IMG/VR virus record: IMGVR_UViG_3300028666_000024
Span: 64,001 to 128,000 of that record
Reading direction: 5' to 3' (one strand)
From: a virus
Length of the DNA stretch: 64,000 nucleotides
Below the pieces are notes generated by a model. The model was not told where the DNA came from, did no database searches, and worked only from the letters and a program-made list of their open reading frames with translations. This document shows, piece by piece, positions 1 through 64,000 of the stretch. Position numbers and translations under genes: made by a program. How positions within the stretch are numbered: position 1 is the stretch's first letter; each line of letters opens with the position of its first letter.

Positions 1-36
1 GTAGGATTGTTAAACTACGTTGTTAAACTACATAAC

Positions 37-44
37 TATTTATA
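37..44 (-). promoter_or_regulatory. T4-type late promoter
   Basis: TATAAATA on the minus strand, overlapping the stop codon of the 311-residue gene and pointing out of the left edge of the window. It should serve a late gene to the left that is not visible here. Confidence 0.5.
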
Positions 45-975
45 ATGCCAACTCTTTGAAGTCTTTTTCAGTAAGTTCTTGAGGAGACTTATCCAACCAC
101 ATCAATTGAGACATTTGAGATAATCCTCTTTTCTTATGTCCTGTGTGTATACCTATCAAATTATACATCATTCCATTTTCTTTAGCAACATCAAAACTTT
201 CAGGATGTTCAAATACCAATTTACCACCCGGACCATATTTTTTTGCAATATCTTTGTTAAATAGAAAGAGATAAATCCTACCCTCTTCATCATCACCCTT
301 TACTTTATATTTGTATCCATGACCTATTTCACATTCAAACTCATATGGTTTAGAATGTTTTCTATCAATTCTTCCAAAATCACTTACTAAGGTTTCATAA
401 TCTGCTTCATCAATATTAAAATAACCATACTTATCCTGAACCTCATCAACATTAAAATATTTCTTTTCCTGTGGTTGAGGTTGTGTTGCATTTTTAACTG
501 CTTGTTTCTGTGCTGTTCGTTCGGCTGTTCTTTGGTCAAAGTTTGTTTTCTTCACTCCTAAATGCTGTAATAGAGTATACATATTAATATGAGTTTTAGA
601 TTCAAAATCATTATCTGCTGCCATAAAGTAATAATTTCTATTTGCTTTAGAATCTAATAATTTAATCAAATGTAGTTTCCCACCACCAACAAATTCAACA
701 TCAACTATTTCTTCGGCCTTATCCCATCCATTATGAGTAATAAAAACATGAGCATTATCTTTAAATTGAGGTTCTTTATTATAAATAATATTTACAATCT
801 GAACTTTAAAATCTTCATTATTTTTATTTTTAAATATCATCCCATTTGGTTTATTTTTAATCTTTTTAAAATATTCCCAAACATATTTAAAAGTTTCTTG
901 TTCTATAGGCCAAACAGTTTTAAAATTTTTCGAAGATAATTCTTCTTGTAAAATATAAAAGTTTTTAAAATTCAT
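40..975 (-). CDS. Putative packaged internal head protein with capsid-targeting-like N-terminus (311 aa)
   Basis: No family is recognised. The first twelve residues, MNFKNFYILQEE, match the N-termini of several other late proteins here and resemble the T4 capsid-targeting sequence (MKTYQEFIAE type). L9-Q10-E11 would be a plausible prohead-protease site. The middle (about residues 145-165) is rich in Q, T and A and may be a linker. The C-terminal half is a basic/acidic mixed domain with no catalytic motif that I can name. It follows the 440-aa gene by one base and is probably cotranscribed with it. The packaging role is inferred from the N-terminus alone. Confidence 0.75.
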   Translation of the reverse strand: MNFKNFYILQEELSSKNFKTVWPIEQETFKYVWEYFKKIKNKPNGMIFKNKNNEDFKVQIVNIIYNKEPQFKDNAHVFITHNGWDKAEEIVDVEFVGGGKLHLIKLLDSKANRNYYFMAADNDFESKTHINMYTLLQHLGVKKTNFDQRTAERTAQKQAVKNATQPQPQEKKYFNVDEVQDKYGYFNIDEADYETLVSDFGRIDRKHSKPYEFECEIGHGYKYKVKGDDEEGRIYLFLFNKDIAKKYGPGGKLVFEHPESFDVAKENGMMYNLIGIHTGHKKRGLSQMSQLMWLDKSPQELTEKDFKELAL

Positions 976-976
976 C

Positions 977-2299
977 TTATTTAACCTGTGTTTGATTTGT
1001 AGTATTTTGATTTATAGCATTTGATGTAATAACTTTAAATAATTCATCAATATTATCAATCAATTGTTTATTCATTTTAACTAATCTTCCATTAACCTCT
1101 ACACCATCACTAAATAATTTTAAATAATTATCCCAAACTGTTTTTCTAATATCTGGTTTAGTGTTTATCTTTTCATATAAAGAAATCATATTTTTATCTC
1201 GTAAATTTCCTCTAAACATATTCATAAAATTTGAATGATCTTTTGTAATTAAATTTCCAATAGATTGTGTTGAACGAGTTTTTTGCATAAGATATTTAAA
1301 AGTAATATATTCGTCTGCTACAAGTTCATAGTTTCTTCCGGGATTTTGACCTTGTGTGTTTTTATAAGCAGTTAGAAAATTAGCAGTATCCGATTCATCA
1401 AATTTAATAGAAACCTTACCTATAATTGATGTTCCATTATCAAATTTTTCTTTTACATAACCAAAAAAATCTTCATTACTAACTCCCATAGAATTTTTTA
1501 TATTTTCTGCGTTAGGTTCTATTCCCTTAGAAAGTAATTCTAAAAATTTTGTGTTAATTTCATCTAAAGAATGTCCATTCATTTCTTTTAAAACCGTATC
1601 AACAATCAAAGAATCTGCTCCCTCAACATCACCACCTTCTAAACGATTTTTCCACGAACAAAAAAGTGTTGCTGTTTTAATCCAATGACCTAATTGAGAA
1701 GCATCTTTCAAAGCATTACCTTCAAAATATTCCAAAGCTTCTTTAGGACCATTCATCTTTGGAATTCTTACTTTAGAAAATTGATAAGCATCATCAAGAG
1801 TTTTAAAAGAAACTGTTATCTTAGTTTTTGTTCCGTATACATCCTGATTTTTTTCAGCATTTCCCAAAACAGCACCAAATACCCTGACACAAATATCAAA
1901 TCCGGGAGAGTAGTATTTATCTACATGAAAACTATTGTTATCTATAGAGGTTGATTTCTCAAGTGCTTTAGTGCTAATCCACTGAGACATATAATCAGAA
2001 AACCCTTGTTTATCCTTTTTCATCGCTGCGTAAATTATTTTATCGTATGGATAAACTTTCTCTGCAAGTGCTACAAGATTATCAATTTTATTCTTAATCT
2101 GATCATAAACCCGTTTTGCATTCTTAATAAAAAAATCAAAAGGATTAATCATCTTCAAAACCCCTTTGATAGCCTTACCTGCAATACCAGAAACAAATGA
2201 GGTTGCTTTACCAGCCTGTTTAGCAATATAATCAACGCCGGAACCATTAAACTCCTGCAACATCTCTTGTTCTCTATAGTATTGTTTGAAATTAGTCAT
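977..2299 (-). CDS. Putative internal head protein with capsid-targeting-like N-terminus (440 aa)
   Basis: Begins MTNFKQYYREQEMLQEF, a longer version of the shared N-terminal peptide with L14-Q15-E16 as a possible cleavage site. Residues about 18-60 are small and hydrophobic/glycine-rich (VSGIAGKAIKGV), like an amphipathic or membrane-active segment. The remainder is helical and charged with no recognised enzyme motif. A late promoter lies 33 bases upstream of the start. It heads a late unit with the 311-aa gene. A role as an ejected or core protein is inference. Confidence 0.75.
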   Translation of the reverse strand: MTNFKQYYREQEMLQEFNGSGVDYIAKQAGKATSFVSGIAGKAIKGVLKMINPFDFFIKNAKRVYDQIKNKIDNLVALAEKVYPYDKIIYAAMKKDKQGFSDYMSQWISTKALEKSTSIDNNSFHVDKYYSPGFDICVRVFGAVLGNAEKNQDVYGTKTKITVSFKTLDDAYQFSKVRIPKMNGPKEALEYFEGNALKDASQLGHWIKTATLFCSWKNRLEGGDVEGADSLIVDTVLKEMNGHSLDEINTKFLELLSKGIEPNAENIKNSMGVSNEDFFGYVKEKFDNGTSIIGKVSIKFDESDTANFLTAYKNTQGQNPGRNYELVADEYITFKYLMQKTRSTQSIGNLITKDHSNFMNMFRGNLRDKNMISLYEKINTKPDIRKTVWDNYLKLFSDGVEVNGRLVKMNKQLIDNIDELFKVITSNAINQNTTNQTQVK

Positions 2300-2331
2300 A
2301 CTTTATTATCCTCTTATTCATCTTCAGAAAG

Positions 2332-2339
2332 TATTTATA
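2332..2339 (-). promoter_or_regulatory. T4-type late promoter
   Basis: TATAAATA followed by CTT on the minus strand, 33 bases before the start of the 440-aa gene. The extended form TATAAATACTT recurs upstream of many late genes in this window. Confidence 0.7.
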
Positions 2340-2343
2340 AATC

Positions 2344-2994
2344 TTACGAATCAAACTTATCAAAGGTTTTTTCAATAAAAGAACTATGAAAAGTGATATC
2401 ATATCTCAATGTATCTTTCGAATCATAATCTAATTGAATAGGAGTTGAATCTACATAGAATGCATCTTTATATGAAACTCCTAAAACTCTATCTCCAAAA
2501 TCATCATATATATCCACGTTGATACTGCTTATTCTGTTTTGTGTCTGACTTGCATAGTTACCATTATAAAACGGGTTATCATTATCCATTATCAGTTCTT
2601 GTAGATTCTCTATGAGATATGCTATTGTACCTTGATCATCTTCCTCAAGTGTTATATTGATATTATATCCATTAAAATCCATCACAGGAACACCATATGC
2701 ATAGGGTCCAAGTTTTATCTGTTCTACTTTCCAACCATTATTCATAGGCAAAGTACATTTGATAATATGGTAGGGAAGAATTGTATTATTTACAGAATCA
2801 GGAAGACCTTCAAAACTCAAAAGATATGTCCAAGTCTTTTGAACTGTTTTAGAATTTCCAAAGAAACCTTTTAAATTACTATCAATAATTAAAGAGTTTG
2901 GTAAGTTTCTTTGTGATTTTCCTCCACCTACTTTACCCACAATACCATTAACCTTTGATTTTACAAAATTCTTTGTTGTATTAAATAGACTCAT
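2344..2994 (-). CDS. Tail-tube-fold or baseplate/tube-associated protein (216 aa)
   Basis: The length, the position just after two gp19-type genes, and the pattern of alternating beta strands with a final YDITFHSSF strand suggest a tail-tube-fold protein, perhaps a tube initiator or baseplate-proximal protein comparable to T4 gp48/gp54. The similarity is weak and mostly positional. The N-terminal 30 residues are glycine and lysine rich and probably flexible. The start overlaps the end of the next upstream gene (2981-3643) by 14 bases, which implies translational coupling. Confidence 0.5.
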   Translation of the reverse strand: MSLFNTTKNFVKSKVNGIVGKVGGGKSQRNLPNSLIIDSNLKGFFGNSKTVQKTWTYLLSFEGLPDSVNNTILPYHIIKCTLPMNNGWKVEQIKLGPYAYGVPVMDFNGYNINITLEEDDQGTIAYLIENLQELIMDNDNPFYNGNYASQTQNRISSINVDIYDDFGDRVLGVSYKDAFYVDSTPIQLDYDSKDTLRYDITFHSSFIEKTFDKFDS

Positions 2995-3643
2995 TTATTT
3001 TACCATGTTTCTTTAGTAATTTTCTTTGCTCTTCCATCGTGTGATATTTTCTAATCATTGTTGCATATTCTGGTTCTGAAATATCAATATCTACCTTCTT
3101 TGTTTTATATTTTGAAGGATTTTTTCCTAAATAATTCTTTGTATCATACATTCTCTTCTCATAGTCTATATACTTAATTGATGAAATGTTTATCGGAAGT
3201 TTGTTTATTACATAAATAAGTTTCTCTTTTATTTCATCATCAAGGCCTTCATAATAAAATGCTCCCTCGTCTTGTAAACTCTTAGGATACCTTGAATTCC
3301 ATTGTAAACTAACTTTGAAATATGGTTCTCCTAAACCCAACCTGTTTCCTTCTGCTGTTTTTAAAAAATTTCGAACTGAGTTATGAAATACTCCTCCGGG
3401 CCAAATCAACATATTAGGATCATCTGTTTGCATATCCATAGGAAACATTCTTACACCACCAAACCAATTATCTCCAAAATGAAATGTTGAATATTCACTC
3501 TTTGCAATTCTTATAAACTCATCTTCTGAAGGATTCAAAGCCATTGGAACATTTTCAAAATCTCCATAATCCCCATGTTGAAATATATTTGGAAAGTTTA
3601 CTCGAATCTCTTCCTGTAATTTATAAAAGTTTTTAAAATTCAT
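2981..3643 (-). CDS. Putative internal head protein with capsid-targeting-like N-terminus (220 aa)
   Basis: Starts MNFKNFYKLQEEI, almost identical over twelve residues to the 311-aa protein although the rest is unrelated. L9-Q10-E11 is the candidate cleavage site. The body has aromatic/glycine-rich strands (NWFGGVRMFP, LIWPGGVFHNS) and a basic C-terminus ending KKHGKINESI. It lies between two tube-like genes, so the peptide has been attached to a gene inside the tail operon. No enzymatic motif is visible. Confidence 0.75.
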   Translation of the reverse strand: MNFKNFYKLQEEIRVNFPNIFQHGDYGDFENVPMALNPSEDEFIRIAKSEYSTFHFGDNWFGGVRMFPMDMQTDDPNMLIWPGGVFHNSVRNFLKTAEGNRLGLGEPYFKVSLQWNSRYPKSLQDEGAFYYEGLDDEIKEKLIYVINKLPINISSIKYIDYEKRMYDTKNYLGKNPSKYKTKKVDIDISEPEYATMIRKYHTMEEQRKLLKKHGKINESI

Positions 3644-3682
3644 TATGAAACTTTCTGATATCTGTTGAATATTCTGGTTCTA

Positions 3683-4450
3683 TTACCACTTTATCTTTGT
3701 TGCTTTTTGTTCAATGAAACTTGCTCCTGCATTCACAACATTTGAAACCACTGTGTTAGCAAGATCTGTAAAAGTATTTGGAACCAATTCCCAAAAATCA
3801 TAACTAAATCCTATGTTATACTTTATCAAATCTCCACCATCAATATAACTCACACCAACTTCCTGAACCTCTTTCGGCCAACAATTATAAAATACTATTG
3901 ATTTATCTAACTGAATTCCATTATAGGCATACATCATAAGTGTAATACTTGTCATATACTGACTTTTATCGACAACAGAAGTCCCGGAGAATGCTGCTTG
4001 ATTTCTAAATTGTGAGTTTGAAATAATATTCATCCAATCATCCATAAACTTCTTGATTGTTTGTCTCTCAGTTTCTTCATATAAAATATTTAATACATTT
4101 GAGAATTCTGCTCTACCGGGAAGTTTTCTAGTTTGACCATAGAATGATGTTGATATATCACTCATAACTTTAGAAGGTATAGAAGCAGAACGACATTTAA
4201 TTATCAAATCCTCATCTATTAAAACCTTATCAGTATTACCTCCTAAAGTTTGTAAATTTAATCCTCCTAAATAATTTGAAGAATACTTTTGAACGTTCTT
4301 TATAAAATCGTTAGCAATAATAACTTCAAATGTCCAATTCCGTTGAGGATCAGCATAACGGACGGAAAGTCCTTGGCGACTCTCCAATGTTAAATTTTGA
4401 CCTACCAACCCCTTAACACTTGAAAAAGCACTATTGAAACTAAGCGGCAT
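3683..4450 (-). CDS. gp19-like tail tube paralogue (255 aa)
   Basis: Shares with the gp19 gene at 4780-5379 the order of a central R-S/A-x-x-I-P strand (CRSASIPSK against VRARSIQIP), a Y/F-G-x(3)-K/Q-x-P-G-(R/K)-x-x-F-S-N segment (GQTRKLPGRAEFSN against GMHQIFPGKPTFSN), and a C-terminal GG-D-x-(I/V)-K-Y-N strand. This is the T4 gp19/gp48/gp54 tube-fold lineage. With 255 residues and longer termini it is more likely a tube initiator or terminator than the tube subunit itself. Start supported by an AAGGA site. A late promoter lies 58 bases upstream. Confidence 0.7.
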   Translation of the reverse strand: MPLSFNSAFSSVKGLVGQNLTLESRQGLSVRYADPQRNWTFEVIIANDFIKNVQKYSSNYLGGLNLQTLGGNTDKVLIDEDLIIKCRSASIPSKVMSDISTSFYGQTRKLPGRAEFSNVLNILYEETERQTIKKFMDDWMNIISNSQFRNQAAFSGTSVVDKSQYMTSITLMMYAYNGIQLDKSIVFYNCWPKEVQEVGVSYIDGGDLIKYNIGFSYDFWELVPNTFTDLANTVVSNVVNAGASFIEQKATKIKW

Positions 4451-4607
4451 CTTGAAAATCCTTTTTAAAATCTTGTACTAAATCTTTAGAAGTAACACCT
4501 TTAGAAGTATTTATAAAATTATTATATTGCCAATTCTTTGATAATTTTCCACCTCTAAATATAACAAAATCTCTAACAAGTTCTGTAGAAACCTGTCTGT
4601 TTTTCAA
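4440..4607 (-). CDS. Possible small protein, TTG start (55 aa)
   Basis: An open frame with a TTG start whose product begins MKNRQVSTELVRDF and ends DFKKDFQDAA. Its last ten bases overlap the start of the 255-aa tube-like gene, the compact overlap typical of real phage genes. The ribosome site is weak (GAG about ten bases upstream). The late promoter at 4508-4515 lies inside it. It could be a real small gene, a decayed fragment, or a chance frame. Confidence 0.35.
   Translation of the reverse strand: MKNRQVSTELVRDFVIFRGGKLSKNWQYNNFINTSKGVTSKDLVQDFKKDFQDAA
4508..4515 (-). promoter_or_regulatory. T4-type late promoter
   Basis: TATAAATACTT on the minus strand, 58 bases before the 255-aa tube-like gene. 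Confidence 0.65.
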
Positions 4608-4686
4608 AATATATTTTCTCTAATTTTTTGAACTTATTCTTTGATTTTATCTTTTAAATTAATGCAATAATTACACATATTTACAT

Positions 4687-4750
4687 CCTCCGTATGTTGC
4701 CGAGAGTTTAGATTCAAAGAGAAAGGACGCTCTCGGAGGTAACGTCCTTT
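4687..4750. other. Interleaved inverted repeats (possible pseudoknot or terminator)
   Basis: CCGAGAG (4700-4706) can pair with CTCTCGG (4730-4736), and AAAGGACG (4722-4729) with CGTCCTTT (4743-4750). The pairs interlock (a-c-b-d), the arrangement of an H-type pseudoknot. CCTCCG (4687-4692) can also pair with CGGAGG (4734-4739). The block lies just after the stop of gp19 in the direction of transcription, so it may end or attenuate the gp19 transcript. The U-tract after the hairpin is poor. Confidence 0.5.
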
Positions 4751-4779
4751 TCGGGGATCAGCCTATCTCTTATACTAAT

Positions 4780-5379
4780 TTATAATGTTACAATAGGGTC
4801 GCCGATATTATCAAGTAAATAAAACCAATCAAAGGCGAAGGTTGCATTATATTTAACACTATCATTTCCTCCTGTATAATCTAAATCTACTGCCGCAACA
4901 TTTTGAATAAAACAGTTCTTAAAAAGAATTATTTTCTTTTCAAAGGTTCCATCATATTTCTTTAATTGAAGAACTGCATCTGTTACATATCCTAGAGGAG
5001 TATTTCCGGGACGCTTACCAATCATGTTACTATATCCCTTAGTAATATCAAATATTGATTGAAGCCAATTATAAAAAATACGATATGCATTTTGATTCTC
5101 TGATTCCTCAAAGTTAATTGAAAACGTATTTGAAAATGTTGGTTTGCCCGGAAAAATCTGATGCATTCCACCAAAGAAGCTAGAAATCTGCTCTATTCCT
5201 CTCTCTGGAATCTGAATACTTCTTGCTCTAACTGTCAACTCCTCAACCAAATCAGTTGAGATAGTTTTATCTGCAATAAGATTTGCTACGTTTGGAAAAC
5301 TTATCTCAAACATAAACTGTCTCTGAATATCTTGCATTACAGAAGCAGCACGACCTTCTATTGTAAAATTATTTGTCAT
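4780..5379 (-). CDS. gp19: Tail tube protein gp19
   Basis: The 199-residue protein has the size and pattern of T4-type tail tube subunits: an N-terminal domain (RQFMFEISFPNV), a VRARSIQIPERGIEQ strand, FPGKPTFSNTFSINF, and a C-terminal VKYNATFAFDWFYLL strand. Hexamers of this family stack to form the inner tube of the contractile tail through which DNA passes. It lies in the sheath-tube order typical of T4-like phages, separated from the sheath gene by a 161-aa gene. Downstream lie interleaved hairpins that may cap its transcript. Confidence 0.9.
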   Translation of the reverse strand: MTNNFTIEGRAASVMQDIQRQFMFEISFPNVANLIADKTISTDLVEELTVRARSIQIPERGIEQISSFFGGMHQIFPGKPTFSNTFSINFEESENQNAYRIFYNWLQSIFDITKGYSNMIGKRPGNTPLGYVTDAVLQLKKYDGTFEKKIILFKNCFIQNVAAVDLDYTGGNDSVKYNATFAFDWFYLLDNIGDPIVTL

Positions 5380-5420
5380 ATCTTTTAAACTCCTTTTAAA
5401 CTCTTTGTAAATTTCTTAAA

Positions 5421-5906
5421 TTACTTTTGAACTTGCTTATTAAAGAAATTAATAAATTCTTCAACTTTTTCTTTTGGAATCATAATCCTGCAATGATTGT
5501 TTCCCTTTTCACCTTCTGGTTTATAGAGTCTAAGTTCGAGATCACCACCGGGATATGGATTTACAGATACTTCCTGTTTTCCAGAAGTTCCTTTAGCTTC
5601 AAACTTAAAGACATGTCCAGAAGTTTCATCTGTTGATTCGTCTTCATCATCAAAAAAAGGATCGTCTGGATCATTATCAACACCATAACCTTCATGTTCT
5701 TCACCATAATTCTCAAATAAAAATCTACCAGCGATAAGATAACCTTCATTCTTAGTCTTCTGTTTTGCTTCAAACTCTTTCAACTCTTTTTCAGCTTTTT
5801 TCAATTTTACTCTATAAAACTTTTTAGCTGATTCTAAAACTTTCTTACTTGCAATCTTTTCTTTACAATCATTAATCTCATTTTCAATATATTTCTTATC
5901 TCTCAT
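5421..5906 (-). CDS. Hypothetical late protein with RFLxE motif (161 aa)
   Basis: Lies between sheath and tube genes. Residues 1-50 are a lysine/glutamate-rich coiled coil. Residues 57-65 read LIAGRFLFE, one of five occurrences in this window of an A-x-R-F-L motif in late, head-associated genes. A strongly acidic stretch follows (DNDPDDPFFDDEDE), then a compact C-terminal domain. The L-x-E part would suit the gp21-type protease. The function is unknown, and a role as core or packaged protein is inferred from the motif. Confidence 0.75.
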   Translation of the reverse strand: MRDKKYIENEINDCKEKIASKKVLESAKKFYRVKLKKAEKELKEFEAKQKTKNEGYLIAGRFLFENYGEEHEGYGVDNDPDDPFFDDEDESTDETSGHVFKFEAKGTSGKQEVSVNPYPGGDLELRLYKPEGEKGNNHCRIMIPKEKVEEFINFFNKQVQK

Positions 5907-5923
5907 TTTAATATTCCTTTTCG

Positions 5924-7786
5924 TTATACAAGTTCAACAATACTAACACCACTTTGTTCAATGATGGTTTTCAGGGTAATAAACTCAATAACCTTAGTTG
6001 GTTGAACATAGATATCTACCATCAACTGATTATTATTCACAACATCAGGAGTATTATTTGAGGCATCACAAACAACCTTATAACCTGTCAATCCTCCTCC
6101 AGCAGTAACATCACCAAGGAAACTTGACACCAAACTCGAAATTCTCTGTTGAGTTCTGGAAGTGTTAAGTTCAAACAAGAAATCCTGAAGCATCGGTTCA
6201 ATACTATTCTCAAGATAAATCAAAAGTCTTCGAACATTAATTCTATCAAGAGCGGTGGCCTTCAACTGAGCAGTCTTTTGACCCCACATAACAGAACCAA
6301 CTCCCGGAACAACAAGACTTGTGTTGATGTTTCTGTCATACAAATATCCAATATCTGCCTTATCAAGAGTAAACTTCTGAGCATAACTTGAAATAATACC
6401 GCGAGTAGTTCCAGCAGGAGCATCCCAAGTATTAGCAACATTATCTGTTCTTGCCATGATAGCAGCACCAAAAGCAGCCTTCGGCAACCACAACCATTTA
6501 CTATTGAAAGTATCTCTTACCTTATCAAAACCAGCATACAATGCCATATAGGAAGGATTAGTATAACCATATTGTTCATCCTGCCAAATTAATTGAGCAG
6601 TGTTGTGATTAGATTGATTTGTTCCTGTCTGTCCAGTTGCAATACAATCCATTCTCTTTGTTGCAATTCCACCAACCTGTTGTTTTACTTGAGTATTCCA
6701 ATCAGCATTGATAAGAATATTCACTCCCGGAAGTTTGGAACGACTTGCAAAAATATTCCAAGCGTTTGTAACGTCATTTCCCATACCAGTTCCGCTTGTA
6801 GACAAAGAACCACCACTAAGAGGAATCAAGTTGAATGCTCTTAGATTAGGAACAGAGTCAACAAGACCAGAGGTAGGACATGTATTTATAGCACCATTAT
6901 TCTTAATATAAATCCAATTTGAAACACCATTTATAACTGTTGTAATATTTAATTGATTTCCATTAACATCAAGTTGATCTCCAAGGGTTCCATAAAAGGT
7001 TTCAACTGGTTGTAAAAGACTTGTTAAATCTGTAGCACTGGTAGTTGCTGAAGTAGCTTGTAAACCAGAAATATTTGCTGAAATAGTTGACCAGTTCTGT
7101 GACTGTTGTTTTAGATAAACATCAATCCTCATAACCTTTGCTGCAATAGGAAGTGCTGAAGTAGCAAGAGTATATGCAGAAAGTGGAGCACCTGCTGAAA
7201 TAGTAGTATCATCATACTTATATAACCAATCAGAAGCACTTGTCGCTGTCTGAATAGAAACTGCAATATTATTTCCATCAAGTCCCGGATATAAAGCAGC
7301 AATACAAAAGTCACCCGGAGGAACTGCCGCGCTTGTCTCGATAGAAGAAATATTATCTGGAGTATCAAACTGTCCTCCTAAAATAAAAGGAGTTGATGGA
7401 ATTCCAGAAGTTGTACAAGCAGATAGTGTAGTAGCACTCAAGAAATCATATCCAGACATATTTACATATAATGCAGCATACTTGTCACTTGGATCACAGG
7501 CTCTTGCAACATAAAGATTATTTGACTCATTCAAAAACTGCAACGCTGCGTACATTCCATATCCATACTCAGGGACATCAGGATTACCAGAAGCACCACT
7601 TGTATAAACTGGATTTCCAAAAGTATTAACCAAATCTTGATCCGAAGTCACAAGAACTGGGCTATTAATCGGTCCTCGAATTGAACGAACAACTACTCCA
7701 CCAACGGATGTTCCGGCAGGTTGAAGTATATTTGATTGATCTATTTCTTGTCTCTGAACTCCGGGTGTTGACATTTTCTGTGCCAT
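5924..7786 (-). CDS. gp18: Contractile tail sheath protein gp18
   Basis: 620 residues, close to the T4 gp18 size. The N-terminus (MSTPGVQRQEIDQS, VVVRSIRGPINSPVLVTS) is the typical sheath start, in which the arm interacts with neighbouring subunits. The C-terminal third (WLPKAAFGAAIMARTDN, GIISSYAQKFT, DRINVRRLLIYLENSIEP) is the conserved sheath core that contracts around the tube. The middle is Ser/Thr/Ala-rich and variable. It is preceded by two late promoters and a good ribosome site (AAGGAGATAAATAG). Confidence 0.95.
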   Translation of the reverse strand: MAQKMSTPGVQRQEIDQSNILQPAGTSVGGVVVRSIRGPINSPVLVTSDQDLVNTFGNPVYTSGASGNPDVPEYGYGMYAALQFLNESNNLYVARACDPSDKYAALYVNMSGYDFLSATTLSACTTSGIPSTPFILGGQFDTPDNISSIETSAAVPPGDFCIAALYPGLDGNNIAVSIQTATSASDWLYKYDDTTISAGAPLSAYTLATSALPIAAKVMRIDVYLKQQSQNWSTISANISGLQATSATTSATDLTSLLQPVETFYGTLGDQLDVNGNQLNITTVINGVSNWIYIKNNGAINTCPTSGLVDSVPNLRAFNLIPLSGGSLSTSGTGMGNDVTNAWNIFASRSKLPGVNILINADWNTQVKQQVGGIATKRMDCIATGQTGTNQSNHNTAQLIWQDEQYGYTNPSYMALYAGFDKVRDTFNSKWLWLPKAAFGAAIMARTDNVANTWDAPAGTTRGIISSYAQKFTLDKADIGYLYDRNINTSLVVPGVGSVMWGQKTAQLKATALDRINVRRLLIYLENSIEPMLQDFLFELNTSRTQQRISSLVSSFLGDVTAGGGLTGYKVVCDASNNTPDVVNNNQLMVDIYVQPTKVIEFITLKTIIEQSGVSIVELV

Positions 7787-7826
7787 CTATTTATCTCCTT
7801 CAAAAATTTTCAAATCTTCCTAAAAG

Positions 7827-7834
7827 TATTTATA
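7827..7834 (-). promoter_or_regulatory. T4-type late promoter (sheath, proximal)
   Basis: TATAAATACTT on the minus strand, 41 bases before the sheath start. Confidence 0.7.
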
Positions 7835-7883
7835 ATCTTAACAATTTAAAAATTGAAATTTACAACTAAACCATTTTTCAAAC

Positions 7884-7891
7884 TATTTATA
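7884..7891 (-). promoter_or_regulatory. T4-type late promoter (sheath, distal)
   Basis: A second TATAAATA 57 bases further upstream. It lies next to the -35 box of the divergent early promoter at 7899. A doubled late promoter suits a highly expressed virion gene. Confidence 0.6.
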
Positions 7892-7898
7892 ATTCTTC

Positions 7899-7927
7899 TT
7901 GCATTCTTTCCCGGCATGATATATATT
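7899..7927 (+). promoter_or_regulatory. Early promoter, CCGGCATG-spacer class
   Basis: TTGCAT, a 17-base spacer (tctttcccggcatgata) and TATATT. The spacer core is shared with four other plus-strand promoters here. It reads into the small zinc-finger gene at 7971. Confidence 0.75.
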
Positions 7928-7970
7928 TAAAATAACAATGATAATTTAACCAACTTTTAGGAGATTCAAT

Positions 7971-8159
7971 ATGGCGGCGAAGACCTTTAAATGTGTTGGA
8001 TGTGAAAGAGAAGTTATTGTTCCTGCTGAGTTTCATACTTACGGGGATAGTGCCTGTGCTACCCGTTATTGCTCGGAAGAGTGTTTCAATGACTCTATGG
8101 CTGGAGTTCTATCTATCTCGAAGCACAAGGCCTGTGGGGAGTTCTATTTTGAAGATTAA
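7971..8159 (+). CDS. Small zinc-finger protein (62 aa)
   Basis: Two Cys pairs (FKCVGCERE and RYCSEECF) spaced like a treble-clef or zinc-ribbon, with a further His/Cys near the C-terminus (KHKACGEF). The start has a good AGGAG site, and the gene is driven by the early promoter at 7899. It is the only gene of this plus-strand island and converges on the terminase gene with a 14-base gap. It is probably an early DNA- or protein-binding factor, but the target is unknown. Confidence 0.8.
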   Translation: MAAKTFKCVGCEREVIVPAEFHTYGDSACATRYCSEECFNDSMAGVLSISKHKACGEFYFED

Positions 8160-8173
8160 AACTGGAACTCCTC

Positions 8174-9757
8174 TTAATAGTCAAAGAAAACAGCATCATT
8201 ATAATTCTCGTCTTCTTCTTTATCTTTCTTTTCAATATTTTCATCAAACACAGAATCCTCATCAAAATCATCAAGATATTCATTTGTCTTAGTATAAAAT
8301 AATCCCCAATTGAGAGAAGTAACACAATCATCAAATGCATTCCTTTTTGATCCTTTTGCTGCGTATCTTCCTATTCCAACCTCCTCATACTGTGAAAGTT
8401 CTGTAATTGTGTCTTTATCATAAATCTTTAACCATCCCTTTTCGATATATCTCTTGAGGAGTGTGTTTGCTTCTGCCTTTGTCATTGGTCCCGAACGAAC
8501 TCCCAATCCTCCCTTGTTGTATCTTTTACCATCAATACCAATAGGTTGATAGGTAATGATTCCTTCCCACTCATATTCGATCCAAAGCATTGTCAAAACT
8601 ATTCCTCCAACATCTGCGTTATTTTCAATCATTGCAGGAGCCATATTATAAAAATTTGAAACATCTATAATAACCTTTGCAAAATCATAAGGAGATATTG
8701 TATTACTTCTGTATACTGCTACCTGTTCTATATCAAGACGACTTTTAATTTTTAGAACCTGAATCACTGAATAGTTTGACTCCTGTTTTCCACCACCTGC
8801 TGCAACATCAACACCAAGAACATACTTAGCATTATCTACAGGATTCTCCCAAATTTTCATCACACCATTCCACTTATAATCAATTGGAGGCATAAACTTC
8901 ATCTTTTCTAAAATATCTTGATCAACCATCGTGTTGTTTGCTCCAACAAAACGACAATCAAACTCCTGCATGAATTGAATTTCACCATATGGAAGAGATT
9001 TTATTGTTCTCTTCTTCCAATCTTCATCCCTTCCCGGAACTTCTGTCCAAAGAATCTTGATTGGATAATAATTATTTTCTCCTCGAACAGCATTAATCCA
9101 TAGATCATAAAACATTTCTTGTCCGTTTGGAGTTGAAAGTATAATAACCTTTGATTTCTTTCCTGAAGATATTGTAGGAATCACAGCACTCATAAAACTC
9201 TTCTGCATATTCTGATCCACGAAAGCAAACTCATCAAGTAACAATGTTGAGAATGATAAACCTCTGACCGCTGTTGAGGATGTTGAAAAGGCATATAATG
9301 AACTTCCATTTTCTAAAATAATATCTTTTTTGTTCCATTCAACTATTCCTTGTTGTAACCACATGGGAAGAGCTTCATAAGCACTTTTAATTTTGTCAAG
9401 AATTTCAACAGAAATCATTTCTTTATTTGCAAGAATTGCCGCTACATGATCTTTGTTGAATAAAATAGTATGAAGTAAATTTAGAGATATCATAGCTGTC
9501 TTACCAATCTGACGTGATGCTAATATGATAACATGTTGTTTGTCCTCCGGAGGTTCTTTACAAACCTTTAGAACTTTCTTTTGATAATCTCTTAAAGGTA
9601 TTAAAATCTTTCCATAATCAATTGTAATGATATAGAAATACTTCTCAGCGAAATAACAAATATCCTCGGCACACTTAACATACTCCTCAAGCATTTCTTT
9701 TGTATAAGTTACTTCCTGACCCTTACCCCTCAACTTCTTATTACCCATGAACGCCAT
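8174..9757 (-). CDS. gp17: Terminase large subunit gp17
   Basis: 527 residues, shorter than T4 gp17. An adenine-binding N-terminal segment (RDYQKKVLK) leads to Walker A SRQIGKT at 81-87 and Walker B LLLDEFAF at 172-179, with the catalytic Glu after the Asp, then motif III ILSTPNGQ. The C-terminal RNase-H-like nuclease begins at LGVDVAAGGGKQESNYSVIQV (first acidic residue), with further acidic residues near MIENNADVGG and NAFDDCVTSL. This motor pumps DNA into the prohead through the portal. Unlike T4, it is separated from the small subunit by three genes. Confidence 0.95.
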   Translation of the reverse strand: MAFMGNKKLRGKGQEVTYTKEMLEEYVKCAEDICYFAEKYFYIITIDYGKILIPLRDYQKKVLKVCKEPPEDKQHVIILASRQIGKTAMISLNLLHTILFNKDHVAAILANKEMISVEILDKIKSAYEALPMWLQQGIVEWNKKDIILENGSSLYAFSTSSTAVRGLSFSTLLLDEFAFVDQNMQKSFMSAVIPTISSGKKSKVIILSTPNGQEMFYDLWINAVRGENNYYPIKILWTEVPGRDEDWKKRTIKSLPYGEIQFMQEFDCRFVGANNTMVDQDILEKMKFMPPIDYKWNGVMKIWENPVDNAKYVLGVDVAAGGGKQESNYSVIQVLKIKSRLDIEQVAVYRSNTISPYDFAKVIIDVSNFYNMAPAMIENNADVGGIVLTMLWIEYEWEGIITYQPIGIDGKRYNKGGLGVRSGPMTKAEANTLLKRYIEKGWLKIYDKDTITELSQYEEVGIGRYAAKGSKRNAFDDCVTSLNWGLFYTKTNEYLDDFDEDSVFDENIEKKDKEEDENYNDAVFFDY

Positions 9758-9768
9758 TAGTTTATCCT

Positions 9769-11010
9769 TTAATTAAGAATTATATCCACTTCAACTTTAC
9801 ACTTACTTCTAATAATTTTTTTTATTTTATCTATGAGAATATTCTTTTTGAATATATTCATTCCATGTGGAAACAACCAATTATCTTGAGCAAAGAAATA
9901 TCTTCCAACATATTCTGGTAACTCTGATTCATCTGTAATTTCTTCGATTGAGTTGTGTGTGCAATCAAAATCTATTCCAACTTTTTTTGGACATCCTTTC
10001 AAATCTTTTAAAAGATTTCCACTACATCTGAAACTTCCTGCAACAGAGTGAGGACATCCTTCTAATGTTGTTAGTCCTAAATCTGCACAAGTAAAATTAC
10101 CATCAACCTTTTTAAATTTAATTATTAATTTTCCATCTCTTGCAAAATTTTCGTCTAGATAAACACTCTCTTTAGAATCATATGTTCCATCAGGATTCTT
10201 AGTAAATTTTTTAAACAATTTCTCAGTTATTTCTTCTTCACTCATAGGTTTAAATATTTCTGCTTCCTTTTTAAGTATTCCTAAGTAATTTAAAAGATTA
10301 TTTTTGATATATATAGGACTATCATCTGCAATTGAAAATTTATTTTTGAGATATATATTATTATCATTTGCATTAAACCATTCTATTATTTCATAATTTG
10401 GATAAATTGCTACTGCTATCTTTTGAAAATACTTCTTAACAGATTCACTACTTTTATCTTCATGTCTATCTGTAAAATTATTTTTTAAATCCTCAATATC
10501 CTTTATCATTATAAAATAAAATGCTACCCCTCGGTTTGTATATTCGTCAAAATAATTTGAACTCTTTGCGCTGATACACCACTTGGTATTTGCTCCATAT
10601 ATCTGTGCAGCTTCCTTTGTAAGAATTTTAAAAATTTGACACTTTTCATTTTCAAATACTTTTAAAGCACCTTTAGTCTTTAAAACACTTTGTACTTCAT
10701 TTTTAGAAGGAGGAAGACTATCTAAGGCCTTTTTCAATCCTCTTAGAAAATATTTATTAATATCTTTCTCTTTAAGTCTATTTAAATTCTTTTCAAATTT
10801 TTCTAATAATTCAACAACTTCGTCTGTATACTCAAAGGCTCTGTGCATAATATCTGTACTGTTCTTTATAAGAAACTTTACAAACTTTGATTTATTTTGA
10901 AGTCTGCTGTTAATATCTCTTATAGTTATTTTAGCAATATCAGTAAGATTACTCTTTTCAAGTTCATCTTCTATCTTAGATTCTATCAAATAAAAACTTT
11001 TAAAGTTCAA
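9769..11010 (-). CDS. Putative packaged protein: targeting-like N-terminus, TKWC domain and LRR-like repeats (413 aa)
   Basis: Begins MNFKSFYLIESKI (L8-I9-E10 possible cleavage site). Around residues 130-165 is GANTKWCISA followed by a Tyr-rich stretch and AFYFIMI, a domain seen in many phage proteins of unknown function. The C-terminal part has GCP-x-x-V-x-G-x-F-x-C repeats (LTTLEGCPHSVAGSFRCS, LKDLKGCPKKVGIDFDCT), a short leucine-rich-like solenoid usually associated with binding. It overlaps the next upstream gene by eleven bases. The function is unknown. An ejected effector is one possibility. Confidence 0.75.
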   Translation of the reverse strand: MNFKSFYLIESKIEDELEKSNLTDIAKITIRDINSRLQNKSKFVKFLIKNSTDIMHRAFEYTDEVVELLEKFEKNLNRLKEKDINKYFLRGLKKALDSLPPSKNEVQSVLKTKGALKVFENEKCQIFKILTKEAAQIYGANTKWCISAKSSNYFDEYTNRGVAFYFIMIKDIEDLKNNFTDRHEDKSSESVKKYFQKIAVAIYPNYEIIEWFNANDNNIYLKNKFSIADDSPIYIKNNLLNYLGILKKEAEIFKPMSEEEITEKLFKKFTKNPDGTYDSKESVYLDENFARDGKLIIKFKKVDGNFTCADLGLTTLEGCPHSVAGSFRCSGNLLKDLKGCPKKVGIDFDCTHNSIEEITDESELPEYVGRYFFAQDNWLFPHGMNIFKKNILIDKIKKIIRSKCKVEVDIILN

Positions 11011-11836
11011 TTTTAAACTCCTTTTGAAATTCTTGCCAAACTAAATATAAACGACTTATCAACTTTTTTAAACCTTTTGAATTATTTTTTCTCAAATGTT
11101 CTTTATATTCAAACTTTAAAAAATGTTCTATAAAAATCTTTTGAAACGCTATAAAATTTGTTAAATACTTTTTTAATGCAATCTTGTTTTCTTTTTCACA
11201 ATTCAATAAAAATTCCTGTATTTGATATAAAGCTTGATTCCAATGAGAGTTTTTTTCTGTTCCTGAATCATAATATTTTTTTAGTCTTAGACTTTTATTC
11301 TGCAACTCTGTAGTAGTTATTTTTTTATTTTTAATAATAGAAAATTTAAATTTTATATCATCCAGATAATGATTAACTTCATGAGCTACTGTTCCCCATC
11401 CAATCCTAGTAATCTCATCCCATATCTTATAACCGTCCCATTCAACAAATGAGTTATTAAGAATATAAAACGTTATTTCATATTCTACACCGATAAAATT
11501 TTGAAGTAATGAAATAGGAATTTTATTTATTTGTTCTTTAATATTTGTATATGATGCTAATGCTCCTACTTCTCTACCATCTATTTCACTTTTAAATTTT
11601 AGAAATAATCCTTTATATTCAGGATCAAGTATTCCAACATCAATCTTATATGTATTAAAACAATCTCTATATACTCCACCATATGTGAAGAATAAATCCT
11701 CTTCAATAAGTTTTAAACTACCATTTTTATAAGAAGCAAAAGAAATCCACTTTCTAACCTTTTCAACAAAGATTTTAACTTCTTTTGCTCTTTCTAAATC
11801 TTCTCTTTCTAAGAAATAAAATTGTTTGAAATTCAT
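11000..11836 (-). CDS. Putative packaged metallopeptidase-like protein with targeting-like N-terminus (278 aa)
   Basis: Starts MNFKQFYFLEREDLERAKE, the shared peptide, though the cleavage site fits less well (F8-L9-E10). Residues 150-159 read VAHEVNHYLD, an HExxH zincin motif (H152, E153, H156). The third zinc ligand is not certain; candidates lie in the helical C-terminus (for example SHWNQALYQIQE). The C-terminal 80 residues are Lys/Phe/Leu-rich helices. It lies between terminase subunits with the 413-aa gene. Peptidase activity and packaging are both inferred from motifs. Confidence 0.75.
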   Translation of the reverse strand: MNFKQFYFLEREDLERAKEVKIFVEKVRKWISFASYKNGSLKLIEEDLFFTYGGVYRDCFNTYKIDVGILDPEYKGLFLKFKSEIDGREVGALASYTNIKEQINKIPISLLQNFIGVEYEITFYILNNSFVEWDGYKIWDEITRIGWGTVAHEVNHYLDDIKFKFSIIKNKKITTTELQNKSLRLKKYYDSGTEKNSHWNQALYQIQEFLLNCEKENKIALKKYLTNFIAFQKIFIEHFLKFEYKEHLRKNNSKGLKKLISRLYLVWQEFQKEFKIEL

Positions 11837-11838
11837 AA

Positions 11839-12177
11839 TTAAATCTCTCCCAATACAACAAGCAAATCCAACGCAGCATTAACATTTGTAACTCCCTCTT
11901 TCTCAAGATTGGGAGAGTCAACTGATCGTGCAACATACAATCCTTCATGAATTCTATATACAACACCAAACTCATTCTTTCCTTCTATATTTGTGAAGAA
12001 TACTCTCCAAATCTCACCTTCACTAACAGACTCAAACTCAATACGAATATCACTTCCCTCAATCTTGTAAACTTTATCCTTCTGAATCTCTTCAAAAGCA
12101 ACAGTCTCTTCCAAAGGAATTTTATAAGTTTGATAACGATTTTTCAATGATTTTAATGTTATATAATCTTTGAGCAT
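11839..12177 (-). CDS. Hypothetical late protein (112 aa)
   Basis: Mostly beta-strand and acidic (DKVYKIEGSDIRIEFESV, GEIWRVFFTNIEGKNEFGVVYRIHEG), with a hydrophobic C-terminus (NAALDLLVVLGEI). Its ATG overlaps the stop of the small terminase gene by one base, and its end is three bases from the next gene, so it is translationally coupled in the terminase operon. No family is recognised. Confidence 0.75.
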   Translation of the reverse strand: MLKDYITLKSLKNRYQTYKIPLEETVAFEEIQKDKVYKIEGSDIRIEFESVSEGEIWRVFFTNIEGKNEFGVVYRIHEGLYVARSVDSPNLEKEGVTNVNAALDLLVVLGEI

Positions 12178-12710
12178 TACTTTCTATCCTCCACAGTGAA
12201 TGTAGCATCAATTGCTGTCATTGTAGAATTATCTCTTGCTTTGTTCACCAAATCTAAAAGTTGAGATGCATTCATGGTTATCTTTCCACCATCAGGAATA
12301 TCTTTAACTGAATTTATTTTGTTCAAATCCATCTTTGCTTTGAAAATTGCTTGGTCAAGTTCTCGAAGTTCTTTATAAGCTTCAGTAAGAGTTTTTACAA
12401 GTTCACCATAAACTTTGTGAGAATATGCCTTGGTTCCTATTCTAATATCAGCTTCAAGTTTCTCCATGACAAGTTCAGTCTTTATAATCATATTTTTCAA
12501 ACCTTCACGAAGTTCTACTTGGTCTTCAAAAATTTCAACACCTGTTGTCTTTAATGCAATAACTTCATTCTTCTGTCTTGTCAAACTTTCAAAAGTATTC
12601 AAAAGAGTTAAGGAAGTCTCTTGAACATTTTCTTCAGGAACAAATGATGTATCTAATTTTTGAGAAATTTTTTCTAATGAATCAAAAACTTTCTCGTTCG
12701 ATTCTGGCAT
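12177..12710 (-). CDS. gp16: Terminase small subunit gp16-like
   Basis: 177 residues, close to T4 gp16 size. It has a long central helical segment (about residues 65-140: GLKNMIIKTELVMEKL, YGELVKTLTEAYKELRELD) matching the coiled-coil oligomerisation core of gp16-type small terminases, and a C-terminal tail (ITMNASQLLDLVNKA). It would form a ring that regulates gp17 and recognises DNA. Late promoter 23 bases upstream. Identification rests on pattern and neighbourhood, not on a unique motif. Confidence 0.7.
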   Translation of the reverse strand: MPESNEKVFDSLEKISQKLDTSFVPEENVQETSLTLLNTFESLTRQKNEVIALKTTGVEIFEDQVELREGLKNMIIKTELVMEKLEADIRIGTKAYSHKVYGELVKTLTEAYKELRELDQAIFKAKMDLNKINSVKDIPDGGKITMNASQLLDLVNKARDNSTMTAIDATFTVEDRK

Positions 12711-12732
12711 TATAATCCTCCTATTATCTAAT

Positions 12733-12740
12733 TATTTATA
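12733..12740 (-). promoter_or_regulatory. T4-type late promoter (terminase operon)
   Basis: TATAAATAATT on the minus strand, 23 bases before the gp16 start, back-to-back with the early promoter at 12755. Confidence 0.65.
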
Positions 12741-12754
12741 ATTTTGGATTTTAT

Positions 12755-12783
12755 TTGCAATTTATCCCGGCATAGATTATATT
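12755..12783 (+). promoter_or_regulatory. Early promoter, CCGGCATG-spacer class (distal)
   Basis: TTGCAA, 17-base spacer (tttatcccggcatagat), TATATT. It is the first of two tandem promoters before the 118-aa gene. Confidence 0.75.
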
Positions 12784-12841
12784 TATTACAGAACTTCAAT
12801 ATGCAGAGATTCTTCCTGAAGGGAACCATTTAAAATAGTTC

Positions 12842-12870
12842 TTGCTTTTTATTCTGGCATGTTGTATATT
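12842..12870 (+). promoter_or_regulatory. Early promoter, CCGGCATG-spacer class (proximal)
   Basis: TTGCTT, 17-base spacer (tttattctggcatgttg), TATATT, 53 bases before the ATG at 12924. Between this and the ATG is CATAAATA (12898-12905), a near match to the late promoter, so late expression is also possible. Confidence 0.7.
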
Positions 12871-12923
12871 ATTCATGAAAGAGATTTAAAATAAATTCAT
12901 AAATATTTTAAAAGGAGATTCAA

Positions 12924-13280
12924 ATGCCGTGCGATTCAGTCATAACAGTCAAAATGTCCGAGAAGGTTAATTACGAAATCTTTCAGGCCGAAGCTGCTGC
13001 AAAGGCTATGGGAATGGATGTTGTTAAACGGGGAAATTCCCTCTACATCACTCATAACGGTGTAAGTATGGTTCTCCGGGATGGAACTCTATCGGCAGAA
13101 GTTCAGTCTTACAATTATTCTGACAGAAAGAAGGAAGAGGAAAAGATTCAGGAAGTTCGAAAAAAACTCAACCTCGGATATCAGCAAAAGAACGTCGAAA
13201 AAGATATGCTCAGAAACGGATTCCGGCCTCTCTCTGCACCCCAAGGACCGACTATGAAGGTTGAATGGGTGAGAATCTAA
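12924..13280 (+). CDS. Hypothetical early protein (118 aa)
   Basis: Begins MPCDSVITVKMSEKVN and has a compact alpha/beta N-terminal part (AAAKAMGMDVVKRGNSLYITHNGVSMVL) that resembles small phage proteins of the DUF1257 sort, although I cannot confirm this. The C-terminus is charged and helical. Strong AAGGAG site. It ends two bases before the phosphatase gene and shares its two promoters, so the pair forms one early operon. Confidence 0.8.
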   Translation: MPCDSVITVKMSEKVNYEIFQAEAAAKAMGMDVVKRGNSLYITHNGVSMVLRDGTLSAEVQSYNYSDRKKEEEKIQEVRKKLNLGYQQKNVEKDMLRNGFRPLSAPQGPTMKVEWVRI

Positions 13281-13282
13281 TC

Positions 13283-13873
13283 ATGCCTTATACCGTGACA
13301 TTTATCTGCACAGGAAACACTTGCAGAAGCGCTATGGGTGAAGCAATAACCAAATCACTACTGCTTCCATATAAGAATATCAAGGTTGATTCTTGTGGTA
13401 TTCAAACTACCACAGGAACCCCTGCCTCTGTTAATTCTAAAATTGTTAGCAAACAAAACGGTATTGATCTTAACAAACATCGTTCCCGGAAGATGACTTA
13501 CAAAATCCTTCAGAACTCAAACTTGATTCTTTGTATGGAAGATTTACATATGGATAGAATTATATCTCTCTATCCTGAATTCAAAGACAAAATCTTCAGA
13601 CTGAAAAGTTGGATGAAAGTTTCAAAACCTACTAACGGCAATAAAAAAATTCAACACCCTACAGTGAAAACAAATAAGTCTTTCGATTCATATTACGATA
13701 AAGATATATGGAACTCTTTTTTTGGTGATTATGATGAAGAAAATTATGCTGACAACATTCCAGATCCTTATGGCGGCAACCTCAAAGAATATGAGATGAC
13801 CTTCAAAGAGATATATCAGGAAGTAAAAAGAGTAGTTCCTTTTATCATTGCTGCTGCTAATAAAGGTTCTTAA
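13283..13873 (+). CDS. Low-molecular-weight protein tyrosine phosphatase-like enzyme (196 aa)
   Basis: N-terminal signature C9-TGNTC-R15-S is the C-x5-R phosphate-binding loop of the LMW-PTP/arsenate reductase fold. It is followed by VDSCGIQT, GTPASVNSKI and NLILCMEDLHMDRI in family order, and a C-terminal DPYGG carrying the general-acid Asp. An insert of about 40 residues precedes the DPYGG. I chose the ATG at 13283, next to the upstream stop and with a GGGTGAG site, over an earlier in-frame codon at 13265. It would dephosphorylate host tyrosine phosphoproteins. The gene's end overlaps the convergent giant gene by 17 bases. Confidence 0.85.
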   Translation: MPYTVTFICTGNTCRSAMGEAITKSLLLPYKNIKVDSCGIQTTTGTPASVNSKIVSKQNGIDLNKHRSRKMTYKILQNSNLILCMEDLHMDRIISLYPEFKDKIFRLKSWMKVSKPTNGNKKIQHPTVKTNKSFDSYYDKDIWNSFFGDYDEENYADNIPDPYGGNLKEYEMTFKEIYQEVKRVVPFIIAAANKGS

Positions 13874-16800
13874 GAAATTCAACTTCAAAACCAATTGGAT
13901 AGTTTTGAATTGTAGCTATATCTCCATGTAGAGCCGTTATATCTCCTGTCTCTCCTATGAATGATGTTACTCCTTCAATATTTGGGCCAATAATTCTAAC
14001 ATTATCACCAATTTTAAAATTTTCTTTCTTCTTTTCCCCGGTTTTATTTTCAATTTTTTTAGAATCTTCCTCTTTAGAACTTCCTTCTTTGTTAATTAAT
14101 TTTAAACACTTATATGTATCAGAAAATATATTAAAACCATGATAAGGTTTTGTTATTGATGAATATTGATGAAATAATTTATTTTCATCGTCCCATTCAA
14201 TAGTCATATACATTTCCTGAATTTTCTTAACTGTTCCTTTCATTCCTATATTAAAAACTATACCACTTTCGATAAAATCTTTTATGACTTCTATTCTATC
14301 ACCAATTTTAAAATTTTCTTTCTTCTTTTCCCCGGTTTTATTTTCAATTTTTTTTTCAATTTTTTTAATCTTATCATATCCAATATATCCACTCATAGAA
14401 GATACCCAATCTACCCAACACACAGTAGAGTAGACGCTTATAATAACTCCGGTATCTCCTCTTTTTACACTTCCAATTGTTTTAATACATTCAACAAAAT
14501 CACCACTTTTAAACTTTCTTTCTTCCTTCTTTTCAACAGGAATATCTTCATCTTTGATTAATTCTAAACTTTTACCATAATAACTACCGTACTCATCAAA
14601 ATAATCATTTGTATCTAAACTACGTTTTAATTTATATAGACCAATAGTATATATTTTTCTGCCGACAGAGGTGGAAGGTATTGTTTGTATTTTCCCCCAT
14701 TTGCCGAGATAATCATCCTTCGTATTATAAATATTATTACCTATAATATTTACTTTATCACCAATTTTAAACTTCTCTTTTAATTTTAAAGAATCATCAA
14801 GTCTTAGAAATCCTAATCCGAAATATGGTGCTGATATTAGTGACATTTTTCTTAAATTTTTATCAGCAACATTAGCAACTTTCTTATTCCAACTAACAGT
14901 TATTAAATTTTTTGAACCAGTAGAGTCAGCGGTACGAACTATTCCAGTTTCACCTTTTTTATACACAAAACCATTCTTTATAAAATCTTTCATAACCTCT
15001 ATGGTGTCTCCAACCTCAATACCTATTGGAAATTTGTAAGATGAATCTATAGGTATACGTGTATCTTTTTTCTTTCCTTCCTGATTCTTTTCAACTTTTT
15101 TAACCTGAGTAGGATAAAATGTGGAAGTTTTTGTTTTTTCCTTATTCCACACTTCATAATTTGTAAATTTACCATTAGTGCTATAAACCTCTTTTACTTC
15201 ATATTCTTCGCCTACTTTATATGAGTTCCTAGTAGTGTGAAGAATTTTAACAGTATCCCCTGCCTTTATACCCTTTTCTAATTCATTTCCAATTACTTTT
15301 AAACTTTCCTTTGGAAATAATTTTAAAACTGCGCTCGTTAAAGTAACCTGATAAAGATTCTTATCCAGAAATATTAAACCTACTCTACCCTCACCACCAA
15401 TATATAAGGTATTATCTTTATCGTCAGGCCCTACAATTTGAACAAAATCACCAATTTTTATTTTTTTAGAATCTTCCTCTTCATCTTTGATTTTTTCTAT
15501 ACTGTTCTTTGGAAAAAGATAAGAATGAGGATTATCACCTACTACTACCCAATAAGTATCGGAATGAGGATAATCACTATAATTTTCAATTGTTCCTATC
15601 TCTCCTATTTTATCTATACCTGAAACAGTTTTTCCAATTATCTTAACTTTATCACCTATTTTAAAAGTTTTCGAATTCTCTTCAGAAGACTTTTTAACAA
15701 TTTTAAAATATTCAGGAGTTAAGAAATTTACACCAATAACAAAGTTTTTTGAACCATCAGTCCATACTTCTTTATCCCACTCAATCTCTATTCCTGAACC
15801 TTGATTACTACCCATATAAATAATTTTTGCTTGCTCACCTACACGAAAGGTTTTACTATCTTCTGTGAATTTTTTTACAACTTCAATTATATCACCTATT
15901 TTTAGGGTTATATCTCCAAACTTAAAACCATGCATATTTCCATCATAATCTTTCTTTTCTTCAAACGGTTTATCTGTCTTCTTAACATCATTAAAACCAT
16001 ACCAATTTTCAAGTTTATATGTATACATAATCTTATATGGTAATTTTCTATCTTGCATATCAACCTTAATAATTTTACAGATGTCTCCTTTATGTCCATC
16101 TTTTGTTGTTACAATTTCTACAACATCTCCAACCTTTAAAGCATTTGCAAAAACATTTGAAAATTTTCCCTTCTTAACAACTTGTAAATTTTCTTTTTTA
16201 AGAAGGACAGAAGATTTTTTATCTAAAGTGTAAATTTTAATAAATTCTTCATCAACATATTTAACCTCAGAAATAGAATCAACCATTTTTTGTGCTTCAT
16301 TATTAAGTTCTGGTGCTGACTTGATATAGACATAATCACCCTTCATAATCTCACCATCAAGATCTGCAAGAAGTTTATTTCGAAGATTTATCATACTCTT
16401 TAAAATAACAGGTTGTTCTTGAGTTTTATAAATTTTTAAAGCAGAGTCAAGAATTTTTTCTATTTTTATCTTTTTATTTTTATATAAACTTTCTATAGAT
16501 TTACAACACAACATTTGATGACCGTTAAAACTTTTTGTAGTTTTTATTAGTTTATCTAAATAATCTCCTTTTTTTGTTTTACCATTTTTAATAAAATATT
16601 TTACACAACTTATTATTATTTTTGTTTTATTTTTAACTTCTTTTGAATTTTCTGGATTATTTAACATATCTTCAGCAATATAAAGAAAAACTTTGTATGC
16701 ATTTATCTCTGTTAATGCGCTGAAAATAAACCATATTGAATCTGATTTACTAGCACAATTTTTTGCTAATGTTTCTAAATCAAGTGGTAATTTTGCACCA

Positions 16801-18125
16801 ATCCATGTAATTTGCCATTCTTTAGGAAAGTTGTTTATATAATTGATATTAGAATGATCTTCAGGATTTGGTTTAAATTTTCCTTTTAAAACCTTTGTTA
16901 CAAAATATTTAAAAAGTTTTAACTGATCTTCTGAAATTTGAAAATCAGCAACTGGTCTGCGTTCTCTTTCTGGTCTTGGTTCTTGATTGGTAATATAATC
17001 ATCATCGTCATTGTATTCTTCACTCGAACCTAATATATTTCTTGATGTTTCTCTTGGTATTAAATCTTTTCTCGTATCATAACTATCTCTTTGTGGAGGA
17101 AGATTATCGTTGTCAGGTATATCTTCAACCTTATCGGCAGAGTGACCAAACAAATCCTTATAAGCAGCATAGAAGGCCGGTTGAATTTGTGGAGAACACC
17201 ACGGAATTAACTTCTGATATGAAATTGGTTTTGTTTCATCTTTCTCATAAACAAATTCTGAGTTTCTGTGTTTATCATATGTCTTTATATATTCTCCTTC
17301 TGCATTTTTTAGAGGTATTTTATTACCATAAATATCTCTTTTATATGGATGTGAAATATCCGCTTTCAAATCTATAAGAGTGCTACTAACATGAACACCT
17401 CTCCATTTAGTTAATATAGATCCATTATTATGCTCAATATCAACAACATGGTCTATTGCTCCATATATTTCTCTACTCTTTTCATCTAATTCAAACTTCT
17501 TATAAGCAGACTCCATAGCCATCCAAGCATCAGCGATATCCTTCCACGCCTTACCACCATATGAATACTCCATAGCCGCGATATCCTTCCACGCCTTACC
17601 ACCATATGAAGAATGCCACATATTATATCTTTGTGAAAAAGCTACTTTACAAAAATATACAAAGTCTGAAGGATTAAACCCACTAATATGAGAAATTACC
17701 TTCCATCTTATTTCATATCTATTACCTTCTGCATTTAATCTTTGTAAACTATAACCATCTTCATCTGGATTTATAGCATTTGCAAGTTTTTCAAACATAT
17801 TTTTAAGATATTCATTTTTTTCTAAAAATTCTTCTTGTAAAGATGTATCATAAAATGCTTGAAAATGAACAATTTCACAAGCACATGCCCGGAGAACTGC
17901 TTCATTCAAAAATTTATAAAGACCTTTGATTATCTGTTTGTTTGCATATTCCAAAGAAAATCCCAATTCTTCATCCCTTAAATCTTTGAATGCATCTGCG
18001 TCTGTCTTGTGAACGGAGAACATTGCATAGAAGTCGGCAACAAGTTGGTTAGGATCTTTAGGAATTCTATAATCAAAATTAAATCCTTCTTTTAAAACAC
18101 TTTTATAAAAATCTGAAAATTTCAT
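13857..18125 (-). CDS. Giant late protein with targeting-like N-terminus and tandem SH3/KOW-like repeats (1422 aa)
   Basis: The ATG at 18125 overlaps the gp15 stop by one base (TAATG) and gives MKFSDFYKSVLKEGF, the shared peptide with a near-ideal prohead-protease site L11-K12-E13 before G14. The frame is open 27 bases further upstream, but that start is less likely. Residues about 20-560 are helical with a 15-residue tandem duplication (YGGKAWKDIA twice). From about 600 to the end come at least eight modules built on F/K-x-I/S-G-D-x-V-x-I/V followed by G-x-x-G-x-I, a KOW/SH3-like beta barrel, joined by Lys/Glu/Ser linkers. Function unknown. It may be an ejected or core protein. Confidence 0.85.
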   Translation of the reverse strand: MKFSDFYKSVLKEGFNFDYRIPKDPNQLVADFYAMFSVHKTDADAFKDLRDEELGFSLEYANKQIIKGLYKFLNEAVLRACACEIVHFQAFYDTSLQEEFLEKNEYLKNMFEKLANAINPDEDGYSLQRLNAEGNRYEIRWKVISHISGFNPSDFVYFCKVAFSQRYNMWHSSYGGKAWKDIAAMEYSYGGKAWKDIADAWMAMESAYKKFELDEKSREIYGAIDHVVDIEHNNGSILTKWRGVHVSSTLIDLKADISHPYKRDIYGNKIPLKNAEGEYIKTYDKHRNSEFVYEKDETKPISYQKLIPWCSPQIQPAFYAAYKDLFGHSADKVEDIPDNDNLPPQRDSYDTRKDLIPRETSRNILGSSEEYNDDDDYITNQEPRPERERRPVADFQISEDQLKLFKYFVTKVLKGKFKPNPEDHSNINYINNFPKEWQITWIGAKLPLDLETLAKNCASKSDSIWFIFSALTEINAYKVFLYIAEDMLNNPENSKEVKNKTKIIISCVKYFIKNGKTKKGDYLDKLIKTTKSFNGHQMLCCKSIESLYKNKKIKIEKILDSALKIYKTQEQPVILKSMINLRNKLLADLDGEIMKGDYVYIKSAPELNNEAQKMVDSISEVKYVDEEFIKIYTLDKKSSVLLKKENLQVVKKGKFSNVFANALKVGDVVEIVTTKDGHKGDICKIIKVDMQDRKLPYKIMYTYKLENWYGFNDVKKTDKPFEEKKDYDGNMHGFKFGDITLKIGDIIEVVKKFTEDSKTFRVGEQAKIIYMGSNQGSGIEIEWDKEVWTDGSKNFVIGVNFLTPEYFKIVKKSSEENSKTFKIGDKVKIIGKTVSGIDKIGEIGTIENYSDYPHSDTYWVVVGDNPHSYLFPKNSIEKIKDEEEDSKKIKIGDFVQIVGPDDKDNTLYIGGEGRVGLIFLDKNLYQVTLTSAVLKLFPKESLKVIGNELEKGIKAGDTVKILHTTRNSYKVGEEYEVKEVYSTNGKFTNYEVWNKEKTKTSTFYPTQVKKVEKNQEGKKKDTRIPIDSSYKFPIGIEVGDTIEVMKDFIKNGFVYKKGETGIVRTADSTGSKNLITVSWNKKVANVADKNLRKMSLISAPYFGLGFLRLDDSLKLKEKFKIGDKVNIIGNNIYNTKDDYLGKWGKIQTIPSTSVGRKIYTIGLYKLKRSLDTNDYFDEYGSYYGKSLELIKDEDIPVEKKEERKFKSGDFVECIKTIGSVKRGDTGVIISVYSTVCWVDWVSSMSGYIGYDKIKKIEKKIENKTGEKKKENFKIGDRIEVIKDFIESGIVFNIGMKGTVKKIQEMYMTIEWDDENKLFHQYSSITKPYHGFNIFSDTYKCLKLINKEGSSKEEDSKKIENKTGEKKKENFKIGDNVRIIGPNIEGVTSFIGETGDITALHGDIATIQNYPIGFEVEFLKNLY
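14003..14354. repeat. 58-bp direct repeat inside the giant gene
   Basis: Positions 14003-14060 and 14297-14354 are identical, 294 bases (98 codons) apart. They encode the Lys/Glu linker and the start of an SH3/KOW-like module (ENKTGEKKKENFKIGD). It indicates recent duplication of a module at the C-terminal end. Confidence 0.85.
17533..17610. repeat. 33-bp tandem repeat, period 45, inside the giant gene
   Basis: 17533-17565 and 17578-17610 are identical and encode the repeated YGGKAWKDIA segment, a 15-codon tandem duplication. Confidence 0.85.
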
Positions 18126-18961
18126 TATGCTAAGTTCTCCCCTTGAAACCACTCGTAAGATAAATTACTATTTAGATTTGTTCCACTCAAATTAAAATCT
18201 CCCGGTGTCAAACTTCCAGATAAAGGAACATCATCAGATAAAAGAACACCAGATAATCCTATACTATCTATTTCTGAATTATTTATAAAATATCTCGTAT
18301 TGATTACTTGTATAATACTTGCTGGACTCCAAGGACGATACACAACAGCTTCAACAGTCAATGGTAAATCTAAATTAATTTGTCTGTAATCATTCTCACC
18401 GATATCTTCTGTAATCCTTGGACTGATACTATCAATATTTACCGGAAAAGTTCTTTCAATATTTAAAAAACTAAACTCCTTAACCCTCAACTGAAGTTTT
18501 GGATTGAAATAAGGAAGAATATTTTCCAACAATTGAAACATAGACTCATATGAATCTGTTCTGATATATAACATAAAATTCAAATTGTATGGAGCAGGTT
18601 GAATATCTTTCATAATTTCACCAACACTATTTCCATCTACTCCTACTGTATCAGTCAACCACTCTCTTGTAGCTTCGACAGATGTTGCTCGGTCAGGGGC
18701 ATATGTCACTCCCTGAAAACATAATGCCATTCTCGGAAGTTTGATATAGAATCTTTGACCGTGCTCCTGATTATTTTTGTCAAAGTAATGATTCTGAAGC
18801 AACCACTGATATTCTTTCTCAGGTTGGTTTGCCATGATAGGAACTTCAACTGGATTTCCAACAGGATTTCCAGTTTTATCATATGTCTTTACAATCAAAT
18901 TTTTAAAAGTGTTTAATAAAGATTCTGTAATATTATACATCGTTCTAGGGTAATAATACAT
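18125..18961 (-). CDS. gp15: Tail sheath stabiliser / tail terminator gp15
   Basis: 278 residues, near the T4 gp15 size. It has the family start (MYYYPRTMYNITESLLNTFKN...) with an aromatic N-terminus, and the conserved segment SMFQLLENILPYFNPKLQLRV, which matches the T4 gp15 pattern D-M-F-Q-I-V-E-Q-I-L-P-Y-F-x-P. The C-terminal half carries a WSPASIIQVINTRYF strand and a Ser/Gly-rich tail. gp15 hexamers cap the tail tube and sheath and join tail to neck. Coupled to the giant gene by TAATG. Confidence 0.85.
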   Translation of the reverse strand: MYYYPRTMYNITESLLNTFKNLIVKTYDKTGNPVGNPVEVPIMANQPEKEYQWLLQNHYFDKNNQEHGQRFYIKLPRMALCFQGVTYAPDRATSVEATREWLTDTVGVDGNSVGEIMKDIQPAPYNLNFMLYIRTDSYESMFQLLENILPYFNPKLQLRVKEFSFLNIERTFPVNIDSISPRITEDIGENDYRQINLDLPLTVEAVVYRPWSPASIIQVINTRYFINNSEIDSIGLSGVLLSDDVPLSGSLTPGDFNLSGTNLNSNLSYEWFQGENLA

Positions 18962-18974
18962 TAGTTCAACTCCG

Positions 18975-19466
18975 TTATGGTCTGTTCCTTAAAAAATCAA
19001 TAAGTTCTTCCATTTGATATTCAGTTTCAAACTCTTCTGAATCAAGAGTTTCATAATTCTTTGAAAGCCAATCAACTCTTACCTTAAATGCTCCTGTCTT
19101 TTCAACCTCATACTTCTGGTCATATGTAATAGGATTAACCAAAGATATAATTAAAAATTTACCTTGATCTACTGTTCGAGCTCTTATTGCTCCTGTCTCT
19201 CCCATAAATGCAACCATATATCCCGAACCACTTCCCGGATCGTTATAATAACCTTTTGGAACTTCATATTTAAAAACCCTACTAATAATTCTATGATCAT
19301 TATTAACCATTATACAAGTTCCATCAGAAAGAACATATTCAGCTAAATCAATTCCATCAACAACATCAAAAATTTCTTTTGCACGTTTTTCAAGTTGAAC
19401 CGGATAATCTTGATCAGTAACTTTTAAAACTTTTGAAGCTTCATTATAAAATTTTTGAAATCTCAT
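18975..19466 (-). CDS. Putative internal head protein with targeting-like N-terminus and SH3-like domain (163 aa)
   Basis: I prefer the ATG at 19466, giving MRFQKFYNEASK, which fits the shared peptide, over the ATG at 19481 (MDILKMRF...). No L-x-E site is evident. The second half (YMVAFMGETGAIRAR, KVRVDWLSKNYETL) resembles single SH3/KOW-like modules of the giant protein, so the two may be related. It overlaps the end of the 189-aa gene. Function unknown. Confidence 0.7.
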   Translation of the reverse strand: MRFQKFYNEASKVLKVTDQDYPVQLEKRAKEIFDVVDGIDLAEYVLSDGTCIMVNNDHRIISRVFKYEVPKGYYNDPGSGSGYMVAFMGETGAIRARTVDQGKFLIISLVNPITYDQKYEVEKTGAFKVRVDWLSKNYETLDSEEFETEYQMEELIDFLRNRP

Positions 19467-20013
19467 CTTCAGAATGTCCATTATATGTTAAAATTTTTTC
19501 TAACTGTTCTTTTGAATATCCTATCTTCATTAAATACTCAAGTGCTTCCTTCTTTGACATTCCACCCATAACACTTGCACCTACATCATTCATCTTAAGT
19601 GTCTTCAATGCAATCTGTTTCTTATGTTTGTCAAATATATCTACAGACTCTTTTATTCTATCAATGTTCTGTATTTCTTTTCCTGATATTTTCTTATTGT
19701 CTGCTCCTGCATATTTCTCTTCTTCTCTCTTCTCTTCCTTTTCAATTTCATAATATTTGTCTTGTTGTTCCAAATCGGCAAACTCAGTATAATATTTTGG
19801 ATGTTCTTTAAGATGTGCCTTTACAATCATATCAAAAAATGTATCTTCAGAGAATGGAAGTTGATAATCATTGTCTTCAGCCCAATTTTGAAGTTTAGTC
19901 CAAATATCCATATGCTCAGATTTTTCATCTTCAAGACCTAGAGATACTTCCCTTGGATCAAAATCTTCCTTATTACCGGCAGTATTTTCATCAATATACT
20001 GTGAAAATTTCAT
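19444..20013 (-). CDS. Putative internal head protein with targeting-like N-terminus (189 aa)
   Basis: Starts MKFSQYIDENTAG. I7-D8-E9 would be an acceptable I-x-E cleavage site, and the peptide is the closest in length to the T4 targeting sequence. The middle is a Glu/Lys coiled coil. The C-terminus (GGMSKKEALEYLMKIGYSKEQLEKIL) has UBA-like helices repeated into the last residues. First gene after the late promoter at 20032, so it heads the gp15 operon. Confidence 0.75.
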   Translation of the reverse strand: MKFSQYIDENTAGNKEDFDPREVSLGLEDEKSEHMDIWTKLQNWAEDNDYQLPFSEDTFFDMIVKAHLKEHPKYYTEFADLEQQDKYYEIEKEEKREEEKYAGADNKKISGKEIQNIDRIKESVDIFDKHKKQIALKTLKMNDVGASVMGGMSKKEALEYLMKIGYSKEQLEKILTYNGHSEDEISKIL

Positions 20014-20031
20014 AAAATCCCCTTTAATAAG

Positions 20032-20039
20032 TATTTATA
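20032..20039 (-). promoter_or_regulatory. T4-type late promoter (gp15 operon)
   Basis: TATAAATACTT on the minus strand, only 19 bases before the ATG at 20013, followed by an AAAGGGGA ribosome site. Confidence 0.7.
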
Positions 20040-20047
20040 ATTTTTAC

Positions 20048-20076
20048 TTGCAAGTTATTCCGGCATGAATTATATT
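20048..20076 (+). promoter_or_regulatory. Early promoter, CCGGCATG-spacer class
   Basis: TTGCAA, 17-base spacer (gttattccggcatgaat), TATATT, divergent from the late promoter at 20032. It serves the plus-strand island at 20.1-21.2 kb. Confidence 0.75.
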
Positions 20077-20157
20077 TATTATATAACTTAAAGAGGATAA
20101 TTTATCATGCGTTTCATATCACGATAATTATATTTCTTTATAAATTTGGAGACTATT

Positions 20158-20400
20158 ATGAAACAAAAATTAAAGAAAACTGGTGTAAGGATATTTCCCA
20201 ATCAACCAAGACTTTTATTAGGTCGTGAAAAAGTTGTTGAATTATCTATTATAAGAGAGCAAATTAGAGCGTATCAACAATTTATTGAAGATATAGAAGA
20301 GTTTAATAATTTTGATTCAGTTTTACGACAAGGAGAATGGCAAGAATCTGGTATAAGACAACGTGAATGTTTTAGAAAAAGTGTTTCAAAATTTTATTAA
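20158..20400 (+). CDS. Hypothetical early protein (80 aa)
   Basis: ATG at 20158 with a GGAG site six bases upstream; an in-frame TTG at 20146 is less likely. The product is basic and helical (MKQKLKKTGVRIFP, REKVVELSIIREQIRAYQQFIEDIEEF) and ends in a short basic tail. No family recognised. First gene of the island. Confidence 0.65.
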   Translation: MKQKLKKTGVRIFPNQPRLLLGREKVVELSIIREQIRAYQQFIEDIEEFNNFDSVLRQGEWQESGIRQRECFRKSVSKFY

Positions 20401-20405
20401 TTCTT

Positions 20406-20413
20406 TATAAATA
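20406..20413 (+). promoter_or_regulatory. Possible late promoter on the plus strand
   Basis: TATAAATA 20 bases before the ATG at 20434. It matches the late consensus, but it could be chance in an AT-rich gap. Confidence 0.35.
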
Positions 20414-20433
20414 TTTCAAAAGGATTCTAAATC

Positions 20434-20796
20434 ATGCCGCGACCAATAACCTGTTGTATTTGTGAAACTCACCTTGGAGAAATCTCAGGAAAGATTCGAA
20501 AGGATACTTTTCAAATCTGTGGAAAGTGTCTTGGAAATATTGGAAAAATTCCTATTGATCCCTTCAAAAAACGTGGTATTGTTCACATGCCGATTAATAA
20601 TCATATTATAGTTGTCGGTGATCAATTCAGAATCAAAGGCGAAAAATTTGAATCTCAGTGGGTTGATGTTGATGAAAAATGTCCCTTCGTAGGTGCTAAC
20701 TCAGCAACATTCACAAAATTTGAATTTCGAAGAACCATCAGGAAAGCACCAATCTCTTCAATTGAAACTGTTGTTGATTTTGTGGGACGAAATTAA
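20434..20796 (+). CDS. Zinc-ribbon early protein (120 aa)
   Basis: N-terminal C-C-x-x-C (TCCICETHLGE) and C-x-x-C (FQICGKCLGN) pairs form a zinc ribbon. The rest is a basic beta-rich domain (HIIVVGDQFRIKGEKFES, FEFRRTIRKAP). AAAGGA site. The function is unknown; it may bind nucleic acid or host polymerase. Confidence 0.75.
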   Translation: MPRPITCCICETHLGEISGKIRKDTFQICGKCLGNIGKIPIDPFKKRGIVHMPINNHIIVVGDQFRIKGEKFESQWVDVDEKCPFVGANSATFTKFEFRRTIRKAPISSIETVVDFVGRN

Positions 20797-20815
20797 CCAC
20801 CTAAGAGGCTCTACA

Positions 20816-21151
20816 ATGGTAGCAAAATCTAAAAGACTCCAGAGTAAGTCTAAAGCAACAAAGTCTCTGGCACCGGGAAAGGATAGTATGATTACACCCG
20901 CAAAAATACGTGCTCTTCTCCACAAAAAGGGAACTCGAATACAGATGGTGTGGGCCTTTCGGAGTCATCCATACCTCAATTTAAAAAGGGAGGTGATAGG
21001 GTGCGACAAGACATCGTGTGAGTTTTCAAACCATGCTTGGATGCCGTTTCCAAAGGACAGTGAAATTCATGTACTTTCAGATACAATGTTTCAGATACTC
21101 GACCATAATGGACGGCGAGCGTTTGAATATATTATTGAGGAGGGATTCTAA
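20816..21151 (+). CDS. Hypothetical early protein (111 aa)
   Basis: ATG at 20816 with an AGAGG site; an open frame extends upstream to 20693 inside the previous gene, but without a good start. The N-terminus is Lys/Ser-rich (MVAKSKRLQSKSKATKS). The remainder (KIRALLHKKGTRIQMVWAF, CDKTSCEFSNHAWMPFP) is basic with a Cys pair. No family recognised. Confidence 0.65.
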   Translation: MVAKSKRLQSKSKATKSLAPGKDSMITPAKIRALLHKKGTRIQMVWAFRSHPYLNLKREVIGCDKTSCEFSNHAWMPFPKDSEIHVLSDTMFQILDHNGRRAFEYIIEEGF

Positions 21152-21153
21152 GG

Positions 21154-21234
21154 ATGATTTACCAAGGCAATTACGGTTTTACTATCGAATTGACACTGGC
21201 GCAGGCACAGTCTGCAACACACCGTCGTCGGTGA
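21154..21234 (+). pseudogene. Possible truncated remnant of a small phage domain (26 codons)
   Basis: Encodes MIYQGNYGFTIELTLAQAQS then ATHRRR and a stop. The segment FTIELTLAQAQSATH resembles FEIEMTLEQAESCSH at residues 146-160 of the 448-aa protein at 25385, where the domain continues for about 65 more residues. Here it stops after the His, so it is probably a truncated copy. It could also be a real micro-protein. Confidence 0.4.
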
Positions 21235-21330
21235 TAAATTTTGACATTACCGCTGTCTAAACGTCTTTAAATTTGGTTTTGTCGATTGTTCTAAAAAATG
21301 CCTCGGAAAATTCAGTAGTTGTTATAAATC

Positions 21331-22944
21331 TTATTGATTCCAAACATATTTTAGACTACCAGAATCATAAATCCTATAATATCCTCGTTCTAACATAATC
21401 TCTTCTTCGGTTTTGTTTGGGTCTGCTCCCTCTGCAACTAACACAGATTTTCTAAAATTGAATCTGTTAAGTCTACTTCCTGTTCCTTCTTTAATATAAT
21501 AATAATTTTGTTTTGTTGAACCGTGAAATTTAAATCCTAAAACATCATATAAAGTCTTGTTGTTATTCATACTCCAACTTCTATCGGCATAACTTATAAT
21601 TTCTTCTGGATTATTATTCTTGATAAAATTTTTAAAAAGTTTAGAAGCAGCACCAATAACATTTGTATTTAATTTATTACAAAATCTATAAAGTTCAAAA
21701 CTCCGATCTTTTGCATCTTTTCCAAGAGATTTTCTAAAACTTCCAAATGTCATTAATGAAACCAACTCTTCGTTGTAATATAATCCTAACCTGATTTTAG
21801 AATTTACATTACCTTGCAAATGATTTTCTTCTAAAAATACTTTAGAATCTTTTGAAAAAACTTCTTTAATTTCACAATTTCTTGCAAATATTTTTTGAAA
21901 AGAATTTTTAAGAAGATTTAAAAGTCTTGATTTTACAATACTTTGTTTATAAATCCAATCATCTTCATATATGTGAATAAGATGAATACCAAGTTCTTCA
22001 GCCTCGTTTGTTTTATATGATTGAGAAAATACATCATCATTAAATTTTTCTGAATGCCATATTAAACCGTTATATTCTATTGCTAATTTTAAATCTGGAA
22101 GATAAATGTCAAATTCTTTTTTACCAGATAAAATATTCTTTGTGTTTTCTAAAATTACTCCTAAATAGTTTTGTTTTATAAATTCGTAAATTTCTTTCTC
22201 AGCACTTGAAAATTTCTTTTGAAGTGGGTTGCAGTGAATACATATTTCATTATTATTTTTCTTTCTTAGATTAAATAACTGCCAACGCATCTCAAACTCT
22301 TTTTCACACTTTAAACACCTAAATAAATACCAATCTTTTTTACAATCTATTAATTTAAGTTTTAAATTGTTTTCTATAATCTGATTTTCAACATATTTAA
22401 AACGTTTTGTATTGTAAAAATCTTTTAAACTATTTTTAATCTTATCAATATTTGTATATTCTTCATCCCCATACTTTTTAAATTTTGTTAATCTTATTTG
22501 TTTTTCATTTCTATAAAATTCATTACCATATCTTTCAAATTTTGTTGCTTTTGCAAGTTCTACACTATTTTGAATTTCTTCATCTGATTTATTTTTCCAA
22601 GTTTCTTTTAATGCTTCTTTATTTACATAATTTCTATCACCATACTTTTTTTCTAAAGTATCTTTGATTTTCTTTTTAGACTCTGGATTTTTAGCAGAAC
22701 ATGCCGGGGAACAATGTTTAGAATAACCTATAGTGAATGTTTGATATGGAGTTTCTTTATTACAAACAGGACATATACCTTCACCATCTTCTTTATAAAA
22801 TCTGTCATAATAATCTTTAGAAGTTTTACAATCAGGATGATATTTTCTAAGATGTCCGATTGCAAAAGTTTCAATAGAATATTTTGTTTGTTGATTGCAA
22901 ATTTTACAAAATATTAATTCTTTGGAGGATCTTTTATATTCCAT
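21331..22944 (-). CDS. Homing endonuclease, Vsr-like (EDxHD-type) PD-(D/E)XK (537 aa)
   Basis: Two N-terminal zinc-finger-like blocks (CKICNQQTKYS...HLRKYHPDC, CPVCNKETPYQ...HCSPAC), then basic repeats typical of DNA-binding spacers (KATKFERYGNEF, KKYGDEEYTN), a further zinc site (CLKCEKEFEM), and a nuclease core at about 245-330: SSAEKEIYEFI, KEFDIYLPDLKLAIEYNGLIWHSE, HLIHIYEDDW. This order matches the Vsr-like homing nucleases. A C-terminal domain carries SYADRSWSMNNNKTLYDVLGF. It lies just downstream of the capsid gene, a common homing target. Its promoter would place transcription start at the A of its ATG. Confidence 0.85.
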   Translation of the reverse strand: MEYKRSSKELIFCKICNQQTKYSIETFAIGHLRKYHPDCKTSKDYYDRFYKEDGEGICPVCNKETPYQTFTIGYSKHCSPACSAKNPESKKKIKDTLEKKYGDRNYVNKEALKETWKNKSDEEIQNSVELAKATKFERYGNEFYRNEKQIRLTKFKKYGDEEYTNIDKIKNSLKDFYNTKRFKYVENQIIENNLKLKLIDCKKDWYLFRCLKCEKEFEMRWQLFNLRKKNNNEICIHCNPLQKKFSSAEKEIYEFIKQNYLGVILENTKNILSGKKEFDIYLPDLKLAIEYNGLIWHSEKFNDDVFSQSYKTNEAEELGIHLIHIYEDDWIYKQSIVKSRLLNLLKNSFQKIFARNCEIKEVFSKDSKVFLEENHLQGNVNSKIRLGLYYNEELVSLMTFGSFRKSLGKDAKDRSFELYRFCNKLNTNVIGAASKLFKNFIKNNNPEEIISYADRSWSMNNNKTLYDVLGFKFHGSTKQNYYYIKEGTGSRLNRFNFRKSVLVAEGADPNKTEEEIMLERGYYRIYDSGSLKYVWNQ

Positions 22945-22950
22945 TACAAT

Positions 22951-22979
22951 AATATACCATATTATTCTGAAGAAATCAA
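22951..22979 (-). promoter_or_regulatory. Promoter of the homing endonuclease (ATGG-spacer class), leaderless
   Basis: On the minus strand: TTGATT, a 17-base spacer (tcttcagaataatatgg), TATATT. Counting seven bases from the -10 box puts +1 at 22944, the first base of the ATG. The spacer end matches three plus-strand promoters at 48.4, 54.8 and 58.4 kb. Confidence 0.65.
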
Positions 22980-22987
22980 GGATAAAT

Positions 22988-23016
22988 AAAAAAAGGACCG
23001 ATTTTTCAACCGGCCC
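22988..23016 (-). terminator. Intrinsic terminator after the major capsid gene
   Basis: On the minus strand, GGGCCGGTT, loop GAAA, AATCGGTCC (nine pairs with two wobbles) followed by seven T. It ends 32 bases after the capsid stop codon and before the endonuclease promoter. Confidence 0.9.
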
Positions 23017-23047
23017 TCAACTTTCGTCTTCTATACTACCTTCAGTC

Positions 23048-24448
23048 TTAGATACTAGACTGAGCGGTAAAGGCAAGATCAGTGGCATTTGCACCAGCAA
23101 TCAGGTTACTCATATTGAAGAACGGAATCAATCTGTAGTACCTTCCAGCACCAAGCAGGTTAGTGGTCAATGCATAACGCGAAAGAACACCAATGTTTGG
23201 AGCGTGAGTAAGAGGGTCTACGGCACGGTCAGTCAAACCCATTATGTAGGGGCTGAAGATTACACCAGCATCGTCAATTCGTGGTCCCTTAAAACCAACA
23301 AGCGCCATCTCAGAAGTACAGTACATATCATGGTAAACATCGATGTAGGAATTAACCTTACCGATTGAAGTCATGACCTGAGTAGGATTAACATTTGCAT
23401 TCAAAGTAACGAACGGATGTCCAGCACCCTGCAACGCTGACGCAATACCTGAACTCACTACGGCAAAGTTACCAGCACCACGCCGAGTTTTCTTCGCAAT
23501 CATATTCGCCTGATAGACGATAGACGCGATGATGTTCATATACTTCTCACCAGACCACCGACCATCAATACCAGTTCCGTTTCCGGTCAGGTCGATAGCG
23601 TTAATAACAGCACCACCGTTTGTAGTATCAACAGCAGCATTCTTAACAGCAGTGATAATCTCTCTATCCATTTCAGCAATAATTTCGTACTGAAGGAAGG
23701 TAATCATCTCTTTCTCAATAGACAAACCCTGCATAGCCTGAATGTCCTGAGCAGCTTCCAAACTATATGACGCAGCAAGCTTACGTTCCTGAGCGTAAAT
23801 TGACTTCTGGTCGATATGAATCTTCAACTGAGGCCAAGCACCAAAACCAGTGGGAGGAGTAATAGTTCCAGAGGTAGAAGTCAACGGCCACACACCACCA
23901 CTCAAAGTCCAACCTTCAGCAGCACTTGTTGCAGCACCAGTTGCGGAAGTATCACCGAAACCAGTATTAGCAGAAGTGTTAACCCCACCACGCAACGCAG
24001 CGGAAGTCCCAACGCTTGAACCAGTGTAACCAGCGTATTGCTGAACGGCTTCCCATGCAGCTTCGTTATTTGAACCGTCATTATACATTACTCTCAAAGC
24101 GTAAGCAAGTCCGTAAGGAGTGCTCATAGCCTGAGTTCCAACAATCTTATTTGCAAACAAATCCGGGAAAGTTCTACGCATCAAAGCCAAAGAAATGGGT
24201 TTGAAGATGTATGAACCACTATCACCGGCTCCATCAGTATATCCACCGGCAGTTCCTGTATTAATGCTACCAAAAGCTGCTTCTCTTAAAAGTTGTGAAC
24301 CATCCAACCGACCGAGGTTATCCTGATTCTCAAGCAACTTCGCCATATTTCTCTTAATATTGTAATCACCAATATTTTTAATAGAGAGTTTACCAACATC
24401 CTTACTCTCCCATTTTTCAATCAACTGTGATTCGTTTATCATTTGCAT
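23048..24448 (-). CDS. gp23: Major capsid protein gp23
   Basis: 466 residues. The N-terminal propeptide (1-56) ends in L54-R55-E56 before A57, an (L/I)-x-E|A site expected for gp21-type cleavage. The mature arm contains GSINTGTAGGYTDGAGDSG. The HK97-fold core includes MRRTFPDLFANKIVGTQAMS, FLQYEIIAEMDREIITAVK, and a C-terminal domain (FVTLNANVNPTQVMTSIGKVNSYIDVY, FKGPRIDDAGVIFSPYI, RYALTTNLLGAGRYYRLIPF) characteristic of gp23. AAGGAG site nine bases before the ATG. Strong terminator after it, as expected for the most abundant virion protein. Confidence 0.97.
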   Translation of the reverse strand: MQMINESQLIEKWESKDVGKLSIKNIGDYNIKRNMAKLLENQDNLGRLDGSQLLREAAFGSINTGTAGGYTDGAGDSGSYIFKPISLALMRRTFPDLFANKIVGTQAMSTPYGLAYALRVMYNDGSNNEAAWEAVQQYAGYTGSSVGTSAALRGGVNTSANTGFGDTSATGAATSAAEGWTLSGGVWPLTSTSGTITPPTGFGAWPQLKIHIDQKSIYAQERKLAASYSLEAAQDIQAMQGLSIEKEMITFLQYEIIAEMDREIITAVKNAAVDTTNGGAVINAIDLTGNGTGIDGRWSGEKYMNIIASIVYQANMIAKKTRRGAGNFAVVSSGIASALQGAGHPFVTLNANVNPTQVMTSIGKVNSYIDVYHDMYCTSEMALVGFKGPRIDDAGVIFSPYIMGLTDRAVDPLTHAPNIGVLSRYALTTNLLGAGRYYRLIPFFNMSNLIAGANATDLAFTAQSSI

Positions 24449-24483
24449 AATCTTTTTCTCCTTGAATTTAAAACTTCATTAAT

Positions 24484-24491
24484 TATTTATT
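24484..24491 (-). promoter_or_regulatory. Late promoter variant (capsid)
   Basis: AATAAATA on the minus strand, 36 bases before the capsid ATG, a one-base variant of the late consensus. Confidence 0.5.
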
Positions 24492-24535
24492 ATCTTATTA
24501 CAAAACATTTTGTAATATTTTACAACTTTTACAAA

Positions 24536-25327
24536 TTAGTCAAGAAAACGGCTTGCCATACTATAGAAACTATTCTCTTCATTCTCTTTGATTACTTTCT
24601 TTTCAGTCTTAATATTATCATCTTCTGAAATTACAGTATCAATAGTTTTCTTATCACCTTGAGTTTTTCTGGTTTCCTTTGATTCTTTGATCAACGACAC
24701 AAAGTTATCAATCTGTCCCTTTACTTCCTCAAACTTCTTATCCTTAAACATGGTAACAACTCTGTTTTTCTGAGTTTCAGTCAATCCATCAACCTTTTCA
24801 GAAATCAACAAGAAAGTTGCAACTTTATCCTTACCCTCTTCAGCTTCCATCTTACTAAGAATTGCTTCAGAAAGTTGTTTTTCAAGATTACCAATTTTAT
24901 TTGTAGACTCTTTCAAAGCCTTAGAACCATCACTATCAAGAGTTACATAATGCTTTGCAAAAACTTGTCGAATTTCTTCAACAAGAGGACTCAAAATTCT
25001 ATCAGTCGCTGCTGTAGTAATTGCATCATCGGAAATTTGTTCAGTGATAATATGATCGAAGAACCCATCCAACCGAGCAACGATCTTACCTTCAAGTTGA
25101 TCCATCTTCCCATCATATGACTCAATCAACGAAGCTTGAATTTTTGCAGTCTCTTCCGCAATTCTTTTCTCACAATACTTCTTAGAAAGTGCATCATACT
25201 CTTTCTTGATTTCCTCTTCGCGTAGAGCAACTGAATCTGTTACTTTCTTAGTGATAGCGGCTTCAAAAACTTTTTGATCCTCTTCAGAAAGAACTTCTTT
25301 AATTTTATCTGCAATCTTTTTATCCAT
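24536..25327 (-). CDS. gp22: Prohead core scaffolding protein gp22
   Basis: 263 residues, almost entirely helical and charged, as in T4 gp22, and in the expected place between protease and capsid genes. It begins MDKKIADKIKEVLSEEDQKVFEAAI and has long coiled coil (REEEIKKEYDALSKKYCEKRIAEETAKI). The C-terminus ends SMASRFLD, one of the A-x-R-F-L motifs shared with other head proteins. It assembles the inner scaffold and would be digested by gp21. Confidence 0.9.
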   Translation of the reverse strand: MDKKIADKIKEVLSEEDQKVFEAAITKKVTDSVALREEEIKKEYDALSKKYCEKRIAEETAKIQASLIESYDGKMDQLEGKIVARLDGFFDHIITEQISDDAITTAATDRILSPLVEEIRQVFAKHYVTLDSDGSKALKESTNKIGNLEKQLSEAILSKMEAEEGKDKVATFLLISEKVDGLTETQKNRVVTMFKDKKFEEVKGQIDNFVSLIKESKETRKTQGDKKTIDTVISEDDNIKTEKKVIKENEENSFYSMASRFLD

Positions 25328-25356
25328 CTTTAAAATCTCCTTTGTGATTCAATAAG

Positions 25357-25364
25357 TATTTATT
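25357..25364 (-). promoter_or_regulatory. Late promoter variant (scaffold)
   Basis: AATAAATACTT on the minus strand, 30 bases before the gp22 start. Confidence 0.55.
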
Positions 25365-25384
25365 ATATTAATGTTTTTTACTTT

Positions 25385-26731
25385 CTATATCCTATCAAAC
25401 AATGATATACCTGATTGTTTTTTTCCAAAACTCTTGTTAAGTTGTTTTGCAATTTCTTCGGCAGTTCCTTTTATTTTAAGATGTTCAATATAAAATCTTT
25501 CATCATTTTCTACTTCAAACCAAACCTTATCAGTTCTATTACCAATCCGAACCAAAGCATACGGACCTTGATATTTATCAAAAGGTCTAATCTCTTTAAA
25601 ACGTAACTTCCCATTAGTAAGATTTGAAATCTCTTCACAAACACTTTTCAACTTTTGTGCAGCTTCATAATATTCTCCACCTTCTTCAATATCATTCGGC
25701 CCCATCTCACCAGATTCATAAAGATTATTAATATTTCTATTTAAAAATTCTTCCGAAGATTCTTTTATACCTTCAAAATTTTCTCCATACAAATCTTTTA
25801 TATTATTATTTAAAAAATCTTTAAAAGACATATTTGAAATAGATTCATCTACCTTTTTATAATCTTCAGGATTTATAGAACCCTTAACGGTTGGATTTGC
25901 TTCCCATGCTTCTTCAGGTGTATCATAACCTAAACGCTTTGCAATTCCATAAGTTTCACAATAACTTTCAAACTCTTCAAAATTTTCATACTGATCTTGA
26001 AGTTTACCTTGCCAATCTTCAGAAATATTTTGAACTGATTCATTCTGAGTGTGATATTCATCAGAAATATTTCCAGCAGCAATCCAAAGAATACGTATGT
26101 AATTTTCTTCTTCATCACTTAATTGTTCTTCATCCCAAGATCCATACCCCTTCAATTCTTTCTTAATATCTTCGGGAGAAATTTTTTCAAGTTGATTTTT
26201 AATCTCTGGATTTTTTAACAATTCTTCAACATCCGAATCACATTCACCTTGATGTGAACACGACTCTGCCTGCTCTAATGTCATTTCTATTTCAAATCTA
26301 TTAAAATGAGCAACCTGCATTCCTTGAGGATCATCAGACTTTTCATCATCATCTCTGTCTGATTGTGGATTATCAAAATTCTCTTCTTCCCGGTCAACAG
26401 CATGTTCAAAATTATCGTCGTATTCATCTTCCATCAAAAATCTTCCGGCAATTTTATATCTCTCTTCCATATCAATTGTTCCCTGTTCTTCTCTATTATC
26501 TTCAAAAGAAATATCTTGTGGATCTACCGCTATTCCGAACATATCTCTTAAATCTTCTGCAAGACAATCTTTAAAAGCATCTTTGTCATTCTTATAAAGA
26601 TATTCATAAGAATCAGCAACTTCTTCACCAATTCTTTTAAACTCAATTCCACCGTTTTTTTCAACAAGTCTAATTTGTTTCAGTCTTGAATCTATGGTAA
26701 ACTTATTTCCATCACAATAAACGTTAATCAT
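25385..26731 (-). CDS. Acidic multidomain late protein in the head operon (448 aa)
   Basis: Lies between protease gp21 and scaffold gp22, where T4 has no gene. Residues 92-101 read YKIAGRFLME, the R-F-L-x-E motif. Residues about 146-225 form a compact domain (FEIEMTLEQAESCSHQGECD ... KGYGSWDEEQL ... RILWIAAGNI) of a type found as small stand-alone phage proteins. A third segment at about 291 (MSFKDFLNNNIKDL) looks like a second, internal targeting-type peptide. It is strongly acidic, as core proteins are. Its ATG overlaps the protease stop by one base. Probably a core or packaged fusion protein. Confidence 0.75.
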   Translation of the reverse strand: MINVYCDGNKFTIDSRLKQIRLVEKNGGIEFKRIGEEVADSYEYLYKNDKDAFKDCLAEDLRDMFGIAVDPQDISFEDNREEQGTIDMEERYKIAGRFLMEDEYDDNFEHAVDREEENFDNPQSDRDDDEKSDDPQGMQVAHFNRFEIEMTLEQAESCSHQGECDSDVEELLKNPEIKNQLEKISPEDIKKELKGYGSWDEEQLSDEEENYIRILWIAAGNISDEYHTQNESVQNISEDWQGKLQDQYENFEEFESYCETYGIAKRLGYDTPEEAWEANPTVKGSINPEDYKKVDESISNMSFKDFLNNNIKDLYGENFEGIKESSEEFLNRNINNLYESGEMGPNDIEEGGEYYEAAQKLKSVCEEISNLTNGKLRFKEIRPFDKYQGPYALVRIGNRTDKVWFEVENDERFYIEHLKIKGTAEEIAKQLNKSFGKKQSGISLFDRI

Positions 26732-27417
26732 TATAGTATACTCCCTGAATTAATTTGAATGTCTTCTATAAATTTTACAAAATATTGCTTTGCAAGTTCT
26801 GAAGAGTATTTCTTATCCATACTTTGTTTGAGATTTGAAACTGCACGTTCAATAAAAATATCACCGTTAAGATACCATTGTTTTGATTCCATGATTGACT
26901 CACAGAAGGAATTTGTATTTGATGGGTTCATAACTACATCAACTGCTGCAATCATCAATCCTCTTTTTACTCTTCCATCATCTCCTAACTCGCCAACACT
27001 TCTAAAACTAACCCCAACAGGACAAGATTCTTTTATAAGACCTCGAACAACTTTTGCAAGAGGAAAACACTCCTCATCTAAAAGTCTAGCAACTCCATAT
27101 ACATTATTATCTTTTTCATCCTTAAACCCCAAACTTTCAATACATATCACAGCTCTCTCAGGATTTAGGTTAGGATCTTCGGGATGCGATAATTCTCCGT
27201 AACTTCTTCGTCTTTGAATATATTCTTTATCATAAATACCAATCGATTCATCTAATACATCTCTACCATAAATTCTATTGTTTTTATTCTTCTGTTCTGC
27301 TGTGATAAAACTTCCTTTAAGTTTATATCTTTTCTCTGGTTTTCCGTCAATACTTATATCTTCTGTAAAAACAGAAACATTATTTTCATCTGTAATTTCT
27401 CTTAGTAATATTCCCAT
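26731..27417 (-). CDS. gp21: Prohead maturation protease gp21
   Basis: 228 residues. The family blocks are KLKGSFITAEQKNKNNRIYGRDVL, YGELSHPEDPNLNPERA (the His motif) and CPVGVSFRSVGEL (the nucleophile Ser motif, in place of the common G-x-S-S-R-G), followed by VDVVMNPSN. It is a serine protease of the T4 gp21 type that digests the scaffold and trims capsid and internal proteins at (L/I)-x-E sites. Many such sites occur in neighbouring products. ATGA-type coupling with the 448-aa gene. Confidence 0.92.
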   Translation of the reverse strand: MGILLREITDENNVSVFTEDISIDGKPEKRYKLKGSFITAEQKNKNNRIYGRDVLDESIGIYDKEYIQRRRSYGELSHPEDPNLNPERAVICIESLGFKDEKDNNVYGVARLLDEECFPLAKVVRGLIKESCPVGVSFRSVGELGDDGRVKRGLMIAAVDVVMNPSNTNSFCESIMESKQWYLNGDIFIERAVSNLKQSMDKKYSSELAKQYFVKFIEDIQINSGSIL

Positions 27418-27427
27418 AAGTTACTCC

Positions 27428-27598
27428 TTATATCCTTTTCAACAAATTTTCAAAACTTATTTTCAAACTTTGTAAATCATTTAAAATATCTTCAAAATTT
27501 TTCTTTTGTAATTCATCTTTTGAAAATTTTTCTATTTCCTCTTTTAAAGTTTTGATAGAAATAGATAAACAAGTTTCTACCAATTTTAAATCTTTCAA
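27428..27598 (-). CDS. Possible small head-operon protein, TTG start (56 aa)
   Basis: Open frame from a TTG just after the stop of the 58-aa gene (six bases between) and ending ten bases before the gp21 start. The product is a helical, charged peptide (MKDLKLVETCLSISIKTLKE ... NDLQSLKISFENLLKRI), consistent with a coiled coil. The ribosome site is weak. The tight packing supports a real gene. Confidence 0.45.
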   Translation of the reverse strand: MKDLKLVETCLSISIKTLKEEIEKFSKDELQKKNFEDILNDLQSLKISFENLLKRI

Positions 27599-27604
27599 AA
27601 TTTA

Positions 27605-27781
27605 TTAATCTTTCGAAGCCAACATTTCAAGAACCTGTTCATCTGACATACCATTCATCTTCGCCAGAATAGAAGTCTTTCTATCGGTAATTTTCTCTTC
27701 AATTTTTTCACCAATCTTTTCTTCAAGATAGGACTTTAGAGAAACTAAATCGTTATCCAAAATATTTTTAATTATACTCAT
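27605..27781 (-). CDS. Small prohead core protein, gp67-like (58 aa)
   Basis: MSIIKNILDNDLVSLKSYLE then EKIGEKIEEKITDRK. Its place just before gp21, and a pattern (N/S-D-L-V-x-x-K-x-x-x-E ... E-K-I) reminiscent of T4 gp67, suggest a minor core protein. Good AAGGAG site and a late promoter 22 bases upstream. The gp67 assignment rests on position and a short pattern. Confidence 0.6.
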   Translation of the reverse strand: MSIIKNILDNDLVSLKSYLEEKIGEKIEEKITDRKTSILAKMNGMSDEQVLEMLASKD

Positions 27782-27802
27782 TTTAAATCTCCTTTTAAAT
27801 TT

Positions 27803-27810
27803 TATTTATA
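27803..27810 (-). promoter_or_regulatory. T4-type late promoter (core/protease)
   Basis: TATAAATA on the minus strand, 22 bases before the 58-aa gene. Confidence 0.6.
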
Positions 27811-27815
27811 AATTT

Positions 27816-28178
27816 TTAAAATCTATCACTTTCAACATCATTTTCCGAAGGAATATCTGCATAGTTATCATTCTCTACATCATCTTTTTCTTTACTGAAA
27901 TACCAAGCACGAGTACCATTATCACCAGCACTCATATAATTATTATCATATCCCAAAGAATTTACATATTGTTTTCCTTCATCCATAAACCTTACCGTCT
28001 TAACAACATCACCATAACTTTTATACAAATCATCATCGGTAACTATATAAGTGTCATCGTTTATACCTTCTGCTTTATTTTCTGTTGTGCAATGAATCAC
28101 CAAAACACTATCTGGCATATCATCTTCAAACAAATTAGAGAGTAGATTGTTTACTGCTTCATATCTTTTATTAATCAT
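27816..28178 (-). CDS. Hypothetical head-operon protein (120 aa)
   Basis: Begins MINKRYEAVNNLLSNLFEDDM, a degenerate relative of the R-F-L-x-E motif. The rest is acidic with a beta-rich centre (VLVIHCTTENKAEG, YIVTDDDLYKSYGDVVKTV) and an acidic tail. It overlaps the 111-aa gene by eight bases. It occupies the place of T4 gp68 but has no clear similarity to it. Confidence 0.7.
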   Translation of the reverse strand: MINKRYEAVNNLLSNLFEDDMPDSVLVIHCTTENKAEGINDDTYIVTDDDLYKSYGDVVKTVRFMDEGKQYVNSLGYDNNYMSAGDNGTRAWYFSKEKDDVENDNYADIPSENDVESDRF

Positions 28179-28506
28179 TTGAATCCTCTTGTTCTATATT
28201 CTTTTCAAGTTCTACAAATTTTAAAGCTTCATGTTGCAAAACATTTTTAATCTTATTTACAATAATTTCAAAGACTTCTTTTGAATCTTGATCTTCTAAA
28301 CTATCTTTTGAAATTTCTAAAAGAGTCTGGTCTTCCCAAATATTAATAGAACCATCTTTTAAAAGATAAATTCTAAAATCTTTTTTAAGTTCTGATTCAT
28401 CATTTTCAATACCTTCTGTAGTTTGGTCTGGTTTATATTCTGAATCCGCCGGAGCAATTTCCTCAATTAGAAATCTATTTGCAACTTGATATATTTTATT
28501 TTTCAT
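28171..28506 (-). CDS. Head-operon protein with RFLxE motif (111 aa)
   Basis: N-terminus MKNKIYQVANRFLIEEIAP carries the motif V-A-N-R-F-L-I-E at residues 8-15, similar to the IA-x-x-FLIE segment I recall in T4 gp67. The remainder is acidic and helical. First gene after the portal, with its own late promoter 18 bases upstream. Probably a core protein processed by gp21. Confidence 0.7.
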   Translation of the reverse strand: MKNKIYQVANRFLIEEIAPADSEYKPDQTTEGIENDESELKKDFRIYLLKDGSINIWEDQTLLEISKDSLEDQDSKEVFEIIVNKIKNVLQHEALKFVELEKNIEQEDSND

Positions 28507-28523
28507 TTAAATCTCCTAAGAAC

Positions 28524-28531
28524 TATTTATA
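28524..28531 (-). promoter_or_regulatory. T4-type late promoter (core genes)
   Basis: TATAAATAGTT on the minus strand, 18 bases before the 111-aa gene and within the short gap after the portal. Confidence 0.6.
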
Positions 28532-28542
28532 ATTTTCTTTCT

Positions 28543-30330
28543 TTAGAATCTCTTCTCCATGTATTTTCTTGCTTCTGTCAAAATAACAGTGTCATAGATT
28601 TTTGATTCTGAAGCACTCATTGCAGTTTGCATACCAACACCTTCAGGAGCACCAGTTCCCTCAGCACCTACTTCAGTCGTTGCAGGAACTTCAGGAGTAA
28701 CTTCACCGGGAATAGTTCCACCTCCCATAGCACCTCCCTGACCTTCAATACCAGCAGGAGGATTAACATTCTTTTTCTTTCCTACACCTGCCTTTGCCTT
28801 CGCTGCTTCTATTAAATCTGCATTTTTCTGATATTCTTCATCACTTATAAAAAGCATCCGTTTCATCACATACTCTTCGGCAAACATTCCTTCAAAATTA
28901 TTACTTGGTTTAGCAATGAAGGCATCTACTGAAGTTAATAAATTAATTTTTGATTCTGTCATTTCCATTTCTCGATATTCAGAGAAAAGATTTGACTTTG
29001 TAAACTCTATATCATACAATCCTAAATCAACATATTGTTCATCAAAACCTTTTATACGCAATTGAGAAATAAAAGCATCTAAAATCAAATATTTAAAACG
29101 TCTTTGTAATCTTTCAACGAACTTCATAAGTTTTATCTCTTCTCTTGTAACTTCAGAAGAGTTTTTACCTGTAGAATATCCAGCGGTTTTAGAATCTTCC
29201 CATCTTGCTTTAGGAATTTTCAAAGCTTTGTTAAGTTTTCCAAGAAAAAGTTTTATATCATCAATTTCATTCAAAAATCCTGTGCTCTCACCAAGAGTCG
29301 TAACTTCGGTTCCAGAATTATCTTCATTCTTCAAAAACCAATAATCTTCCGTTAAAGTCTGAATATTTGCGGCGGAATCAATATCTCCAGTTTGAGGATT
29401 ATAAATTACCTTCTTTCGAAACTTTTGAATTAAACCTTTCAAATATTCTTCAGATTTTCCCTTTGGCATCCTTCTTGTTGCAACATTCCAAAGTCTTCTC
29501 AGAGGAGCTTTGTTAATACGATAGATAACTAAAGAATCTTCAAGATTTTTCAATTGATTGTATGTTCTGATAGCAGGTTCAAGATAACCACGAACATCAA
29601 CAACATTTTCCCCTGATTGACCATAATTCACATAAGATACCTGATCTCTATCGAAAGGCATTACTGTTTCTTCTTTAGTACCCTTTACCTCAACTGAATT
29701 CTTATCTACAACACCTTCTTTACGAGTTTGAAGAAAAGCAACTATCTTGTTGTTTTCCATAACAGGAACCATAGAATGTGCTGGAAGAATCTTAATACCA
29801 ATGATAGAATTTGCTTTATCATTCAAAATCAATTCTACATAAAGTTCTGCCTCAACCAACCACTTCTTAAAAAAATCCCACCCACGCTCATTAAAAGCAA
29901 AAACCTCAGTCAGAAGATATTTCCACTCTTCCCGGATTTGTCTTTCAATGTTGCTCGGAAGTTCTTCTTTGATTGTGAGAGAAACAATATCTCCATTAGG
30001 ATTATCAACAATAGCTTCATCACAAAGCATATCAAGAGCATCAGAAATCTCAGGATATAAACTCATCTCCCTATACTTCATAATCCTTTGAACCTTATTT
30101 GCAAAGTAATTTTCAAAAGAAACACCTACATAAGAAGCAGCTTGATTAGAATTGAAAAGGTTTTCATAAGAAAGAAAATTTGATTTATCAAACTCTTCCT
30201 GTGACATACCCTGAGAATTCTTCATCTGCTGATATTCTAATGCATCCTCTTTTTCACGACCAGTCTGAAAGAACCTTGAAACGCGATTAAATGGAAAAAT
30301 GCGTGAGAAAATTGAATTACTTGTTGCCAT
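28543..30330 (-). CDS. gp20: Portal vertex protein gp20
   Basis: 595 residues. N-terminus SIFSRIFPFNRVSRF, then NKVQRIMKYREMSLYPEISDALDMLCDEAIV, a hallmark of gp20-type portals. Also EEWKYLLTEVFAFNERGWDFFKKWLVEAELYVELIL, IYRINKAPLRRLWNVATRRMPK, and KIPKARWEDSKTAGYSTGKNSSEVTREEIKLMKFVERLQRRF. The last 100 residues are Gly/Pro-rich and end TVILTEARKYMEKRF. The dodecameric portal nucleates the head and holds the packaging motor. Confidence 0.95.
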   Translation of the reverse strand: MATSNSIFSRIFPFNRVSRFFQTGREKEDALEYQQMKNSQGMSQEEFDKSNFLSYENLFNSNQAASYVGVSFENYFANKVQRIMKYREMSLYPEISDALDMLCDEAIVDNPNGDIVSLTIKEELPSNIERQIREEWKYLLTEVFAFNERGWDFFKKWLVEAELYVELILNDKANSIIGIKILPAHSMVPVMENNKIVAFLQTRKEGVVDKNSVEVKGTKEETVMPFDRDQVSYVNYGQSGENVVDVRGYLEPAIRTYNQLKNLEDSLVIYRINKAPLRRLWNVATRRMPKGKSEEYLKGLIQKFRKKVIYNPQTGDIDSAANIQTLTEDYWFLKNEDNSGTEVTTLGESTGFLNEIDDIKLFLGKLNKALKIPKARWEDSKTAGYSTGKNSSEVTREEIKLMKFVERLQRRFKYLILDAFISQLRIKGFDEQYVDLGLYDIEFTKSNLFSEYREMEMTESKINLLTSVDAFIAKPSNNFEGMFAEEYVMKRMLFISDEEYQKNADLIEAAKAKAGVGKKKNVNPPAGIEGQGGAMGGGTIPGEVTPEVPATTEVGAEGTGAPEGVGMQTAMSASESKIYDTVILTEARKYMEKRF

Positions 30331-30333
30331 AAA

Positions 30334-30765
30334 TTATTTTCTTTCCTTGAGATATTCTGTAAAGTATTTATCCAAATAGATATCTACATCAACATCTTCC
30401 TTAACTTCTTTCTTCTTACATTTGAATCTTTTAAAAGTTCCAAATTTTGGTTTGTAAATATATGAATTACTATCTGATTTTCCATCTTTATATCCACCGG
30501 CTGATGTTGTAGTAATCGAACCAACATCTTCCTGCACCTGAACATCATCTGCAATATTTAATTTCTTTTTAACTGCTTCTAAAACCTTTGCATTAAACTT
30601 TCCAAGCAATTCATTTTTAGAATCTTCATTTTGTTCCTGTGTATATCTCTTGTAATCAGGATCTGAGGCTTTGAGAAGATCCGTTGTTTGATTCCAAATC
30701 TGTTCGACTGCTTCAGGACTCTTCTTTGAAAGGTCTGCTAACGATTGAATTTGTGATGTTGCCAT
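30334..30765 (-). CDS. Small protein carrying a copy of the capsid protein N-arm (143 aa)
   Basis: ATG at 30765 has an AGGAGTAA site; an earlier ATG at 30783 is less likely. Residues 82-101 read GSITTTSAGGYKDGKSDSNS and, extended to 81-106, match residues 59-84 of the major capsid protein at 17 of 26 positions. Just before this comes V-Q-E-D, close to the capsid cleavage site L-R-E-A. The first 75 residues are helical and differ from the capsid propeptide; the C-terminus is Lys/Asp-rich (FKRFKCKKKEVKED). It lies directly upstream of the portal. It may be a capsid-binding or minor head protein. Confidence 0.75.
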   Translation of the reverse strand: MATSQIQSLADLSKKSPEAVEQIWNQTTDLLKASDPDYKRYTQEQNEDSKNELLGKFNAKVLEAVKKKLNIADDVQVQEDVGSITTTSAGGYKDGKSDSNSYIYKPKFGTFKRFKCKKKEVKEDVDVDIYLDKYFTEYLKERK

Positions 30766-30797
30766 ATTATTTACTCCTATCAATTTTAACTTGTTCT

Positions 30798-31238
30798 TTA
30801 TCCATTTAAAATCTCCTTCTTTTCAACTTCTTTTTCAACTAAATATTCTAAATAATTTTCAAAAGAGATTCCAACATTTTCCAACTTCATTTTCATATCT
30901 CTTTCAATCTTTTGTAACTCAGCTCTCTGCATAACAGATCCACGAATTATCAACTTTGAATACATTGATCCTTCACCACCCATTGATAAAGTATATAGAA
31001 AACTTTGAAATATTAAAATTTTACTTCCTAAAAGTCTTCTCAACTTAAAAATAACTCTATCAAGTAAAGTCAATGCCATTCTCTCCTCATCTGTAGAAGG
31101 CTCCTTAATAACCTTACCAGCAGTATCAATTAAACCTAACTTGTGTGCTGGAGTTCTTACAAAAGGAGTTAATAACTTCTTCAGAAAAACAAAAGTTATA
31201 ATAGCATCAATATTGTTTCTTTGCTCTGAATTATTCAC
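30798..31238 (-). CDS. Hypothetical late protein (146 aa)
   Basis: N-terminal helix (IDAIITFVFLKKLLTPFVRTPAHKLGLID) could lie on a membrane. It is followed by basic helices (DRVIFKLRRLLGSKILIFQSFLYTLSMGG) and a coiled coil (RAELQKIERDMKMKLENVG). It ends ENYLEYLVEKEVEKKEILNG. Small proteins near the portal of this sort are frequent in T4-like phages, but I cannot name it. Confidence 0.7.
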   Translation of the reverse strand: MNNSEQRNNIDAIITFVFLKKLLTPFVRTPAHKLGLIDTAGKVIKEPSTDEERMALTLLDRVIFKLRRLLGSKILIFQSFLYTLSMGGEGSMYSKLIIRGSVMQRAELQKIERDMKMKLENVGISFENYLEYLVEKEVEKKEILNG

Positions 31239-31274
31239 AAATATCCTTTTATTAAATCTTTAATGAAAATTTTA

Positions 31275-31448
31275 TTAACTAACTACAGTTGCACTCGTCG
31301 CTATAGTAGTTGGTTCACCCTGCACAAATATCTTATCAACAATCAAATTTCCTGAACCATCAACATACGAAACAAATGCATATTGACCATCACCAACAAT
31401 TGAACATATTGTAACACTTGAACCATTATAAGTCGCTGTAACATTCAT
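31275..31448 (-). CDS. Small hypothetical late protein (57 aa)
   Basis: MNVTATYNGSSVTICSIVGD, then beta-rich sequence ending TTIATSATVVS. It has an AGGAGAAT site and sits between the 146-aa and the 252-aa genes in the same direction. It looks like a small beta-sandwich or fibre-associated peptide. No family recognised. Confidence 0.6.
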   Translation of the reverse strand: MNVTATYNGSSVTICSIVGDGQYAFVSYVDGSGNLIVDKIFVQGEPTTIATSATVVS

Positions 31449-31457
31449 AATATTCTC

Positions 31458-32216
31458 CTATTTTAAAATTTCATACATTATAAAACAACCAACTGATAAA
31501 CTTCCAATTATTTCAATCTTATCTTTCAAAGTAAAAAATGGAATCTTTGCAACCATTACAGGAGTATTTACATTCAAAAATCCTGCATTAATCTTTGTAA
31601 ATTTTATATAAGGATAACTTGAACTTGCTCCAGCTTCCAACCGATTATCTTTATTTTTATGAATATCTATTGTCAAAATCGTATTGATAATATCTGTATC
31701 AATTGTTGTTGTTCCGGGAAGTACAATATTATCCTTCAAAGAAAAATTACTATATCCTGAAATTTTTCTTGACCATGTTGAATCCTCTTTAATAGATTTA
31801 AAATTCAAAGTATATTCTCCAGTAGATTTTTTTGAAGAATCTATTGTATTATTTGTTGTTGTTGATGGTGTAGAAAGAATAGTATTTGCCTCAACAACAC
31901 TAATAGGTTTTAAACCAGACTTTTGAAGATTTAAAATTTTTTCTTGTAAAGTTTTTGAAAATTCTGTTGCCTTGTTTGTTGCTGATACTTGAACTAATAT
32001 CTCTGATTGAAGTTGACCGTTTTCTAAAGTCTTAATTCGAACAGTATCTTTAGAAGCTGCAAAATTTTGTTCTGTAATAGCTTTGGCATTCTGAAGACTT
32101 TTAATCTTCTCATTTTGATATACATTACAAGTAATCAAACTCAAAATAATAATAATAACAATATACCAAACATACTTCTTAATATTTGCAATTGTTATAT
32201 ATTTTAAAAAGTTCAT
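31458..32216 (-). CDS. Membrane-anchored coiled-coil protein of the lysis cassette (252 aa)
   Basis: One N-terminal transmembrane segment (residues about 14-32, VWYIVIIIILSLITCNV), then a long coiled coil (QNEKIKSLQNAKAITEQN) and a beta-rich C-terminal domain with Ser/Thr stretches; the last 20 residues (LSVGCFIMYEIL) may form a second membrane segment. The place after endolysin and holin-like genes and its topology suggest a spanin-like or other lysis role. Its ATG overlaps the holin-like stop by one base. Confidence 0.65.
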   Translation of the reverse strand: MNFLKYITIANIKKYVWYIVIIIILSLITCNVYQNEKIKSLQNAKAITEQNFAASKDTVRIKTLENGQLQSEILVQVSATNKATEFSKTLQEKILNLQKSGLKPISVVEANTILSTPSTTTNNTIDSSKKSTGEYTLNFKSIKEDSTWSRKISGYSNFSLKDNIVLPGTTTIDTDIINTILTIDIHKNKDNRLEAGASSSYPYIKFTKINAGFLNVNTPVMVAKIPFFTLKDKIEIIGSLSVGCFIMYEILK

Positions 32217-32539
32217 TATTTATCCTCACCAGTCGCTTTATCAATATCATCTGATACCTTACCAAATACTCCCTTTAGTCTTTCGGGAACCTTATCCTTT
32301 AATGTCTTAATTCCTCCAGTTAATCCTAACGTGACAAAATATGCACCAATTATTGAAGCGGGAATCACAGCAGCAACATGTGTTGCAATTGTTAAACCTA
32401 CAAATGTTCCCCAAAGTGCAAGAGTTGATAATGTTGACGAAAATACAAAAATTACCTTACTTGCATCCCACTGATCTATTAAATTACCTTTGTCGTCTGA
32501 CTTTTTTAACATATCTGAAATTTTTTTTAAAATATTCAT
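32216..32539 (-). CDS. Holin-like small membrane protein (107 aa)
   Basis: Two hydrophobic stretches (VIFVFSSTLSTLALWGTFVGL and HVAAVIPASIIGAYFVTLGL) between a charged N-terminus (KKISDMLKKSDDKGN) and a charged C-terminus. It lies directly after the endolysin gene. This is the usual layout of a holin, which would open the inner membrane for the endolysin. No sequence family is certain. Confidence 0.65.
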   Translation of the reverse strand: MNILKKISDMLKKSDDKGNLIDQWDASKVIFVFSSTLSTLALWGTFVGLTIATHVAAVIPASIIGAYFVTLGLTGGIKTLKDKVPERLKGVFGKVSDDIDKATGEDK

Positions 32540-32549
32540 AATTCTTCCT

Positions 32550-33077
32550 TTAAAATTTATTTAAAAAATTGTAAAGATTGTTAATTCTATTTTCCCAACC
32601 ATTTAAAAAAATTGATTGAGAAGAGTCTTTTTCAACTATTTCTTTGTAAAAATCTCTTCGCTCTTGTAATAAAACCGCTTCAAGTGTGATGTTTGTTTGA
32701 TTAGCTGCTTGAATTGTTCCTGAACCAATAATACCATCAATTTGATTTTTTGGAAATCCTAATGCTCTCTGTAAAAGAATACCCGCTTCACCACATCCTG
32801 AATTAACAGATGTATCAAAAATAACTATATCAATCTTATCTGGTAACTGATCACATTTACATTTATCCCAATAAAATGTTTTATACAAATCTAACATCTC
32901 TACATTAGACATTAAAGAAACAGATTGTTGTGATAATTTCTTAATATCTCGATAAGTATCATAGACCGATTGAGTAACACCATGATTTGTTGCACCACCA
33001 TGATCGTTTACTTTGTTTGACCACCCACCCTCAGTCGGCATCAAAAAATCCATACCTTTAGTAAAATTATCTTGCAT
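32550..33077 (-). CDS. Endolysin, GH108-type muramidase (175 aa)
   Basis: The E-G-G-W motif at residues 16-19 with the following DHGGATNHGVT matches glycoside hydrolase family 108, where the Glu is catalytic. WDKCKCDQLPDKIDIVIFDTSVNSG and LQRALGFPKNQIDGIIGSGT follow, the last being the C-terminal peptidoglycan-binding part. It cleaves the glycan chains of peptidoglycan at lysis. Late promoter 20 bases upstream. Confidence 0.92.
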   Translation of the reverse strand: MQDNFTKGMDFLMPTEGGWSNKVNDHGGATNHGVTQSVYDTYRDIKKLSQQSVSLMSNVEMLDLYKTFYWDKCKCDQLPDKIDIVIFDTSVNSGCGEAGILLQRALGFPKNQIDGIIGSGTIQAANQTNITLEAVLLQERRDFYKEIVEKDSSQSIFLNGWENRINNLYNFLNKF

Positions 33078-33096
33078 AATCTTATCTCCTTAGAAG

Positions 33097-33104
33097 TATT
33101 TATA
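33097..33104 (-). promoter_or_regulatory. T4-type late promoter (lysis cassette)
   Basis: TATAAATACTTCT on the minus strand, 20 bases before the endolysin ATG. Confidence 0.7.
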
Positions 33105-33124
33105 ATAATTGAAATGATAATGGT

Positions 33125-36100
33125 TTAAAGAAAAAATCTTGCTTTTTGTATCGCTGTAAGTCCTGTAGATGTTCCAGACTGTGATCCCCAAATCAATCCA
33201 CCAGTTGCACTATTTGTAATTGAATAGGTATATGCCATATAAACAGCAGATCTTACAATATTAGAAATTCTTAATTCATCTATTAGACCATTAAACTTTT
33301 GAGAATGTGGACTATCTGTAAGTGATCCAACATTATTATTTGCAGGAGTTCCAGTTGTATTAAGAGTATAACTACCTGTGTTATTTTGTGCTCCATTTAC
33401 ATATAATATTGGAGTATTTGCACCACCATACGTTGCTGCCACATGATACCATGTAGTATTTGAAAGTGTGTTAAATGTTCCAGTCGATGTCAAAGTTGAA
33501 CTACCAAGGTAGAATTTTAATTGATTGCTTAACCCATCACTAATACCAGTTACCCATCCATGAGAGGCAGATACTATATAATTAGCGAATATAGTTCTTG
33601 CTGACTGCGTTGCATTTAGATATATCCAATGTTCACAAGTAAAATTTGTTATGGCCCCAACAAAGTTTGGAGTATCAATCCATCTTGAACTTGCTCCATC
33701 AAATGATGCTGCACCACCAATTTTTCCGGCAGAGGAAGGGGTAGAACCATTATTGGTCATTGTATTCTTACCAGTCGAATCTACAATACTTAAAGTTGAC
33801 GCTGAACCCATATGCATCACCAACAAGTAATTATCATTCCATGTCCTTTGTGGGTTTGTTTGTGTACTTGCTGTACCGCAACCATAAAAACAAACTATTG
33901 TTGTTGTTCCTGTAGATATGTATGGAATATTAACCCAAAATTGTGCAGTAGCAACACCACCTGATACAGAACCAGATTCTTTTTCAGCATATAATAAATT
34001 TCCAACATTATCAGTAAATCTAAGATCACTAAGGTCAGATTTACAAACACCCCCTATATTAGAATCAGTAATTGGAACCGATATTGCATATTGTGTTAAA
34101 ATTCCAGTTGGTGTTGTTAGTGTAATTGTTTTATTATTAGTATAGCTATTTCCATCAACTGTCCAAGGACCAGAACCTGATACACTTGGTGTTATAGTTT
34201 TAGATTGGGTGATTGTATATCCATTGAAATTTACTAATCCAGTAACGATAGTATAGTTAAGGCAAGATATACTGGCACCAAGCGTAACTGTTAAATTGGT
34301 AGTAGCTTTGAAGTTGATTGTTCCCCAAGAAGCACTAGTGTAGGTTACAGTTGATGTGGATGTTACATTCCATATCTCAGACCCAGCAACAATAGTATGC
34401 GTTGATCCTATTACTACATTTCCAGAAGAATTGATTGTGCAAGTTCCAAAATTTTGAGTGCAAGTTCCGGTATTATAGGAACTACCATCATAAGAAGTAC
34501 AGGTTATTGCACTTCCTCGATAATAGTAATAAGTATTTCCAGCAGCATTATTTGTACCTACCCTGAAAACCCCACAAGAAATTGTCTGTCCATTAAAGTC
34601 AATTGTAACTCCGGCAGAGGCGTTATTTACATATAACATTGTAGTGCATGAAAAGGTTCCCATAAATGTTATGCTTGAATTTGTATATGGGGATATTTGA
34701 ATGTTACCAGCACCAGTATAGGATAATGTTGGTATATTTGTAGTCAGGTTAGCACTATACGCTTGCAGACTAACCAAGCCTGAACCGTTCCATACTGACC
34801 CTGTTGACGTAGAATAAAATGGAGTTGATGAGGTTTGTTGAAATTGTGTTGTTGCATTCTGCGTGAACGTTGCATTGCTTCCTATTGCAATACAAACTAC
34901 GGAAGTAACTGGCCTGATATTTACCAATGTTCCTACAAGGGTAGCACTACAACTATTATTTATAATAAAATTAGAGTATACAGCAGTCGCTCTGTAATCA
35001 GCAAACACACAACCCGTACCGTTATAGGTTACAACAGTACTAGTCGAGGTGACAGTAGCATTTGGGATGGTTACTGTTCCACTATTAAATGCTATACCAT
35101 TGCCTAAATTTCTCGTTCCACCTAAATCGATTGTTGATGGATAAGCAACTGATAAAGTTTGCCCACTAATAGACCAAGTGTTAGTATGACCTGCTGTGCA
35201 TATAATAGACCCAACAGTAAGTCCAGCAGTTGATATAGCATTAACAGAAACTGTTCCATTAAATAGTAAAACATCCGTTGATAGTAGAGCACCTGAACCC
35301 GTATAATTAGTACTGAGGTTCATATCGGTACTACCACCAGAGTTCCACGTCCTTACAGTATATTGTGAAAGCTGAAATATTGAATAACCGTTATAGGTTA
35401 CTGCTCCTGTAATTGTGAAGGCATTACAATACACTGCACTATTGAGTGTAACTGTTTTACCAGATGCGATAGAAATGTTATAGAATAAGGAACCATATGT
35501 ATATAATGTACAATTATTAGTTAAGTTAATCGTCGATGTTCCGCAATAAATATAATTATTGGATGCGTATGATCTAAAAGTACTACTACAATTAATAGTA
35601 CAGGAATCAAAATAATAGTAAGTTGCGCCAGTATTATATGAATTCATATAAAACGATGCGCATGTTATTGTCCCCGATCTGAAATGGAAAGTTGTAGATT
35701 GAAATCCGTTGTTACCGAGTGTTAAAGTAGCACAATTAATGTTATAAGTGTTTAAATCTATATTAGTTGTATACGTTGTCGGGGTATATATATCTACAAT
35801 ACCAGCAGTAGATAGATTTCCTGTAAGCTTTATAGTTGATGAGGCTGCATTTGGATTAATCGTTATCTCTAAATTTGATAAAGTTGTAAATGCAGGTATA
35901 GTAGAAGTGCCAGATACATTACCATACATAAACAGAGTAGCTATTGTACCAGTCCATGTATATGTACCCAAGAATGAAAAGAAATCAGATGCTGAGGTGT
36001 TAGTCAGTACAATTGTTACACCCGTATGAACAAGTGTTGCTGCATTACCTAATGTAATAAGGGGACCACCTCCGGTAAAGGACGGAGCCTGACCTGTAAA

Positions 36101-36541
36101 AGTTATTGACATACTTGCATTGACAGTTAATGATAGATATACGGCATTCGATGTTCTGTTTTCTGTCCAAGTGCATCCAGTACCATTACAAATTATTGCA
36201 CAGGAGGTTGTAGTCATAACAGCATTAGCTATTGTAAATGTAATACTGTTGCCATTCAACGTAACACCATTACCAAGGTTTCTTGTCCCATTACCATTAA
36301 TAATAGAAGTTGCAGCTACAGTTAGCGCATAACCTCCCATTGACCATGTTCCAGTATGCCCTGTAGTAACTGAAACAGAATTGCAGGATAAACCAGCGGT
36401 AGCAGTAGCATTTGCAATAGAAGATGTTCCATCAAATGATAAATCCCACGTAGACATGGCACCAGTACCACCAGTATAATTACCAGAGGCACACATGTCA
36501 CCATTTGATAATGCATTTGTCCATTTAGCTGTATTTGCCAT
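33125..36541 (-). CDS. Large adhesin / tail-fibre protein with DUF2341 and LamG domains (1138 aa)
   Basis: The N-terminal 770 residues are Ser/Thr/Asn-rich beta-solenoid-like sequence containing two related copies of a unit of about 390 residues (GNYTGGTGAMSTWDLSFDGT near 20, NYTGSGALLSTDVLLFNGT near 405). A DUF2341 domain follows at about 780-890 (LSDLRFTDNVGNLLYAE, AQFWVNIPYISTGT, YGCGTAST), then a LamG/concanavalin-like domain at about 920-1110 (AASFDGASSRWIDTPNF, FTCEHWIYLNATQ, WYHVAATYGG, GLIDELRISNIVRSAVYMAY). Such a chain is expected on the virion surface to bind host polysaccharide. Confidence 0.85.
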   Translation of the reverse strand: MANTAKWTNALSNGDMCASGNYTGGTGAMSTWDLSFDGTSSIANATATAGLSCNSVSVTTGHTGTWSMGGYALTVAATSIINGNGTRNLGNGVTLNGNSITFTIANAVMTTTSCAIICNGTGCTWTENRTSNAVYLSLTVNASMSITFTGQAPSFTGGGPLITLGNAATLVHTGVTIVLTNTSASDFFSFLGTYTWTGTIATLFMYGNVSGTSTIPAFTTLSNLEITINPNAASSTIKLTGNLSTAGIVDIYTPTTYTTNIDLNTYNINCATLTLGNNGFQSTTFHFRSGTITCASFYMNSYNTGATYYYFDSCTINCSSTFRSYASNNYIYCGTSTINLTNNCTLYTYGSLFYNISIASGKTVTLNSAVYCNAFTITGAVTYNGYSIFQLSQYTVRTWNSGGSTDMNLSTNYTGSGALLSTDVLLFNGTVSVNAISTAGLTVGSIICTAGHTNTWSISGQTLSVAYPSTIDLGGTRNLGNGIAFNSGTVTIPNATVTSTSTVVTYNGTGCVFADYRATAVYSNFIINNSCSATLVGTLVNIRPVTSVVCIAIGSNATFTQNATTQFQQTSSTPFYSTSTGSVWNGSGLVSLQAYSANLTTNIPTLSYTGAGNIQISPYTNSSITFMGTFSCTTMLYVNNASAGVTIDFNGQTISCGVFRVGTNNAAGNTYYYYRGSAITCTSYDGSSYNTGTCTQNFGTCTINSSGNVVIGSTHTIVAGSEIWNVTSTSTVTYTSASWGTINFKATTNLTVTLGASISCLNYTIVTGLVNFNGYTITQSKTITPSVSGSGPWTVDGNSYTNNKTITLTTPTGILTQYAISVPITDSNIGGVCKSDLSDLRFTDNVGNLLYAEKESGSVSGGVATAQFWVNIPYISTGTTTIVCFYGCGTASTQTNPQRTWNDNYLLVMHMGSASTLSIVDSTGKNTMTNNGSTPSSAGKIGGAASFDGASSRWIDTPNFVGAITNFTCEHWIYLNATQSARTIFANYIVSASHGWVTGISDGLSNQLKFYLGSSTLTSTGTFNTLSNTTWYHVAATYGGANTPILYVNGAQNNTGSYTLNTTGTPANNNVGSLTDSPHSQKFNGLIDELRISNIVRSAVYMAYTYSITNSATGGLIWGSQSGTSTGLTAIQKARFFL

Positions 36542-36542
36542 A

Positions 36543-39026
36543 TTAGAATCCTGCTGGATCTTGTGCTAATAAATACCAATTAGTACCAAAATAAATAAAC
36601 TTTAAAAACATAGGTTTTCCTGCAACAGTTGTTGTTGGTAATGGAAGATTTGTTCCTGCCTTAAAAATAATATTCCATCCTAATGTTTGTGCTCCACCAT
36701 TATCTAAAATAGCAATAAGTAATTCATTTCCTGTAATTGGTGATCCTGATGGAATTCCAAATGTTGTTCCCGCAGAAAGAGCAGTTATTTCAAAATAATT
36801 ATCTTGTGAACTACCTACAGGAACAGGAGAAGCAGATGTTGTTATACTTGTTCTTGTCCATGTCTTTGCACCAGCAGGAGAATACAAAGAATTTAAAAGT
36901 GTTGTAAATTCTCCATAAGTAATATGTTTCAATATATTAGATGCAGAGATATCACTTATAGCAATACAATCCCCACTAACAAGAGTTGATTTATCTGTCG
37001 CTCCGTTAATAAGAGTTCCAATTGTATTTGCTGTTTCATTTCCTGTATTTGTTCCAGATGTATTTCCCATTATTGTTTTTTGTGCAGTTGTTAATAAATG
37101 GGTATTTGTTCCGTCAGAAATATCATCACATGTTAATGTTATATCTGCTGAAAGAGAATGATTATTTATTTGTCTACTTGTTGGAACAGCGCCAACATCT
37201 CCTGCCACAGCACCTGTTTTATTTATCTTACTCCATGCAATTGCTGCACCACTTGCAACTTTAACATCTGTAACTGTTCCATCTGTAGGTGTTCTTGTAT
37301 CAGTAAGACGAGAATCACCAGAACTTACAAGTCCTCCATGTGCAGATGTTGTTAAATTAGAATGTGTTGTTAAATTACTTTGCACAGTAGATGCAGAACC
37401 AGAAGTGTCAAATGCACCAGCAGCATATGTTGAAGCAGTTCCTAATGAGTCTATTGCTGTTTTTTCTGCGTCTGTGCAATATCTTTTATTTAAACTATCT
37501 GCTATATCTGAGGTTGTTGTATTTGAACCGGAAGTAATAATACCATCTGTTCCATAAGTAATTTTAGTATAAGTTGCCCCGGTTATTGGTGTGTGTGCAG
37601 TTTGATAATATGAAGGTAATTGACCACCAAGTTTTGCACTATCTGTTGCTTGTGAAAGTATTCCTAAATATGTTGCTGCTAAATTTAAAGAAGTTATTAA
37701 TGAAGATGCTGTACCGGCAGATTCAAATGTTGAAGAATTATATCCACTATCACTTATTAATGTTCCACTTCCATCAGTAAAATAACAAAAATTTCCAGTT
37801 GTTGATGATGAAGGACCGATAACTGCACCGTCAATATTTGTTCTAACAACAGAAAAATTAGATCCAACATCAGATTCTATTCCACCAACACTATTAGTAA
37901 TACAAATAAGTAAATCAAGATTTTTACAAACATGTCCTGAAGATCCACCTATTTTTCCTCCCGGTGACAACTTCCAAACCCAACCAACAGAGGCAGGAGG
38001 ATAATTAGGATTTGAACTGCAATCTAAAACTCCTTGAAAAGTAAGTGCTCCGTTTGAATTTAAAAGATTATTAATAAGATTTGTTAAAGATACAACTTGA
38101 GAATATAAAAGTTTTGCAGAAGGATATTGAGTATCTGTAGAACCAGAAGTAATTGTTGTAACTTTATTTATAATATTTTCTGAATTAATTATATCTGTTG
38201 CTGAAAGAATTATATCAGCACTAAGACTTTTATTATTAATATTACGAGTTATTGGAACACCACCAAGACCAGATAATGTTGGAAGAATCTGATCTCCAGT
38301 ATTTACTCCGGAAAGATTGGTTATAGCAGTTACTTGTATATCTGTTATTCCAAGTAATGATTCCACAGAAGATTTTGAAAAACCACTTGATAGTAAATAA
38401 TTTGATAATTTTCTAATTGTTCCATCTGAGATATTATCAAGAGTTGTTCCTACTGGTAATCCACCAAGACTAGATAATGTTATAGTTGCTGCTGCACTTG
38501 TCGCTGCACCAGAAGGATCTGCATTAACATCAAGATATGTTAAATTAATATCAGCACTAAGACTTTTATTATTAATATTACGAGTTATTGGAACACCACC
38601 AAGACCAGATAATGTTGGAAGAATCTGATCTCCAGTATTTACTCCGGAAAGATTTGAAAGAGATTGAATATTTCCAGAAGTTACATTTAAAAGATTTTCA
38701 ATATCTTGTAAATTTTTTGGATTTGAGTTCCATTGATTTATTTCAGCACTTGTTATAGTATGTGCAGGTGATGCTGAAAAAATAGGATCTGATTCTTCAA
38801 AAGTTAAAACTGGTAATGTAAAATTTAATATTGCTGAAGTTGAAGTTCCTACATTAACAACCGAAGCAGAAGTTCCAGATAATACGGTTCCTATTTGAAT
38901 TGTTGCTGCAAGACCGGGAGAACCACTAAGAACACCTATTCCCGGATATGTAGGATAGAGTTCATCAGGTAAAGAATTAAGAGCAAAAATATCATCGGCA
39001 CTTAGGAAAAAATTTAAATCACTCAT
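36543..39026 (-). CDS. Tail-fibre / virion structural protein with repeats (827 aa)
   Basis: Early residues (ATIQIGTVLSGTSASVVNVG) have the pattern of tail-fibre shaft starts. Two copies of a 36-residue unit (LSGVNTGDQILPTLSGLGGV then PITRNINNKSLSADI) are identical because of a 107-bp DNA repeat, and a third, diverged RQINNHSLSADITL occurs near residue 630. The C-terminus is a beta-rich tip-like domain. One base separates it from the adhesin gene, so the two are probably partners in one fibre. Exact position on the virion is unknown. Confidence 0.8.
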   Translation of the reverse strand: MSDLNFFLSADDIFALNSLPDELYPTYPGIGVLSGSPGLAATIQIGTVLSGTSASVVNVGTSTSAILNFTLPVLTFEESDPIFSASPAHTITSAEINQWNSNPKNLQDIENLLNVTSGNIQSLSNLSGVNTGDQILPTLSGLGGVPITRNINNKSLSADINLTYLDVNADPSGAATSAAATITLSSLGGLPVGTTLDNISDGTIRKLSNYLLSSGFSKSSVESLLGITDIQVTAITNLSGVNTGDQILPTLSGLGGVPITRNINNKSLSADIILSATDIINSENIINKVTTITSGSTDTQYPSAKLLYSQVVSLTNLINNLLNSNGALTFQGVLDCSSNPNYPPASVGWVWKLSPGGKIGGSSGHVCKNLDLLICITNSVGGIESDVGSNFSVVRTNIDGAVIGPSSSTTGNFCYFTDGSGTLISDSGYNSSTFESAGTASSLITSLNLAATYLGILSQATDSAKLGGQLPSYYQTAHTPITGATYTKITYGTDGIITSGSNTTTSDIADSLNKRYCTDAEKTAIDSLGTASTYAAGAFDTSGSASTVQSNLTTHSNLTTSAHGGLVSSGDSRLTDTRTPTDGTVTDVKVASGAAIAWSKINKTGAVAGDVGAVPTSRQINNHSLSADITLTCDDISDGTNTHLLTTAQKTIMGNTSGTNTGNETANTIGTLINGATDKSTLVSGDCIAISDISASNILKHITYGEFTTLLNSLYSPAGAKTWTRTSITTSASPVPVGSSQDNYFEITALSAGTTFGIPSGSPITGNELLIAILDNGGAQTLGWNIIFKAGTNLPLPTTTVAGKPMFLKFIYFGTNWYLLAQDPAGF
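38212..38654. repeat. 107-bp perfect direct repeat in the fibre gene
   Basis: 38212-38318 and 38548-38654 are identical, 336 bases (112 codons) apart, in frame. Perfect identity at synonymous sites implies a recent duplication or gene conversion. Confidence 0.92.
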
Positions 39027-39042
39027 TTAAAATCCTAACTAA

Positions 39043-39639
39043 TTAAAAAGTCAATCCAAAATCAGTATCACTACCAGATATATTTGGAACATCACTTCCG
39101 CTTGTTGTAAATTTTCCAAGTCTTAGAGGTTTAACCATAAGTTCCCAAACATGTTGCTTACTCATTAAATACATTCCTGCTTCTTCTTTTATATCAACTA
39201 TTTCATAAAAGTAATTATTATAATTTGCATTAATAACATCACCGACACATGGAATATATGCTGAAAACGATTGTGTTGTTTGTGTATCATCATATTGTGA
39301 AGCAGTGTCAAAATGTCGCTTGGAAATAAATATTGAAAATTGATCCATACCCTCAATTCCAAATTTAGTCCATAATTTTTCCTCTTTTGGTAACTGATAA
39401 AATCCCATACATTGAAAACTTCTAACAAGTCTTCTGTTATTATCTTCTCCGAACAAAGGCATGTAACTTGTATCAAAGGATATGACATTATATGTGAGTG
39501 AAACTCCGTGTTTGTTATATGCTTCAGTTATAAACAAATCAAAAAGTTGTCTCTCAGAATCATACTTTCCATCATTCCTTTTTGTAAGAACACCATTTGG
39601 AAGATCTGAGTAGTTTAGATATGTTGCCGATAGTGTCAT
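39043..39639 (-). CDS. gp14: Neck protein gp14
   Basis: 198 residues. The conserved neck segment reads SLTYNVISFDTSYMPLFGED, then FQCMGFYQLPKEEKLWTKFG and MDQFSIFISKRHF, matching the Y-x-x-x-x-x-x-D-x-L-F-G-E-D and F-G-L-E-x-x-D-x-x-x-F-x-I-S-(R/K)-R-x-F pattern of T4-like gp14. gp14 seals the head after packaging and joins it to the tail. The gp13 partner is not seen in this window. Confidence 0.82.
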   Translation of the reverse strand: MTLSATYLNYSDLPNGVLTKRNDGKYDSERQLFDLFITEAYNKHGVSLTYNVISFDTSYMPLFGEDNNRRLVRSFQCMGFYQLPKEEKLWTKFGIEGMDQFSIFISKRHFDTASQYDDTQTTQSFSAYIPCVGDVINANYNNYFYEIVDIKEEAGMYLMSKQHVWELMVKPLRLGKFTTSGSDVPNISGSDTDFGLTF

Positions 39640-39642
39640 TTA

Positions 39643-40074
39643 TTATCTTCCACCTGCCAACCACATAGCATTAGCAGAGTCTTGTTTTGTTTTTTCTTGT
39701 GCTGTTTTCCATTGTTTATCGGACGCTACCTGTTTCAAAACATTATATGTCATATCTGTTTTGAGTTTTAAATCATTTACATTTGTGTTCATGTGTTCTA
39801 TTTTATCTGCAATCTTATCAACCTTTTCATCATTTACAATATTATTAACAGAATCTAAAGTTTTTGCAACCATTTCAATCTTGGGTTTTTCAAAATTTTG
39901 AAATCCATAATTTGTGCAAGAACGTAATGTTCCTATGGCAGCACCCAAAGTTATTACTACTCCTGCAATATATAAAATAGTATTTAAAGAAATTTTAAAA
40001 TCTTTTTTTATTTCCATACCAACCTCGGCTGCTTTACATTCACAACCGGATTCATTTTTTATTTCCTCACTCAT
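39643..40074 (-). CDS. Single-span membrane protein with coiled coil (143 aa)
   Basis: Residues 1-28 include a Cys pair (SGCECKAAE). One transmembrane segment follows (ILYIAGVVITLGAAIGTL), then a coiled-coil region (KIADKIEHMNTNVNDLKLKTDMTYNVLKQV). Three bases separate it from gp14. It could act in lysis control, superinfection exclusion or ejection; the sequence does not decide. Confidence 0.65.
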   Translation of the reverse strand: MSEEIKNESGCECKAAEVGMEIKKDFKISLNTILYIAGVVITLGAAIGTLRSCTNYGFQNFEKPKIEMVAKTLDSVNNIVNDEKVDKIADKIEHMNTNVNDLKLKTDMTYNVLKQVASDKQWKTAQEKTKQDSANAMWLAGGR

Positions 40075-40075
40075 T

Positions 40076-40669
40076 TTAAACTCCCTTTCCTAAATTCTGT
40101 TGAACAATCATATCCAATTCAATGTCATTAATATTTATTGGTTGTATAATCTGAAACTCCGGAGGAATTGTCACCTGAGTTTCTTGTGTTTTATCTTGAA
40201 TTGGTTTTTTAATATATTGAGAAAAATCTGGCATAGGAAGTTCCATAATAGGAGAATCATCATCCAAAAGAGCAGATGCTTCACTTATAGCTGATTTTTT
40301 ATTTTTAATATCTTCTTTAATAATTTTTTGTAATGGACTATTAATATATCCATCACCTTCATCTAATAAAGCACTTGCATGACTGATACATGTTTCTTTC
40401 TTAGGAGCATTTGTTTTGGTAAACTTATCACTTGTAATTAATGTTCCTCTTCCACATTTTGGACAGAACTCCCCCTCTACAATTATATTCTGTTTTGTAC
40501 CACATGACGTACAGACAGAATAAACTTTAGAAGATTTTAAAGTTTCCTTCAAAACCTTCCTCGGTGGTTCTTTATGTGTAGTTTCTGTTCTGGTTGAAGA
40601 TATAGGTCTGACTTTTAAATGTCTTTCCTCAAATTCTCTCAGATAGGAATCAATGAAATCGTTTGCCAT
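40076..40669 (-). CDS. Zinc-ribbon late protein (197 aa)
   Basis: Residues about 53-77 hold two C-x-x-C pairs (CTSCGTKQ and CPKCGRGT), a classic zinc ribbon. The rest is low-complexity, with two similar segments (ISHASALLDEGDGYINSPL and ISEASALLDDDSPIMELP). Function unknown; the duplicated S-x-A-S-A-L-L-D segment may be a binding peptide. Confidence 0.7.
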   Translation of the reverse strand: MANDFIDSYLREFEERHLKVRPISSTRTETTHKEPPRKVLKETLKSSKVYSVCTSCGTKQNIIVEGEFCPKCGRGTLITSDKFTKTNAPKKETCISHASALLDEGDGYINSPLQKIIKEDIKNKKSAISEASALLDDDSPIMELPMPDFSQYIKKPIQDKTQETQVTIPPEFQIIQPININDIELDMIVQQNLGKGV

Positions 40670-40689
40670 AATAACTTTTCATTTCGAAA

Positions 40690-41148
40690 TTATTCTGTCA
40701 AAAACCTGCTAGCGATTTGAACTGTCCTTGATATAGATTCATTCTTCATTTCATCTTCTCTCGGGGGTTGCTCTTCTGATTCTTCAGTGGGATGCTCATT
40801 ACCTTCTTCACCACCCTCTTGACCTTCAGATTTTTCATCTACTGGATTTTCATCCTCAAGACCCTCTTTACGTTCCTTCTCTTCGTCAGTCTCATACTCT
40901 TCTCTCTCTGAAGGAAGAAGATCCTTTTCTGTAGCCAATTCTTTCATTCTTTGAAAAAGTTCCTTCAAAAATGCCTTTACAGCAATGTCATCATGAAACA
41001 ATACCTTACGAAAACACTTAACAACTTCTGTCTTTGCTTCTGCTCTGTAATATGATCCTTCGATATCAAATTCAACCAACTGTTTGATTGCTTTCTTTAT
41101 TTCTAAGGCCTTCTTTTCTTGATTTACACCTTCATTTAATATTCCCAT
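40690..41148 (-). CDS. Acidic late protein with C-terminal RFLTE (152 aa)
   Basis: N-terminal half is helical (KKALEIKKAIKQLVEFDIEG, FLKELFQRMKELATEKD). The second half is a very acidic Glu/Pro/Gly stretch, ending SRTVQIASRFLTE. This last is the A-S-R-F-L-x-E motif placed at the extreme C-terminus, as in gp22. Likely a head core or assembly protein; no family recognised. Confidence 0.7.
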   Translation of the reverse strand: MGILNEGVNQEKKALEIKKAIKQLVEFDIEGSYYRAEAKTEVVKCFRKVLFHDDIAVKAFLKELFQRMKELATEKDLLPSEREEYETDEEKERKEGLEDENPVDEKSEGQEGGEEGNEHPTEESEEQPPREDEMKNESISRTVQIASRFLTE

Positions 41149-41172
41149 TTTAATCTCCTTTAAAGTTTTCTA

Positions 41173-41766
41173 TTATTCTTCACTACCAGTAACTGTTTTT
41201 TCTCTTGCTATTAAAACCAACTCTGTTTTACTATCACCACCATTAAAACCATCACCAGCAGTAACAAGTGGATTAATATTTCTCTCAACATCAACAGTAT
41301 TAAAAAATTTCTTCTGAATTTCAAATGTAATTTTATCTGCAAGAGATTCAGCAAAATCAAGAGGTTCAACACTATCTGGAGTTTGTGCTTGATTGTCGTT
41401 GAATGTAATAGTAAAGACCGCGCTATTAGTATTCACGTTGATACCAAACTGAAATGAAATAGTAGACATTCCTTTAACATAAAAATTAAAATCAATAATA
41501 TCCTTCACAACCTTTACAACTTCATATAGTTTTGAATTATCATTAATTTTAAAACCTTTTTCATCTGCATAAAGATCTACAAGTCCAGCGTTCGGATACA
41601 TTATTTCTGAAGTATCTTTAGGTTCAACTCCACCTACAGCTTGAGTAGTTGCACCAAACCCTGACTGAACTCTCTGCGTGAATCCACTTTCTTTTGGGAG
41701 TGTTCCTGTACCAATCTTGCCGTTAAGTCCCAACATCTTAGATATTTTTTTATCAATTTTTGGCAT
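41173..41766 (-). CDS. Hypothetical late virion protein (197 aa)
   Basis: First gene of the leftward late block. Gly/Thr-rich N-terminus, then a domain with strands FYVKGMSTISFQFGINVN and SAVFTITFND, then helix FAESLADKITFEIQKKFFN. No motif assigns a role. Late promoter 68 bases upstream. Confidence 0.7.
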   Translation of the reverse strand: MPKIDKKISKMLGLNGKIGTGTLPKESGFTQRVQSGFGATTQAVGGVEPKDTSEIMYPNAGLVDLYADEKGFKINDNSKLYEVVKVVKDIIDFNFYVKGMSTISFQFGINVNTNSAVFTITFNDNQAQTPDSVEPLDFAESLADKITFEIQKKFFNTVDVERNINPLVTAGDGFNGGDSKTELVLIAREKTVTGSEE

Positions 41767-41833
41767 AATTTCTTAATTCCTTCCAAATTTTGTTGCCGCT
41801 CAATAGGGCTTTGTTATATATTTCATCACAAAG

Positions 41834-41841
41834 TATTTATA
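41834..41841 (-). promoter_or_regulatory. T4-type late promoter (start of left late block)
   Basis: TATAAATACTT on the minus strand, 68 bases before the ATG at 41766, divergent from the early promoter at 41875. Confidence 0.7.
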
Positions 41842-41874
41842 ATTTTATGAATCTGAAGATAAAGAACAAAACTA

Positions 41875-41903
41875 TTGACTTTGATTCTGCCATGATATAT
41901 TTT
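41875..41903 (+). promoter_or_regulatory. Early promoter of the CoA/HD cassette
   Basis: TTGACT, 17-base spacer (ttgattctgccatgata), TATTTT; a 15-base spacing to TATATT is also possible. The spacer TTCTGCCATGAT belongs to the CCGGCATG class. It would drive the genes and tRNAs from 41.9 to 45.5 kb. Confidence 0.7.
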
Positions 41904-41911
41904 GAATCATT

Positions 41912-42034
41912 ATGAAAATTAAACCATTAAGAATACCTCTTCCAAAACAAATTGAAAAACCTTTTAAAGATAAGAATAAATATTCAAGGAACCCGAAGCA
42001 TAAGAAAGACTTTGTAAAATATGCAAAAGACTGA
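41912..42034 (+). CDS. Small basic protein (40 aa)
   Basis: MKIKPLRIPLPKQIEKPFKD, then KNKYSRNPKHKKDF and a short end. The K-D-K-x-K-Y-x-R-x-x-K-H-K pattern is common among unnamed phage micro-proteins. The ATG lies about nine bases after the -10 box, so the transcript leader would be extremely short. It overlaps the next gene by 14 bases. Confidence 0.6.
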   Translation: MKIKPLRIPLPKQIEKPFKDKNKYSRNPKHKKDFVKYAKD

Positions 42035-42650
42035 TTTTAAACCATTTCAAAGAATTAAATTTCTTGAAGAAATAGAATATAAATATTCTAACCCTACAGG
42101 AACTATTACTGGTAAATATATTCCTATAAACTCTACAGGAACTATTATTGGTATAGATAATTCTTATGGTGTTGATTTACTGGTTGAAATGGATGAACCT
42201 ATCGTCTGCGGCCATGATTTTACAGCAATTAAAAATTGGAAATCCTTTTTAAAACGACCCTGTAAACCTAATTGTGGAATTTGGATATTAGATAAAGAAT
42301 TAGATATATTTAATATTCAAATAATTGATGAAAATTATTCTAAATATAGATTTAAAACTCTTGATAAAATAAGAATTGAAAAGGATCATGAACTTATTCC
42401 AAAGGGTTCTGTCGGAGTTATTCTCTATATTGATCCAGATGGAAGTATGGCCGTTGAATGGGAAAATATATCGGACGGTCATGAATTTTTAAAAAACAAA
42501 GATCTTATTCGTCGTTGTAAGAAAAATCACGGCAGATGGATAAATACCGAAAGTGATCCTAAAATTTTAAAATTTGTAAAGATTTTTTCAAAGGCGGAAG
42601 TTCCACTTATACTATCAAAAAGAAGAAGATTCTTTTTTGATGAGGAATAA
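42021..42650 (+). CDS. Hypothetical early protein with SH3-like modules (209 aa)
   Basis: Contains three segments like small beta barrels: GTITGKYIPINSTGTIIGID, the region around DLLVEMDEPIVCGHDF, and LIPKGSVGVILYIDPDGSMAV followed by EWENISDGHEF. Pattern resembles the modules of the giant late protein, but no relationship can be shown by eye. C-terminus basic (KRRRFFFDEE). Function unknown. Confidence 0.7.
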   Translation: MQKTDFKPFQRIKFLEEIEYKYSNPTGTITGKYIPINSTGTIIGIDNSYGVDLLVEMDEPIVCGHDFTAIKNWKSFLKRPCKPNCGIWILDKELDIFNIQIIDENYSKYRFKTLDKIRIEKDHELIPKGSVGVILYIDPDGSMAVEWENISDGHEFLKNKDLIRRCKKNHGRWINTESDPKILKFVKIFSKAEVPLILSKRRRFFFDEE

Positions 42651-42660
42651 AGGGGGAGTT

Positions 42661-42825
42661 ATGATCAGATATAGTCCGGTAGTAGACAGCAGTGGTAACT
42701 TTTGTAAATGTATTCCAAGTGTGAGTGGTAAATATTACCTTGCTTCAGAAGTCGATGTCGAAATAGCAAGGTTGAGGGAGAAATGTAATTTATTAAAAAC
42801 AAGACTGGAATCATTTTATGACTGA
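42661..42825 (+). CDS. Small hypothetical protein (54 aa)
   Basis: ATG at 42661 follows a strong GGGGGAG site; an in-frame upstream ATG at 42637 lies inside the previous gene. Begins MIRYSPVVDSSGNF and ends in a coiled coil (VEIARLREKCNLLKTRLESF). Overlaps the next gene by eight bases. Confidence 0.6.
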   Translation: MIRYSPVVDSSGNFCKCIPSVSGKYYLASEVDVEIARLREKCNLLKTRLESFYD

Positions 42826-43069
42826 TATAAAAATAATAAACGATACAAAAAGTTTAGTTGGTATTCGAATAGAAATGGTAACAATTTTTGTTTCAAGAAG
42901 AAAAGTTGGTCGTGTTTTAAAATACATAACCAATGCTGGTATAGAATGGAAGCGTCAAGGTATAACACAGTTTCCTGATGATTATAAGATTTTTCACTTC
43001 TCTGTACCAACAAATTATGTGGATGAAACACATTCTATCTTAATTACAGTGTGGGAAAACCAAAAATGA
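42818..43069 (+). CDS. Small hypothetical protein (83 aa)
   Basis: MTDIKIINDTKSLVGIRIEM, beta-rich, with FVSRRKVGRVLKYITNAGIE. Coupled by overlap to its upstream neighbour and by ATGA overlap to the HD gene. No family recognised. Confidence 0.6.
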   Translation: MTDIKIINDTKSLVGIRIEMVTIFVSRRKVGRVLKYITNAGIEWKRQGITQFPDDYKIFHFSVPTNYVDETHSILITVWENQK

Positions 43070-43569
43070 TAACATCCAGAGATTTTGCAATTCAAGCACA
43101 TAGCAATCAGATGTATGGAGATAAACCATATTCTGTTCATCTTGAAAATGTTGTCGAAGTTTTACAAAGATTTAAAATGCTTGATGAATATCCAGAACTT
43201 GAGGCTGCTGGTTGGTTACATGACACGATTGAGGATTGTCATATCAATTTTACAGATATTCGAAAAGAATTTGGAACTGATATTGCCGAGATAGTATATT
43301 GTGTTACAGATGAACTCGGTAGAAGTCGAAGGGAACGACATATGAAAACTTATCCCAAAACAGCGGGAAATAAAAGAGCAGTAATTTTAAAATTTGCTGA
43401 TAGAATTGCAAACGTTGAATATTCTATTACAACAAAGAATTTTAAAAAATTTCAAATGTATTATAAAGAATTTCCAATTTTCTCAGGATTTTTCAAAGAC
43501 TTCGAAATAATTTATACAATGCATCAACATTTAAAAGAACTCTTAGAAACTCAGATGAAGGAGATATAA
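43066..43569 (+). CDS. HD phosphohydrolase of the RelA/SpoT-hydrolase (MESH1-like) type (167 aa)
   Basis: Begins MITSRDFAIQAHSNQMYGDKPYSVHL. The H in SVHLENVV, the pair H-D with E-D in AGWLHDTIEDCHI, and the later D in LKFADRIANVEYS form the metal-binding H-HD-D set of SpoT-type (p)ppGpp hydrolases. At 167 residues it lacks synthetase and regulatory domains, like small alarmone hydrolases. The ATG overlaps the previous stop (ATGA). It might remove host (p)ppGpp or a related nucleotide; this is inference from the motif order. Confidence 0.8.
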   Translation: MITSRDFAIQAHSNQMYGDKPYSVHLENVVEVLQRFKMLDEYPELEAAGWLHDTIEDCHINFTDIRKEFGTDIAEIVYCVTDELGRSRRERHMKTYPKTAGNKRAVILKFADRIANVEYSITTKNFKKFQMYYKEFPIFSGFFKDFEIIYTMHQHLKELLETQMKEI

Positions 43570-43572
43570 AAG

Positions 43573-44700
43573 ATGGCAACAGGTTTTTATCCCGGTTCTT
43601 TTGATCCAATTACAAACGGACATTTGGATATTATTGAGAGGGCAATTCCTTTCTTTGATAAGGTTATTATTGGGATTGGTTCAAATTCAGGTAAGGCCGG
43701 GACATTCTCTATTAATCATCGTATACAACTTGCTGAAGAGGCATTACGAAAGTTTGGAGATAAAATTAAGGTTATATCTTTCTCAGGACTCTCTGTTGAT
43801 TATGTTTACATTAATAATCTTGTAATGATTCGTGGATTACGGGATGGAATGGATTTTGAATATGAGAAGGCTGTTCATGATGCAAATTATTCTCAGCGGA
43901 AATTTGAATGTATTAATTTCTTTACCAATCCTGAAGTTGCTGGTGTTTCAAGTTCTATCGTAAAAGAAATGCAGAAACATCAAGGTAATATCCTGAAGTA
44001 TGTTCCTATGAATGTCAAGGTTGCATTGGAATGTGTTGTCTCTAAACGACTTATTGTCGGCCTGACTGGTTATATCGGAGCAGGAAAAACATATGTTGGT
44101 AAACTCCTCGGAAACCAGATTGAATTAGATCAGATAGGTAGAGATCTTCTTTGCACCGATACAAGACCTTTTGCTGTTAATATGAGAAACCAACTTTGGA
44201 ATGAATTAAATTTAAAATCTATTATTGGAATGAAGAGACCTGATAATTATAATTTCATCGACCCAAAAGTTATCTCTGGTGTTATCTTTAAAAACAAAGA
44301 ATTTATGAATATTTACAATGAAATTACAAAGGAACCAATTCTTTGTGAAATGTATCAACAATTACGAAAGATGAATGGAATTGTTTATATCAACAGCGCA
44401 ATCTTGGTTGAAGGAGGACTCTTACCGATATGTAACAATACATTTGTCTTTGTCACTGCACCGGTAGAATTAAATATTAAGAGATTGGTTGAGAGAGGTT
44501 ACAGTGAAGAAGATATTATAAACAGGGCAGAGACACAGATGAGTGGAGTAGATAAGGTCGATGCTATCACGAAGGCTGTTGAAAGAGATAATTTCGGAGA
44601 GATTTTTTATATAAATAATAATGAAGATGGAACACTCAACATCCAAATAACAGAACTTAAAGTTAAACTTAATAAAAGGTATAACCAATATGAGTTATAA
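43573..44700 (+). CDS. coaD-coaE: Bifunctional CoA synthesis enzyme: phosphopantetheine adenylyltransferase fused to dephospho-CoA kinase (375 aa)
   Basis: Residues 1-155 are CoaD-like: GSFDPITNGHLDII with T-x-G-H at 14-17, RGLRDGMDFEYE at 87-98, and SSSIVKE at 126-132. Residues about 158-375 are CoaE-like: GLTGYIGAGKT (P-loop, 163-173), LDQIGRD (185-191), and VEGGLLP at 259-265 followed by FVFVTAP. Order and layout match the two last steps of CoA synthesis. All main motifs are intact, so both activities are plausible. It sits between two HD phosphohydrolase genes, four bases after the first. Confidence 0.9.
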   Translation: MATGFYPGSFDPITNGHLDIIERAIPFFDKVIIGIGSNSGKAGTFSINHRIQLAEEALRKFGDKIKVISFSGLSVDYVYINNLVMIRGLRDGMDFEYEKAVHDANYSQRKFECINFFTNPEVAGVSSSIVKEMQKHQGNILKYVPMNVKVALECVVSKRLIVGLTGYIGAGKTYVGKLLGNQIELDQIGRDLLCTDTRPFAVNMRNQLWNELNLKSIIGMKRPDNYNFIDPKVISGVIFKNKEFMNIYNEITKEPILCEMYQQLRKMNGIVYINSAILVEGGLLPICNNTFVFVTAPVELNIKRLVERGYSEEDIINRAETQMSGVDKVDAITKAVERDNFGEIFYINNNEDGTLNIQITELKVKLNKRYNQYEL

Positions 44701-45313
44701 TTTTCTTCAAAACCCTGATAATTTTTTGAATGCTGTTAGTTTAATGATAGATGCTTATATGCAACCTCAATCTGTTATGATTTATAACCAGATTGAAGAT
44801 GCTTATATGCAACCTCATAGAAAATATCATGATTCTGAACATATTCAAGAAGGTTTAGACCTGATTAATAAATATTCAAAACTTTTTACAAATCTTCCTG
44901 AAGTCTATTATGCTTGGTATTTTCATGACTTTGTTTATATGCCGGGAAGTAAGGTAAATGAAATTGCAAGTGCTGATGCTGCTGAAGTCTATGCTCATTA
45001 TCTAAATCTGTCTGAAGAACAAATTAAAATCATTAAAGGTCTTATTCTCAACACAAACACAGAGGATGAAAAACTCCTGCATGATATTGATTTTAGTATT
45101 TTGGCAAAAGAAGAGACACGATATAATAGATATGTTGAAGATGTTTCAAAAGAATATTTCTTCAAGGATAAATCACTCAGAGCAAATTTTTTAATTTTTA
45201 CGCTTGCAGACGATAAGATTTTTCTTTCAAAACATTTTCATAAATTATTTGAAAAGAAGGCTCGAAAGAATCTTGAAAAAGAATTAGAAAAGTATCAAAC
45301 GACAGTAAAGTAA
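44690..45313 (+). CDS. HD-superfamily metal-dependent phosphohydrolase (207 aa)
   Basis: Motifs: R-K-Y-H at HRKYHDSEHIQEGLD, FHDFVYMPGSK (the HD), and D-x-D in LLHDIDFSIL, the pattern of small predicted HD phosphohydrolases (COG4339 type). A 16-residue tandem duplication near the N-terminus repeats DAYMQP and may be a recent insertion. Overlaps the fused CoA gene by eleven bases. The substrate is unknown; a nucleotide or CoA-pathway metabolite is possible from the context. Confidence 0.75.
   Translation: MSYNFLQNPDNFLNAVSLMIDAYMQPQSVMIYNQIEDAYMQPHRKYHDSEHIQEGLDLINKYSKLFTNLPEVYYAWYFHDFVYMPGSKVNEIASADAAEVYAHYLNLSEEQIKIIKGLILNTNTEDEKLLHDIDFSILAKEETRYNRYVEDVSKEYFFKDKSLRANFLIFTLADDKIFLSKHFHKLFEKKARKNLEKELEKYQTTVK
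44750..44817. repeat. 20-bp direct repeat inside the HD gene
   Basis: 44750-44769 and 44798-44817 are identical and encode DAYMQPQ/DAYMQPH, 48 bases apart, in frame. Confidence 0.85.
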
Positions 45314-45326
45314 TATTGACGATAAC

Positions 45327-45403
45327 GCTCCCGTAGCTCAGTTGAATAGAGCAAGAAACTTCTAATTTCTAGGTCACAGGTTTAAATCCTGTCGGGAGTA
45401 CCA
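45327..45403 (+). tRNA. tRNA-Arg (UCU)
   Basis: Acceptor GCTCCCG pairs with CGGGAGT (one G-T pair), D-arm GCTC/GAGC, anticodon stem AGAAA/TTTCT with loop CTTCTAA (anticodon TCT), T-arm CAGG/CCTG, and an encoded CCA. Decodes AGA, a favoured Arg codon in this AT-rich genome. Confidence 0.92.
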
Positions 45404-45409
45404 ATTTAC

Positions 45410-45487
45410 AGAGGTATAGTTCAATTGGTTAGAACGCTTGGTTTTGAGCCAAGATGTTTGAGGGTTCGAATCCTTCTACCTCTGCCA
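45410..45487 (+). tRNA. tRNA-Gln (UUG)
   Basis: Acceptor AGAGGTA/TACCTCT, D-arm GTTC/GAAC, anticodon stem CTTGG/CCAAG with loop TTTTGAG (anticodon TTG), T-arm GAGGG/CCTTC with loop TTCGAAT, and an encoded CCA. Six bases after tRNA-Arg, so probably cotranscribed. Confidence 0.92.
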
Positions 45488-45527
45488 CTATTACAGGCTC
45501 GTAACTCTGACCTTATCTCATTAATTA

Positions 45528-47144
45528 TCATTTTAAATCATTTATATTTAATTTAATTGATTTATATGGAAATTTTTCTTTATTATAAATTGCTAATCTT
45601 CCCAACCAGTGATCATATGAGTAATTTGTTCCGATAGTTCCTGTTCTCTTTGTATATGTTAGATCATCAACAACATCCCAACAGAATATAGTTTCTTTAG
45701 AAGAATGCTTTCTAAGACCTCTTCCAAAAGTTTGAATAGTTTGAATCCTGCTTTTAGAACCACTTGCAAAGATTAAATGATGCAACTTCTTGATATTCAA
45801 TCCAACCTGTATAGTTTTATAAGTTCCAAGAAGAACAACCCCATTATATCCTTCGATACTTGTTCTGATTTCTTCCCGGACAGAAGCCTTTGTTGCACCG
45901 TAAATTACAAAAACTTTTCTTTTCAAAGTATTTTCAAGATATTCCTGAATACTTTTCAAATGTTCAATACGTTTACAAATAATCATAATGTTGTGATCTG
46001 GATTTAATTTATTTAAAATATAACCAAAAATCTTATTCCTGTCTGGTTGTCTTATTATCTCCTCAACTTCAAGATCATAAATCCTTACCTTCGGGTTTTC
46101 TTTTTTCCATTCAGGATCATGAGCAAGACTTCGTAACTTTTTGAACTTTTGAATAGTCTCTTCAGAATATTTTACAAGAACATTTACAATCTCAACTTTA
46201 GAACTTATTCCTCTTGCAATCAATTCATCTGTAGTTACCTGTAAAAGTCTTGGTCCTAAAAATCCAAAAATTGTTAATAAATCAAGTTTTTCTTCCGGGA
46301 GAGTTCCAGTGCATCCAAACCTATATTCTGCATTATCAAGATTTGTAAGAATATCTGCAACAAGTTTTGACTTAAAATTTGAACCATGAACCTCATCTAC
46401 AAGAACACTTCCAAATTCTTTCAAAAATTCCTTTCTAATATTATTAATCTTTATAAGTTCTTGTTTTTTATCATAATCTTTTTCTTTATCAACATCTTTT
46501 AACATTAATGACTGCCATGTTGAAATTTGTACTCTCTTTGATAAATCTTTTGTTTCACTCTGAGAACTTATAATCGATATAATTTCTTCTGCATTTTTCC
46601 AACCATATTCCTTAAAATCAGAGAACATCTGGTTTGTGAGGGTAATATTTGGCACTATCAGAAGTATCTTTTTGTCTGTGTTTTCTAGAAGGTATCGAAT
46701 GAGCAAATATATCACAAAACTTTTTCCGGAATTAACTGCCAGCTCAATTACCCCTCTTTTGGCACTCAGGAGGCGTTTAAAGGCATCTTCTTGGTAATCC
46801 CGTAGTTTGATACCCTTAGAAATTAAAGTGTCTAAAAAGGGCCTTAGAAACGTTTTAAACGAATATTCAGAAATTTCATTCGTTAGAGTCTTTTTATCGA
46901 AGTCAAATCCATACTCGTAACCGTTGTTGATACAGAACTTTTCAAACATCTTTAAAAGTCCTATTGGAAACTTTCCTGCTTTGTAAAATGAAATCTTTCC
47001 ATCCCATTGCTTTGCACGAAACTTAGGATTAAATTTATAATCTTTTACAAAGAAAGACATAAATTCTCTAAATTCAATTGCTTGCGAAGTTGTTTCGAAA
47101 GTAACATTAAAAAATACTTCTGAAGGTTTGGAAAGGGTTATCAT
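45528..47144 (-). CDS. uvsW: UvsW-like DNA/RNA helicase
   Basis: 538 residues. The N-terminal domain (about 1-115) has QWDGKISFYKAGKFPIGLL, typical of UvsW. The SF2 core follows: LRDYQEDAFKRLL (Q motif), ELAVNSGKSFV (I), VLVDEVHGSNF (II), FGCTGTLPEE (III), MIICKRIEHLKSIQEYL (IV), and TFGRGLRKHSSKE (VI). UvsW unwinds R-loops and branched DNA and turns off origin-dependent replication late. Here it is on the minus strand behind a TATAAATA promoter, as in T4, where it is a late gene. Confidence 0.92.
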   Translation of the reverse strand: MITLSKPSEVFFNVTFETTSQAIEFREFMSFFVKDYKFNPKFRAKQWDGKISFYKAGKFPIGLLKMFEKFCINNGYEYGFDFDKKTLTNEISEYSFKTFLRPFLDTLISKGIKLRDYQEDAFKRLLSAKRGVIELAVNSGKSFVIYLLIRYLLENTDKKILLIVPNITLTNQMFSDFKEYGWKNAEEIISIISSQSETKDLSKRVQISTWQSLMLKDVDKEKDYDKKQELIKINNIRKEFLKEFGSVLVDEVHGSNFKSKLVADILTNLDNAEYRFGCTGTLPEEKLDLLTIFGFLGPRLLQVTTDELIARGISSKVEIVNVLVKYSEETIQKFKKLRSLAHDPEWKKENPKVRIYDLEVEEIIRQPDRNKIFGYILNKLNPDHNIMIICKRIEHLKSIQEYLENTLKRKVFVIYGATKASVREEIRTSIEGYNGVVLLGTYKTIQVGLNIKKLHHLIFASGSKSRIQTIQTFGRGLRKHSSKETIFCWDVVDDLTYTKRTGTIGTNYSYDHWLGRLAIYNKEKFPYKSIKLNINDLK

Positions 47145-47443
47145 TATTCTTTTTCTAAAATTTCACCTGTTTGTGGATTAATTGCAACAAATTGATCACA
47201 TTGACCATATTCAATATCTGCAATCATCTGTTCAGTTAGGGTTGGATAATGAATCACACCATCTTTAAACCACCCTTGTTGAACAGGATGTGAATTATGG
47301 GAGATTGTTGAAACCTTACAATTACAAACATCTGATTGAGGATTGATATGAAGCATAACTCCTGTAAATTCATACTTCAGATTATATCCTTTACCTCTTA
47401 CCAAGTCACCAATTTTTGCTTCTCTACCGTTTGAATAGTGCAT
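47144..47443 (-). CDS. Hypothetical protein (99 aa)
   Basis: MHYSNGREAKIGDLVRGKGY is a KOW/SH3-like start, followed by strands up to SHPVQQGWFKDG and an NPQTGEILEKE tail. Single-barrel proteins of this kind are common in phages and have no known role. The uvsW start overlaps its stop. A parS-like site lies just upstream. Confidence 0.7.
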   Translation of the reverse strand: MHYSNGREAKIGDLVRGKGYNLKYEFTGVMLHINPQSDVCNCKVSTISHNSHPVQQGWFKDGVIHYPTLTEQMIADIEYGQCDQFVAINPQTGEILEKE

Positions 47444-47466
47444 AGTTATCTATCTCCTTTTAAAAT

Positions 47467-47482
47467 TGTTTCATGTGGAACA
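47467..47482. promoter_or_regulatory. parS-like 16-bp near-palindrome
   Basis: On the minus strand TGTTCCACATGAAACA, one base from the bacterial chromosomal parS form TGTTCCACGTGAAACA. It lies in the 40-base gap between the 139-aa and 99-aa genes. Whether host ParB binds it is unknown. Confidence 0.4.
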
Positions 47483-47483
47483 T

Positions 47484-47903
47484 TTAATTGATAATTCCTA
47501 ACTGCAACTTCTTTAACTCAATGTAATTTCTGATACTTGTGGTAAATTTATCAATGGTTGTTATCGTTCCTTCGAGATATTCAACCTTCAATTCCTGACC
47601 TAAACACTGTCTGAGTTGAGCAAAATATTCTTTATCAAGCATCAGATAGGTTTCAATGTCTGTTTTAAACTTACCGATTTCGTGACCGTTAAAACCTTTC
47701 GTTCTGAGATTATGACCTTTTTCTGCTGCCATTTTATCCTTCAAAAGATTCATACTTCTAAGAATTTCAATCTCGTTTCGATACATGTTAAAGTATTTGC
47801 TCCTGAGTCTGCAAAAATATAGAGAACAATCAACCGCTGTTTCTGGTGTGAGTTGTAATTCTTTTTCAGCCATGTCTTTTATTTCTTGCAACGTAAAACT
47901 CAT
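47484..47903 (-). CDS. Hypothetical helical protein (139 aa)
   Basis: Mostly helical (MSFTLQEIKDMAEKELQLTP, LDKEYFAQLRQCLGQELKVE, RNYIELKKLQLGIIN). It may be a small DNA-binding or recombination accessory protein, but no motif supports that. Late promoter 45 bases upstream. First gene of the uvsW unit. Confidence 0.7.
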   Translation of the reverse strand: MSFTLQEIKDMAEKELQLTPETAVDCSLYFCRLRSKYFNMYRNEIEILRSMNLLKDKMAAEKGHNLRTKGFNGHEIGKFKTDIETYLMLDKEYFAQLRQCLGQELKVEYLEGTITTIDKFTTSIRNYIELKKLQLGIIN

Positions 47904-47947
47904 GAATACCTCGTTTGGTAAATTTGGATGTGAACTGAACCCAAAAG

Positions 47948-47955
47948 TATTTATA
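47948..47955 (-). promoter_or_regulatory. T4-type late promoter (uvsW unit)
   Basis: TATAAATACTT on the minus strand, 45 bases before the 139-aa gene. It implies late expression of uvsW. Confidence 0.7.
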
Positions 47956-47992
47956 CGTTTCAGTTATTGACTCTGCTTCAAAAAGATGGTAA

Positions 47993-48031
47993 GGTGAGTA
48001 GCCAGAGGTGTATCTTGTCGGCAGACTCACC
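47993..48031. other. Hairpin, GGTGAGT/ACTCACC
   Basis: Seven-pair perfect stem (47993-47999 with 48025-48031) with an inner GCC/GGC extension and a 16-base loop. Followed by a GC-rich patch rather than a T-tract, so it is not a simple terminator. Confidence 0.6.
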
Positions 48032-48143
48032 CGGAGCGCCGCGCGATGTCAGTTTCAAATAACGGACTGTTTGACAATTGATGGACACAGTGTTTATTAA
48101 CTAGAAACAAATGAAGTCTAATTTTGTCAAAGCAGAATGGTGC

Positions 48144-48170
48144 CGTTTTTGTGACGAAGGAACAAAAACG
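48144..48170. other. Hairpin, CGTTTTTGT/ACAAAAACG
   Basis: Nine-pair perfect stem with a nine-base loop. An alternative pairing GACG (48153-48156)/CGTC overlaps it, so it could switch between forms. Confidence 0.6.
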
Positions 48171-48277
48171 TCAATACCTTGATAATATATAAACAACTTC
48201 AAAATATAAAGATATTGTTTTGATATTTGGTTATCATATCCAGTTATTTGTTTTAAAACACATATCTAGATATTAAT

Positions 48278-48289
48278 CGCGCGCGCGCG
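48278..48289. repeat. (CG)6 dinucleotide tract
   Basis: Twelve alternating CG bases in an AT-rich genome, flanked by AT-rich DNA. Such tracts can adopt Z-DNA under negative supercoiling. Confidence 0.95.
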
Positions 48290-48396
48290 TACTATATAAT
48301 ATATGAACTTGACAAATGAATATATTCTGTGAGTTTGTGAAATTTTTCACAATCTTCGGTTCCTTCAAAATTCATCAAAAAGACATTAAAAAATCC

Positions 48397-48425
48397 TTGC
48401 ATTTTGAAAAATAAGATGGTATTAT
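48397..48425 (+). promoter_or_regulatory. Promoter of the gp46 operon, ATGG-spacer class
   Basis: TTGCAT, 17-base spacer (tttgaaaaataagatgg), TATTAT. Predicted start near 48432, leaving a short leader with a GAGG site before the ATG at 48445. Confidence 0.75.
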
Positions 48426-48444
48426 TAAGGGTGAGGAAACGCAT

Positions 48445-50634
48445 ATGAAAATAAACATCAATAAAATCAGTCTTCAAAACTTCATGATATTCGGAAGTGA
48501 ATCAATTGATTTCACGTTTCGGCAAGGACTTCACCTGATTACCGGCAAGAACGGTTCAGGCAAATCATCTCTTCTCAACGAAGTTTTGTCATTTTGCTGG
48601 TATGGGAAGCCTTATCGAGAAATCAAAATAGAAAAACTTTTCAACAGAAAGAACAAGAAAAATTTAAAAACATATTCAGAATTCACGATAAACGACAGAG
48701 ACAAGTATGAAATTTCAAGAAATCTTCAACCAGATTCTTTTCAAATTACAAAAAACGGAGAGGATTTAAAAACTCTTTCGTCAAAAAAACTGAATCAAGA
48801 TGAAATTGACAAGATTATTGGTGCTGCTTATAATGTCTTCAAAAATGCAATATCTCTATCAATTTCTTACAATACTCCGTTCTTAAAACTCAAATCAGAA
48901 GAGAAGCGTAAATTAATTGATAATATGTTTTCATTAGCAATTATCGGGAAGATGCTTGCTAATGTTAAAAAACAACTCTCAGAAAAGACCAAAAAATTAG
49001 AACTTCTTATCAAGGACTATGAAAATCTTTATAATCACACCCTTTTGCTTCGAACCCAATGTGATGAATTCAAGGCACACAACAAGAAAATTGAAAATGA
49101 TAAACAAACAAAGATTAAAAATTGTGAAGAAAGTATTATAAATCTTAAAAATAATTTAAAAACTTTAGAATTTCATCTTGCCAAGAAAGACAGACGTAAA
49201 GATAGAATTCTGAAGGTTCTTTCAAAATTTGATTTAAAATTTATTGAAGATTTTAAGAAAAGTATTACTAATATAATTTTTGAAAATCAAACAAAAATAG
49301 CGGCAGAAAAGTCCCGTAAGGAATCTCTTGAGAAACATGTCAAGGATATTGGAGTAATCAAGACTACAATTGTTGATAAGAGTAAGGTTGCCGCAAAGAA
49401 TGCTTGGAGAATTAGTAGATTAGAATCTCTCAAGTTTAATGACAAAGAATTGAATGATAAAAATATTGAATTTGCAAAAGAATTTAATATCATTAAGTTT
49501 CAACGTGGAAGTAACAATGATAGAATTAAGTTTTTGAATGAAAATGAAATATGTCCCACCTGTAAAAATGTAATGACTGAGGAACATAGATATGAAGAAA
49601 TAAGAAAACTCAACAACGAAGAACTTATATTGATTGAACGGCAGAGAATCATAACTGTTGAAACAAATAAAATTTCAAAAATTCTTAATAAGATTTCTAA
49701 ACTTCAAAAACAACTTTTAAAAACATCTTCTGAAAACACTTTTATAGAACTTAATCTTAGAAATGATATTGAAAAACTTGATAAACTTCAGGAATTAATT
49801 GATAAGAGTAATAATGATTTCGGTGTTGATATATTAAATCTTCAAGATGATATAGACAAAGGCAAAATTAAATTACGAGAAATTGAAAAGAAATTAACAA
49901 AGATTAAAAATTTAAAAAATATTATTGCTGATGTAGAGTTAAAAATTATTCAAACAAATTATGAAATTAAAAATAATGAGAGTAATATAACTAAACTTCT
50001 TTCTGATCTTGATAATATTCAAAAGACAGATAACCAGATAGACCTGAAGAAACATGCAGCAAACTACGAGACCAAGAGAGAAGAGTTTGTTAAGATGAAG
50101 ACCGATAGAAAACTACTTGAGGGTGAGGTTGAGGATTTGAATGTTATGGTTGATGTCCTCTCTGATAAGGGTGCAAAATCTTATATCATAGACAAGTTAG
50201 TTCCTTTGTTCAATAAGAAGGTTAATGAGTATCTTGATATTTTTGAAATACCTGTTAAAATAATATTTGATAAATTTATGAATGCACAGATATATGATGT
50301 GTCTGGTGTGACTGAGGAAATCTCTTATTATAGCAACTCAGCCGGAGAACAGAAGAGAATAGACTTTGCAATAATGCTTTCTTTGATTGAAACTATGAAG
50401 ATTATATCCAACTGGAATTCAAATATTCTCTTGATTGATGAATTGCTTGATGGTTCTGTTGATGGAGAAGGTCTTGAGAAAATGGTTGTGACTTTGAAAC
50501 AATTGGCTGAGGATAAACAACTTGGAATATATCTGATTTCTCATAGGGTAGATAATAGTTTAGATAAATACTTTGGGGATAAGTTTGAAATATCACGGAC
50601 TGCAACAGGTTTTGGAAAGGTTGAAAAATTATGA
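48445..50634 (+). CDS. gp46: Recombination endonuclease subunit gp46 (Rad50/SbcC-like)
   Basis: 729 residues. Walker A GKNGSGKSS at 34-42, long coiled-coil arms, a zinc hook CPTC at about 370-373, the ABC signature SAGEQKRIDFAIML near 632, Walker B ILLIDELLDGSVDGEG and the final H-loop YLISHRVD. With gp47 it forms the Mre11-Rad50-type complex that resects DNA ends for recombination-dependent replication. In T4 gp46 and gp47 are adjacent; here eight small genes including gp55 intervene. Confidence 0.95.
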   Translation: MKININKISLQNFMIFGSESIDFTFRQGLHLITGKNGSGKSSLLNEVLSFCWYGKPYREIKIEKLFNRKNKKNLKTYSEFTINDRDKYEISRNLQPDSFQITKNGEDLKTLSSKKLNQDEIDKIIGAAYNVFKNAISLSISYNTPFLKLKSEEKRKLIDNMFSLAIIGKMLANVKKQLSEKTKKLELLIKDYENLYNHTLLLRTQCDEFKAHNKKIENDKQTKIKNCEESIINLKNNLKTLEFHLAKKDRRKDRILKVLSKFDLKFIEDFKKSITNIIFENQTKIAAEKSRKESLEKHVKDIGVIKTTIVDKSKVAAKNAWRISRLESLKFNDKELNDKNIEFAKEFNIIKFQRGSNNDRIKFLNENEICPTCKNVMTEEHRYEEIRKLNNEELILIERQRIITVETNKISKILNKISKLQKQLLKTSSENTFIELNLRNDIEKLDKLQELIDKSNNDFGVDILNLQDDIDKGKIKLREIEKKLTKIKNLKNIIADVELKIIQTNYEIKNNESNITKLLSDLDNIQKTDNQIDLKKHAANYETKREEFVKMKTDRKLLEGEVEDLNVMVDVLSDKGAKSYIIDKLVPLFNKKVNEYLDIFEIPVKIIFDKFMNAQIYDVSGVTEEISYYSNSAGEQKRIDFAIMLSLIETMKIISNWNSNILLIDELLDGSVDGEGLEKMVVTLKQLAEDKQLGIYLISHRVDNSLDKYFGDKFEISRTATGFGKVEKL

Positions 50635-50714
50635 AAGTTGAACTTCAAAAGAACGGCCTTTTAATAACCTTTGAAACTGATTTTGAAAAAGAATTTTTAA
50701 AAGAAAATTTTTAA
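50631..50714 (+). CDS. Micro-protein after gp46 (27 aa)
   Basis: MKVELQKNGLLITFETDFEK then a short end. The ATG overlaps the gp46 stop (ATGA) and the stop is TAATG-coupled to the next frame, which supports translation. Function unknown. Confidence 0.45.
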   Translation: MKVELQKNGLLITFETDFEKEFLKENF

Positions 50715-50788
50715 TGGGTGAGAATTTGGTTGCACATATAAAAACTTCATTAAGTCCTGTTGATTTTATCGGGATTAAAATAAAATAA
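50714..50788 (+). CDS. Micro-protein (24 aa)
   Basis: MGENLVAHIKTSLSPVDFIG then IKIK. TAATG overlap with the previous frame. Length makes it tentative. Confidence 0.35.
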   Translation: MGENLVAHIKTSLSPVDFIGIKIK

Positions 50789-50809
50789 AATATAGCGAGG
50801 CATAAAGTA

Positions 50810-51214
50810 ATGGTAAAAAAAGAACGTTCAAATAACTATGTTGATAATAAGGTTTTCTATGCTCTACTTTTAGAATATTCTTTAACAAAATCTAAAAAAA
50901 CTCATAATGATATTGCAAAAATATTTTTAAAGATTGCAAATAATTTTTTAAATAGACCTAGATATATTAATCTTACAATTGACAGAAAAAATGAAATGGT
51001 AAGTGATGCTACTTGGTATATGTTAAAAGCTGTACCAAAATATAATCTTGAAGAGAAAAATCCACATGCATATTTTACCAAGGTTGCAGAGAATGCATTT
51101 CTCCAATATATAAATTCATATGTTAAGAGAGATAAAACATTCACAAGTCTTGAATATTTGTATGGTGAAGATTCTATCAAGAGTTCTGATAAATATGCAG
51201 AAAGTGAGAATTAA
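50810..51214 (+). CDS. gp55: Late sigma factor gp55-like
   Basis: 134 residues. The segment NRPRYINLTIDRKNEMVSDA, then TWYMLKAVPKYNLEEKNPHA and YFTKVAENAFLQYI, matches sigma region 2 as it appears in T4-like gp55 (N-x-P-x-F ... M-V-x-x-x-x-x-x-x-x-K-x-x-x-x-x-D/N-x-x-x-x-N-P-x-A-Y-x-T-x-x-x-x-N-A-F). gp55 directs host RNA polymerase to TATAAATA promoters, which are abundant here. It is shorter than T4 gp55 (185 aa) and ends in an Ser/Glu tail. Confidence 0.88.
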   Translation: MVKKERSNNYVDNKVFYALLLEYSLTKSKKTHNDIAKIFLKIANNFLNRPRYINLTIDRKNEMVSDATWYMLKAVPKYNLEEKNPHAYFTKVAENAFLQYINSYVKRDKTFTSLEYLYGEDSIKSSDKYAESEN

Positions 51215-51215
51215 A

Positions 51216-51482
51216 ATGGATGATACTATCAATAACTACTTTGAATCACTTAAAAATAAAGAAATACAATCATATAAAAATAATTTAGAAAAACCAGAAG
51301 TTGTAGATAATAAAAGAAAATATATATCTGCTTTCGAATCATGGTGGGAAGATAATTACAAAGGTAAAATAGGAATTGATGAAGGAAGAATAAAAGAAAT
51401 TGTAGAGAAGACTTGGAAAGCTGGATATAAAGAAGGATATGAATGGGGTCAAGAACCAACTGGATTTGGAGGTGGGTGGTAA
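51216..51482 (+). CDS. Small protein with FExWWxxNY motif (88 aa)
   Basis: ATG at 51216, just after the gp55 stop, chosen over an ATG at 51120 that lies inside gp55. Contains FESWWEDNYKGK and ends AGYKEGYEWGQEP. The W-W-x-x-N-Y ... A-x-W-x-A-G-Y pattern is repeated in the next gene. Function unknown. Confidence 0.65.
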   Translation: MDDTINNYFESLKNKEIQSYKNNLEKPEVVDNKRKYISAFESWWEDNYKGKIGIDEGRIKEIVEKTWKAGYKEGYEWGQEPTGFGGGW

Positions 51483-51620
51483 ATGGATTTTGAAACGTGG
51501 TGGAAAGAAAATTATGCTTCCAAGATGCCGGATTCAATAATAACTACTTCTTATAAAGAACTTGCAGAGGATGCTTGGTATGCAGGTTATGGAAGAAGAT
51601 GCGAAGAGGAGAATCAGTAA
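51483..51620 (+). CDS. Small protein with FExWWxxNY motif (45 aa)
   Basis: MDFETWWKENYASKM ... LAEDAWYAGYGRR. A short paralogue of the preceding protein, directly adjacent. The stop is TAATG-coupled to the ATPase gene. Confidence 0.6.
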   Translation: MDFETWWKENYASKMPDSIITTSYKELAEDAWYAGYGRRCEEENQ

Positions 51621-52195
51621 TGATAAGAATTGGTCTTAGTGGAATACCGGGCAGTGGAAAGACTACATCAACAAGAGCAATATCATCAAAACTTAAAAAT
51701 GTTGAAGTTGTTTCTGAATATGCTCGAAGATATATTTCTAAACATGGAAATATTAATAGTATTTACGAACAGTTTAGGATACTTCAAAAGCAACTTGATT
51801 GGGAAAACTCAGTAACAAATGATAAATTAAAATATCTCATCACAGATTCACCAATTTTTTTAGGATTTATTTATTGCTCTGAACTTCCTAAAAGAGATTC
51901 AAAAGAGATTATGTTTTTCATAGATACTTTTAAACAGTTAGTAAAATTAAATTTTCCAATTCCGAGATATGATTTAATTATCCATCTGAATCCATCAAAG
52001 TCTCCAGTTAATGATGGAATCCGTGCTGAACATCAATTCAATTCTGAGTGGAGAAATAAAACAAATAATTTAATATTGTCAACTTATAATATTTTTCCTC
52101 CTAAAAAGCTAGTAATTATTGACAAGTATGATATTGATGAAATAGTTGAAAAATCTTTAGAAATTATAAAGGAGATAGAAAGTGGGGAAGAATAA
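51620..52195 (+). CDS. P-loop ATPase/kinase, NadR-kinase-like (191 aa)
   Basis: ATG at 51620 (TAATG overlap) gives MIRIGLSGIPGSGKTTSTRA with the P-loop at 8-15, then EYARRYISKHGN, LITDSPIFLGF (Walker B-like D), and YDLIIHLNP. The S-E-Y-A-R-R pattern is typical of NadR-type nucleotide or ribosylnicotinamide kinases (AAA_28). Substrate unknown; a nucleoside or NAD precursor kinase is possible. Confidence 0.75.
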   Translation: MIRIGLSGIPGSGKTTSTRAISSKLKNVEVVSEYARRYISKHGNINSIYEQFRILQKQLDWENSVTNDKLKYLITDSPIFLGFIYCSELPKRDSKEIMFFIDTFKQLVKLNFPIPRYDLIIHLNPSKSPVNDGIRAEHQFNSEWRNKTNNLILSTYNIFPPKKLVIIDKYDIDEIVEKSLEIIKEIESGEE

Positions 52196-52287
52196 AAGGT
52201 AGTGATGGTTGGGAATATTTTGAAGTATCAGGATATAATACAGTTTTTAATAAAGAAAAAATATTTACAATTAACGTGAATTATTAA
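52182..52287 (+). other. Frameshifted small ORF (possible +1 shift)
   Basis: GTG at 52182 with an AAGGAG site encodes MGKNKR and then TAG. Skipping one base (52200) restores a 28-residue frame SDGWEYFEVSGYNTVFNKEK ending in NVNY and TAA. It could be a decayed gene or +1 shift at AGG-TAG. Confidence 0.25.
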
Positions 52288-52299
52288 ATAGGAGATTAA

Positions 52300-52449
52300 A
52301 TGGAAACCTTATTGGTTATTGGATTTTATATTTTCGTTTTTATTGCCGTTGGTAGTGGAATTTTCAAAGTTAAAAATGATGTTAAAAATTATTGTGAAGG
52401 TAATACTTTAGAAGAAGATTTGAAAGGTATTGATATATCTAATGAATAG
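52300..52449 (+). CDS. Small single-span membrane protein (49 aa)
   Basis: METLLVIGFYIFVFIAVGSG is a transmembrane helix; the C-terminus is charged (KNDVKNYCEGNTLEEDLKG). AGGAG site. It overlaps the gp47 start by eight bases. Function unknown. Confidence 0.6.
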   Translation: METLLVIGFYIFVFIAVGSGIFKVKNDVKNYCEGNTLEEDLKGIDISNE

Positions 52450-53494
52450 TTCTCAAACCAATAATCAAATAGCTCTAATATCCGACATTCATTTTGGTGT
52501 CAGGAAAAATAGTGAATTATTTTTAAAAAGTCAAACTAAATTTTTCTACGAGCAATTCTTTCCATATCTTAAAGCAAATGGGATTGAAAAGATTTTGATT
52601 CTTGGAGATGTATTTGAAAGCAGGACTTCTATTGATGTTCGGATAGAGGAAGCTGCACTTGATTTTTTCAAGGAACCTTTTCAATTTGATATTCTTATTG
52701 GAAATCATGATTTGTATTATAACAATGACAATTCTACATCATCTTTGAAAATGCTTGAAAAATATGAAAATGTAAATATTATCAATGCTGTTACTTTGGA
52801 TAATGAAACAGGATTTGCTTATATTCCTTGGATTGTAGATAAAGATAAATTTCTCAGCGGTATTGAATCACATATGACATCTGATGTGTGTTTCGGGCAT
52901 TTTGATTTGTGTGGATTTAATATCCTTGGTAATCATATTTCAAAGAATTGGTTGACTCCAGAACATTTGAAAGGTTTCAAGAAAGTATATTCTGGACATT
53001 TTCACACAAAAAGTTGTCGTCAATATGGAAACACAACGGTTACTTATTTAGGTTGCCCTTACTGGTTGGATAGAAATGATAAGGGGCAGGAAAAAGGTTT
53101 TTATATTTTTAATACAGATACATATGAGGATAGATTTATTGAGAATACTGTTTCTTCGAGATTTATTGATATTAAGTATCCTGAACCAATCAACAAGGAT
53201 ATTATTAGAGACAACTTTATAGATGTATATGTCAAAGAGGATGATGTTAATTTAAATGAGATTGAGTTCAATAAATACTTAGCAGAAATTAATGCCTGTA
53301 ATCCAATTCGAAATGCAACCGTGGTAGTAGAGAAGAATAAAGATTATCTGAATAATGATGTTGAAATTGTTACAGAATCTAAAAGCATTATTGATCTTAT
53401 TAAAGATTTTGTAAACGTTCAGGAAAAAATTGAAAATAAAGAATCTTTAGTTGAAAAACTTTTTAAAATTTATGAAGAATGTTTGGAGGAATAG
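52442..53494 (+). CDS. gp47: Recombination nuclease subunit gp47 (Mre11/SbcD-like)
   Basis: 350 residues from ATG 52442; an in-frame TTG at 52430 is possible. Metallophosphoesterase motifs: LISDIHFGVR (D-x-H), LILGDVFESR (G-D), LIGNHDLYY (G-N-H-D), CFGHFDLCG and YSGHFHTKS (G-H-x-H). C-terminal part links to gp46. It provides the nuclease of the resection complex. Confidence 0.93.
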   Translation: MNSSQTNNQIALISDIHFGVRKNSELFLKSQTKFFYEQFFPYLKANGIEKILILGDVFESRTSIDVRIEEAALDFFKEPFQFDILIGNHDLYYNNDNSTSSLKMLEKYENVNIINAVTLDNETGFAYIPWIVDKDKFLSGIESHMTSDVCFGHFDLCGFNILGNHISKNWLTPEHLKGFKKVYSGHFHTKSCRQYGNTTVTYLGCPYWLDRNDKGQEKGFYIFNTDTYEDRFIENTVSSRFIDIKYPEPINKDIIRDNFIDVYVKEDDVNLNEIEFNKYLAEINACNPIRNATVVVEKNKDYLNNDVEIVTESKSIIDLIKDFVNVQEKIENKESLVEKLFKIYEECLEE

Positions 53495-54742
53495 ATGTTA
53501 CCAACAAGTGATATGAAAATTTTTGAAGAACAGTTGAAAAATCCCAATATAGATTTTACTAATCAAAATGTAGAAGTTAAAAATAAACCTTCTAAAGTAA
53601 TGAAGGTAAATAAGAATATTGTAATAACATATCCGTGCGACAAGGGTGGTTGTTCATTCTATCGTGCAAATCAACCGTTTAATTACCTTAACTATATTTT
53701 TAAGGAAAATTTTGAAATTATTCAATCAAACCATCAAGCATTTATTTATCAAGAAGACATCCTTGCAAGAACAAGAATGATATTTTTCCAACGTGTGTTT
53801 TCTCCTTCAGCACTTCCGGGAATGAAATTATATAAAGAACTTCAAAAGAAGTATGGATTTAAAATCATCTTCGAACTTGATGATTTCATATGGAAAAATC
53901 TTGATAATCCACTTGAGGGTATTCCACCTTACAATCCGGGATACGAAGGTATTACAGACGATATAAGAAAAGCAACAAATGAGATAATGAGTATGTGTGA
54001 TCTCATTACGGTTTCTTCGGAGTTTATGGGAAATTATATCAGGGATGTTGTAGGTATAAAGGTTCCAATTGTCTTTATTAAAAATTCTGTTGCTCAATAT
54101 ATGTGGGGAACTAAGCGCAGACCACAGATAACAGAAAAGATAACTAAACCTAAAGTAATTTACACAGGATCTCCACTTCATTACTCAAACGGTGTAGTTC
54201 AAAAAAATGGTAAACTTTATTTTGATAAATCTAAACAACTACTTGGAGATTTTGAAATTTCTTGGGCTGAGTGGATTTTGAAGGCCGTTAAGGATGATAA
54301 GATTGAAATGTGTTTTATGGGTGGACTTCCATTTTTCCTTGAAGAGGTAAAAGACAAAATCAAAGTTATCAAATGGATTAATCCTTGGGTATATCATATT
54401 CCCATTCAAAGTTACCAACCTGATTTCTTTATCGGTCCTCTCTGCAAGAATCATTTCAATGCATCAAAATCCGATATTAAGATGATTGAAGCATTTGCCT
54501 CTGGTGGAGCGTTTGTAGGCACTGTTTTCTCAGGTGACTCTAACTACACCTCACCTTACGATACCGCCTTCCTGAAGCTCCCTGACACGGCTACGGTACA
54601 GGATATTGAAAGGTGTATTGAAGATGCTTGTGAACCAAATATATATAACGCCATAACTGAAAAACAGTATAATTTTATGTTATCTGAAGGTAGATATTTG
54701 GAGTCTGCTGCCGCTATTAAGATGTGGAGTTCGATATTATAA
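53495..54742 (+). CDS. Glycosyltransferase-like protein, GT-B fold (415 aa)
   Basis: An N-terminal domain with CDKGGCSFYRANQPFNYL and FELDDFIWKNLDNP, then VIYTGSPLHYSNG, MCFMGGLPFFLEE, and a C-terminal SDIKMIEAFASGGAFVGTVF, an E-x-x-A-x-G-x-x-V-like sugar-nucleotide motif of GT4-type enzymes. It may glycosylate modified phage DNA bases, or a host surface sugar. It lies directly after gp47, in the replication block, which favours a DNA role, but no base-modifying synthase is seen here. Confidence 0.7.
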   Translation: MLPTSDMKIFEEQLKNPNIDFTNQNVEVKNKPSKVMKVNKNIVITYPCDKGGCSFYRANQPFNYLNYIFKENFEIIQSNHQAFIYQEDILARTRMIFFQRVFSPSALPGMKLYKELQKKYGFKIIFELDDFIWKNLDNPLEGIPPYNPGYEGITDDIRKATNEIMSMCDLITVSSEFMGNYIRDVVGIKVPIVFIKNSVAQYMWGTKRRPQITEKITKPKVIYTGSPLHYSNGVVQKNGKLYFDKSKQLLGDFEISWAEWILKAVKDDKIEMCFMGGLPFFLEEVKDKIKVIKWINPWVYHIPIQSYQPDFFIGPLCKNHFNASKSDIKMIEAFASGGAFVGTVFSGDSNYTSPYDTAFLKLPDTATVQDIERCIEDACEPNIYNAITEKQYNFMLSEGRYLESAAAIKMWSSIL

Positions 54743-54761
54743 ACCAAGGTGAAGATTTTTC

Positions 54762-54790
54762 TTGACTTCTCTATTTTAAAATGGTATTAT
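54762..54790 (+). promoter_or_regulatory. Promoter of the polymerase operon, ATGG-spacer class
   Basis: TTGACT, 17-base spacer (tctctattttaaaatgg), TATTAT, about 55 bases before the ATG at 54845. Confidence 0.75.
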
Positions 54791-54844
54791 ATATGCAACA
54801 AAATCAGTTCAACCTTATGGATAAGATGAGAAAACAGGGACGAA

Positions 54845-55219
54845 ATGAAAAAACTGCCAGAAGAGGTTAAGATTTTTGACACTGTTTATCCGATACAATA
54901 CTTTGATTCTTATGAAGATGTAGATCCTGATAAAAATTCTGAAGATGATCTTGCTGGTTGTTATGATCCATCTACTACAACAATTAGAATTTGGCGTGGG
55001 GAAAGAAGCAGGACAGAAATCATGAAAATTATCCTTCATGAGGTTATCCATATTATAGGTGAAAAATTTAATGTTGAGATGCTTAGAAGTGACTCCCCGA
55101 AGAATGATTGTTTCGTTGATGTTTTAGCTATGGCGTTTAATACACTTCTTGTAGATAATCCAGAAGTTTTTAACTACGAAACCACCGTACAGACTGCGAT
55201 AGAGGAGATGACTGAATGA
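54845..55219 (+). CDS. Small metallopeptidase-like protein (124 aa)
   Basis: HExxH at H65-E66-V67-I68-H69 (KIILHEVIHIIGEKF). Upstream strands GCYDPSTTTIRIWRG and a downstream CFVDVLAMAFNTLL resemble phage zincin-like small proteins. The third metal ligand may be E or D in the C-terminal helix. First gene after the promoter at 54762. It overlaps the next gene by four bases. Confidence 0.75.
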   Translation: MKKLPEEVKIFDTVYPIQYFDSYEDVDPDKNSEDDLAGCYDPSTTTIRIWRGERSRTEIMKIILHEVIHIIGEKFNVEMLRSDSPKNDCFVDVLAMAFNTLLVDNPEVFNYETTVQTAIEEMTE

Positions 55220-55596
55220 GTTTTTTCAAATCTGATACAGCAAAGAAGTATAAACTGAAAAGATGTCCCTTCTGTGGTAGTTATGAAATTCATTTTCAAG
55301 AGACGAGACGAGGTTATGTTGGGTGTAGTAAAGAAGATATAAAACTAATTGTAGAAAAAGATAGATTGTGGAATGTTTCATGTTTTGATTGTGATTGTGA
55401 AACTTTATCATATTCAAAAGATGATTTTGAAATGTGTTTTAAAGATTACTTTCCAACCTTTGAAGATCTTCTTGTAAAGGAATGGAATAGAAGGACTTCT
55501 CTTTTAAAAAGGATTATAGAATTTTTTCAATGGAACTGGAAAAATTACTATTATATAATTTATTATAAAATATTCAAAATTAAAGAGGAGAAATAA
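55216..55596 (+). CDS. Lar-like zinc-ribbon protein (126 aa)
   Basis: KRCPFCGSYEIHFQETRRGY then CFDCDCE and VKEWNRRT: C-P-F-C-G ... C-x-x-C ... W-N-x-R is the layout of restriction alleviation protein Lar. It is longer than usual, with a hydrophobic/basic C-terminus (IIEFFQWNWKNYYYII). It may counter host type I restriction. Confidence 0.75.
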   Translation: MSFFKSDTAKKYKLKRCPFCGSYEIHFQETRRGYVGCSKEDIKLIVEKDRLWNVSCFDCDCETLSYSKDDFEMCFKDYFPTFEDLLVKEWNRRTSLLKRIIEFFQWNWKNYYYIIYYKIFKIKEEK

Positions 55597-55817
55597 TGAT
55601 TATAAGCATGAGTCAAAAATACTGTGATAAGTGTAAGAAAATTACAGACCATAACTTTGATATCTGTTGTGAATGTAAAGAAAGAAATATTGCTAAAGCA
55701 AAGCAGAAATATGAAGATAATTGGAATAAAATGTCAGTTGATGAAAAGTTATTATATCTTAGAGATAGAATAGATGAAAAATCAAACAACACATCAATTT
55801 ACGACAGGTTATATTAA
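55596..55817 (+). CDS. Small zinc-ribbon protein (73 aa)
   Basis: SQKYCDKCKKITDHNFDICC then ECKERN: two C-x-x-C pairs, then a helical Lys/Glu region. AGAGGAG site. TAATG-like overlap with the Lar-like gene. Function unknown. Confidence 0.65.
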   Translation: MIISMSQKYCDKCKKITDHNFDICCECKERNIAKAKQKYEDNWNKMSVDEKLLYLRDRIDEKSNNTSIYDRLY

Positions 55818-55819
55818 AA

Positions 55820-58396
55820 TTGACTGAAAACAAAGTAGATGTCAAAAAAGCATTTGTGGGAATATTTTTTGATAAGCAGTCGAAGAAGATGTATCATTGG
55901 TATATCAACTCCGAAAACAAACTCAAAAAAGAAACGGTTAAAGTAGCTTACGATTATTACACTCAGAGAGAATACTTTGGGTGTAAGGATATTAAAAAAG
56001 ATTTGTGGGGCAGGAAGGTATATCACAAAACAACTGATAATTTCGGAGAACTTCAACGTGCTACAGAAGTTGGTAGTTGTGAAGCAAAGGTTCCTCAAGA
56101 GATAAAGTTTCTTCACAGGATGTATGAAAAAATAGATCTCAAACCTGATCTCTCTAATTTTAATATTGCTATCATAGATATTGAAATTGAATCTGAAAAG
56201 GAATTTCCACTACCTGAACAGGCCAAATTTCCAATTAATCTAATTTCAATCTGGACATCAAAAACAAACAGAGTTCAAACGTTTGGTTTAAGACCCTATA
56301 CTGGAACAAAAGAAATAAATTATACATATTGTGCTACAGAACAGGAACTTTTTGAAAAGTTTTTTGATTTTTATTCTTCAAAACTTGTAAATATTCTTTC
56401 AGGATGGTATTGTAAACTTTTTGATATTCCTTATATGATTAAAAGGTGTGAAATTTTAAAAATTAAAAATAGATTTTCACCACTTGGAATTTGTATTGAG
56501 AATCAGAATAAGGGTGGTTATCATATTGATGGTGGTGGATATTTTATCGGTGGTGTATCAACTCTTGACTATATTGACCTTTATAAGAATTTTGTGTATG
56601 ATAAGAAAGAATCCTACCAACTTCATAGTATTTGTATGGGTGAGATAAAAGAAGGTAAGGCTGAGTTTGGTGGAACTATTAATACAGGTTGGAAAGAAGA
56701 TTGGAATGGATTTGTAGAGTATAACATTCAGGACGTTATGCTTGTAAAGAAACTTGATGATAAAATGAGATTTTTTGATTTAGCGGTTAATTTATCCTAT
56801 CAGTGTCTTGTTCCGTTTGAGAAGGTGTTTAGTTCGGTTAATCTACTCACCGGGATTCTTATGCGGTATGCTCACCAGAAGGGACTTGTTCTTCCTGATG
56901 TGACCGGAACAAAAGAAGAGAAATTTGAAGGTGCATATGTCGAGGCAAAAGAAGGATTATATCATTATGTTGTTAATTATGATGTTCAGTCTCTATATCC
57001 TACATTGATTCGTGCTTTTAATATTTCACCAGAAAAACTTGTAATGAATCCTTCAGAAACACAAAAGAAGGATTTAATTTCTACTCCACTTACAGGAGTT
57101 TATTACAAGAAGGAAAAGGGATTGCTTCCAGATGTTATTGAGGATTTTTTCAATAAGAGATTGCGTTTTATTGACAAAAATAAGGTTTGTATAGGTCTTG
57201 ACCAGAAACTTTCAGATGAAGAAATTTCCAAAAGGTTTAAAGTTGATATTGAAAAGATTTCAGAACTTAAAACAGAAATTGTATCAGAAAATGGCGATGC
57301 TATTTATTACAAGAGACAAGAACAAATTATAAAAATTTTCATGAATAGTTTATATGGAGTGCTTGGAAATCCTTATTTTTGTATGTTTAATTTAACCAAT
57401 GCAAAGACTATTACGGGTTGTGGTCAGGATGTTATTAAATATCTTACAAGTGGTGTTGATTCTTGGTTTAAAGAAAATTGGCATAAGAAGTATCAAATAT
57501 TCTTTCCTGAATATAATAAAGGTGAAATAAAACCCATAAAGAAAGATATGATTTGTTTGATTGATACAGATTCAGGTCATGTATCGTTGGAAGAACTTAT
57601 AACTAATATGGGACTTACCTTCAAAACAAATCAGGAGTTTCTTGATTTTGTTTTAAAACTTGATGAAAAATTTTTCAAACCCTTCTTTAAAAGAAAATTG
57701 GAAATATATTCTAAAAAGTATGGTTGTAAAGATTTGATAAATTTTCAAAAGGAAAAGATTATTCTGAAGAAAATTATCATGGCGAAGAAGAAATATTGTG
57801 ATTATACTTTGGATAAAAAGGGAGAACGTTTTGATCCACCTAAACTCGGTGTTACTGGTATTGAAATTATTAAAAGCGACACCTGCCGATTTGGTCGTAA
57901 GTATCTCCGACAGATTTTACAGTTAATTGTGGAAACTGAAGATAAGAAAAAAGTTTTAGAGTTTATAAATAGTATTAAAGATGAATTTTTTAATAACACT
58001 TCAATTGAGGATATAGCAGTCCCAAAAGGAATAAATGACTATGATAAATATGCAAATGGTAATGTTGAAGATACTCTACAGTTTAAACTCCATTGTCCTA
58101 TATACACCAGAGCAGGTATTTGCTACAATAATTTGGTTAGAAAGTATGATCTCCCTTATCCACTAATTGCAAATAAATCTAAACTTCGTTATGTTTATGT
58201 TTCTGAAGAGAATGAAATCCGACAGAATGTAATTGGTTTTATGGAAACTTATCCTGATAAATTTAAAGAAATTTTTAAAGTTGATATGAATACTCAATGG
58301 GAAAAAGCAATTGAAAATATTTGTGGAAGATTTTTTAAAGTTTTAAAATGGGGAAATGTTTGGGATGTTGAAACAGATTGGAGTATATTAGACTGA
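55820..58396 (+). CDS. gp43: DNA polymerase gp43 (family B)
   Basis: 858 residues with a TTG start; no nearer ATG is compatible. Exonuclease motifs: IIDIEIE (D120, E122), CKLFDIPYMIKR, and YNIQDVMLVKKLD. Polymerase motifs: NYDVQSLYPTLIRA (A), KIFMNSLYGVLGNPY (B), and CLIDTDSGHVSL (C, D-T-D-S). The C-terminus has a clamp-type tail. It replicates the phage genome. Confidence 0.95.
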   Translation: MTENKVDVKKAFVGIFFDKQSKKMYHWYINSENKLKKETVKVAYDYYTQREYFGCKDIKKDLWGRKVYHKTTDNFGELQRATEVGSCEAKVPQEIKFLHRMYEKIDLKPDLSNFNIAIIDIEIESEKEFPLPEQAKFPINLISIWTSKTNRVQTFGLRPYTGTKEINYTYCATEQELFEKFFDFYSSKLVNILSGWYCKLFDIPYMIKRCEILKIKNRFSPLGICIENQNKGGYHIDGGGYFIGGVSTLDYIDLYKNFVYDKKESYQLHSICMGEIKEGKAEFGGTINTGWKEDWNGFVEYNIQDVMLVKKLDDKMRFFDLAVNLSYQCLVPFEKVFSSVNLLTGILMRYAHQKGLVLPDVTGTKEEKFEGAYVEAKEGLYHYVVNYDVQSLYPTLIRAFNISPEKLVMNPSETQKKDLISTPLTGVYYKKEKGLLPDVIEDFFNKRLRFIDKNKVCIGLDQKLSDEEISKRFKVDIEKISELKTEIVSENGDAIYYKRQEQIIKIFMNSLYGVLGNPYFCMFNLTNAKTITGCGQDVIKYLTSGVDSWFKENWHKKYQIFFPEYNKGEIKPIKKDMICLIDTDSGHVSLEELITNMGLTFKTNQEFLDFVLKLDEKFFKPFFKRKLEIYSKKYGCKDLINFQKEKIILKKIIMAKKKYCDYTLDKKGERFDPPKLGVTGIEIIKSDTCRFGRKYLRQILQLIVETEDKKKVLEFINSIKDEFFNNTSIEDIAVPKGINDYDKYANGNVEDTLQFKLHCPIYTRAGICYNNLVRKYDLPYPLIANKSKLRYVYVSEENEIRQNVIGFMETYPDKFKEIFKVDMNTQWEKAIENICGRFFKVLKWGNVWDVETDWSILD

Positions 58397-58430
58397 TGTT
58401 GAATCGTTGTAAATAAACCAATAAAAGTTC

Positions 58431-58459
58431 TTGATTTCTCAAAAATAAGATGGTATTAT
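58431..58459 (+). promoter_or_regulatory. Promoter of uvsX, ATGG-spacer class
   Basis: TTGATT, 17-base spacer (tctcaaaaataagatgg), TATTAT, 34 bases before the ATG. The spacer differs little from that of the gp46 promoter. Confidence 0.75.
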
Positions 58460-58492
58460 TACATGTAGATAACAATTCAAAGGAGAATAAAT

Positions 58493-59686
58493 ATGGATTT
58501 GTATAAAAAAATCATGGCAGATAAAGGGAAAACTGGAAGTAAAATTTTTAATCTTCCTATGTCAGAACTCCTAATGAATGAGGATGATGAAAAAAATGCA
58601 AAATATATTCATAGTGGGGTTATAGCATTTAATCTTCTTGCGACCGGACATGTTGATAAAAGTTTACGGGTTGGTGGTCAACTTCTTCTTTCAAGTCCAT
58701 CCAAACACGGAAAAAGTCTTCAAGTTTTGGCTCATATCCTTAATGCACAACAATCAGGAGAAATAGATAAGATTATTGTATTTAACACAGAGGGACCGAC
58801 AGGATTCAGTTATACTCTTGCAAGACAATTTGGTGTTGATATGGATAAAACTAAAGTGTTTGTTTTTGAAGATTGTATAATTGAAAGCATTATGAATACA
58901 TTAGCAAAAAATTGTGAAGATTTGACAATTGAACAGCGTAGGAGAATTTTTGTTGTTATTGATAGTTGGGGTGGATTGACTACATTAAATCTTGAGGATA
59001 AGGCCGTTGCTGGTTCTATTACGAAAGATTTTCAAGAGACTCAGTTGAAGAACAGGTTAGCTCTCTTCCTTAATAATATGAGAGTTACCAGATTGCTCAT
59101 TGCACACTGTTACGACAACGTTGGTGGATTTGGCGATCCATTGAAAATTGGTGGTGGAACAAAATTTTATTATCTCTCTGATTCTGCTGTTTTGTTCGCT
59201 TCACGTAAAAAACAGAAAGATTCTTCAGATGAAATTAGTGGTTGGATTATCACTGGAAAAACTCATAAATCCCGATATCATATCGAGGGAACAACACAAC
59301 TTGAAGTTCTTATTGAAACTAAGGGTTGTTTAAATCAATTTTTTGGTTTGTTGCCCGATGCTTTAGAAGGTGGTTTTGTCTTGAAGGAACAGGGGAAAAT
59401 TACCAGAGCACATATTGAGAACGATCCTCCCGTTAAAGAACTTAATATTTACACTGAGGATTTTTGGGGACCGATTTTTCTTGATACTGATTTTCAAAAG
59501 TATTTAGAAGACAAGTATCAGTATTCTAAAGACAATATAACCTTAGCAACATCAAACATCAACAAACTTTTCAAGAATCGTTCGACAGGAGAATCTAATG
59601 AAATTGTTTCAGAAGATGTTCCATCCGAGACAAAAGGTAAGCGAGGAAGAAAATCCAAAACAGAATCTACAGATCCAACAGAATGA
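58493..59686 (+). CDS. uvsX: RecA-like recombinase UvsX
   Basis: 397 residues. Walker A SSPSKHGKSLQV, NTEGPTGFSYTLARQFG, IESIMNTLAK, Walker B FVVIDSWGGL, and the DNA-binding loops (LIAHCYDNVGGFGDPLKIGG). The C-terminus is charged. It forms filaments for strand exchange in recombination-dependent replication. AAAGGAG site. Confidence 0.95.
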   Translation: MDLYKKIMADKGKTGSKIFNLPMSELLMNEDDEKNAKYIHSGVIAFNLLATGHVDKSLRVGGQLLLSSPSKHGKSLQVLAHILNAQQSGEIDKIIVFNTEGPTGFSYTLARQFGVDMDKTKVFVFEDCIIESIMNTLAKNCEDLTIEQRRRIFVVIDSWGGLTTLNLEDKAVAGSITKDFQETQLKNRLALFLNNMRVTRLLIAHCYDNVGGFGDPLKIGGGTKFYYLSDSAVLFASRKKQKDSSDEISGWIITGKTHKSRYHIEGTTQLEVLIETKGCLNQFFGLLPDALEGGFVLKEQGKITRAHIENDPPVKELNIYTEDFWGPIFLDTDFQKYLEDKYQYSKDNITLATSNINKLFKNRSTGESNEIVSEDVPSETKGKRGRKSKTESTDPTE

Positions 59687-59981
59687 TTTTGTAGATATAC
59701 TTAATTCAATACCTTTGGAAGAATTTTCTTTATATAAACAAGTATTAGGTGTAATGATACTTGAATGTAAAAATTTAAATTTAACATTCTTTAATGATTC
59801 TATAATGACTGGACAAGGTAATATTGATATTCCAAGTGACAAACTGGTTGATTATAAGTCTGTTTTTAGAGGTATTTATTATAATGTTTTAAACCTTGAA
59901 AAACTTAAAAAACAAAAAGATTCTGAAAAATTTAAAAATTCTATACAAAAAGAGATAAAGGAGAAGTATGGGTCAAATTAA
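59598..59981 (+). CDS. Hypothetical protein overlapping uvsX (127 aa)
   Basis: The start has a clear AGGAG site seven bases before it, inside the uvsX reading frame, so the first 89 bases are read in two frames. The conserved-looking part starts at FVDILNSIPLEEFSLYKQVL after the uvsX stop. It ends overlapping the MazG-like gene. Function unknown. Confidence 0.6.
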   Translation: MKLFQKMFHPRQKVSEEENPKQNLQIQQNDFVDILNSIPLEEFSLYKQVLGVMILECKNLNLTFFNDSIMTGQGNIDIPSDKLVDYKSVFRGIYYNVLNLEKLKKQKDSEKFKNSIQKEIKEKYGSN

Positions 59982-60330
59982 TAATCTTGCCGATGAGATA
60001 TATGAAGATGCAAAGAAAAAGGGTTGGTATGATAAGGAAGAATCAGAAAACCAATATATAGAACGAATGTGTAATAATTTGCATGATGAGGTTTCTGAAT
60101 TACATGAGGCATGGAGAAATGGTTTATTGAGAGTAGATTGTGATAAGACAGACAAAATGACTGCTATGGGTCTACCAGCTATTACATCGTTAGAAGAAGA
60201 ACTTGCAGATATAATAATCCGAGCACTGGATAATTCTAAAAGACTTGGTGTTAATATAGAAAGAGCAATTGAAATCAAACTTAAATTCAATAAATCTCGC
60301 CCTTATAGACATGGGAACAAACTTTCATAA
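59968..60330 (+). CDS. MazG-like nucleotide pyrophosphohydrolase (120 aa)
   Basis: The all-alpha NTP-PPase motif is visible: HDEVSELHEAWR (E-x-x-E) and LEEELADIIIRALD (E-x-x-D). It ends NKSRPYRHGNK, common in phage MazG-like enzymes. It may hydrolyse non-canonical dNTPs or alarmone-related nucleotides. AAGGAG site. Confidence 0.85.
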   Translation: MGQINNLADEIYEDAKKKGWYDKEESENQYIERMCNNLHDEVSELHEAWRNGLLRVDCDKTDKMTAMGLPAITSLEEELADIIIRALDNSKRLGVNIERAIEIKLKFNKSRPYRHGNKLS

Positions 60331-60368
60331 TTAATAACAAACCAAACCTTATAGACACGGAGGAAAAT

Positions 60369-60869
60369 ATGTTAATTAATTCAGGTAAAACAAAGCAGTG
60401 TTCTTGTTGTAAAGAAGTTAAAAATGTTGAAGACTTTCATAAATGCTTAAAAATGAAAGATGGACTTTTCTCAATTTGTAAAAAATGTAATATTAATAGG
60501 GCATCAAAATATATATCAGAAAAAAGAAGAAACGATCTAAATTATAATAAAAGAAACAGAACAAAAGATAGGATCAAGAGAAAATTAAAGACTCCATTCG
60601 GAAAAAAATCTAAATTTATTTTAAATACAGTTGGAATATCATTGGATGAATTTAAAAAATATTTACAAGAATCAGCAAATTATTCAGATTTTAATATTGA
60701 AAATTATGATGGAAATAAATATCATATCCATCATTTAAAAGATTGGCATGATTTTAACTTTTGTAATGAATTAGAATTAAAAGATTATTTTTATTATAAA
60801 AACTGTGTAATATTATCCAAAGAAGATCATTTAAAAGTCCATAAGGAGATAAATGCTAATGTTAAATAA
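60369..60869 (+). CDS. HNH endonuclease (166 aa)
   Basis: N-terminal zinc knuckle (CSCCKEVKNVEDFHK ... CKKCNIN), then the HNH core YHIHHLKDWHDF ... NCVILSKEDHLKVHK. A basic linker (KRNRTKDRIKRKLKTPFGKK) joins the two. Probably a free-standing homing nuclease inserted beside the helicase gene. AT-richer than its neighbours by eye. Confidence 0.85.
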   Translation: MLINSGKTKQCSCCKEVKNVEDFHKCLKMKDGLFSICKKCNINRASKYISEKRRNDLNYNKRNRTKDRIKRKLKTPFGKKSKFILNTVGISLDEFKKYLQESANYSDFNIENYDGNKYHIHHLKDWHDFNFCNELELKDYFYYKNCVILSKEDHLKVHKEINANVK

Positions 60870-60975
60870 ATACGTCTGTGGTTTTAATATTGTTCCGATG
60901 TCTATTCCATTTCTTATTGGTGATACTGGTGAATTCTACTTTATAAAATTAGAAGAGGTTGAAATTGGATATTAA
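60853..60975 (+). CDS. Small hypothetical protein (40 aa)
   Basis: MLMLNKYVCGFNIVPMSIPF then a short acidic end, preceded by AAGGAGAT. Overlaps the end of the HNH gene and the start of gp41. Function unknown; it may help translational coupling. Confidence 0.45.
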   Translation: MLMLNKYVCGFNIVPMSIPFLIGDTGEFYFIKLEEVEIGY

Positions 60976-62425
60976 TGTTCCTACTAAAGAAGAAGTAAAG
61001 TTCAAAGACATAGACCTTGAGAAGATGATTATAAAACTTATTCTCACAAACAAAATTGTGCAGGACCGAGCATTTCCCTTTTTAAAGTTGGAACTCTTTG
61101 CAAATGAAGGACATAGAGAAATTGTAAAGAGGATTTTAAATTTTTATGAAGAGTTTAGCAAGGTTCCAACTCTTTCTGATTTACGTTTACAACTTTCTTC
61201 AGAAGGAACTAATGAATCACTCAAGGAAGTATATCTTGAAATTCTTGACACTTCAGTTGCAGATTATGAAAATGAATTTCTTTTAAAGAAGGTTGAAAAT
61301 TTTTATAAGAGAAGATTAATTTCATGGAAGAATACAAATATTGCAATGGCATTGATGGATAACAAACTCAATGAGATTCCGGCAATAGTTAATGATCTCA
61401 ATAATGTTTTAGGTTTTAATTTCAATGATGATGTTGCCTTTGATATGTTTGCTGAAGATACTGGTGATTATGTTATGGAGTTTATCAAAAACACCAATAA
61501 GGTAGTTTCTTCTGGTATTCCTTCTCTTGACAAATATCTAAATGGTGGATTCAACGATGATAAGTTGACGGTGTTTACAGCAGAATCAAATTTGGGAAAG
61601 AGTTTAATGATGGGATCTCTAGCGGCATCATGTCTTCTTCGTAATAAAAAGGTTTTGATTGTTACAATGGAGCAATCAAACAAGGTTTATACAAGAAGAA
61701 TTCTTTCAAATATATTAGATATGGATATGGAAAGTTTTTACAATGATGAAAAGAAAAATGAAAAACTTGCAAATTATAAAAAATATAAAGATAGAATCAA
61801 AGGAAAGATTTTTATTGCAGAATATGTGCCGGGAATAACTCATAATAGAATTTTAAATCTTCTCACCGAATTGAAGTTGAAGAAAAACTTTGTTCCTGAT
61901 ATTATCTTTGTAGACTATATCAAATTAATGAGTTCTGCAAGACTTCAAAAGGGTGCAAATACAAATACTCAGTTGCAATATGTTTGTGAAGATTTGAGAA
62001 GTATTCCACAAACTTTTAAAATTCCTGTTGTAACGGCAATGCAAGTCAATCGAGGAGCATATGGTTCAACAATAATTGATAAGAAAGATACTGGAGATTC
62101 TATAGGTATTGTTCAAACTGCTGATGTTGTTATTGGACTTTCTCAACCACAGGATTATAAAGGAGATAGAGAAACAGGTCTTGGTAAGTGGTTAGCTAAC
62201 TTTGCAAAGAACCGAGATGGTATAGCAGATGTATCTATAACACTAAATGTTAATTATAAAAATATGCGTGTGTCAGATGATCCTTCAAACACAAAACAAA
62301 ACACTTCAGTATCGACAGCGGAAGCAGTTCAGAAAGTATTATCCAAGGAAGAGACAGAGAAACAGAACGTAGTCAACACAATATTTGAATTGGTTGATCC
62401 AGAGAGTGGGGCATCACAATGGTAG
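60965..62425 (+). CDS. gp41: Replicative helicase gp41 (DnaB-like)
   Basis: I place the start at TTG 60965, six bases after an AGAGG site; a TTG at 60959 is too close to it. Walker A FTAESNLGKSLMM, LIVTMEQSNKVYTRRI, Walker B DIIFVDYIKLMSSARLQKG, TAMQVNRGAYGS, and FAKNRDGIAD are typical of gp41/DnaB hexameric helicases. It unwinds at the fork with the primase, which is not in this window. Confidence 0.92.
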   Translation: MDINVPTKEEVKFKDIDLEKMIIKLILTNKIVQDRAFPFLKLELFANEGHREIVKRILNFYEEFSKVPTLSDLRLQLSSEGTNESLKEVYLEILDTSVADYENEFLLKKVENFYKRRLISWKNTNIAMALMDNKLNEIPAIVNDLNNVLGFNFNDDVAFDMFAEDTGDYVMEFIKNTNKVVSSGIPSLDKYLNGGFNDDKLTVFTAESNLGKSLMMGSLAASCLLRNKKVLIVTMEQSNKVYTRRILSNILDMDMESFYNDEKKNEKLANYKKYKDRIKGKIFIAEYVPGITHNRILNLLTELKLKKNFVPDIIFVDYIKLMSSARLQKGANTNTQLQYVCEDLRSIPQTFKIPVVTAMQVNRGAYGSTIIDKKDTGDSIGIVQTADVVIGLSQPQDYKGDRETGLGKWLANFAKNRDGIADVSITLNVNYKNMRVSDDPSNTKQNTSVSTAEAVQKVLSKEETEKQNVVNTIFELVDPESGASQW

Positions 62426-62439
62426 TATCTGAGGTTATT

Positions 62440-62757
62440 ATGGGCGAAAGAATAGACCAAGTTACATTTTTAAGACTTTTCAAGGAATATGGTTATGATG
62501 AGAAATCTTTAAATGATTTGTTTGATTGTGACCATATTACTACAGGCGATAAGATTCAATTCAATCAATCTCTACAGAAGATAAACAAAGAACAAGGTAT
62601 TGATATTTTTGATATGCTTATTGTTCTTGAAAAGTTTTTTACTTCTTCTAAAAAGATTGTAGAATTTTTAGATGTAAAGACTTTTGAAAAACTTAAAAAG
62701 GAAATTCGAAAGGATTATTTTATTAATGACCGGCAGGGTGAGTGGGGAAATTTGTAA
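62440..62757 (+). CDS. Hypothetical protein (105 aa)
   Basis: ATG at 62440 with a GAGG site; an in-frame ATG at 62419 also has a possible site. Helical, acidic (QVTFLRLFKEYGYDEKSL, FDMLIVLEKFFTSSKKIVE). Ends with TAATG coupling to the Dam gene. No family recognised. Confidence 0.6.
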   Translation: MGERIDQVTFLRLFKEYGYDEKSLNDLFDCDHITTGDKIQFNQSLQKINKEQGIDIFDMLIVLEKFFTSSKKIVEFLDVKTFEKLKKEIRKDYFINDRQGEWGNL

Positions 62758-63563
62758 TGAATAAATCTTTTCTCAAATGGGTTGGTGGTAAAACAAAATT
62801 ACTTTCTCAAATAGAAAAATATCTACCAGAGGGAAATAGATTAGTTGAACCTTTTTGTGGTAGTTGTGTTGTTTCTTTAAATTCAGAATATAAAAATTAT
62901 TTAGCAAACGATATAAACTCTGATTTGATAAATCTTTTTAATATTATCAAAAATGAAGATACTTTTAATTTTGTAAAACAATCCAAAAAATACTTTATTG
63001 ATGGAAATGATTTAGAAAAATATAATAGTCTAAGAAGTATGTTTAACAATACAAAAGATTTAAAATTAAGGGCCTTTCTATTTATTTATTTAAATAGACA
63101 TTGTTTTAACGGCATGTGTAGATATAATTCAAGTGGAGGATATAATATTCCATTTGGAAAATATAACACGATTTATTATCCTGAAAAAGAAATTTTTCTA
63201 TTTTCTAAGTTGTCACAATCTATAACATTTTCAAATAAAAATTTTTTAAATTTAAAATTAAAACAGGGAGATATTGTTTATTGTGATCCTCCATATATTC
63301 CTATAAATGAAACTTCTTCTTTTACTAATTATACCGGAAAGGATTTTAGTTTAGAAGAACATAAACAATTAGCAAACTGGTGTGAAGTTAATAATAAAGA
63401 GTTAAAAATTCCATTTTTAATTTCAAATAATGATACAAAACTTACAAGAGAGATTTATAAAAAAGCAGATGATATAATAGAAGTTGAAGTAAGCAGGTCT
63501 ATGGGTTCTAAAAAAGGAACAAAAGAAAAAAAGAAAGAAGTATTAATAATATACAAAGGATAA
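62757..63563 (+). CDS. dam: DNA adenine methylase Dam
   Basis: 268 residues from ATG 62757. FLKWVGGKTKLL, then motif I VEPFCGSCVVSLN, FLFIYLNRHCFNGMCRYNSSG, and catalytic DPPY in YCDPPYIPINETSSF are the D12 class Dam pattern, likely specific for GATC. It may protect phage DNA from host restriction. A PD-(D/E)XK nuclease-like gene follows immediately. Confidence 0.92.
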   Translation: MNKSFLKWVGGKTKLLSQIEKYLPEGNRLVEPFCGSCVVSLNSEYKNYLANDINSDLINLFNIIKNEDTFNFVKQSKKYFIDGNDLEKYNSLRSMFNNTKDLKLRAFLFIYLNRHCFNGMCRYNSSGGYNIPFGKYNTIYYPEKEIFLFSKLSQSITFSNKNFLNLKLKQGDIVYCDPPYIPINETSSFTNYTGKDFSLEEHKQLANWCEVNNKELKIPFLISNNDTKLTREIYKKADDIIEVEVSRSMGSKKGTKEKKKEVLIIYKG

Positions 63564-63565
63564 TT

Positions 63566-64000
63566 ATGAGAGCAGAAGGAAACGGTTCAGCATTTGAATA
63601 TTTTGTTAAAAAACCACTATCAAAATTTACCTGTGTTACTTATTTAGATTGGAAGAAAAAAGATCCAAATTATTATGGAGATAATTTAATAATTACACAA
63701 TATCCATATTATAATCATTTCGGTGACAACTCTATATCAAAAACAGATTTTGTTTTAATATCAAAAGAATATAACTTGGATAATGTTAGAGTTGAATGTA
63801 GAAGTCAAATTGTGCAAGGAACATGTTCTGAAAAATTTGAAAATTTAGTTTTTAAAACACTTCATAAAAATAATATATTTAAAAATTTTATATTTATAAT
63901 TGAAGGTAATGGGACTCCTTCAAAAGTTAAAAGGTGGTTTAAAGAAGATATTATAATTGGAAAAATGCTTCAAGATTATGATCCATTTACTACCAAAAAT
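63566..64000 (+). CDS. PD-(D/E)XK nuclease-like protein, partial (runs off the right edge)
   Basis: MRAEGNGSAFEYFVKKPLSK; then KTDFVLISKEYNLDNVRVEC, followed by RSQIVQGTCSEKFENLVF. The D ... E-C-(K/R)-x-Q ... G-x-x-x-E-K layout is that of small phage PD-(D/E)XK nuclease domains, with Arg where Lys is usual. It is three bases after Dam and continues past the window. Confidence 0.7.
   Translation, partial: MRAEGNGSAFEYFVKKPLSKFTCVTYLDWKKKDPNYYGDNLIITQYPYYNHFGDNSISKTDFVLISKEYNLDNVRVECRSQIVQGTCSEKFENLVFKTLHKNNIFKNFIFIIEGNGTPSKVKRWFKEDIIIGKMLQDYDPFTTKN

Follow-up and report, generated by a model that had tools for sequence, protein, structure and literature searches.

A capsid-targeting-like N-terminal peptide on at least 13 largely unrelated proteins of a T4-like phage

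The window analyzed here is a stretch of 64,000 nt, positions 64,001 to 128,000 of the IMG/VR record IMGVR_UViG_3300028666_000024, from the 169-kb genome of a T4-like phage with 187 predicted genes and a GC content of 32%. At one end of the window, eight genes on the minus strand encode proteins that start with variants of one short peptide (hereafter, the tag):

943-975, minus strand: tag of gene 40-975, MNFKNFYILQE, with LQE followed by a further E; N-terminal peptide MNFKNFYILQEE
40-975, minus strand: tagged protein, 311 aa, no Pfam or PHROG match
2252-2299, minus strand: tag of gene 977-2299, MTNFKQYYREQEMLQE
977-2299, minus strand: tagged protein, 440 aa, no match in phage records, Pfam or PHROGs
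2332-2339, minus strand: late promoter-like TATAAATA, 40 bp upstream of 977-2299
3611-3643, minus strand: tag of gene 2981-3643, MNFKNFYKLQE; N-terminal peptide MNFKNFYKLQEE
2981-3643, minus strand: tagged protein, 220 aa, paralogue of the off-window gene G000:26048-26713
10981-11010, minus strand: tag of gene 9769-11010, MNFKSFYLIE(S), with a TTG start behind AGGAG
9769-11010, minus strand: tagged protein with a helical N-terminal part, a G-x-T-[KR]-W-C domain (W-C domain) and leucine-rich repeats
11807-11836, minus strand: tag of gene 11000-11836, MNFKQFYFLE; N-terminal peptide MNFKQFYFLERE
11000-11836, minus strand: tagged protein with an HEVNH motif, read by eye from the sequence
18087-18125, minus strand: tag of gene 13857-18125, MKFSDFYKSVLKE; N-terminal peptide MKFSDFYKSVLKEG
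13857-18125, minus strand: tagged protein, 1422 aa, with repeated G-D-x-V SH3-like segments; matches PHROG 10201 (E=2.7e-10), a family without assigned function
19440-19466, minus strand: tag of gene 18975-19466, MRFQKFYNE(A), with the T4 Y4/F7/I8/E10 spacing and Y replacing I8
18975-19466, minus strand: tagged protein, 163 aa, body without assignment in the Pfam and PHROG comparison
19987-20013, minus strand: tag of gene 19444-20013, MKFSQYIDE(N), with the exact T4 spacing FxxYIxE
19444-20013, minus strand: tagged protein, 189 aa, with weak matches below the cut-off and nothing better
20032-20039, minus strand: late promoter-like TATAAATA, 26 bp upstream of 19444-20013

The eight genes reported in the earlier note are thus all present, as are their peptides, and its count of (L/I)xE in six of the eight is borne out, the other two carrying FxE (11000-11836) and YxE (18975-19466). 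The ribosome-binding site is good at 13857-18125, with GGGGAG upstream of the start, and weak at 18975-19466. Genome-wide, the motif as originally read, M-(N/K/R)-F-(K/S/Q)-x-(F/Y)-(Y/I), opens 10 of the 187 predicted genes and none of 795 sequences at internal methionines; the expectation is 0.01 genes on average when residues 2-30 are shuffled (maximum 1 in 2000 runs) and 0.07 when each N-terminal column is permuted across the gene set (maximum 2 in 5000 runs). A looser expression, M-x(0-2)-[FY]xx[FY]-hydrophobic, yields 15 genes, or 13 once two membrane proteins are removed. Hydrophobic-x-E follows the aromatic pair in 13 of the 15 motif genes, compared with 38 of 172 others (p=9e-7). The pair occupies positions i and i+3 in all 13 tagged proteins, which is above chance, the gap from the pair to E differs among them, and three tagged genes keep the strict T4 spacing of the pair to hydrophobic-x-E.

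The bodies behind the tags had been described as unrelated, and this largely holds: all-against-all blastp of the 13 proteins gave a single pair at E < 0.001, together with a marginal match over 44 residues (E=0.049). The pair joins 2981-3643 to its off-window paralogue at 26-30% identity; the latter is preceded by a late promoter and starts with a tag of its own, MNFDDYL. For the tagged bodies of the window, no Pfam or PHROG family of known function passed, and a PADLOC search of the window cargo gave no match. Homologues of 977-2299 and 13857-18125 were absent from phage records, and those of 11000-11836 from both phage records and IMG/VR. The HEVNH motif makes 11000-11836 a possible zinc metallopeptidase candidate; its AF2 model has a pLDDT of 36 and no usable fold.

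The body of 9769-11010 has relatives in other phages. In the orthologues (L119, L122 and L123) the start is kept (NFKSFYLIES, TFKNFYLLES, INFETFYLLES and QFKQYF..LVES) and the roughly 70 residues behind it diverge. In the AF2 model of 9769-11010, residues 1-6 have a pLDDT below 50 and the fold begins at residue 12. Five genes near the orthologue on contig L123 have tag-like starts, and EST35_0205 of phage PA5oct, a relative of the body, is flagged by ESI-MS/MS in the proteome. Across the W-C domain family, (L/I)xE(G/S/A)(R/K/N) occurs at residues 3-26 in 39 of 77 proteins, compared with 13 of 682 neighboring genes, and 13 of 22 contigs with the family encode an S77 protease and 0 of 22 an S78 protease; within this family, LxE may belong to the conserved protein itself and not to a tag that is cut off. 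The domain fold had no PDB match at E <= 0.001, and a comparison with BFVD returned proteins of PA5oct and other phages, with weak matches to PcfJ-like proteins. SCTP-2 was set aside as weak evidence of tag sharing, its own motif mostly matching W-C paralogues.

Tagged genes lie in the late block or near late promoters, and late expression is predicted for them. The earlier statement that the peptide is missing from early genes is correct inside the window, but in the complete genome of 169 kb five tagged genes lie beyond the late block. Three of these five have the T4-type late promoter TATAAATA 24-38 bp upstream; the other two, 145964 and 146299, come second and third in an operon that starts with GroES, with TATAAATA 29 bp upstream of the first gene and none within 80 bp of either tagged gene. 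Outside the late block, TATAAATA is found within 80 bp for 3 of 6 motif genes, compared with 8 of the 128 genes that lack the motif (Fisher p=0.007); inside it, the sequence directly upstream is no commoner for motif genes (2 of 9) than for others (13 of 44).

The window also contains T4-type head genes, and a second motif, A-x-R-F-L, that is present in five proteins of the phage, as against 0.23 expected, the gp22 homologue included:

23048-24448, minus strand: gp23 homologue, major capsid protein, LLRE/AAFG aligned to T4 FLTE/AEIG
24536-25327, minus strand: gp22 homologue, scaffold, C-terminus FYSMASRFLD resembling T4 gp22 YAKVASRF
26731-27417, minus strand: gp21 homologue, prohead protease (Peptidase_S77), E=5.9e-19
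28543-30330, minus strand: gp20 homologue, portal protein
5421-5906, minus strand: gene with the second motif, IAGRFLFE, A at residue 59
25385-26731, minus strand: gene with the second motif, IAGRFLME, A at residue 95
28171-28506, minus strand: gene between portal and protease with the second motif near the N-terminus, VANRFLIE
40690-41148, minus strand: gene with the second motif at the C-terminal end, IASRFLTE

The gp21 homologue named in the earlier note is therefore present, and in the gp23 homologue an LxE aligns with the site at which T4 gp23 is cut. The second motif recalls the C-terminus of T4 gp22 (KVASRF), which the window homologue matches in ending MASRFLD; it differs in occurring also in four proteins other than gp22, where it runs into LxE.

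In the T4 internal protein IPIII (MKTYQEFIAE), residues 4 and 7 are the main determinants of targeting, and residues 8 and 10 those of processing (PMC9026906); IPII and IPIII of T4 both fit the expression used for the window tags. With the capsid-targeting sequences of IPI, IPII and IPIII the tags share the N-terminal position, the length of about 10 residues, the two aromatics three apart, in most cases the hydrophobic-x-E, the S77 protease gp21 and the variable cargo bodies. The differences are that at least 13 proteins are tagged here, whereas T4 has three internal proteins plus Alt, that the spacing from the aromatic pair to E varies, that large multidomain bodies are included, and that packaging and cleavage are predictions for this phage. 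Ejection proteins of the giant phages SPN3US and phiKZ likewise have propeptides: these stand at the N-termini of several unrelated head proteins, and a prohead protease removes them (PMC5694885). However, most SPN3US propeptides exceed 100 residues and have another cleavage motif, the only one of T4 length being the 20-residue propeptide of gp45 (PMC5694885).

The interpretation that we consider likely is that the peptide serves as a T4-type capsid-targeting sequence on 13 or more proteins whose bodies are largely unrelated, so that the head cargo of this phage would be enlarged and diverse. Late in infection, the N-terminal F/Y-x-x-F/Y segment would draw the tagged proteins into the core of the assembling prohead; the gp21 homologue would then cut behind hydrophobic-x-E, leaving the mature proteins in the head, and some of them may enter the host along with the DNA. 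The tagged proteins are probably packed with the DNA in the head, because the tag matches the residues that load T4 internal proteins, and the tag is probably removable by the protease. They could also be delivered to the host, by analogy with the T4 internal proteins and Alt, which are delivered with the DNA (PMC9026906). The proposal of a T4-type packaging peptide is thus partly supported, by the match to the mapped T4 determinants, by the protease, scaffold, portal and capsid genes, by the late context and by the conservation in orthologues of one cargo; against it stands PA5oct (286 kb, S77-positive), in which neither (L/I)xE nor the tag expression was enriched among proteins flagged by mass spectrometry (2 of 66 vs 2 of 103). 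A motif of the MKI-x-[DE]-I kind occurs in PA5oct mostly in flagged genes, but was chosen post hoc and is not independent evidence.

In a 320-kb phage with an S77 protease (G034), some 25 proteins have tags of a similar kind, among them a 2H phosphoesterase/Acb1-like protein at 128712-129236 and a CCA tRNA nucleotidyltransferase at 246550-248043. The loose motif in this phage is just twofold above the permuted expectation (31 vs 15). Homologues of the 2H body had no evident tag in at least three phages examined, and bodies were found both with and without a tag among the phages examined. A terminase scan with the window protein found two contigs (32%). An alignment query for relatives gave 80 loci at 35-46%, with about eight genes having a T4-like start (e.g., MKPFSQFISEA, MKSYRQFISES and MKTFKSYLKEA); over all 80 loci the counts were 18/915 at starts and 18/4354 at internal ATGs. 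A DNA-pattern scan for a ribosome-binding site plus MNFKxFY gave seven loci, several by chance.

The most serious alternative, to which we give perhaps a minor share of the probability, accepts head targeting but has the proteins act in the capsid or its assembly, by core filling or DNA condensation, rather than as ejected effectors. T4 gp21 also cuts core proteins into fragments (PMC5694885), the tagged genes lie near head genes, and the second motif is common to the gp22 homologue; however, several of the tagged proteins have large, domain-like bodies (W-C plus leucine-rich repeats, HEVNH, DUF3293), and the tagged set of the 320-kb phage contains enzymes. It is improbable that the tag is instead a virion-assembly signal for docking to tail, neck or baseplate. 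Genes 40-3643 do lie between tail-tube-like genes, and 18975-20013 adjoins a gp15-like tail sheath stabilizer, but the recognized tail proteins lack the tag (in the window the sheath, tube and gp15-like stabilizer genes are untagged, as are terminase and portal), the tag resembles those of T4 head cargo, and its putative cleavage site has the motif of the head protease. Furthermore, tagged 145964 and 146299 share their operon with GroES, and folding of the capsid protein is the task of its counterpart in T4, gp31.

A translation-initiation preference of an AT-rich genome, with no protein signal, would agree with the low GC content and with the AT-rich codons of the residues used (N, F, K, Y and I), but is very improbable: column permutation keeps position-specific composition and still falls far below the 10 motif genes observed, hydrophobic-x-E preferentially follows the aromatic pair, and the tagged genes sit in the late block or in operons with a late promoter, with the tag conserved in orthologues. 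Still less credible is recent recombinational copying between 5' gene ends without a common function, for although 40-975 and 2981-3643 are identical across their first 21 bases, mean DNA identity is 53% at codons 2-7 and 34% for the 20 bases upstream, no common 5' flank continues past the start of the coding sequence, and similar tags occur on other bodies in other phages. Gene duplication as the source of the tag was likewise rejected on DNA identity.

Beyond this phage, we tentatively suggest, at somewhat less than even probability, that large T4-related phages might have a general loading system in which the scaffold reads short, phage-specific tags at the N-terminus and an S77 protease removes them. 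Tens of unrelated proteins per virion would be loaded, among them enzymes that could blunt host defense at entry (the 2H phosphoesterase/Acb1-like protein and the CCA tRNA nucleotidyltransferase), and the W-C domain family would serve as a marker for such cargo. If the capsid-targeting interpretation is correct, the T4 system would grow from a few internal proteins to 13 here and, in a jumbo phage, perhaps 25. Phage heads could then be loaded with cargo by means of natural tags, and a comparison of tags from different phages would put the specificity of head cargo to the test. Should the tag act as a packaging signal, the delivered proteins of uncultured phages could be listed from sequence alone, and many late genes without assignment would become testable injected proteins and candidates for pre-loaded counter-defense.

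The N-terminal tags of this phage, in which [FY]xx[FY] is combined with hydrophobic-x-E, are real. All eight late proteins that the earlier note had credited with such a peptide (window 40-975, 977-2299, 2981-3643, 9769-11010, 11000-11836, 13857-18125, 18975-19466 and 19444-20013) begin as it described. For the whole IMG/VR phage record of 169,231 bases, G000, whose positions 64001-128000 form the window, a simple codon-usage caller gave 187 genes with predicted start codons, ten of which carry M-(N/K/R)-F-(K/S/Q)-x-(F/Y)-(Y/I), compared with 0.01 expected from residue shuffling and 0.07 from column permutation; none of the record's 795 internal methionines begins this motif. The looser M-x(0-2)-[FY]xx[FY]-hydrophobic, weaker when taken alone, occurs in 15 of the 187 (permutation mean 3.6, maximum 10 in 5000). 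Removal of two likely membrane proteins left 13 tagged genes, the eight and five others (positions in the full record, G000):

26048, plus strand, tagged gene, start MNFDDYLSKTLIKEE
36022, minus strand, tagged gene, start MNFVEFLVEW
132790, plus strand, tagged gene, start MNFKDYYCKEIMNES
145964, plus strand, tagged gene, start MGKFSNFYYFEN
146299, plus strand, tagged gene, start MSFENYVLFES

That the bodies have nothing in common held for the 13 in all-against-all blastp, with the exception of one pair at E<0.001 (26048 and window 2981-3643, 26%); one further match was local and marginal (E=0.049).

In T4 IPIII (MKTYQEFIAE), residues 4 and 7 mainly serve targeting, and 8 and 10 processing (PMC9026906). 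The window peptides likewise combine an aromatic pair three apart with hydrophobic-x-E, and the T4 internal proteins IPII and IPIII fit the same expression. Hydrophobic-x-E lies within residues 7-18 in 13/15 motif genes versus 38/172 others (p=9e-7), and the stricter (L/I)xE in 9/15 versus 22/172 (p=8e-5). The window also encodes a T4-type major capsid protein, scaffold, protease, portal, sheath, two tube proteins, a gp15-like stabiliser and terminase; the gp21 homologue previously proposed matches Peptidase_S77 (E=5.9e-19). At the position aligned with the T4 gp23 cleavage site, FLTE/AEIG, the window gp23 reads LLRE/AAFG. Adjoining the capsid gene, 21331-22944 (537 aa) has repeated zinc-finger-like cysteine motifs and appears homing endonuclease-like by eye. 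In the closest relative (contig G001), an intein- or intron-like insertion splits the terminase gene (10864-13906), and contigs G012, G015, G016, G017 and G023 have S77 domains inside open frames that may be fusions (617-1026 aa).

The T4 late promoter core, TATAAATA, lies 25-50 bp 5' of many late-block gene starts, without enrichment there for motif genes (2/9 versus 13/44). Outside the block it occurs within 80 bp upstream of 3/6 motif genes (the five tagged and one membrane protein) versus 8/128 others (p=0.007, small numbers), at 29 bp from 26048, 38 bp from 36022 and 24 bp from 132790. It is absent within 80 bp upstream of 145964 and 146299, which follow a GroES-like gene (145551, PHROG 3188) with the core 29 bp upstream.

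By its body, 9769-11010 is a member of a G-x-T-[KR]-W-C family with at least 517 relatives, of which 80 loci were retained; the family is widespread in phages, with a weak PcfJ-like resemblance and no fold match in PDB. Its closest listed orthologues conserve the start (NFKSFYLIES, TFKNFYLLES, INFETFYLLES, QFKQYFNRNVLVES), and the next ~70 residues diverge. In an AF2 model (43 sequences, mean pLDDT 80), residues 1-6 score below 50 and the first helix starts at residue 12, which would fall right behind the predicted cut LIE/S. Among the matches listed, (L/I)xE(G/S/A)(R/K/N) occurs at residues 3-26 in 39/77 family proteins versus 13/682 neighbours. This segment could instead belong to the family protein proper, and since most of these proteins are homologous, the count carries less weight than the occurrence of a tag on unrelated bodies. 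Counted on family contigs alone, among the matches listed, S77 is found in 13/22 and S78 in 0/22; S77 is also found in PA5oct and SCTP-2.

Other phages have tag-like starts on other proteins. One locus with a family relative, L123, has five genes in 4.6 kb that, compared by starts alone, begin MNNFNTYINNIINES, MKFDNFINTVLTEK, MITFKQYFTEK, MIQFKQYFNRNVLVES and MIKFKQYFLIES. On contig G013 (51450-68338), which carries another family relative, L122, eight genes have N-terminal LI(F/L)EA(Y/F), as x-L-I-F-E-A in seven and LILEA in one, by sequence a second tag class. In a 320-kb phage with S77 (G034, E=4.5e-27), M-x(0-2)-[FY]xx[FYW] starts 31 genes versus 15.3 by permutation (maximum 26 in 1000), and hydrophobic-x-E plus the following residue occurs in 20/31 versus 70/329 (p=1e-6). 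Six were discarded by eye, leaving 25 likely tagged; in blastp among these, 183528 and 186319 are clearly homologous, and the one other match spans 29 residues. A Pfam search of 20 of the 25 gave:

128712-129236, 2H phosphoesterase/Acb1-like protein, start MLDFKNWVVLNES, 2_5_RNA_ligase2 (1e-11) and Acb1 (34.7 bits, cut-off 27)
246550-248043, nucleotidyltransferase, start MLTFKKYVQLLENS, poly(A) polymerase/tRNA nucleotidyltransferase head domain (3e-27)
208222-209247, Toprim-like domain protein, may be a false tag

The tag looks modular, because 2H relatives occur with a tag-like start (LR756502, MIKKYLEFMKES) or with none evident (LR756508, LR756511, Maribacter phage Colly_1), and the LR756511 nucleotidyltransferase starts MRTTFLEFMGLKEA.

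In three stretches of PA5oct (286 kb), proteins flagged by mass spectrometry were enriched neither for (L/I)xE (10/66 versus 20/103) nor for the tag expression (2/66 versus 2/103); its W-C protein EST35_0205, start MKLFEVFTLYED, is flagged.

Window 11000-11836 contains HEVNHYLDD, which resembles the zinc peptidase HExxH motif and suggests a possible metallopeptidase; no homologue was found in phage records and IMG/VR. The C-terminal ends of gp22 are KVASRF in T4, MASRFLD in the window and IANRFLAG in contig G001. A-x-R-F-L occurs in five proteins of the phage versus 0.23 by shuffling, four then continuing into LxE:

24536-25327, gp22, at the C-terminus
5421-5906, elsewhere in the protein
25385-26731, elsewhere in the protein
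28171-28506, elsewhere in the protein
40690-41148, elsewhere in the protein

Our guess is an assembly motif derived from the scaffold. Beyond the window, at G000:151703-153772, six small genes in a row start MKIR(M/T)GFVSNSSSSS or a near variant, and nine (12547, 15739, 21039, 40345, 42680, 43494, 162240, 164380, 168065) share a nearly identical N-terminus, MCNSASFIVTQNDVLFSKYSDSHEDIISENKLND.

The best reading of the tags is as capsid targeting sequences of the T4 type with an enlarged cargo set. Tagged proteins would be encapsidated in the head and lose the tag to gp21, which, taken together, we consider quite probable; they might then be ejected with the DNA, a step that we rate as less probable.

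Follow-up and report, generated by a model that had tools for sequence, protein, structure and literature searches.

The virus encodes, directly upstream of its portal gene, a small protein that carries an imitation of the N-fist of the major capsid protein gp23, and across the lineage this imitation co-varies with the gp23 of the same genome. Of the mimicry and the co-variation, taken by themselves, we are highly confident. The window analysed was a stretch of 64,000 nucleotides (bases 64001-128000 in a virus record of 169,231 bp) in which the head genes are of the T4 type (portal, protease, scaffold and gp23), with only ~30% identity to any annotated phage. The small protein (P0001; 143 aa; 30334..30765, minus strand; family found in ~47 contigs) is translated from an ORF that was judged to be real, with its ATG at 30763-30765 and its own AGGAG ribosome-binding site at 30774..30778 (minus strand), and 3 nt separate its stop from the ATG of the gene for the portal protein gp20 (28543..30330; Portal_T4 3e-96; phrog_213). 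Downstream on the same, minus strand lie the prohead protease gp21 (26731..27417; Peptidase_S77 8e-18; phrog_207), the scaffold gp22 (24536..25327; T4_CASP 1.5e-14; phrog_237) and gp23 itself (23048..24448; PF07068 1e-74; aligned to T4 gp23). The conserved upstream neighbour of the small gene (30798..31238, minus strand) matched phrog_18642/phrog_2086, and ORFs resembling it were read by eye in L115, L157, L209, L214, L273 and L296. Directly downstream of gp23 sits a homing endonuclease gene (21331-22944; phrog_3339), and the tail sheath and terminase genes (5924-9757) are far from the portal gene.

Residues 81-106 of the small protein (VGSITTTSAGGYKDGKSDSNSYIYKP; 30448..30525, minus strand) are identical to residues 59-84 of gp23 (FGSINTGTAGGYTDGAGDSGSYIFKP) at 17 of 26 positions, which confirms the match claimed by an earlier, sequence-only reading, and BLASTP of the small protein against gp23 gave 41 bits (E = 2e-9). 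The similarity far exceeded that of shuffles of the small protein (z = 16.6), the small protein ranked first for it among the 274 ORFs of the window, and in the whole record the segment was matched by gp23 and the small ORF only. Preceding the mimic is V77-Q78-E79-D80, with L54-R55-E56-A57 as the gp23 counterpart, so the segment does lie right after V-Q-E-D and near the gp23 L-R-E-A, as had been noted. The rest of the protein had also been called not capsid-like, and it indeed matched no capsid family; PF07068 (Gp23/Gp24 family) gave no match to the small protein, of which only the N-fist segment resembles gp23. Searches of Pfam, PHROGs, NCBIfam and PDB sequences with the small protein returned no convincing match, and no fold match was found at E <= 0.001 in PDB or BFVD.

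The lineage gp23 profile was aligned to T4 gp23 (6uzc), with a register that is loose within the fist. The T4 cleavage site E65|A66 aligned with E56|A57 and the conserved Pro P92 with P84, and gp23 residues 57-84 (24197..24280, minus strand), aligned with T4 residues 66-92, correspond to the N-fist (defined in PMC7136217). By this alignment the copy coincides almost exactly with the N-fist, which makes up the first ~26 residues of mature gp23 (T4 66-91). The mimicry of a gp23 arm proposed earlier stands, but not its description as the arm that is cleaved off, as the copied part is the new N-terminus after cleavage. In T4 each N-fist touches four subunits, of which two belong to the neighbouring capsomer, and it becomes ordered on the outer surface as the shell expands (PMC9958956); in the five gp23 subunits facing the portal it is disordered because a capsomer partner is missing (PMC7136217). 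In the seven records searched, which may be incomplete, a single full gp23 was found and no gp24 paralogue of full length, so the pentons are probably made of gp23, and with one of them replaced by the portal the N-fist sites there would stand empty. The argument from vacant sites is not compelling when taken alone, since cyanomyoviruses also lack gp24 (PMC2984593) and showed no such small protein within the loci examined. Two more small ORFs carry a gp23 segment just past the N-fist, L304:1477-1719 (minus strand), from the genome of the window and outside the window, and L318:1273-1659, from the genome of L238. PF07068 matched them with E-values of 3.7e-7 (L304) and 5e-12 (L318). Their segment covers what we take to be the Gol region of T4 gp23, which activates the Lit protease, and these ORFs are possibly decoys or remnants.

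AlphaFold2 predicted for the small protein a folded helical region (residues 1-70), a disordered region (71-126) and a C-terminal helix. The N-terminal domain (30556..30765, minus strand; pLDDT 83-94) is modelled as four helices and is conserved in 16 relatives. It is followed by the candidate prohead-protease site V77-Q78-E79-D80 (30526..30537, minus strand), at which the cut would fall after E79. The gp21 consensus is cleavage after Glu in (I/L)-x-E, and V-Q-E departs from this textbook form; in most relatives Glu or Asp stands directly before the mimic and P3 is variable. Behind the mimic lie a basic stretch (residues 107-122, KFGTFKRFKCKKKEVK; 30400..30447, minus strand), with a Lys run in many relatives, and the C-terminal helix (residues 127-142; 30340..30387, minus strand), predicted with low to moderate confidence. 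An AlphaFold model of gp23 (mean pLDDT 35) was left out of the analysis. No N-terminal targeting peptide of the T4 internal-protein type (~10 residues, ending in a gp21 site) was seen by eye and in the model, the N-termini being folded or coiled-coil-like, and no motif common to the C-termini of the small protein and the scaffold was seen by eye. An A-(N/S/G)-R-F-L-type motif does recur in the head region, at the scaffold C-terminus (MASRFLD), at the N-terminus of ORF 28171-28506 (VANRFLIEE) and in ORF 25385-26731 (IAGRFLMED), and the scaffolds of many relatives end with a similar A-N-(R/K)-(Y/F)-L motif; it may be a core-targeting signal. ORF 25385-26731 (448 aa; phrog_14450 match) sits between protease and scaffold and holds two similar stretches, DFLNNNIKDLYGENF and EFLNRNINNLYESGE.

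The lineage was opened by a lineage-specific portal pattern, after which lineage portal and gp23 alignments yielded ~90 loci. Neither single-protein scans with P0001 or the portal nor a degenerate pattern of the shared motif at DNA level found anything, and a distant T4-like portal alignment recovered distant relatives only, most of them with an ORF of tail-tube size before the portal gene. In T4-type and cyanophage records, unlike in the window, the gene before the portal gene is that of the tail tube. An iterated profile of the small protein detected 54 relatives (44 distinct proteins, ~47 viral contigs). The sequence-only reading had called for a search of relatives for the two-gene arrangement, and the small gene lay upstream of the portal gene, at a distance of 0-1175 nt, in 52 of the 53 lineage loci having both, the exception (L220) being a rearranged contig. 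Likely members missed by the profile were recognized by eye (L273:5256-5576, L281:259-978, L296:5642-6049). In the other loci without a profile match the upstream sequence was absent, or, as in L223, the locus lay outside the lineage; L223 is clearly without the small gene and has a portal only 31% identical. The portal genes L225:9965-13045 and L286:4241-7141 contain an intein with a LAGLIDADG-like domain (Intein_splicing 7e-14 and 8e-12, Pfam). A single capsid match in the genome collection, a lineage capsid gene on a Cyclobacteriaceae MAG contig (L302), hints at Bacteroidota hosts.

Members follow a common plan: a variable N-terminal domain, one or two acidic residues and a segment of 20-45 residues, in most cases opening with a T-T type motif, after which come, as a rule, a Lys-rich stretch and then a short C-terminal tail. 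The features that define the family, position upstream of the portal gene, an acidic site and a segment co-varying with the own gp23 N-fist, were all found. The N-terminal domains are of several types (helical FAKKTGKS-type, MPYPNEH-type, coiled-coil-like and others). The helical type was also seen in small Vibrio phage proteins, with a weaker match in phage Motura, where it is fused to another protein. Roseobacter and Synechococcus phages have the MPYPNEH domain inside capsid proteins. Such occurrences make the N-terminal domains look like borrowed modules. Since the N-terminal domain is swapped between relatives, portal binding by this domain would not be a constant feature of the family.

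Members had been picked by the family profile and not by their likeness to gp23, and the mimic tracked the capsid protein of its own genome. Scores against the own gp23 exceeded those against swapped gp23 (33 non-redundant pairs; p 5e-5), and the same was true when the comparison was limited to the final 95 residues of the small protein and the final 46 of the arm (p 2e-5). The own-pair excess persisted where portal identity was below 60% (15 genomes; z 6.2) and below 50% (9 genomes; p 4e-5), and with the two best pairs removed p was still 2e-5 to 4e-5; cross scores tended upward with portal identity. Among ~70 ORFs, the small protein scored highest for the own arm at 15 of 33 loci, against an expectation of 0.6. 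Examples are the mimics of L283 (FATGTGTISVAPENGGVPSGGAGQGVYADKMG; own gp23 FGTGTGTISVADAPAGNVPTGGAGNGVFAPISM), L278 (NPGGDGAHQVRM; own gp23 NPGGDGAFQPIAM), L218 (SNTLTTANI; own gp23 SNTLGTATL) and L217 (SNTMSTANI; own gp23 SNTISTSTL). For about a third of the pairs the own-arm similarity was no higher than that of shuffles (e.g., L255, L287, L231, L244, L236, L294, L286). The same scan of 75 outgroup T4-like loci gave only noise, with no comparable protein.

The likeness itself could be compositional and partly due to chance, the segments being linker-like (rich in Thr, Ser, Gly and Asp) and predicted to be disordered, as the pairs that lack significant likeness might suggest, but the own versus swapped tests, the shuffles and the outgroup control led us to reject chance composition, and exact motifs are shared (e.g., GTGTISVA in L283, NPGGDGA in L278); we give this explanation very little credence. 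Alternatively, the segment could be a functionless relic of a duplication, or of repeated gene conversion between the two genes, which lie within ~6 kb of each other and are alike in one segment only. At 215 aligned identical residues, however, codons agreed at 99, with 101.2 expected from codon usage, and in the most similar pair (L283) at only 3 of 23. As codons at shared residues agree at chance level, recent duplication or gene conversion is not the cause and was rejected, which contradicts the earlier idea of a duplicated capsid arm as far as a recent event is meant, and the similarity has therefore been kept at the protein level. Selection on the protein is the simplest cause of the likeness. 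The gene is moreover kept in essentially all members of the lineage, and the relic explanation, which the codon test has largely refuted, is very improbable.

We propose that the small protein is a head protein, probably processed, that provides N-fists at positions lacking a gp23 neighbour, of which the portal vertex is the most likely; the chances of this statement, taken whole, we put a little short of even. Since the segment and the gp23 of the same phage have evolved together, the protein probably occupies a capsid-tip site that is otherwise empty, and the co-variation fits the earlier suggestion that the protein takes the place of a capsid arm. The protein would enter the prohead via its N-terminal domain and/or its C-terminal helix and would be cut by the prohead protease after Glu79, as gp23 presumably is after Glu56, gaining an N-terminus like that of gp23*. 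The new N-terminus could then dock in any N-fist site of gp23 in the shell that lacks its gp23 neighbour, the obvious vacant place being the portal vertex, where the portal stands instead of a pentamer, and the Lys-rich part and the C-terminal helix might hold the portal, the scaffold or DNA. The departure of V-Q-E from the gp21 consensus, the roughly one third of pairs whose own-arm similarity does not exceed that of shuffles, the cyanomyoviruses and the swapping of the N-terminal domain count against this proposal. Still more tentatively, it may be a free-standing N-fist donor, a new class of capsid protein that fills the arm sites left empty by the portal and, by providing the arms of the lost pentamer on a separate, co-evolving protein, eases the mismatch between 12-fold and 5-fold symmetry.

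The main rival to a donor of N-fists is an internal core protein, comparable to the T4 internal proteins or to DarA/Hdf of phage P1, whose N-fist-like piece would anchor it to gp23 across the inner shell while the Lys-rich stretch binds packaged DNA. Most members are Lys-rich after the mimic, with runs of up to 12 Lys/Arg, and the acidic site is protease-like. According to the available part of the P1 report (PMC12810830), DarA and Hdf are minor head proteins that bind the inner face of the capsid with a positive surface toward the DNA, and DarA is cut near the cut site of the capsid protein; they differ from the small protein in being large and folded, and that part reports no capsid-arm mimic. 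Against a core protein, gp23 already fills every regular N-fist site, so that a mimic would have to compete, T4 N-fists end up on the outer surface after expansion (PMC9958956), and several members have few Lys; we regard it as unlikely. Less likely again is an assembly regulator that acts before expansion, replacing the gp23 arm on scaffold, protease or gp23, slowing growth or the protease until the head is complete and then being degraded. The acidic site before the mimic, as in gp23, the place of the gene in the head operon and the coiled-coil-like or helical N-terminal domains would suit such a regulator, but gp23 residues 1-56, which are active before cleavage, are not copied, and the part that is copied becomes ordered in T4 only at expansion. 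Of the original interpretation, the mimicry and the portal-gene arrangement stand, together with the coincidence with the N-fist. Competition for the protease alone would not require that a stretch of ~26 residues past the cut follow gp23.

Within the literature searched, of which coverage was incomplete, no phage protein was described as a mimic of the capsid N-fist. The mimic resembles the T4 gp23 N-fist (66-91) in being the same segment, of the own gp23, placed directly after an acidic cleavage-type site, and differs in standing on a separate small protein without a capsid domain. Like the vertex protein gp24, the small protein would be a second protein taking gp23-type vertex positions, but gp24 is a full gp23 paralogue, N-fists being described for gp23 only (PMC9958956), whereas the small protein shares no more than the N-fist. 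Small proteins of the head operon or the core are also known in T4, where the prohead protease processes gp67/gp68 and IPI-III, but these have no sequence match to the small protein. Membership in gp67/gp68 is contradicted by the lack of a family match and by gene position, their genes lying after the portal gene (between 20 and 21; T4-type order in SP18) and the small gene before it, and IPII/IPIII have an N-terminal targeting peptide rather than a capsid mimic. SaPI1 CpmB is also a small protein that competes in capsid assembly, although, in the available part of its description (PMC5644958), it is satellite-encoded and competes with the scaffold without imitating a capsid arm.

It has long been asked how a 5-fold capsid vertex accommodates a 12-fold portal, and the N-fists that face the T4 portal are partnerless. 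A lineage-wide N-fist-bearing protein that evolves with its own capsid would answer the question for these phages in a concrete and testable way, and it provides a sequence signature by which capsid-binding proteins can be sought in uncultured phages.
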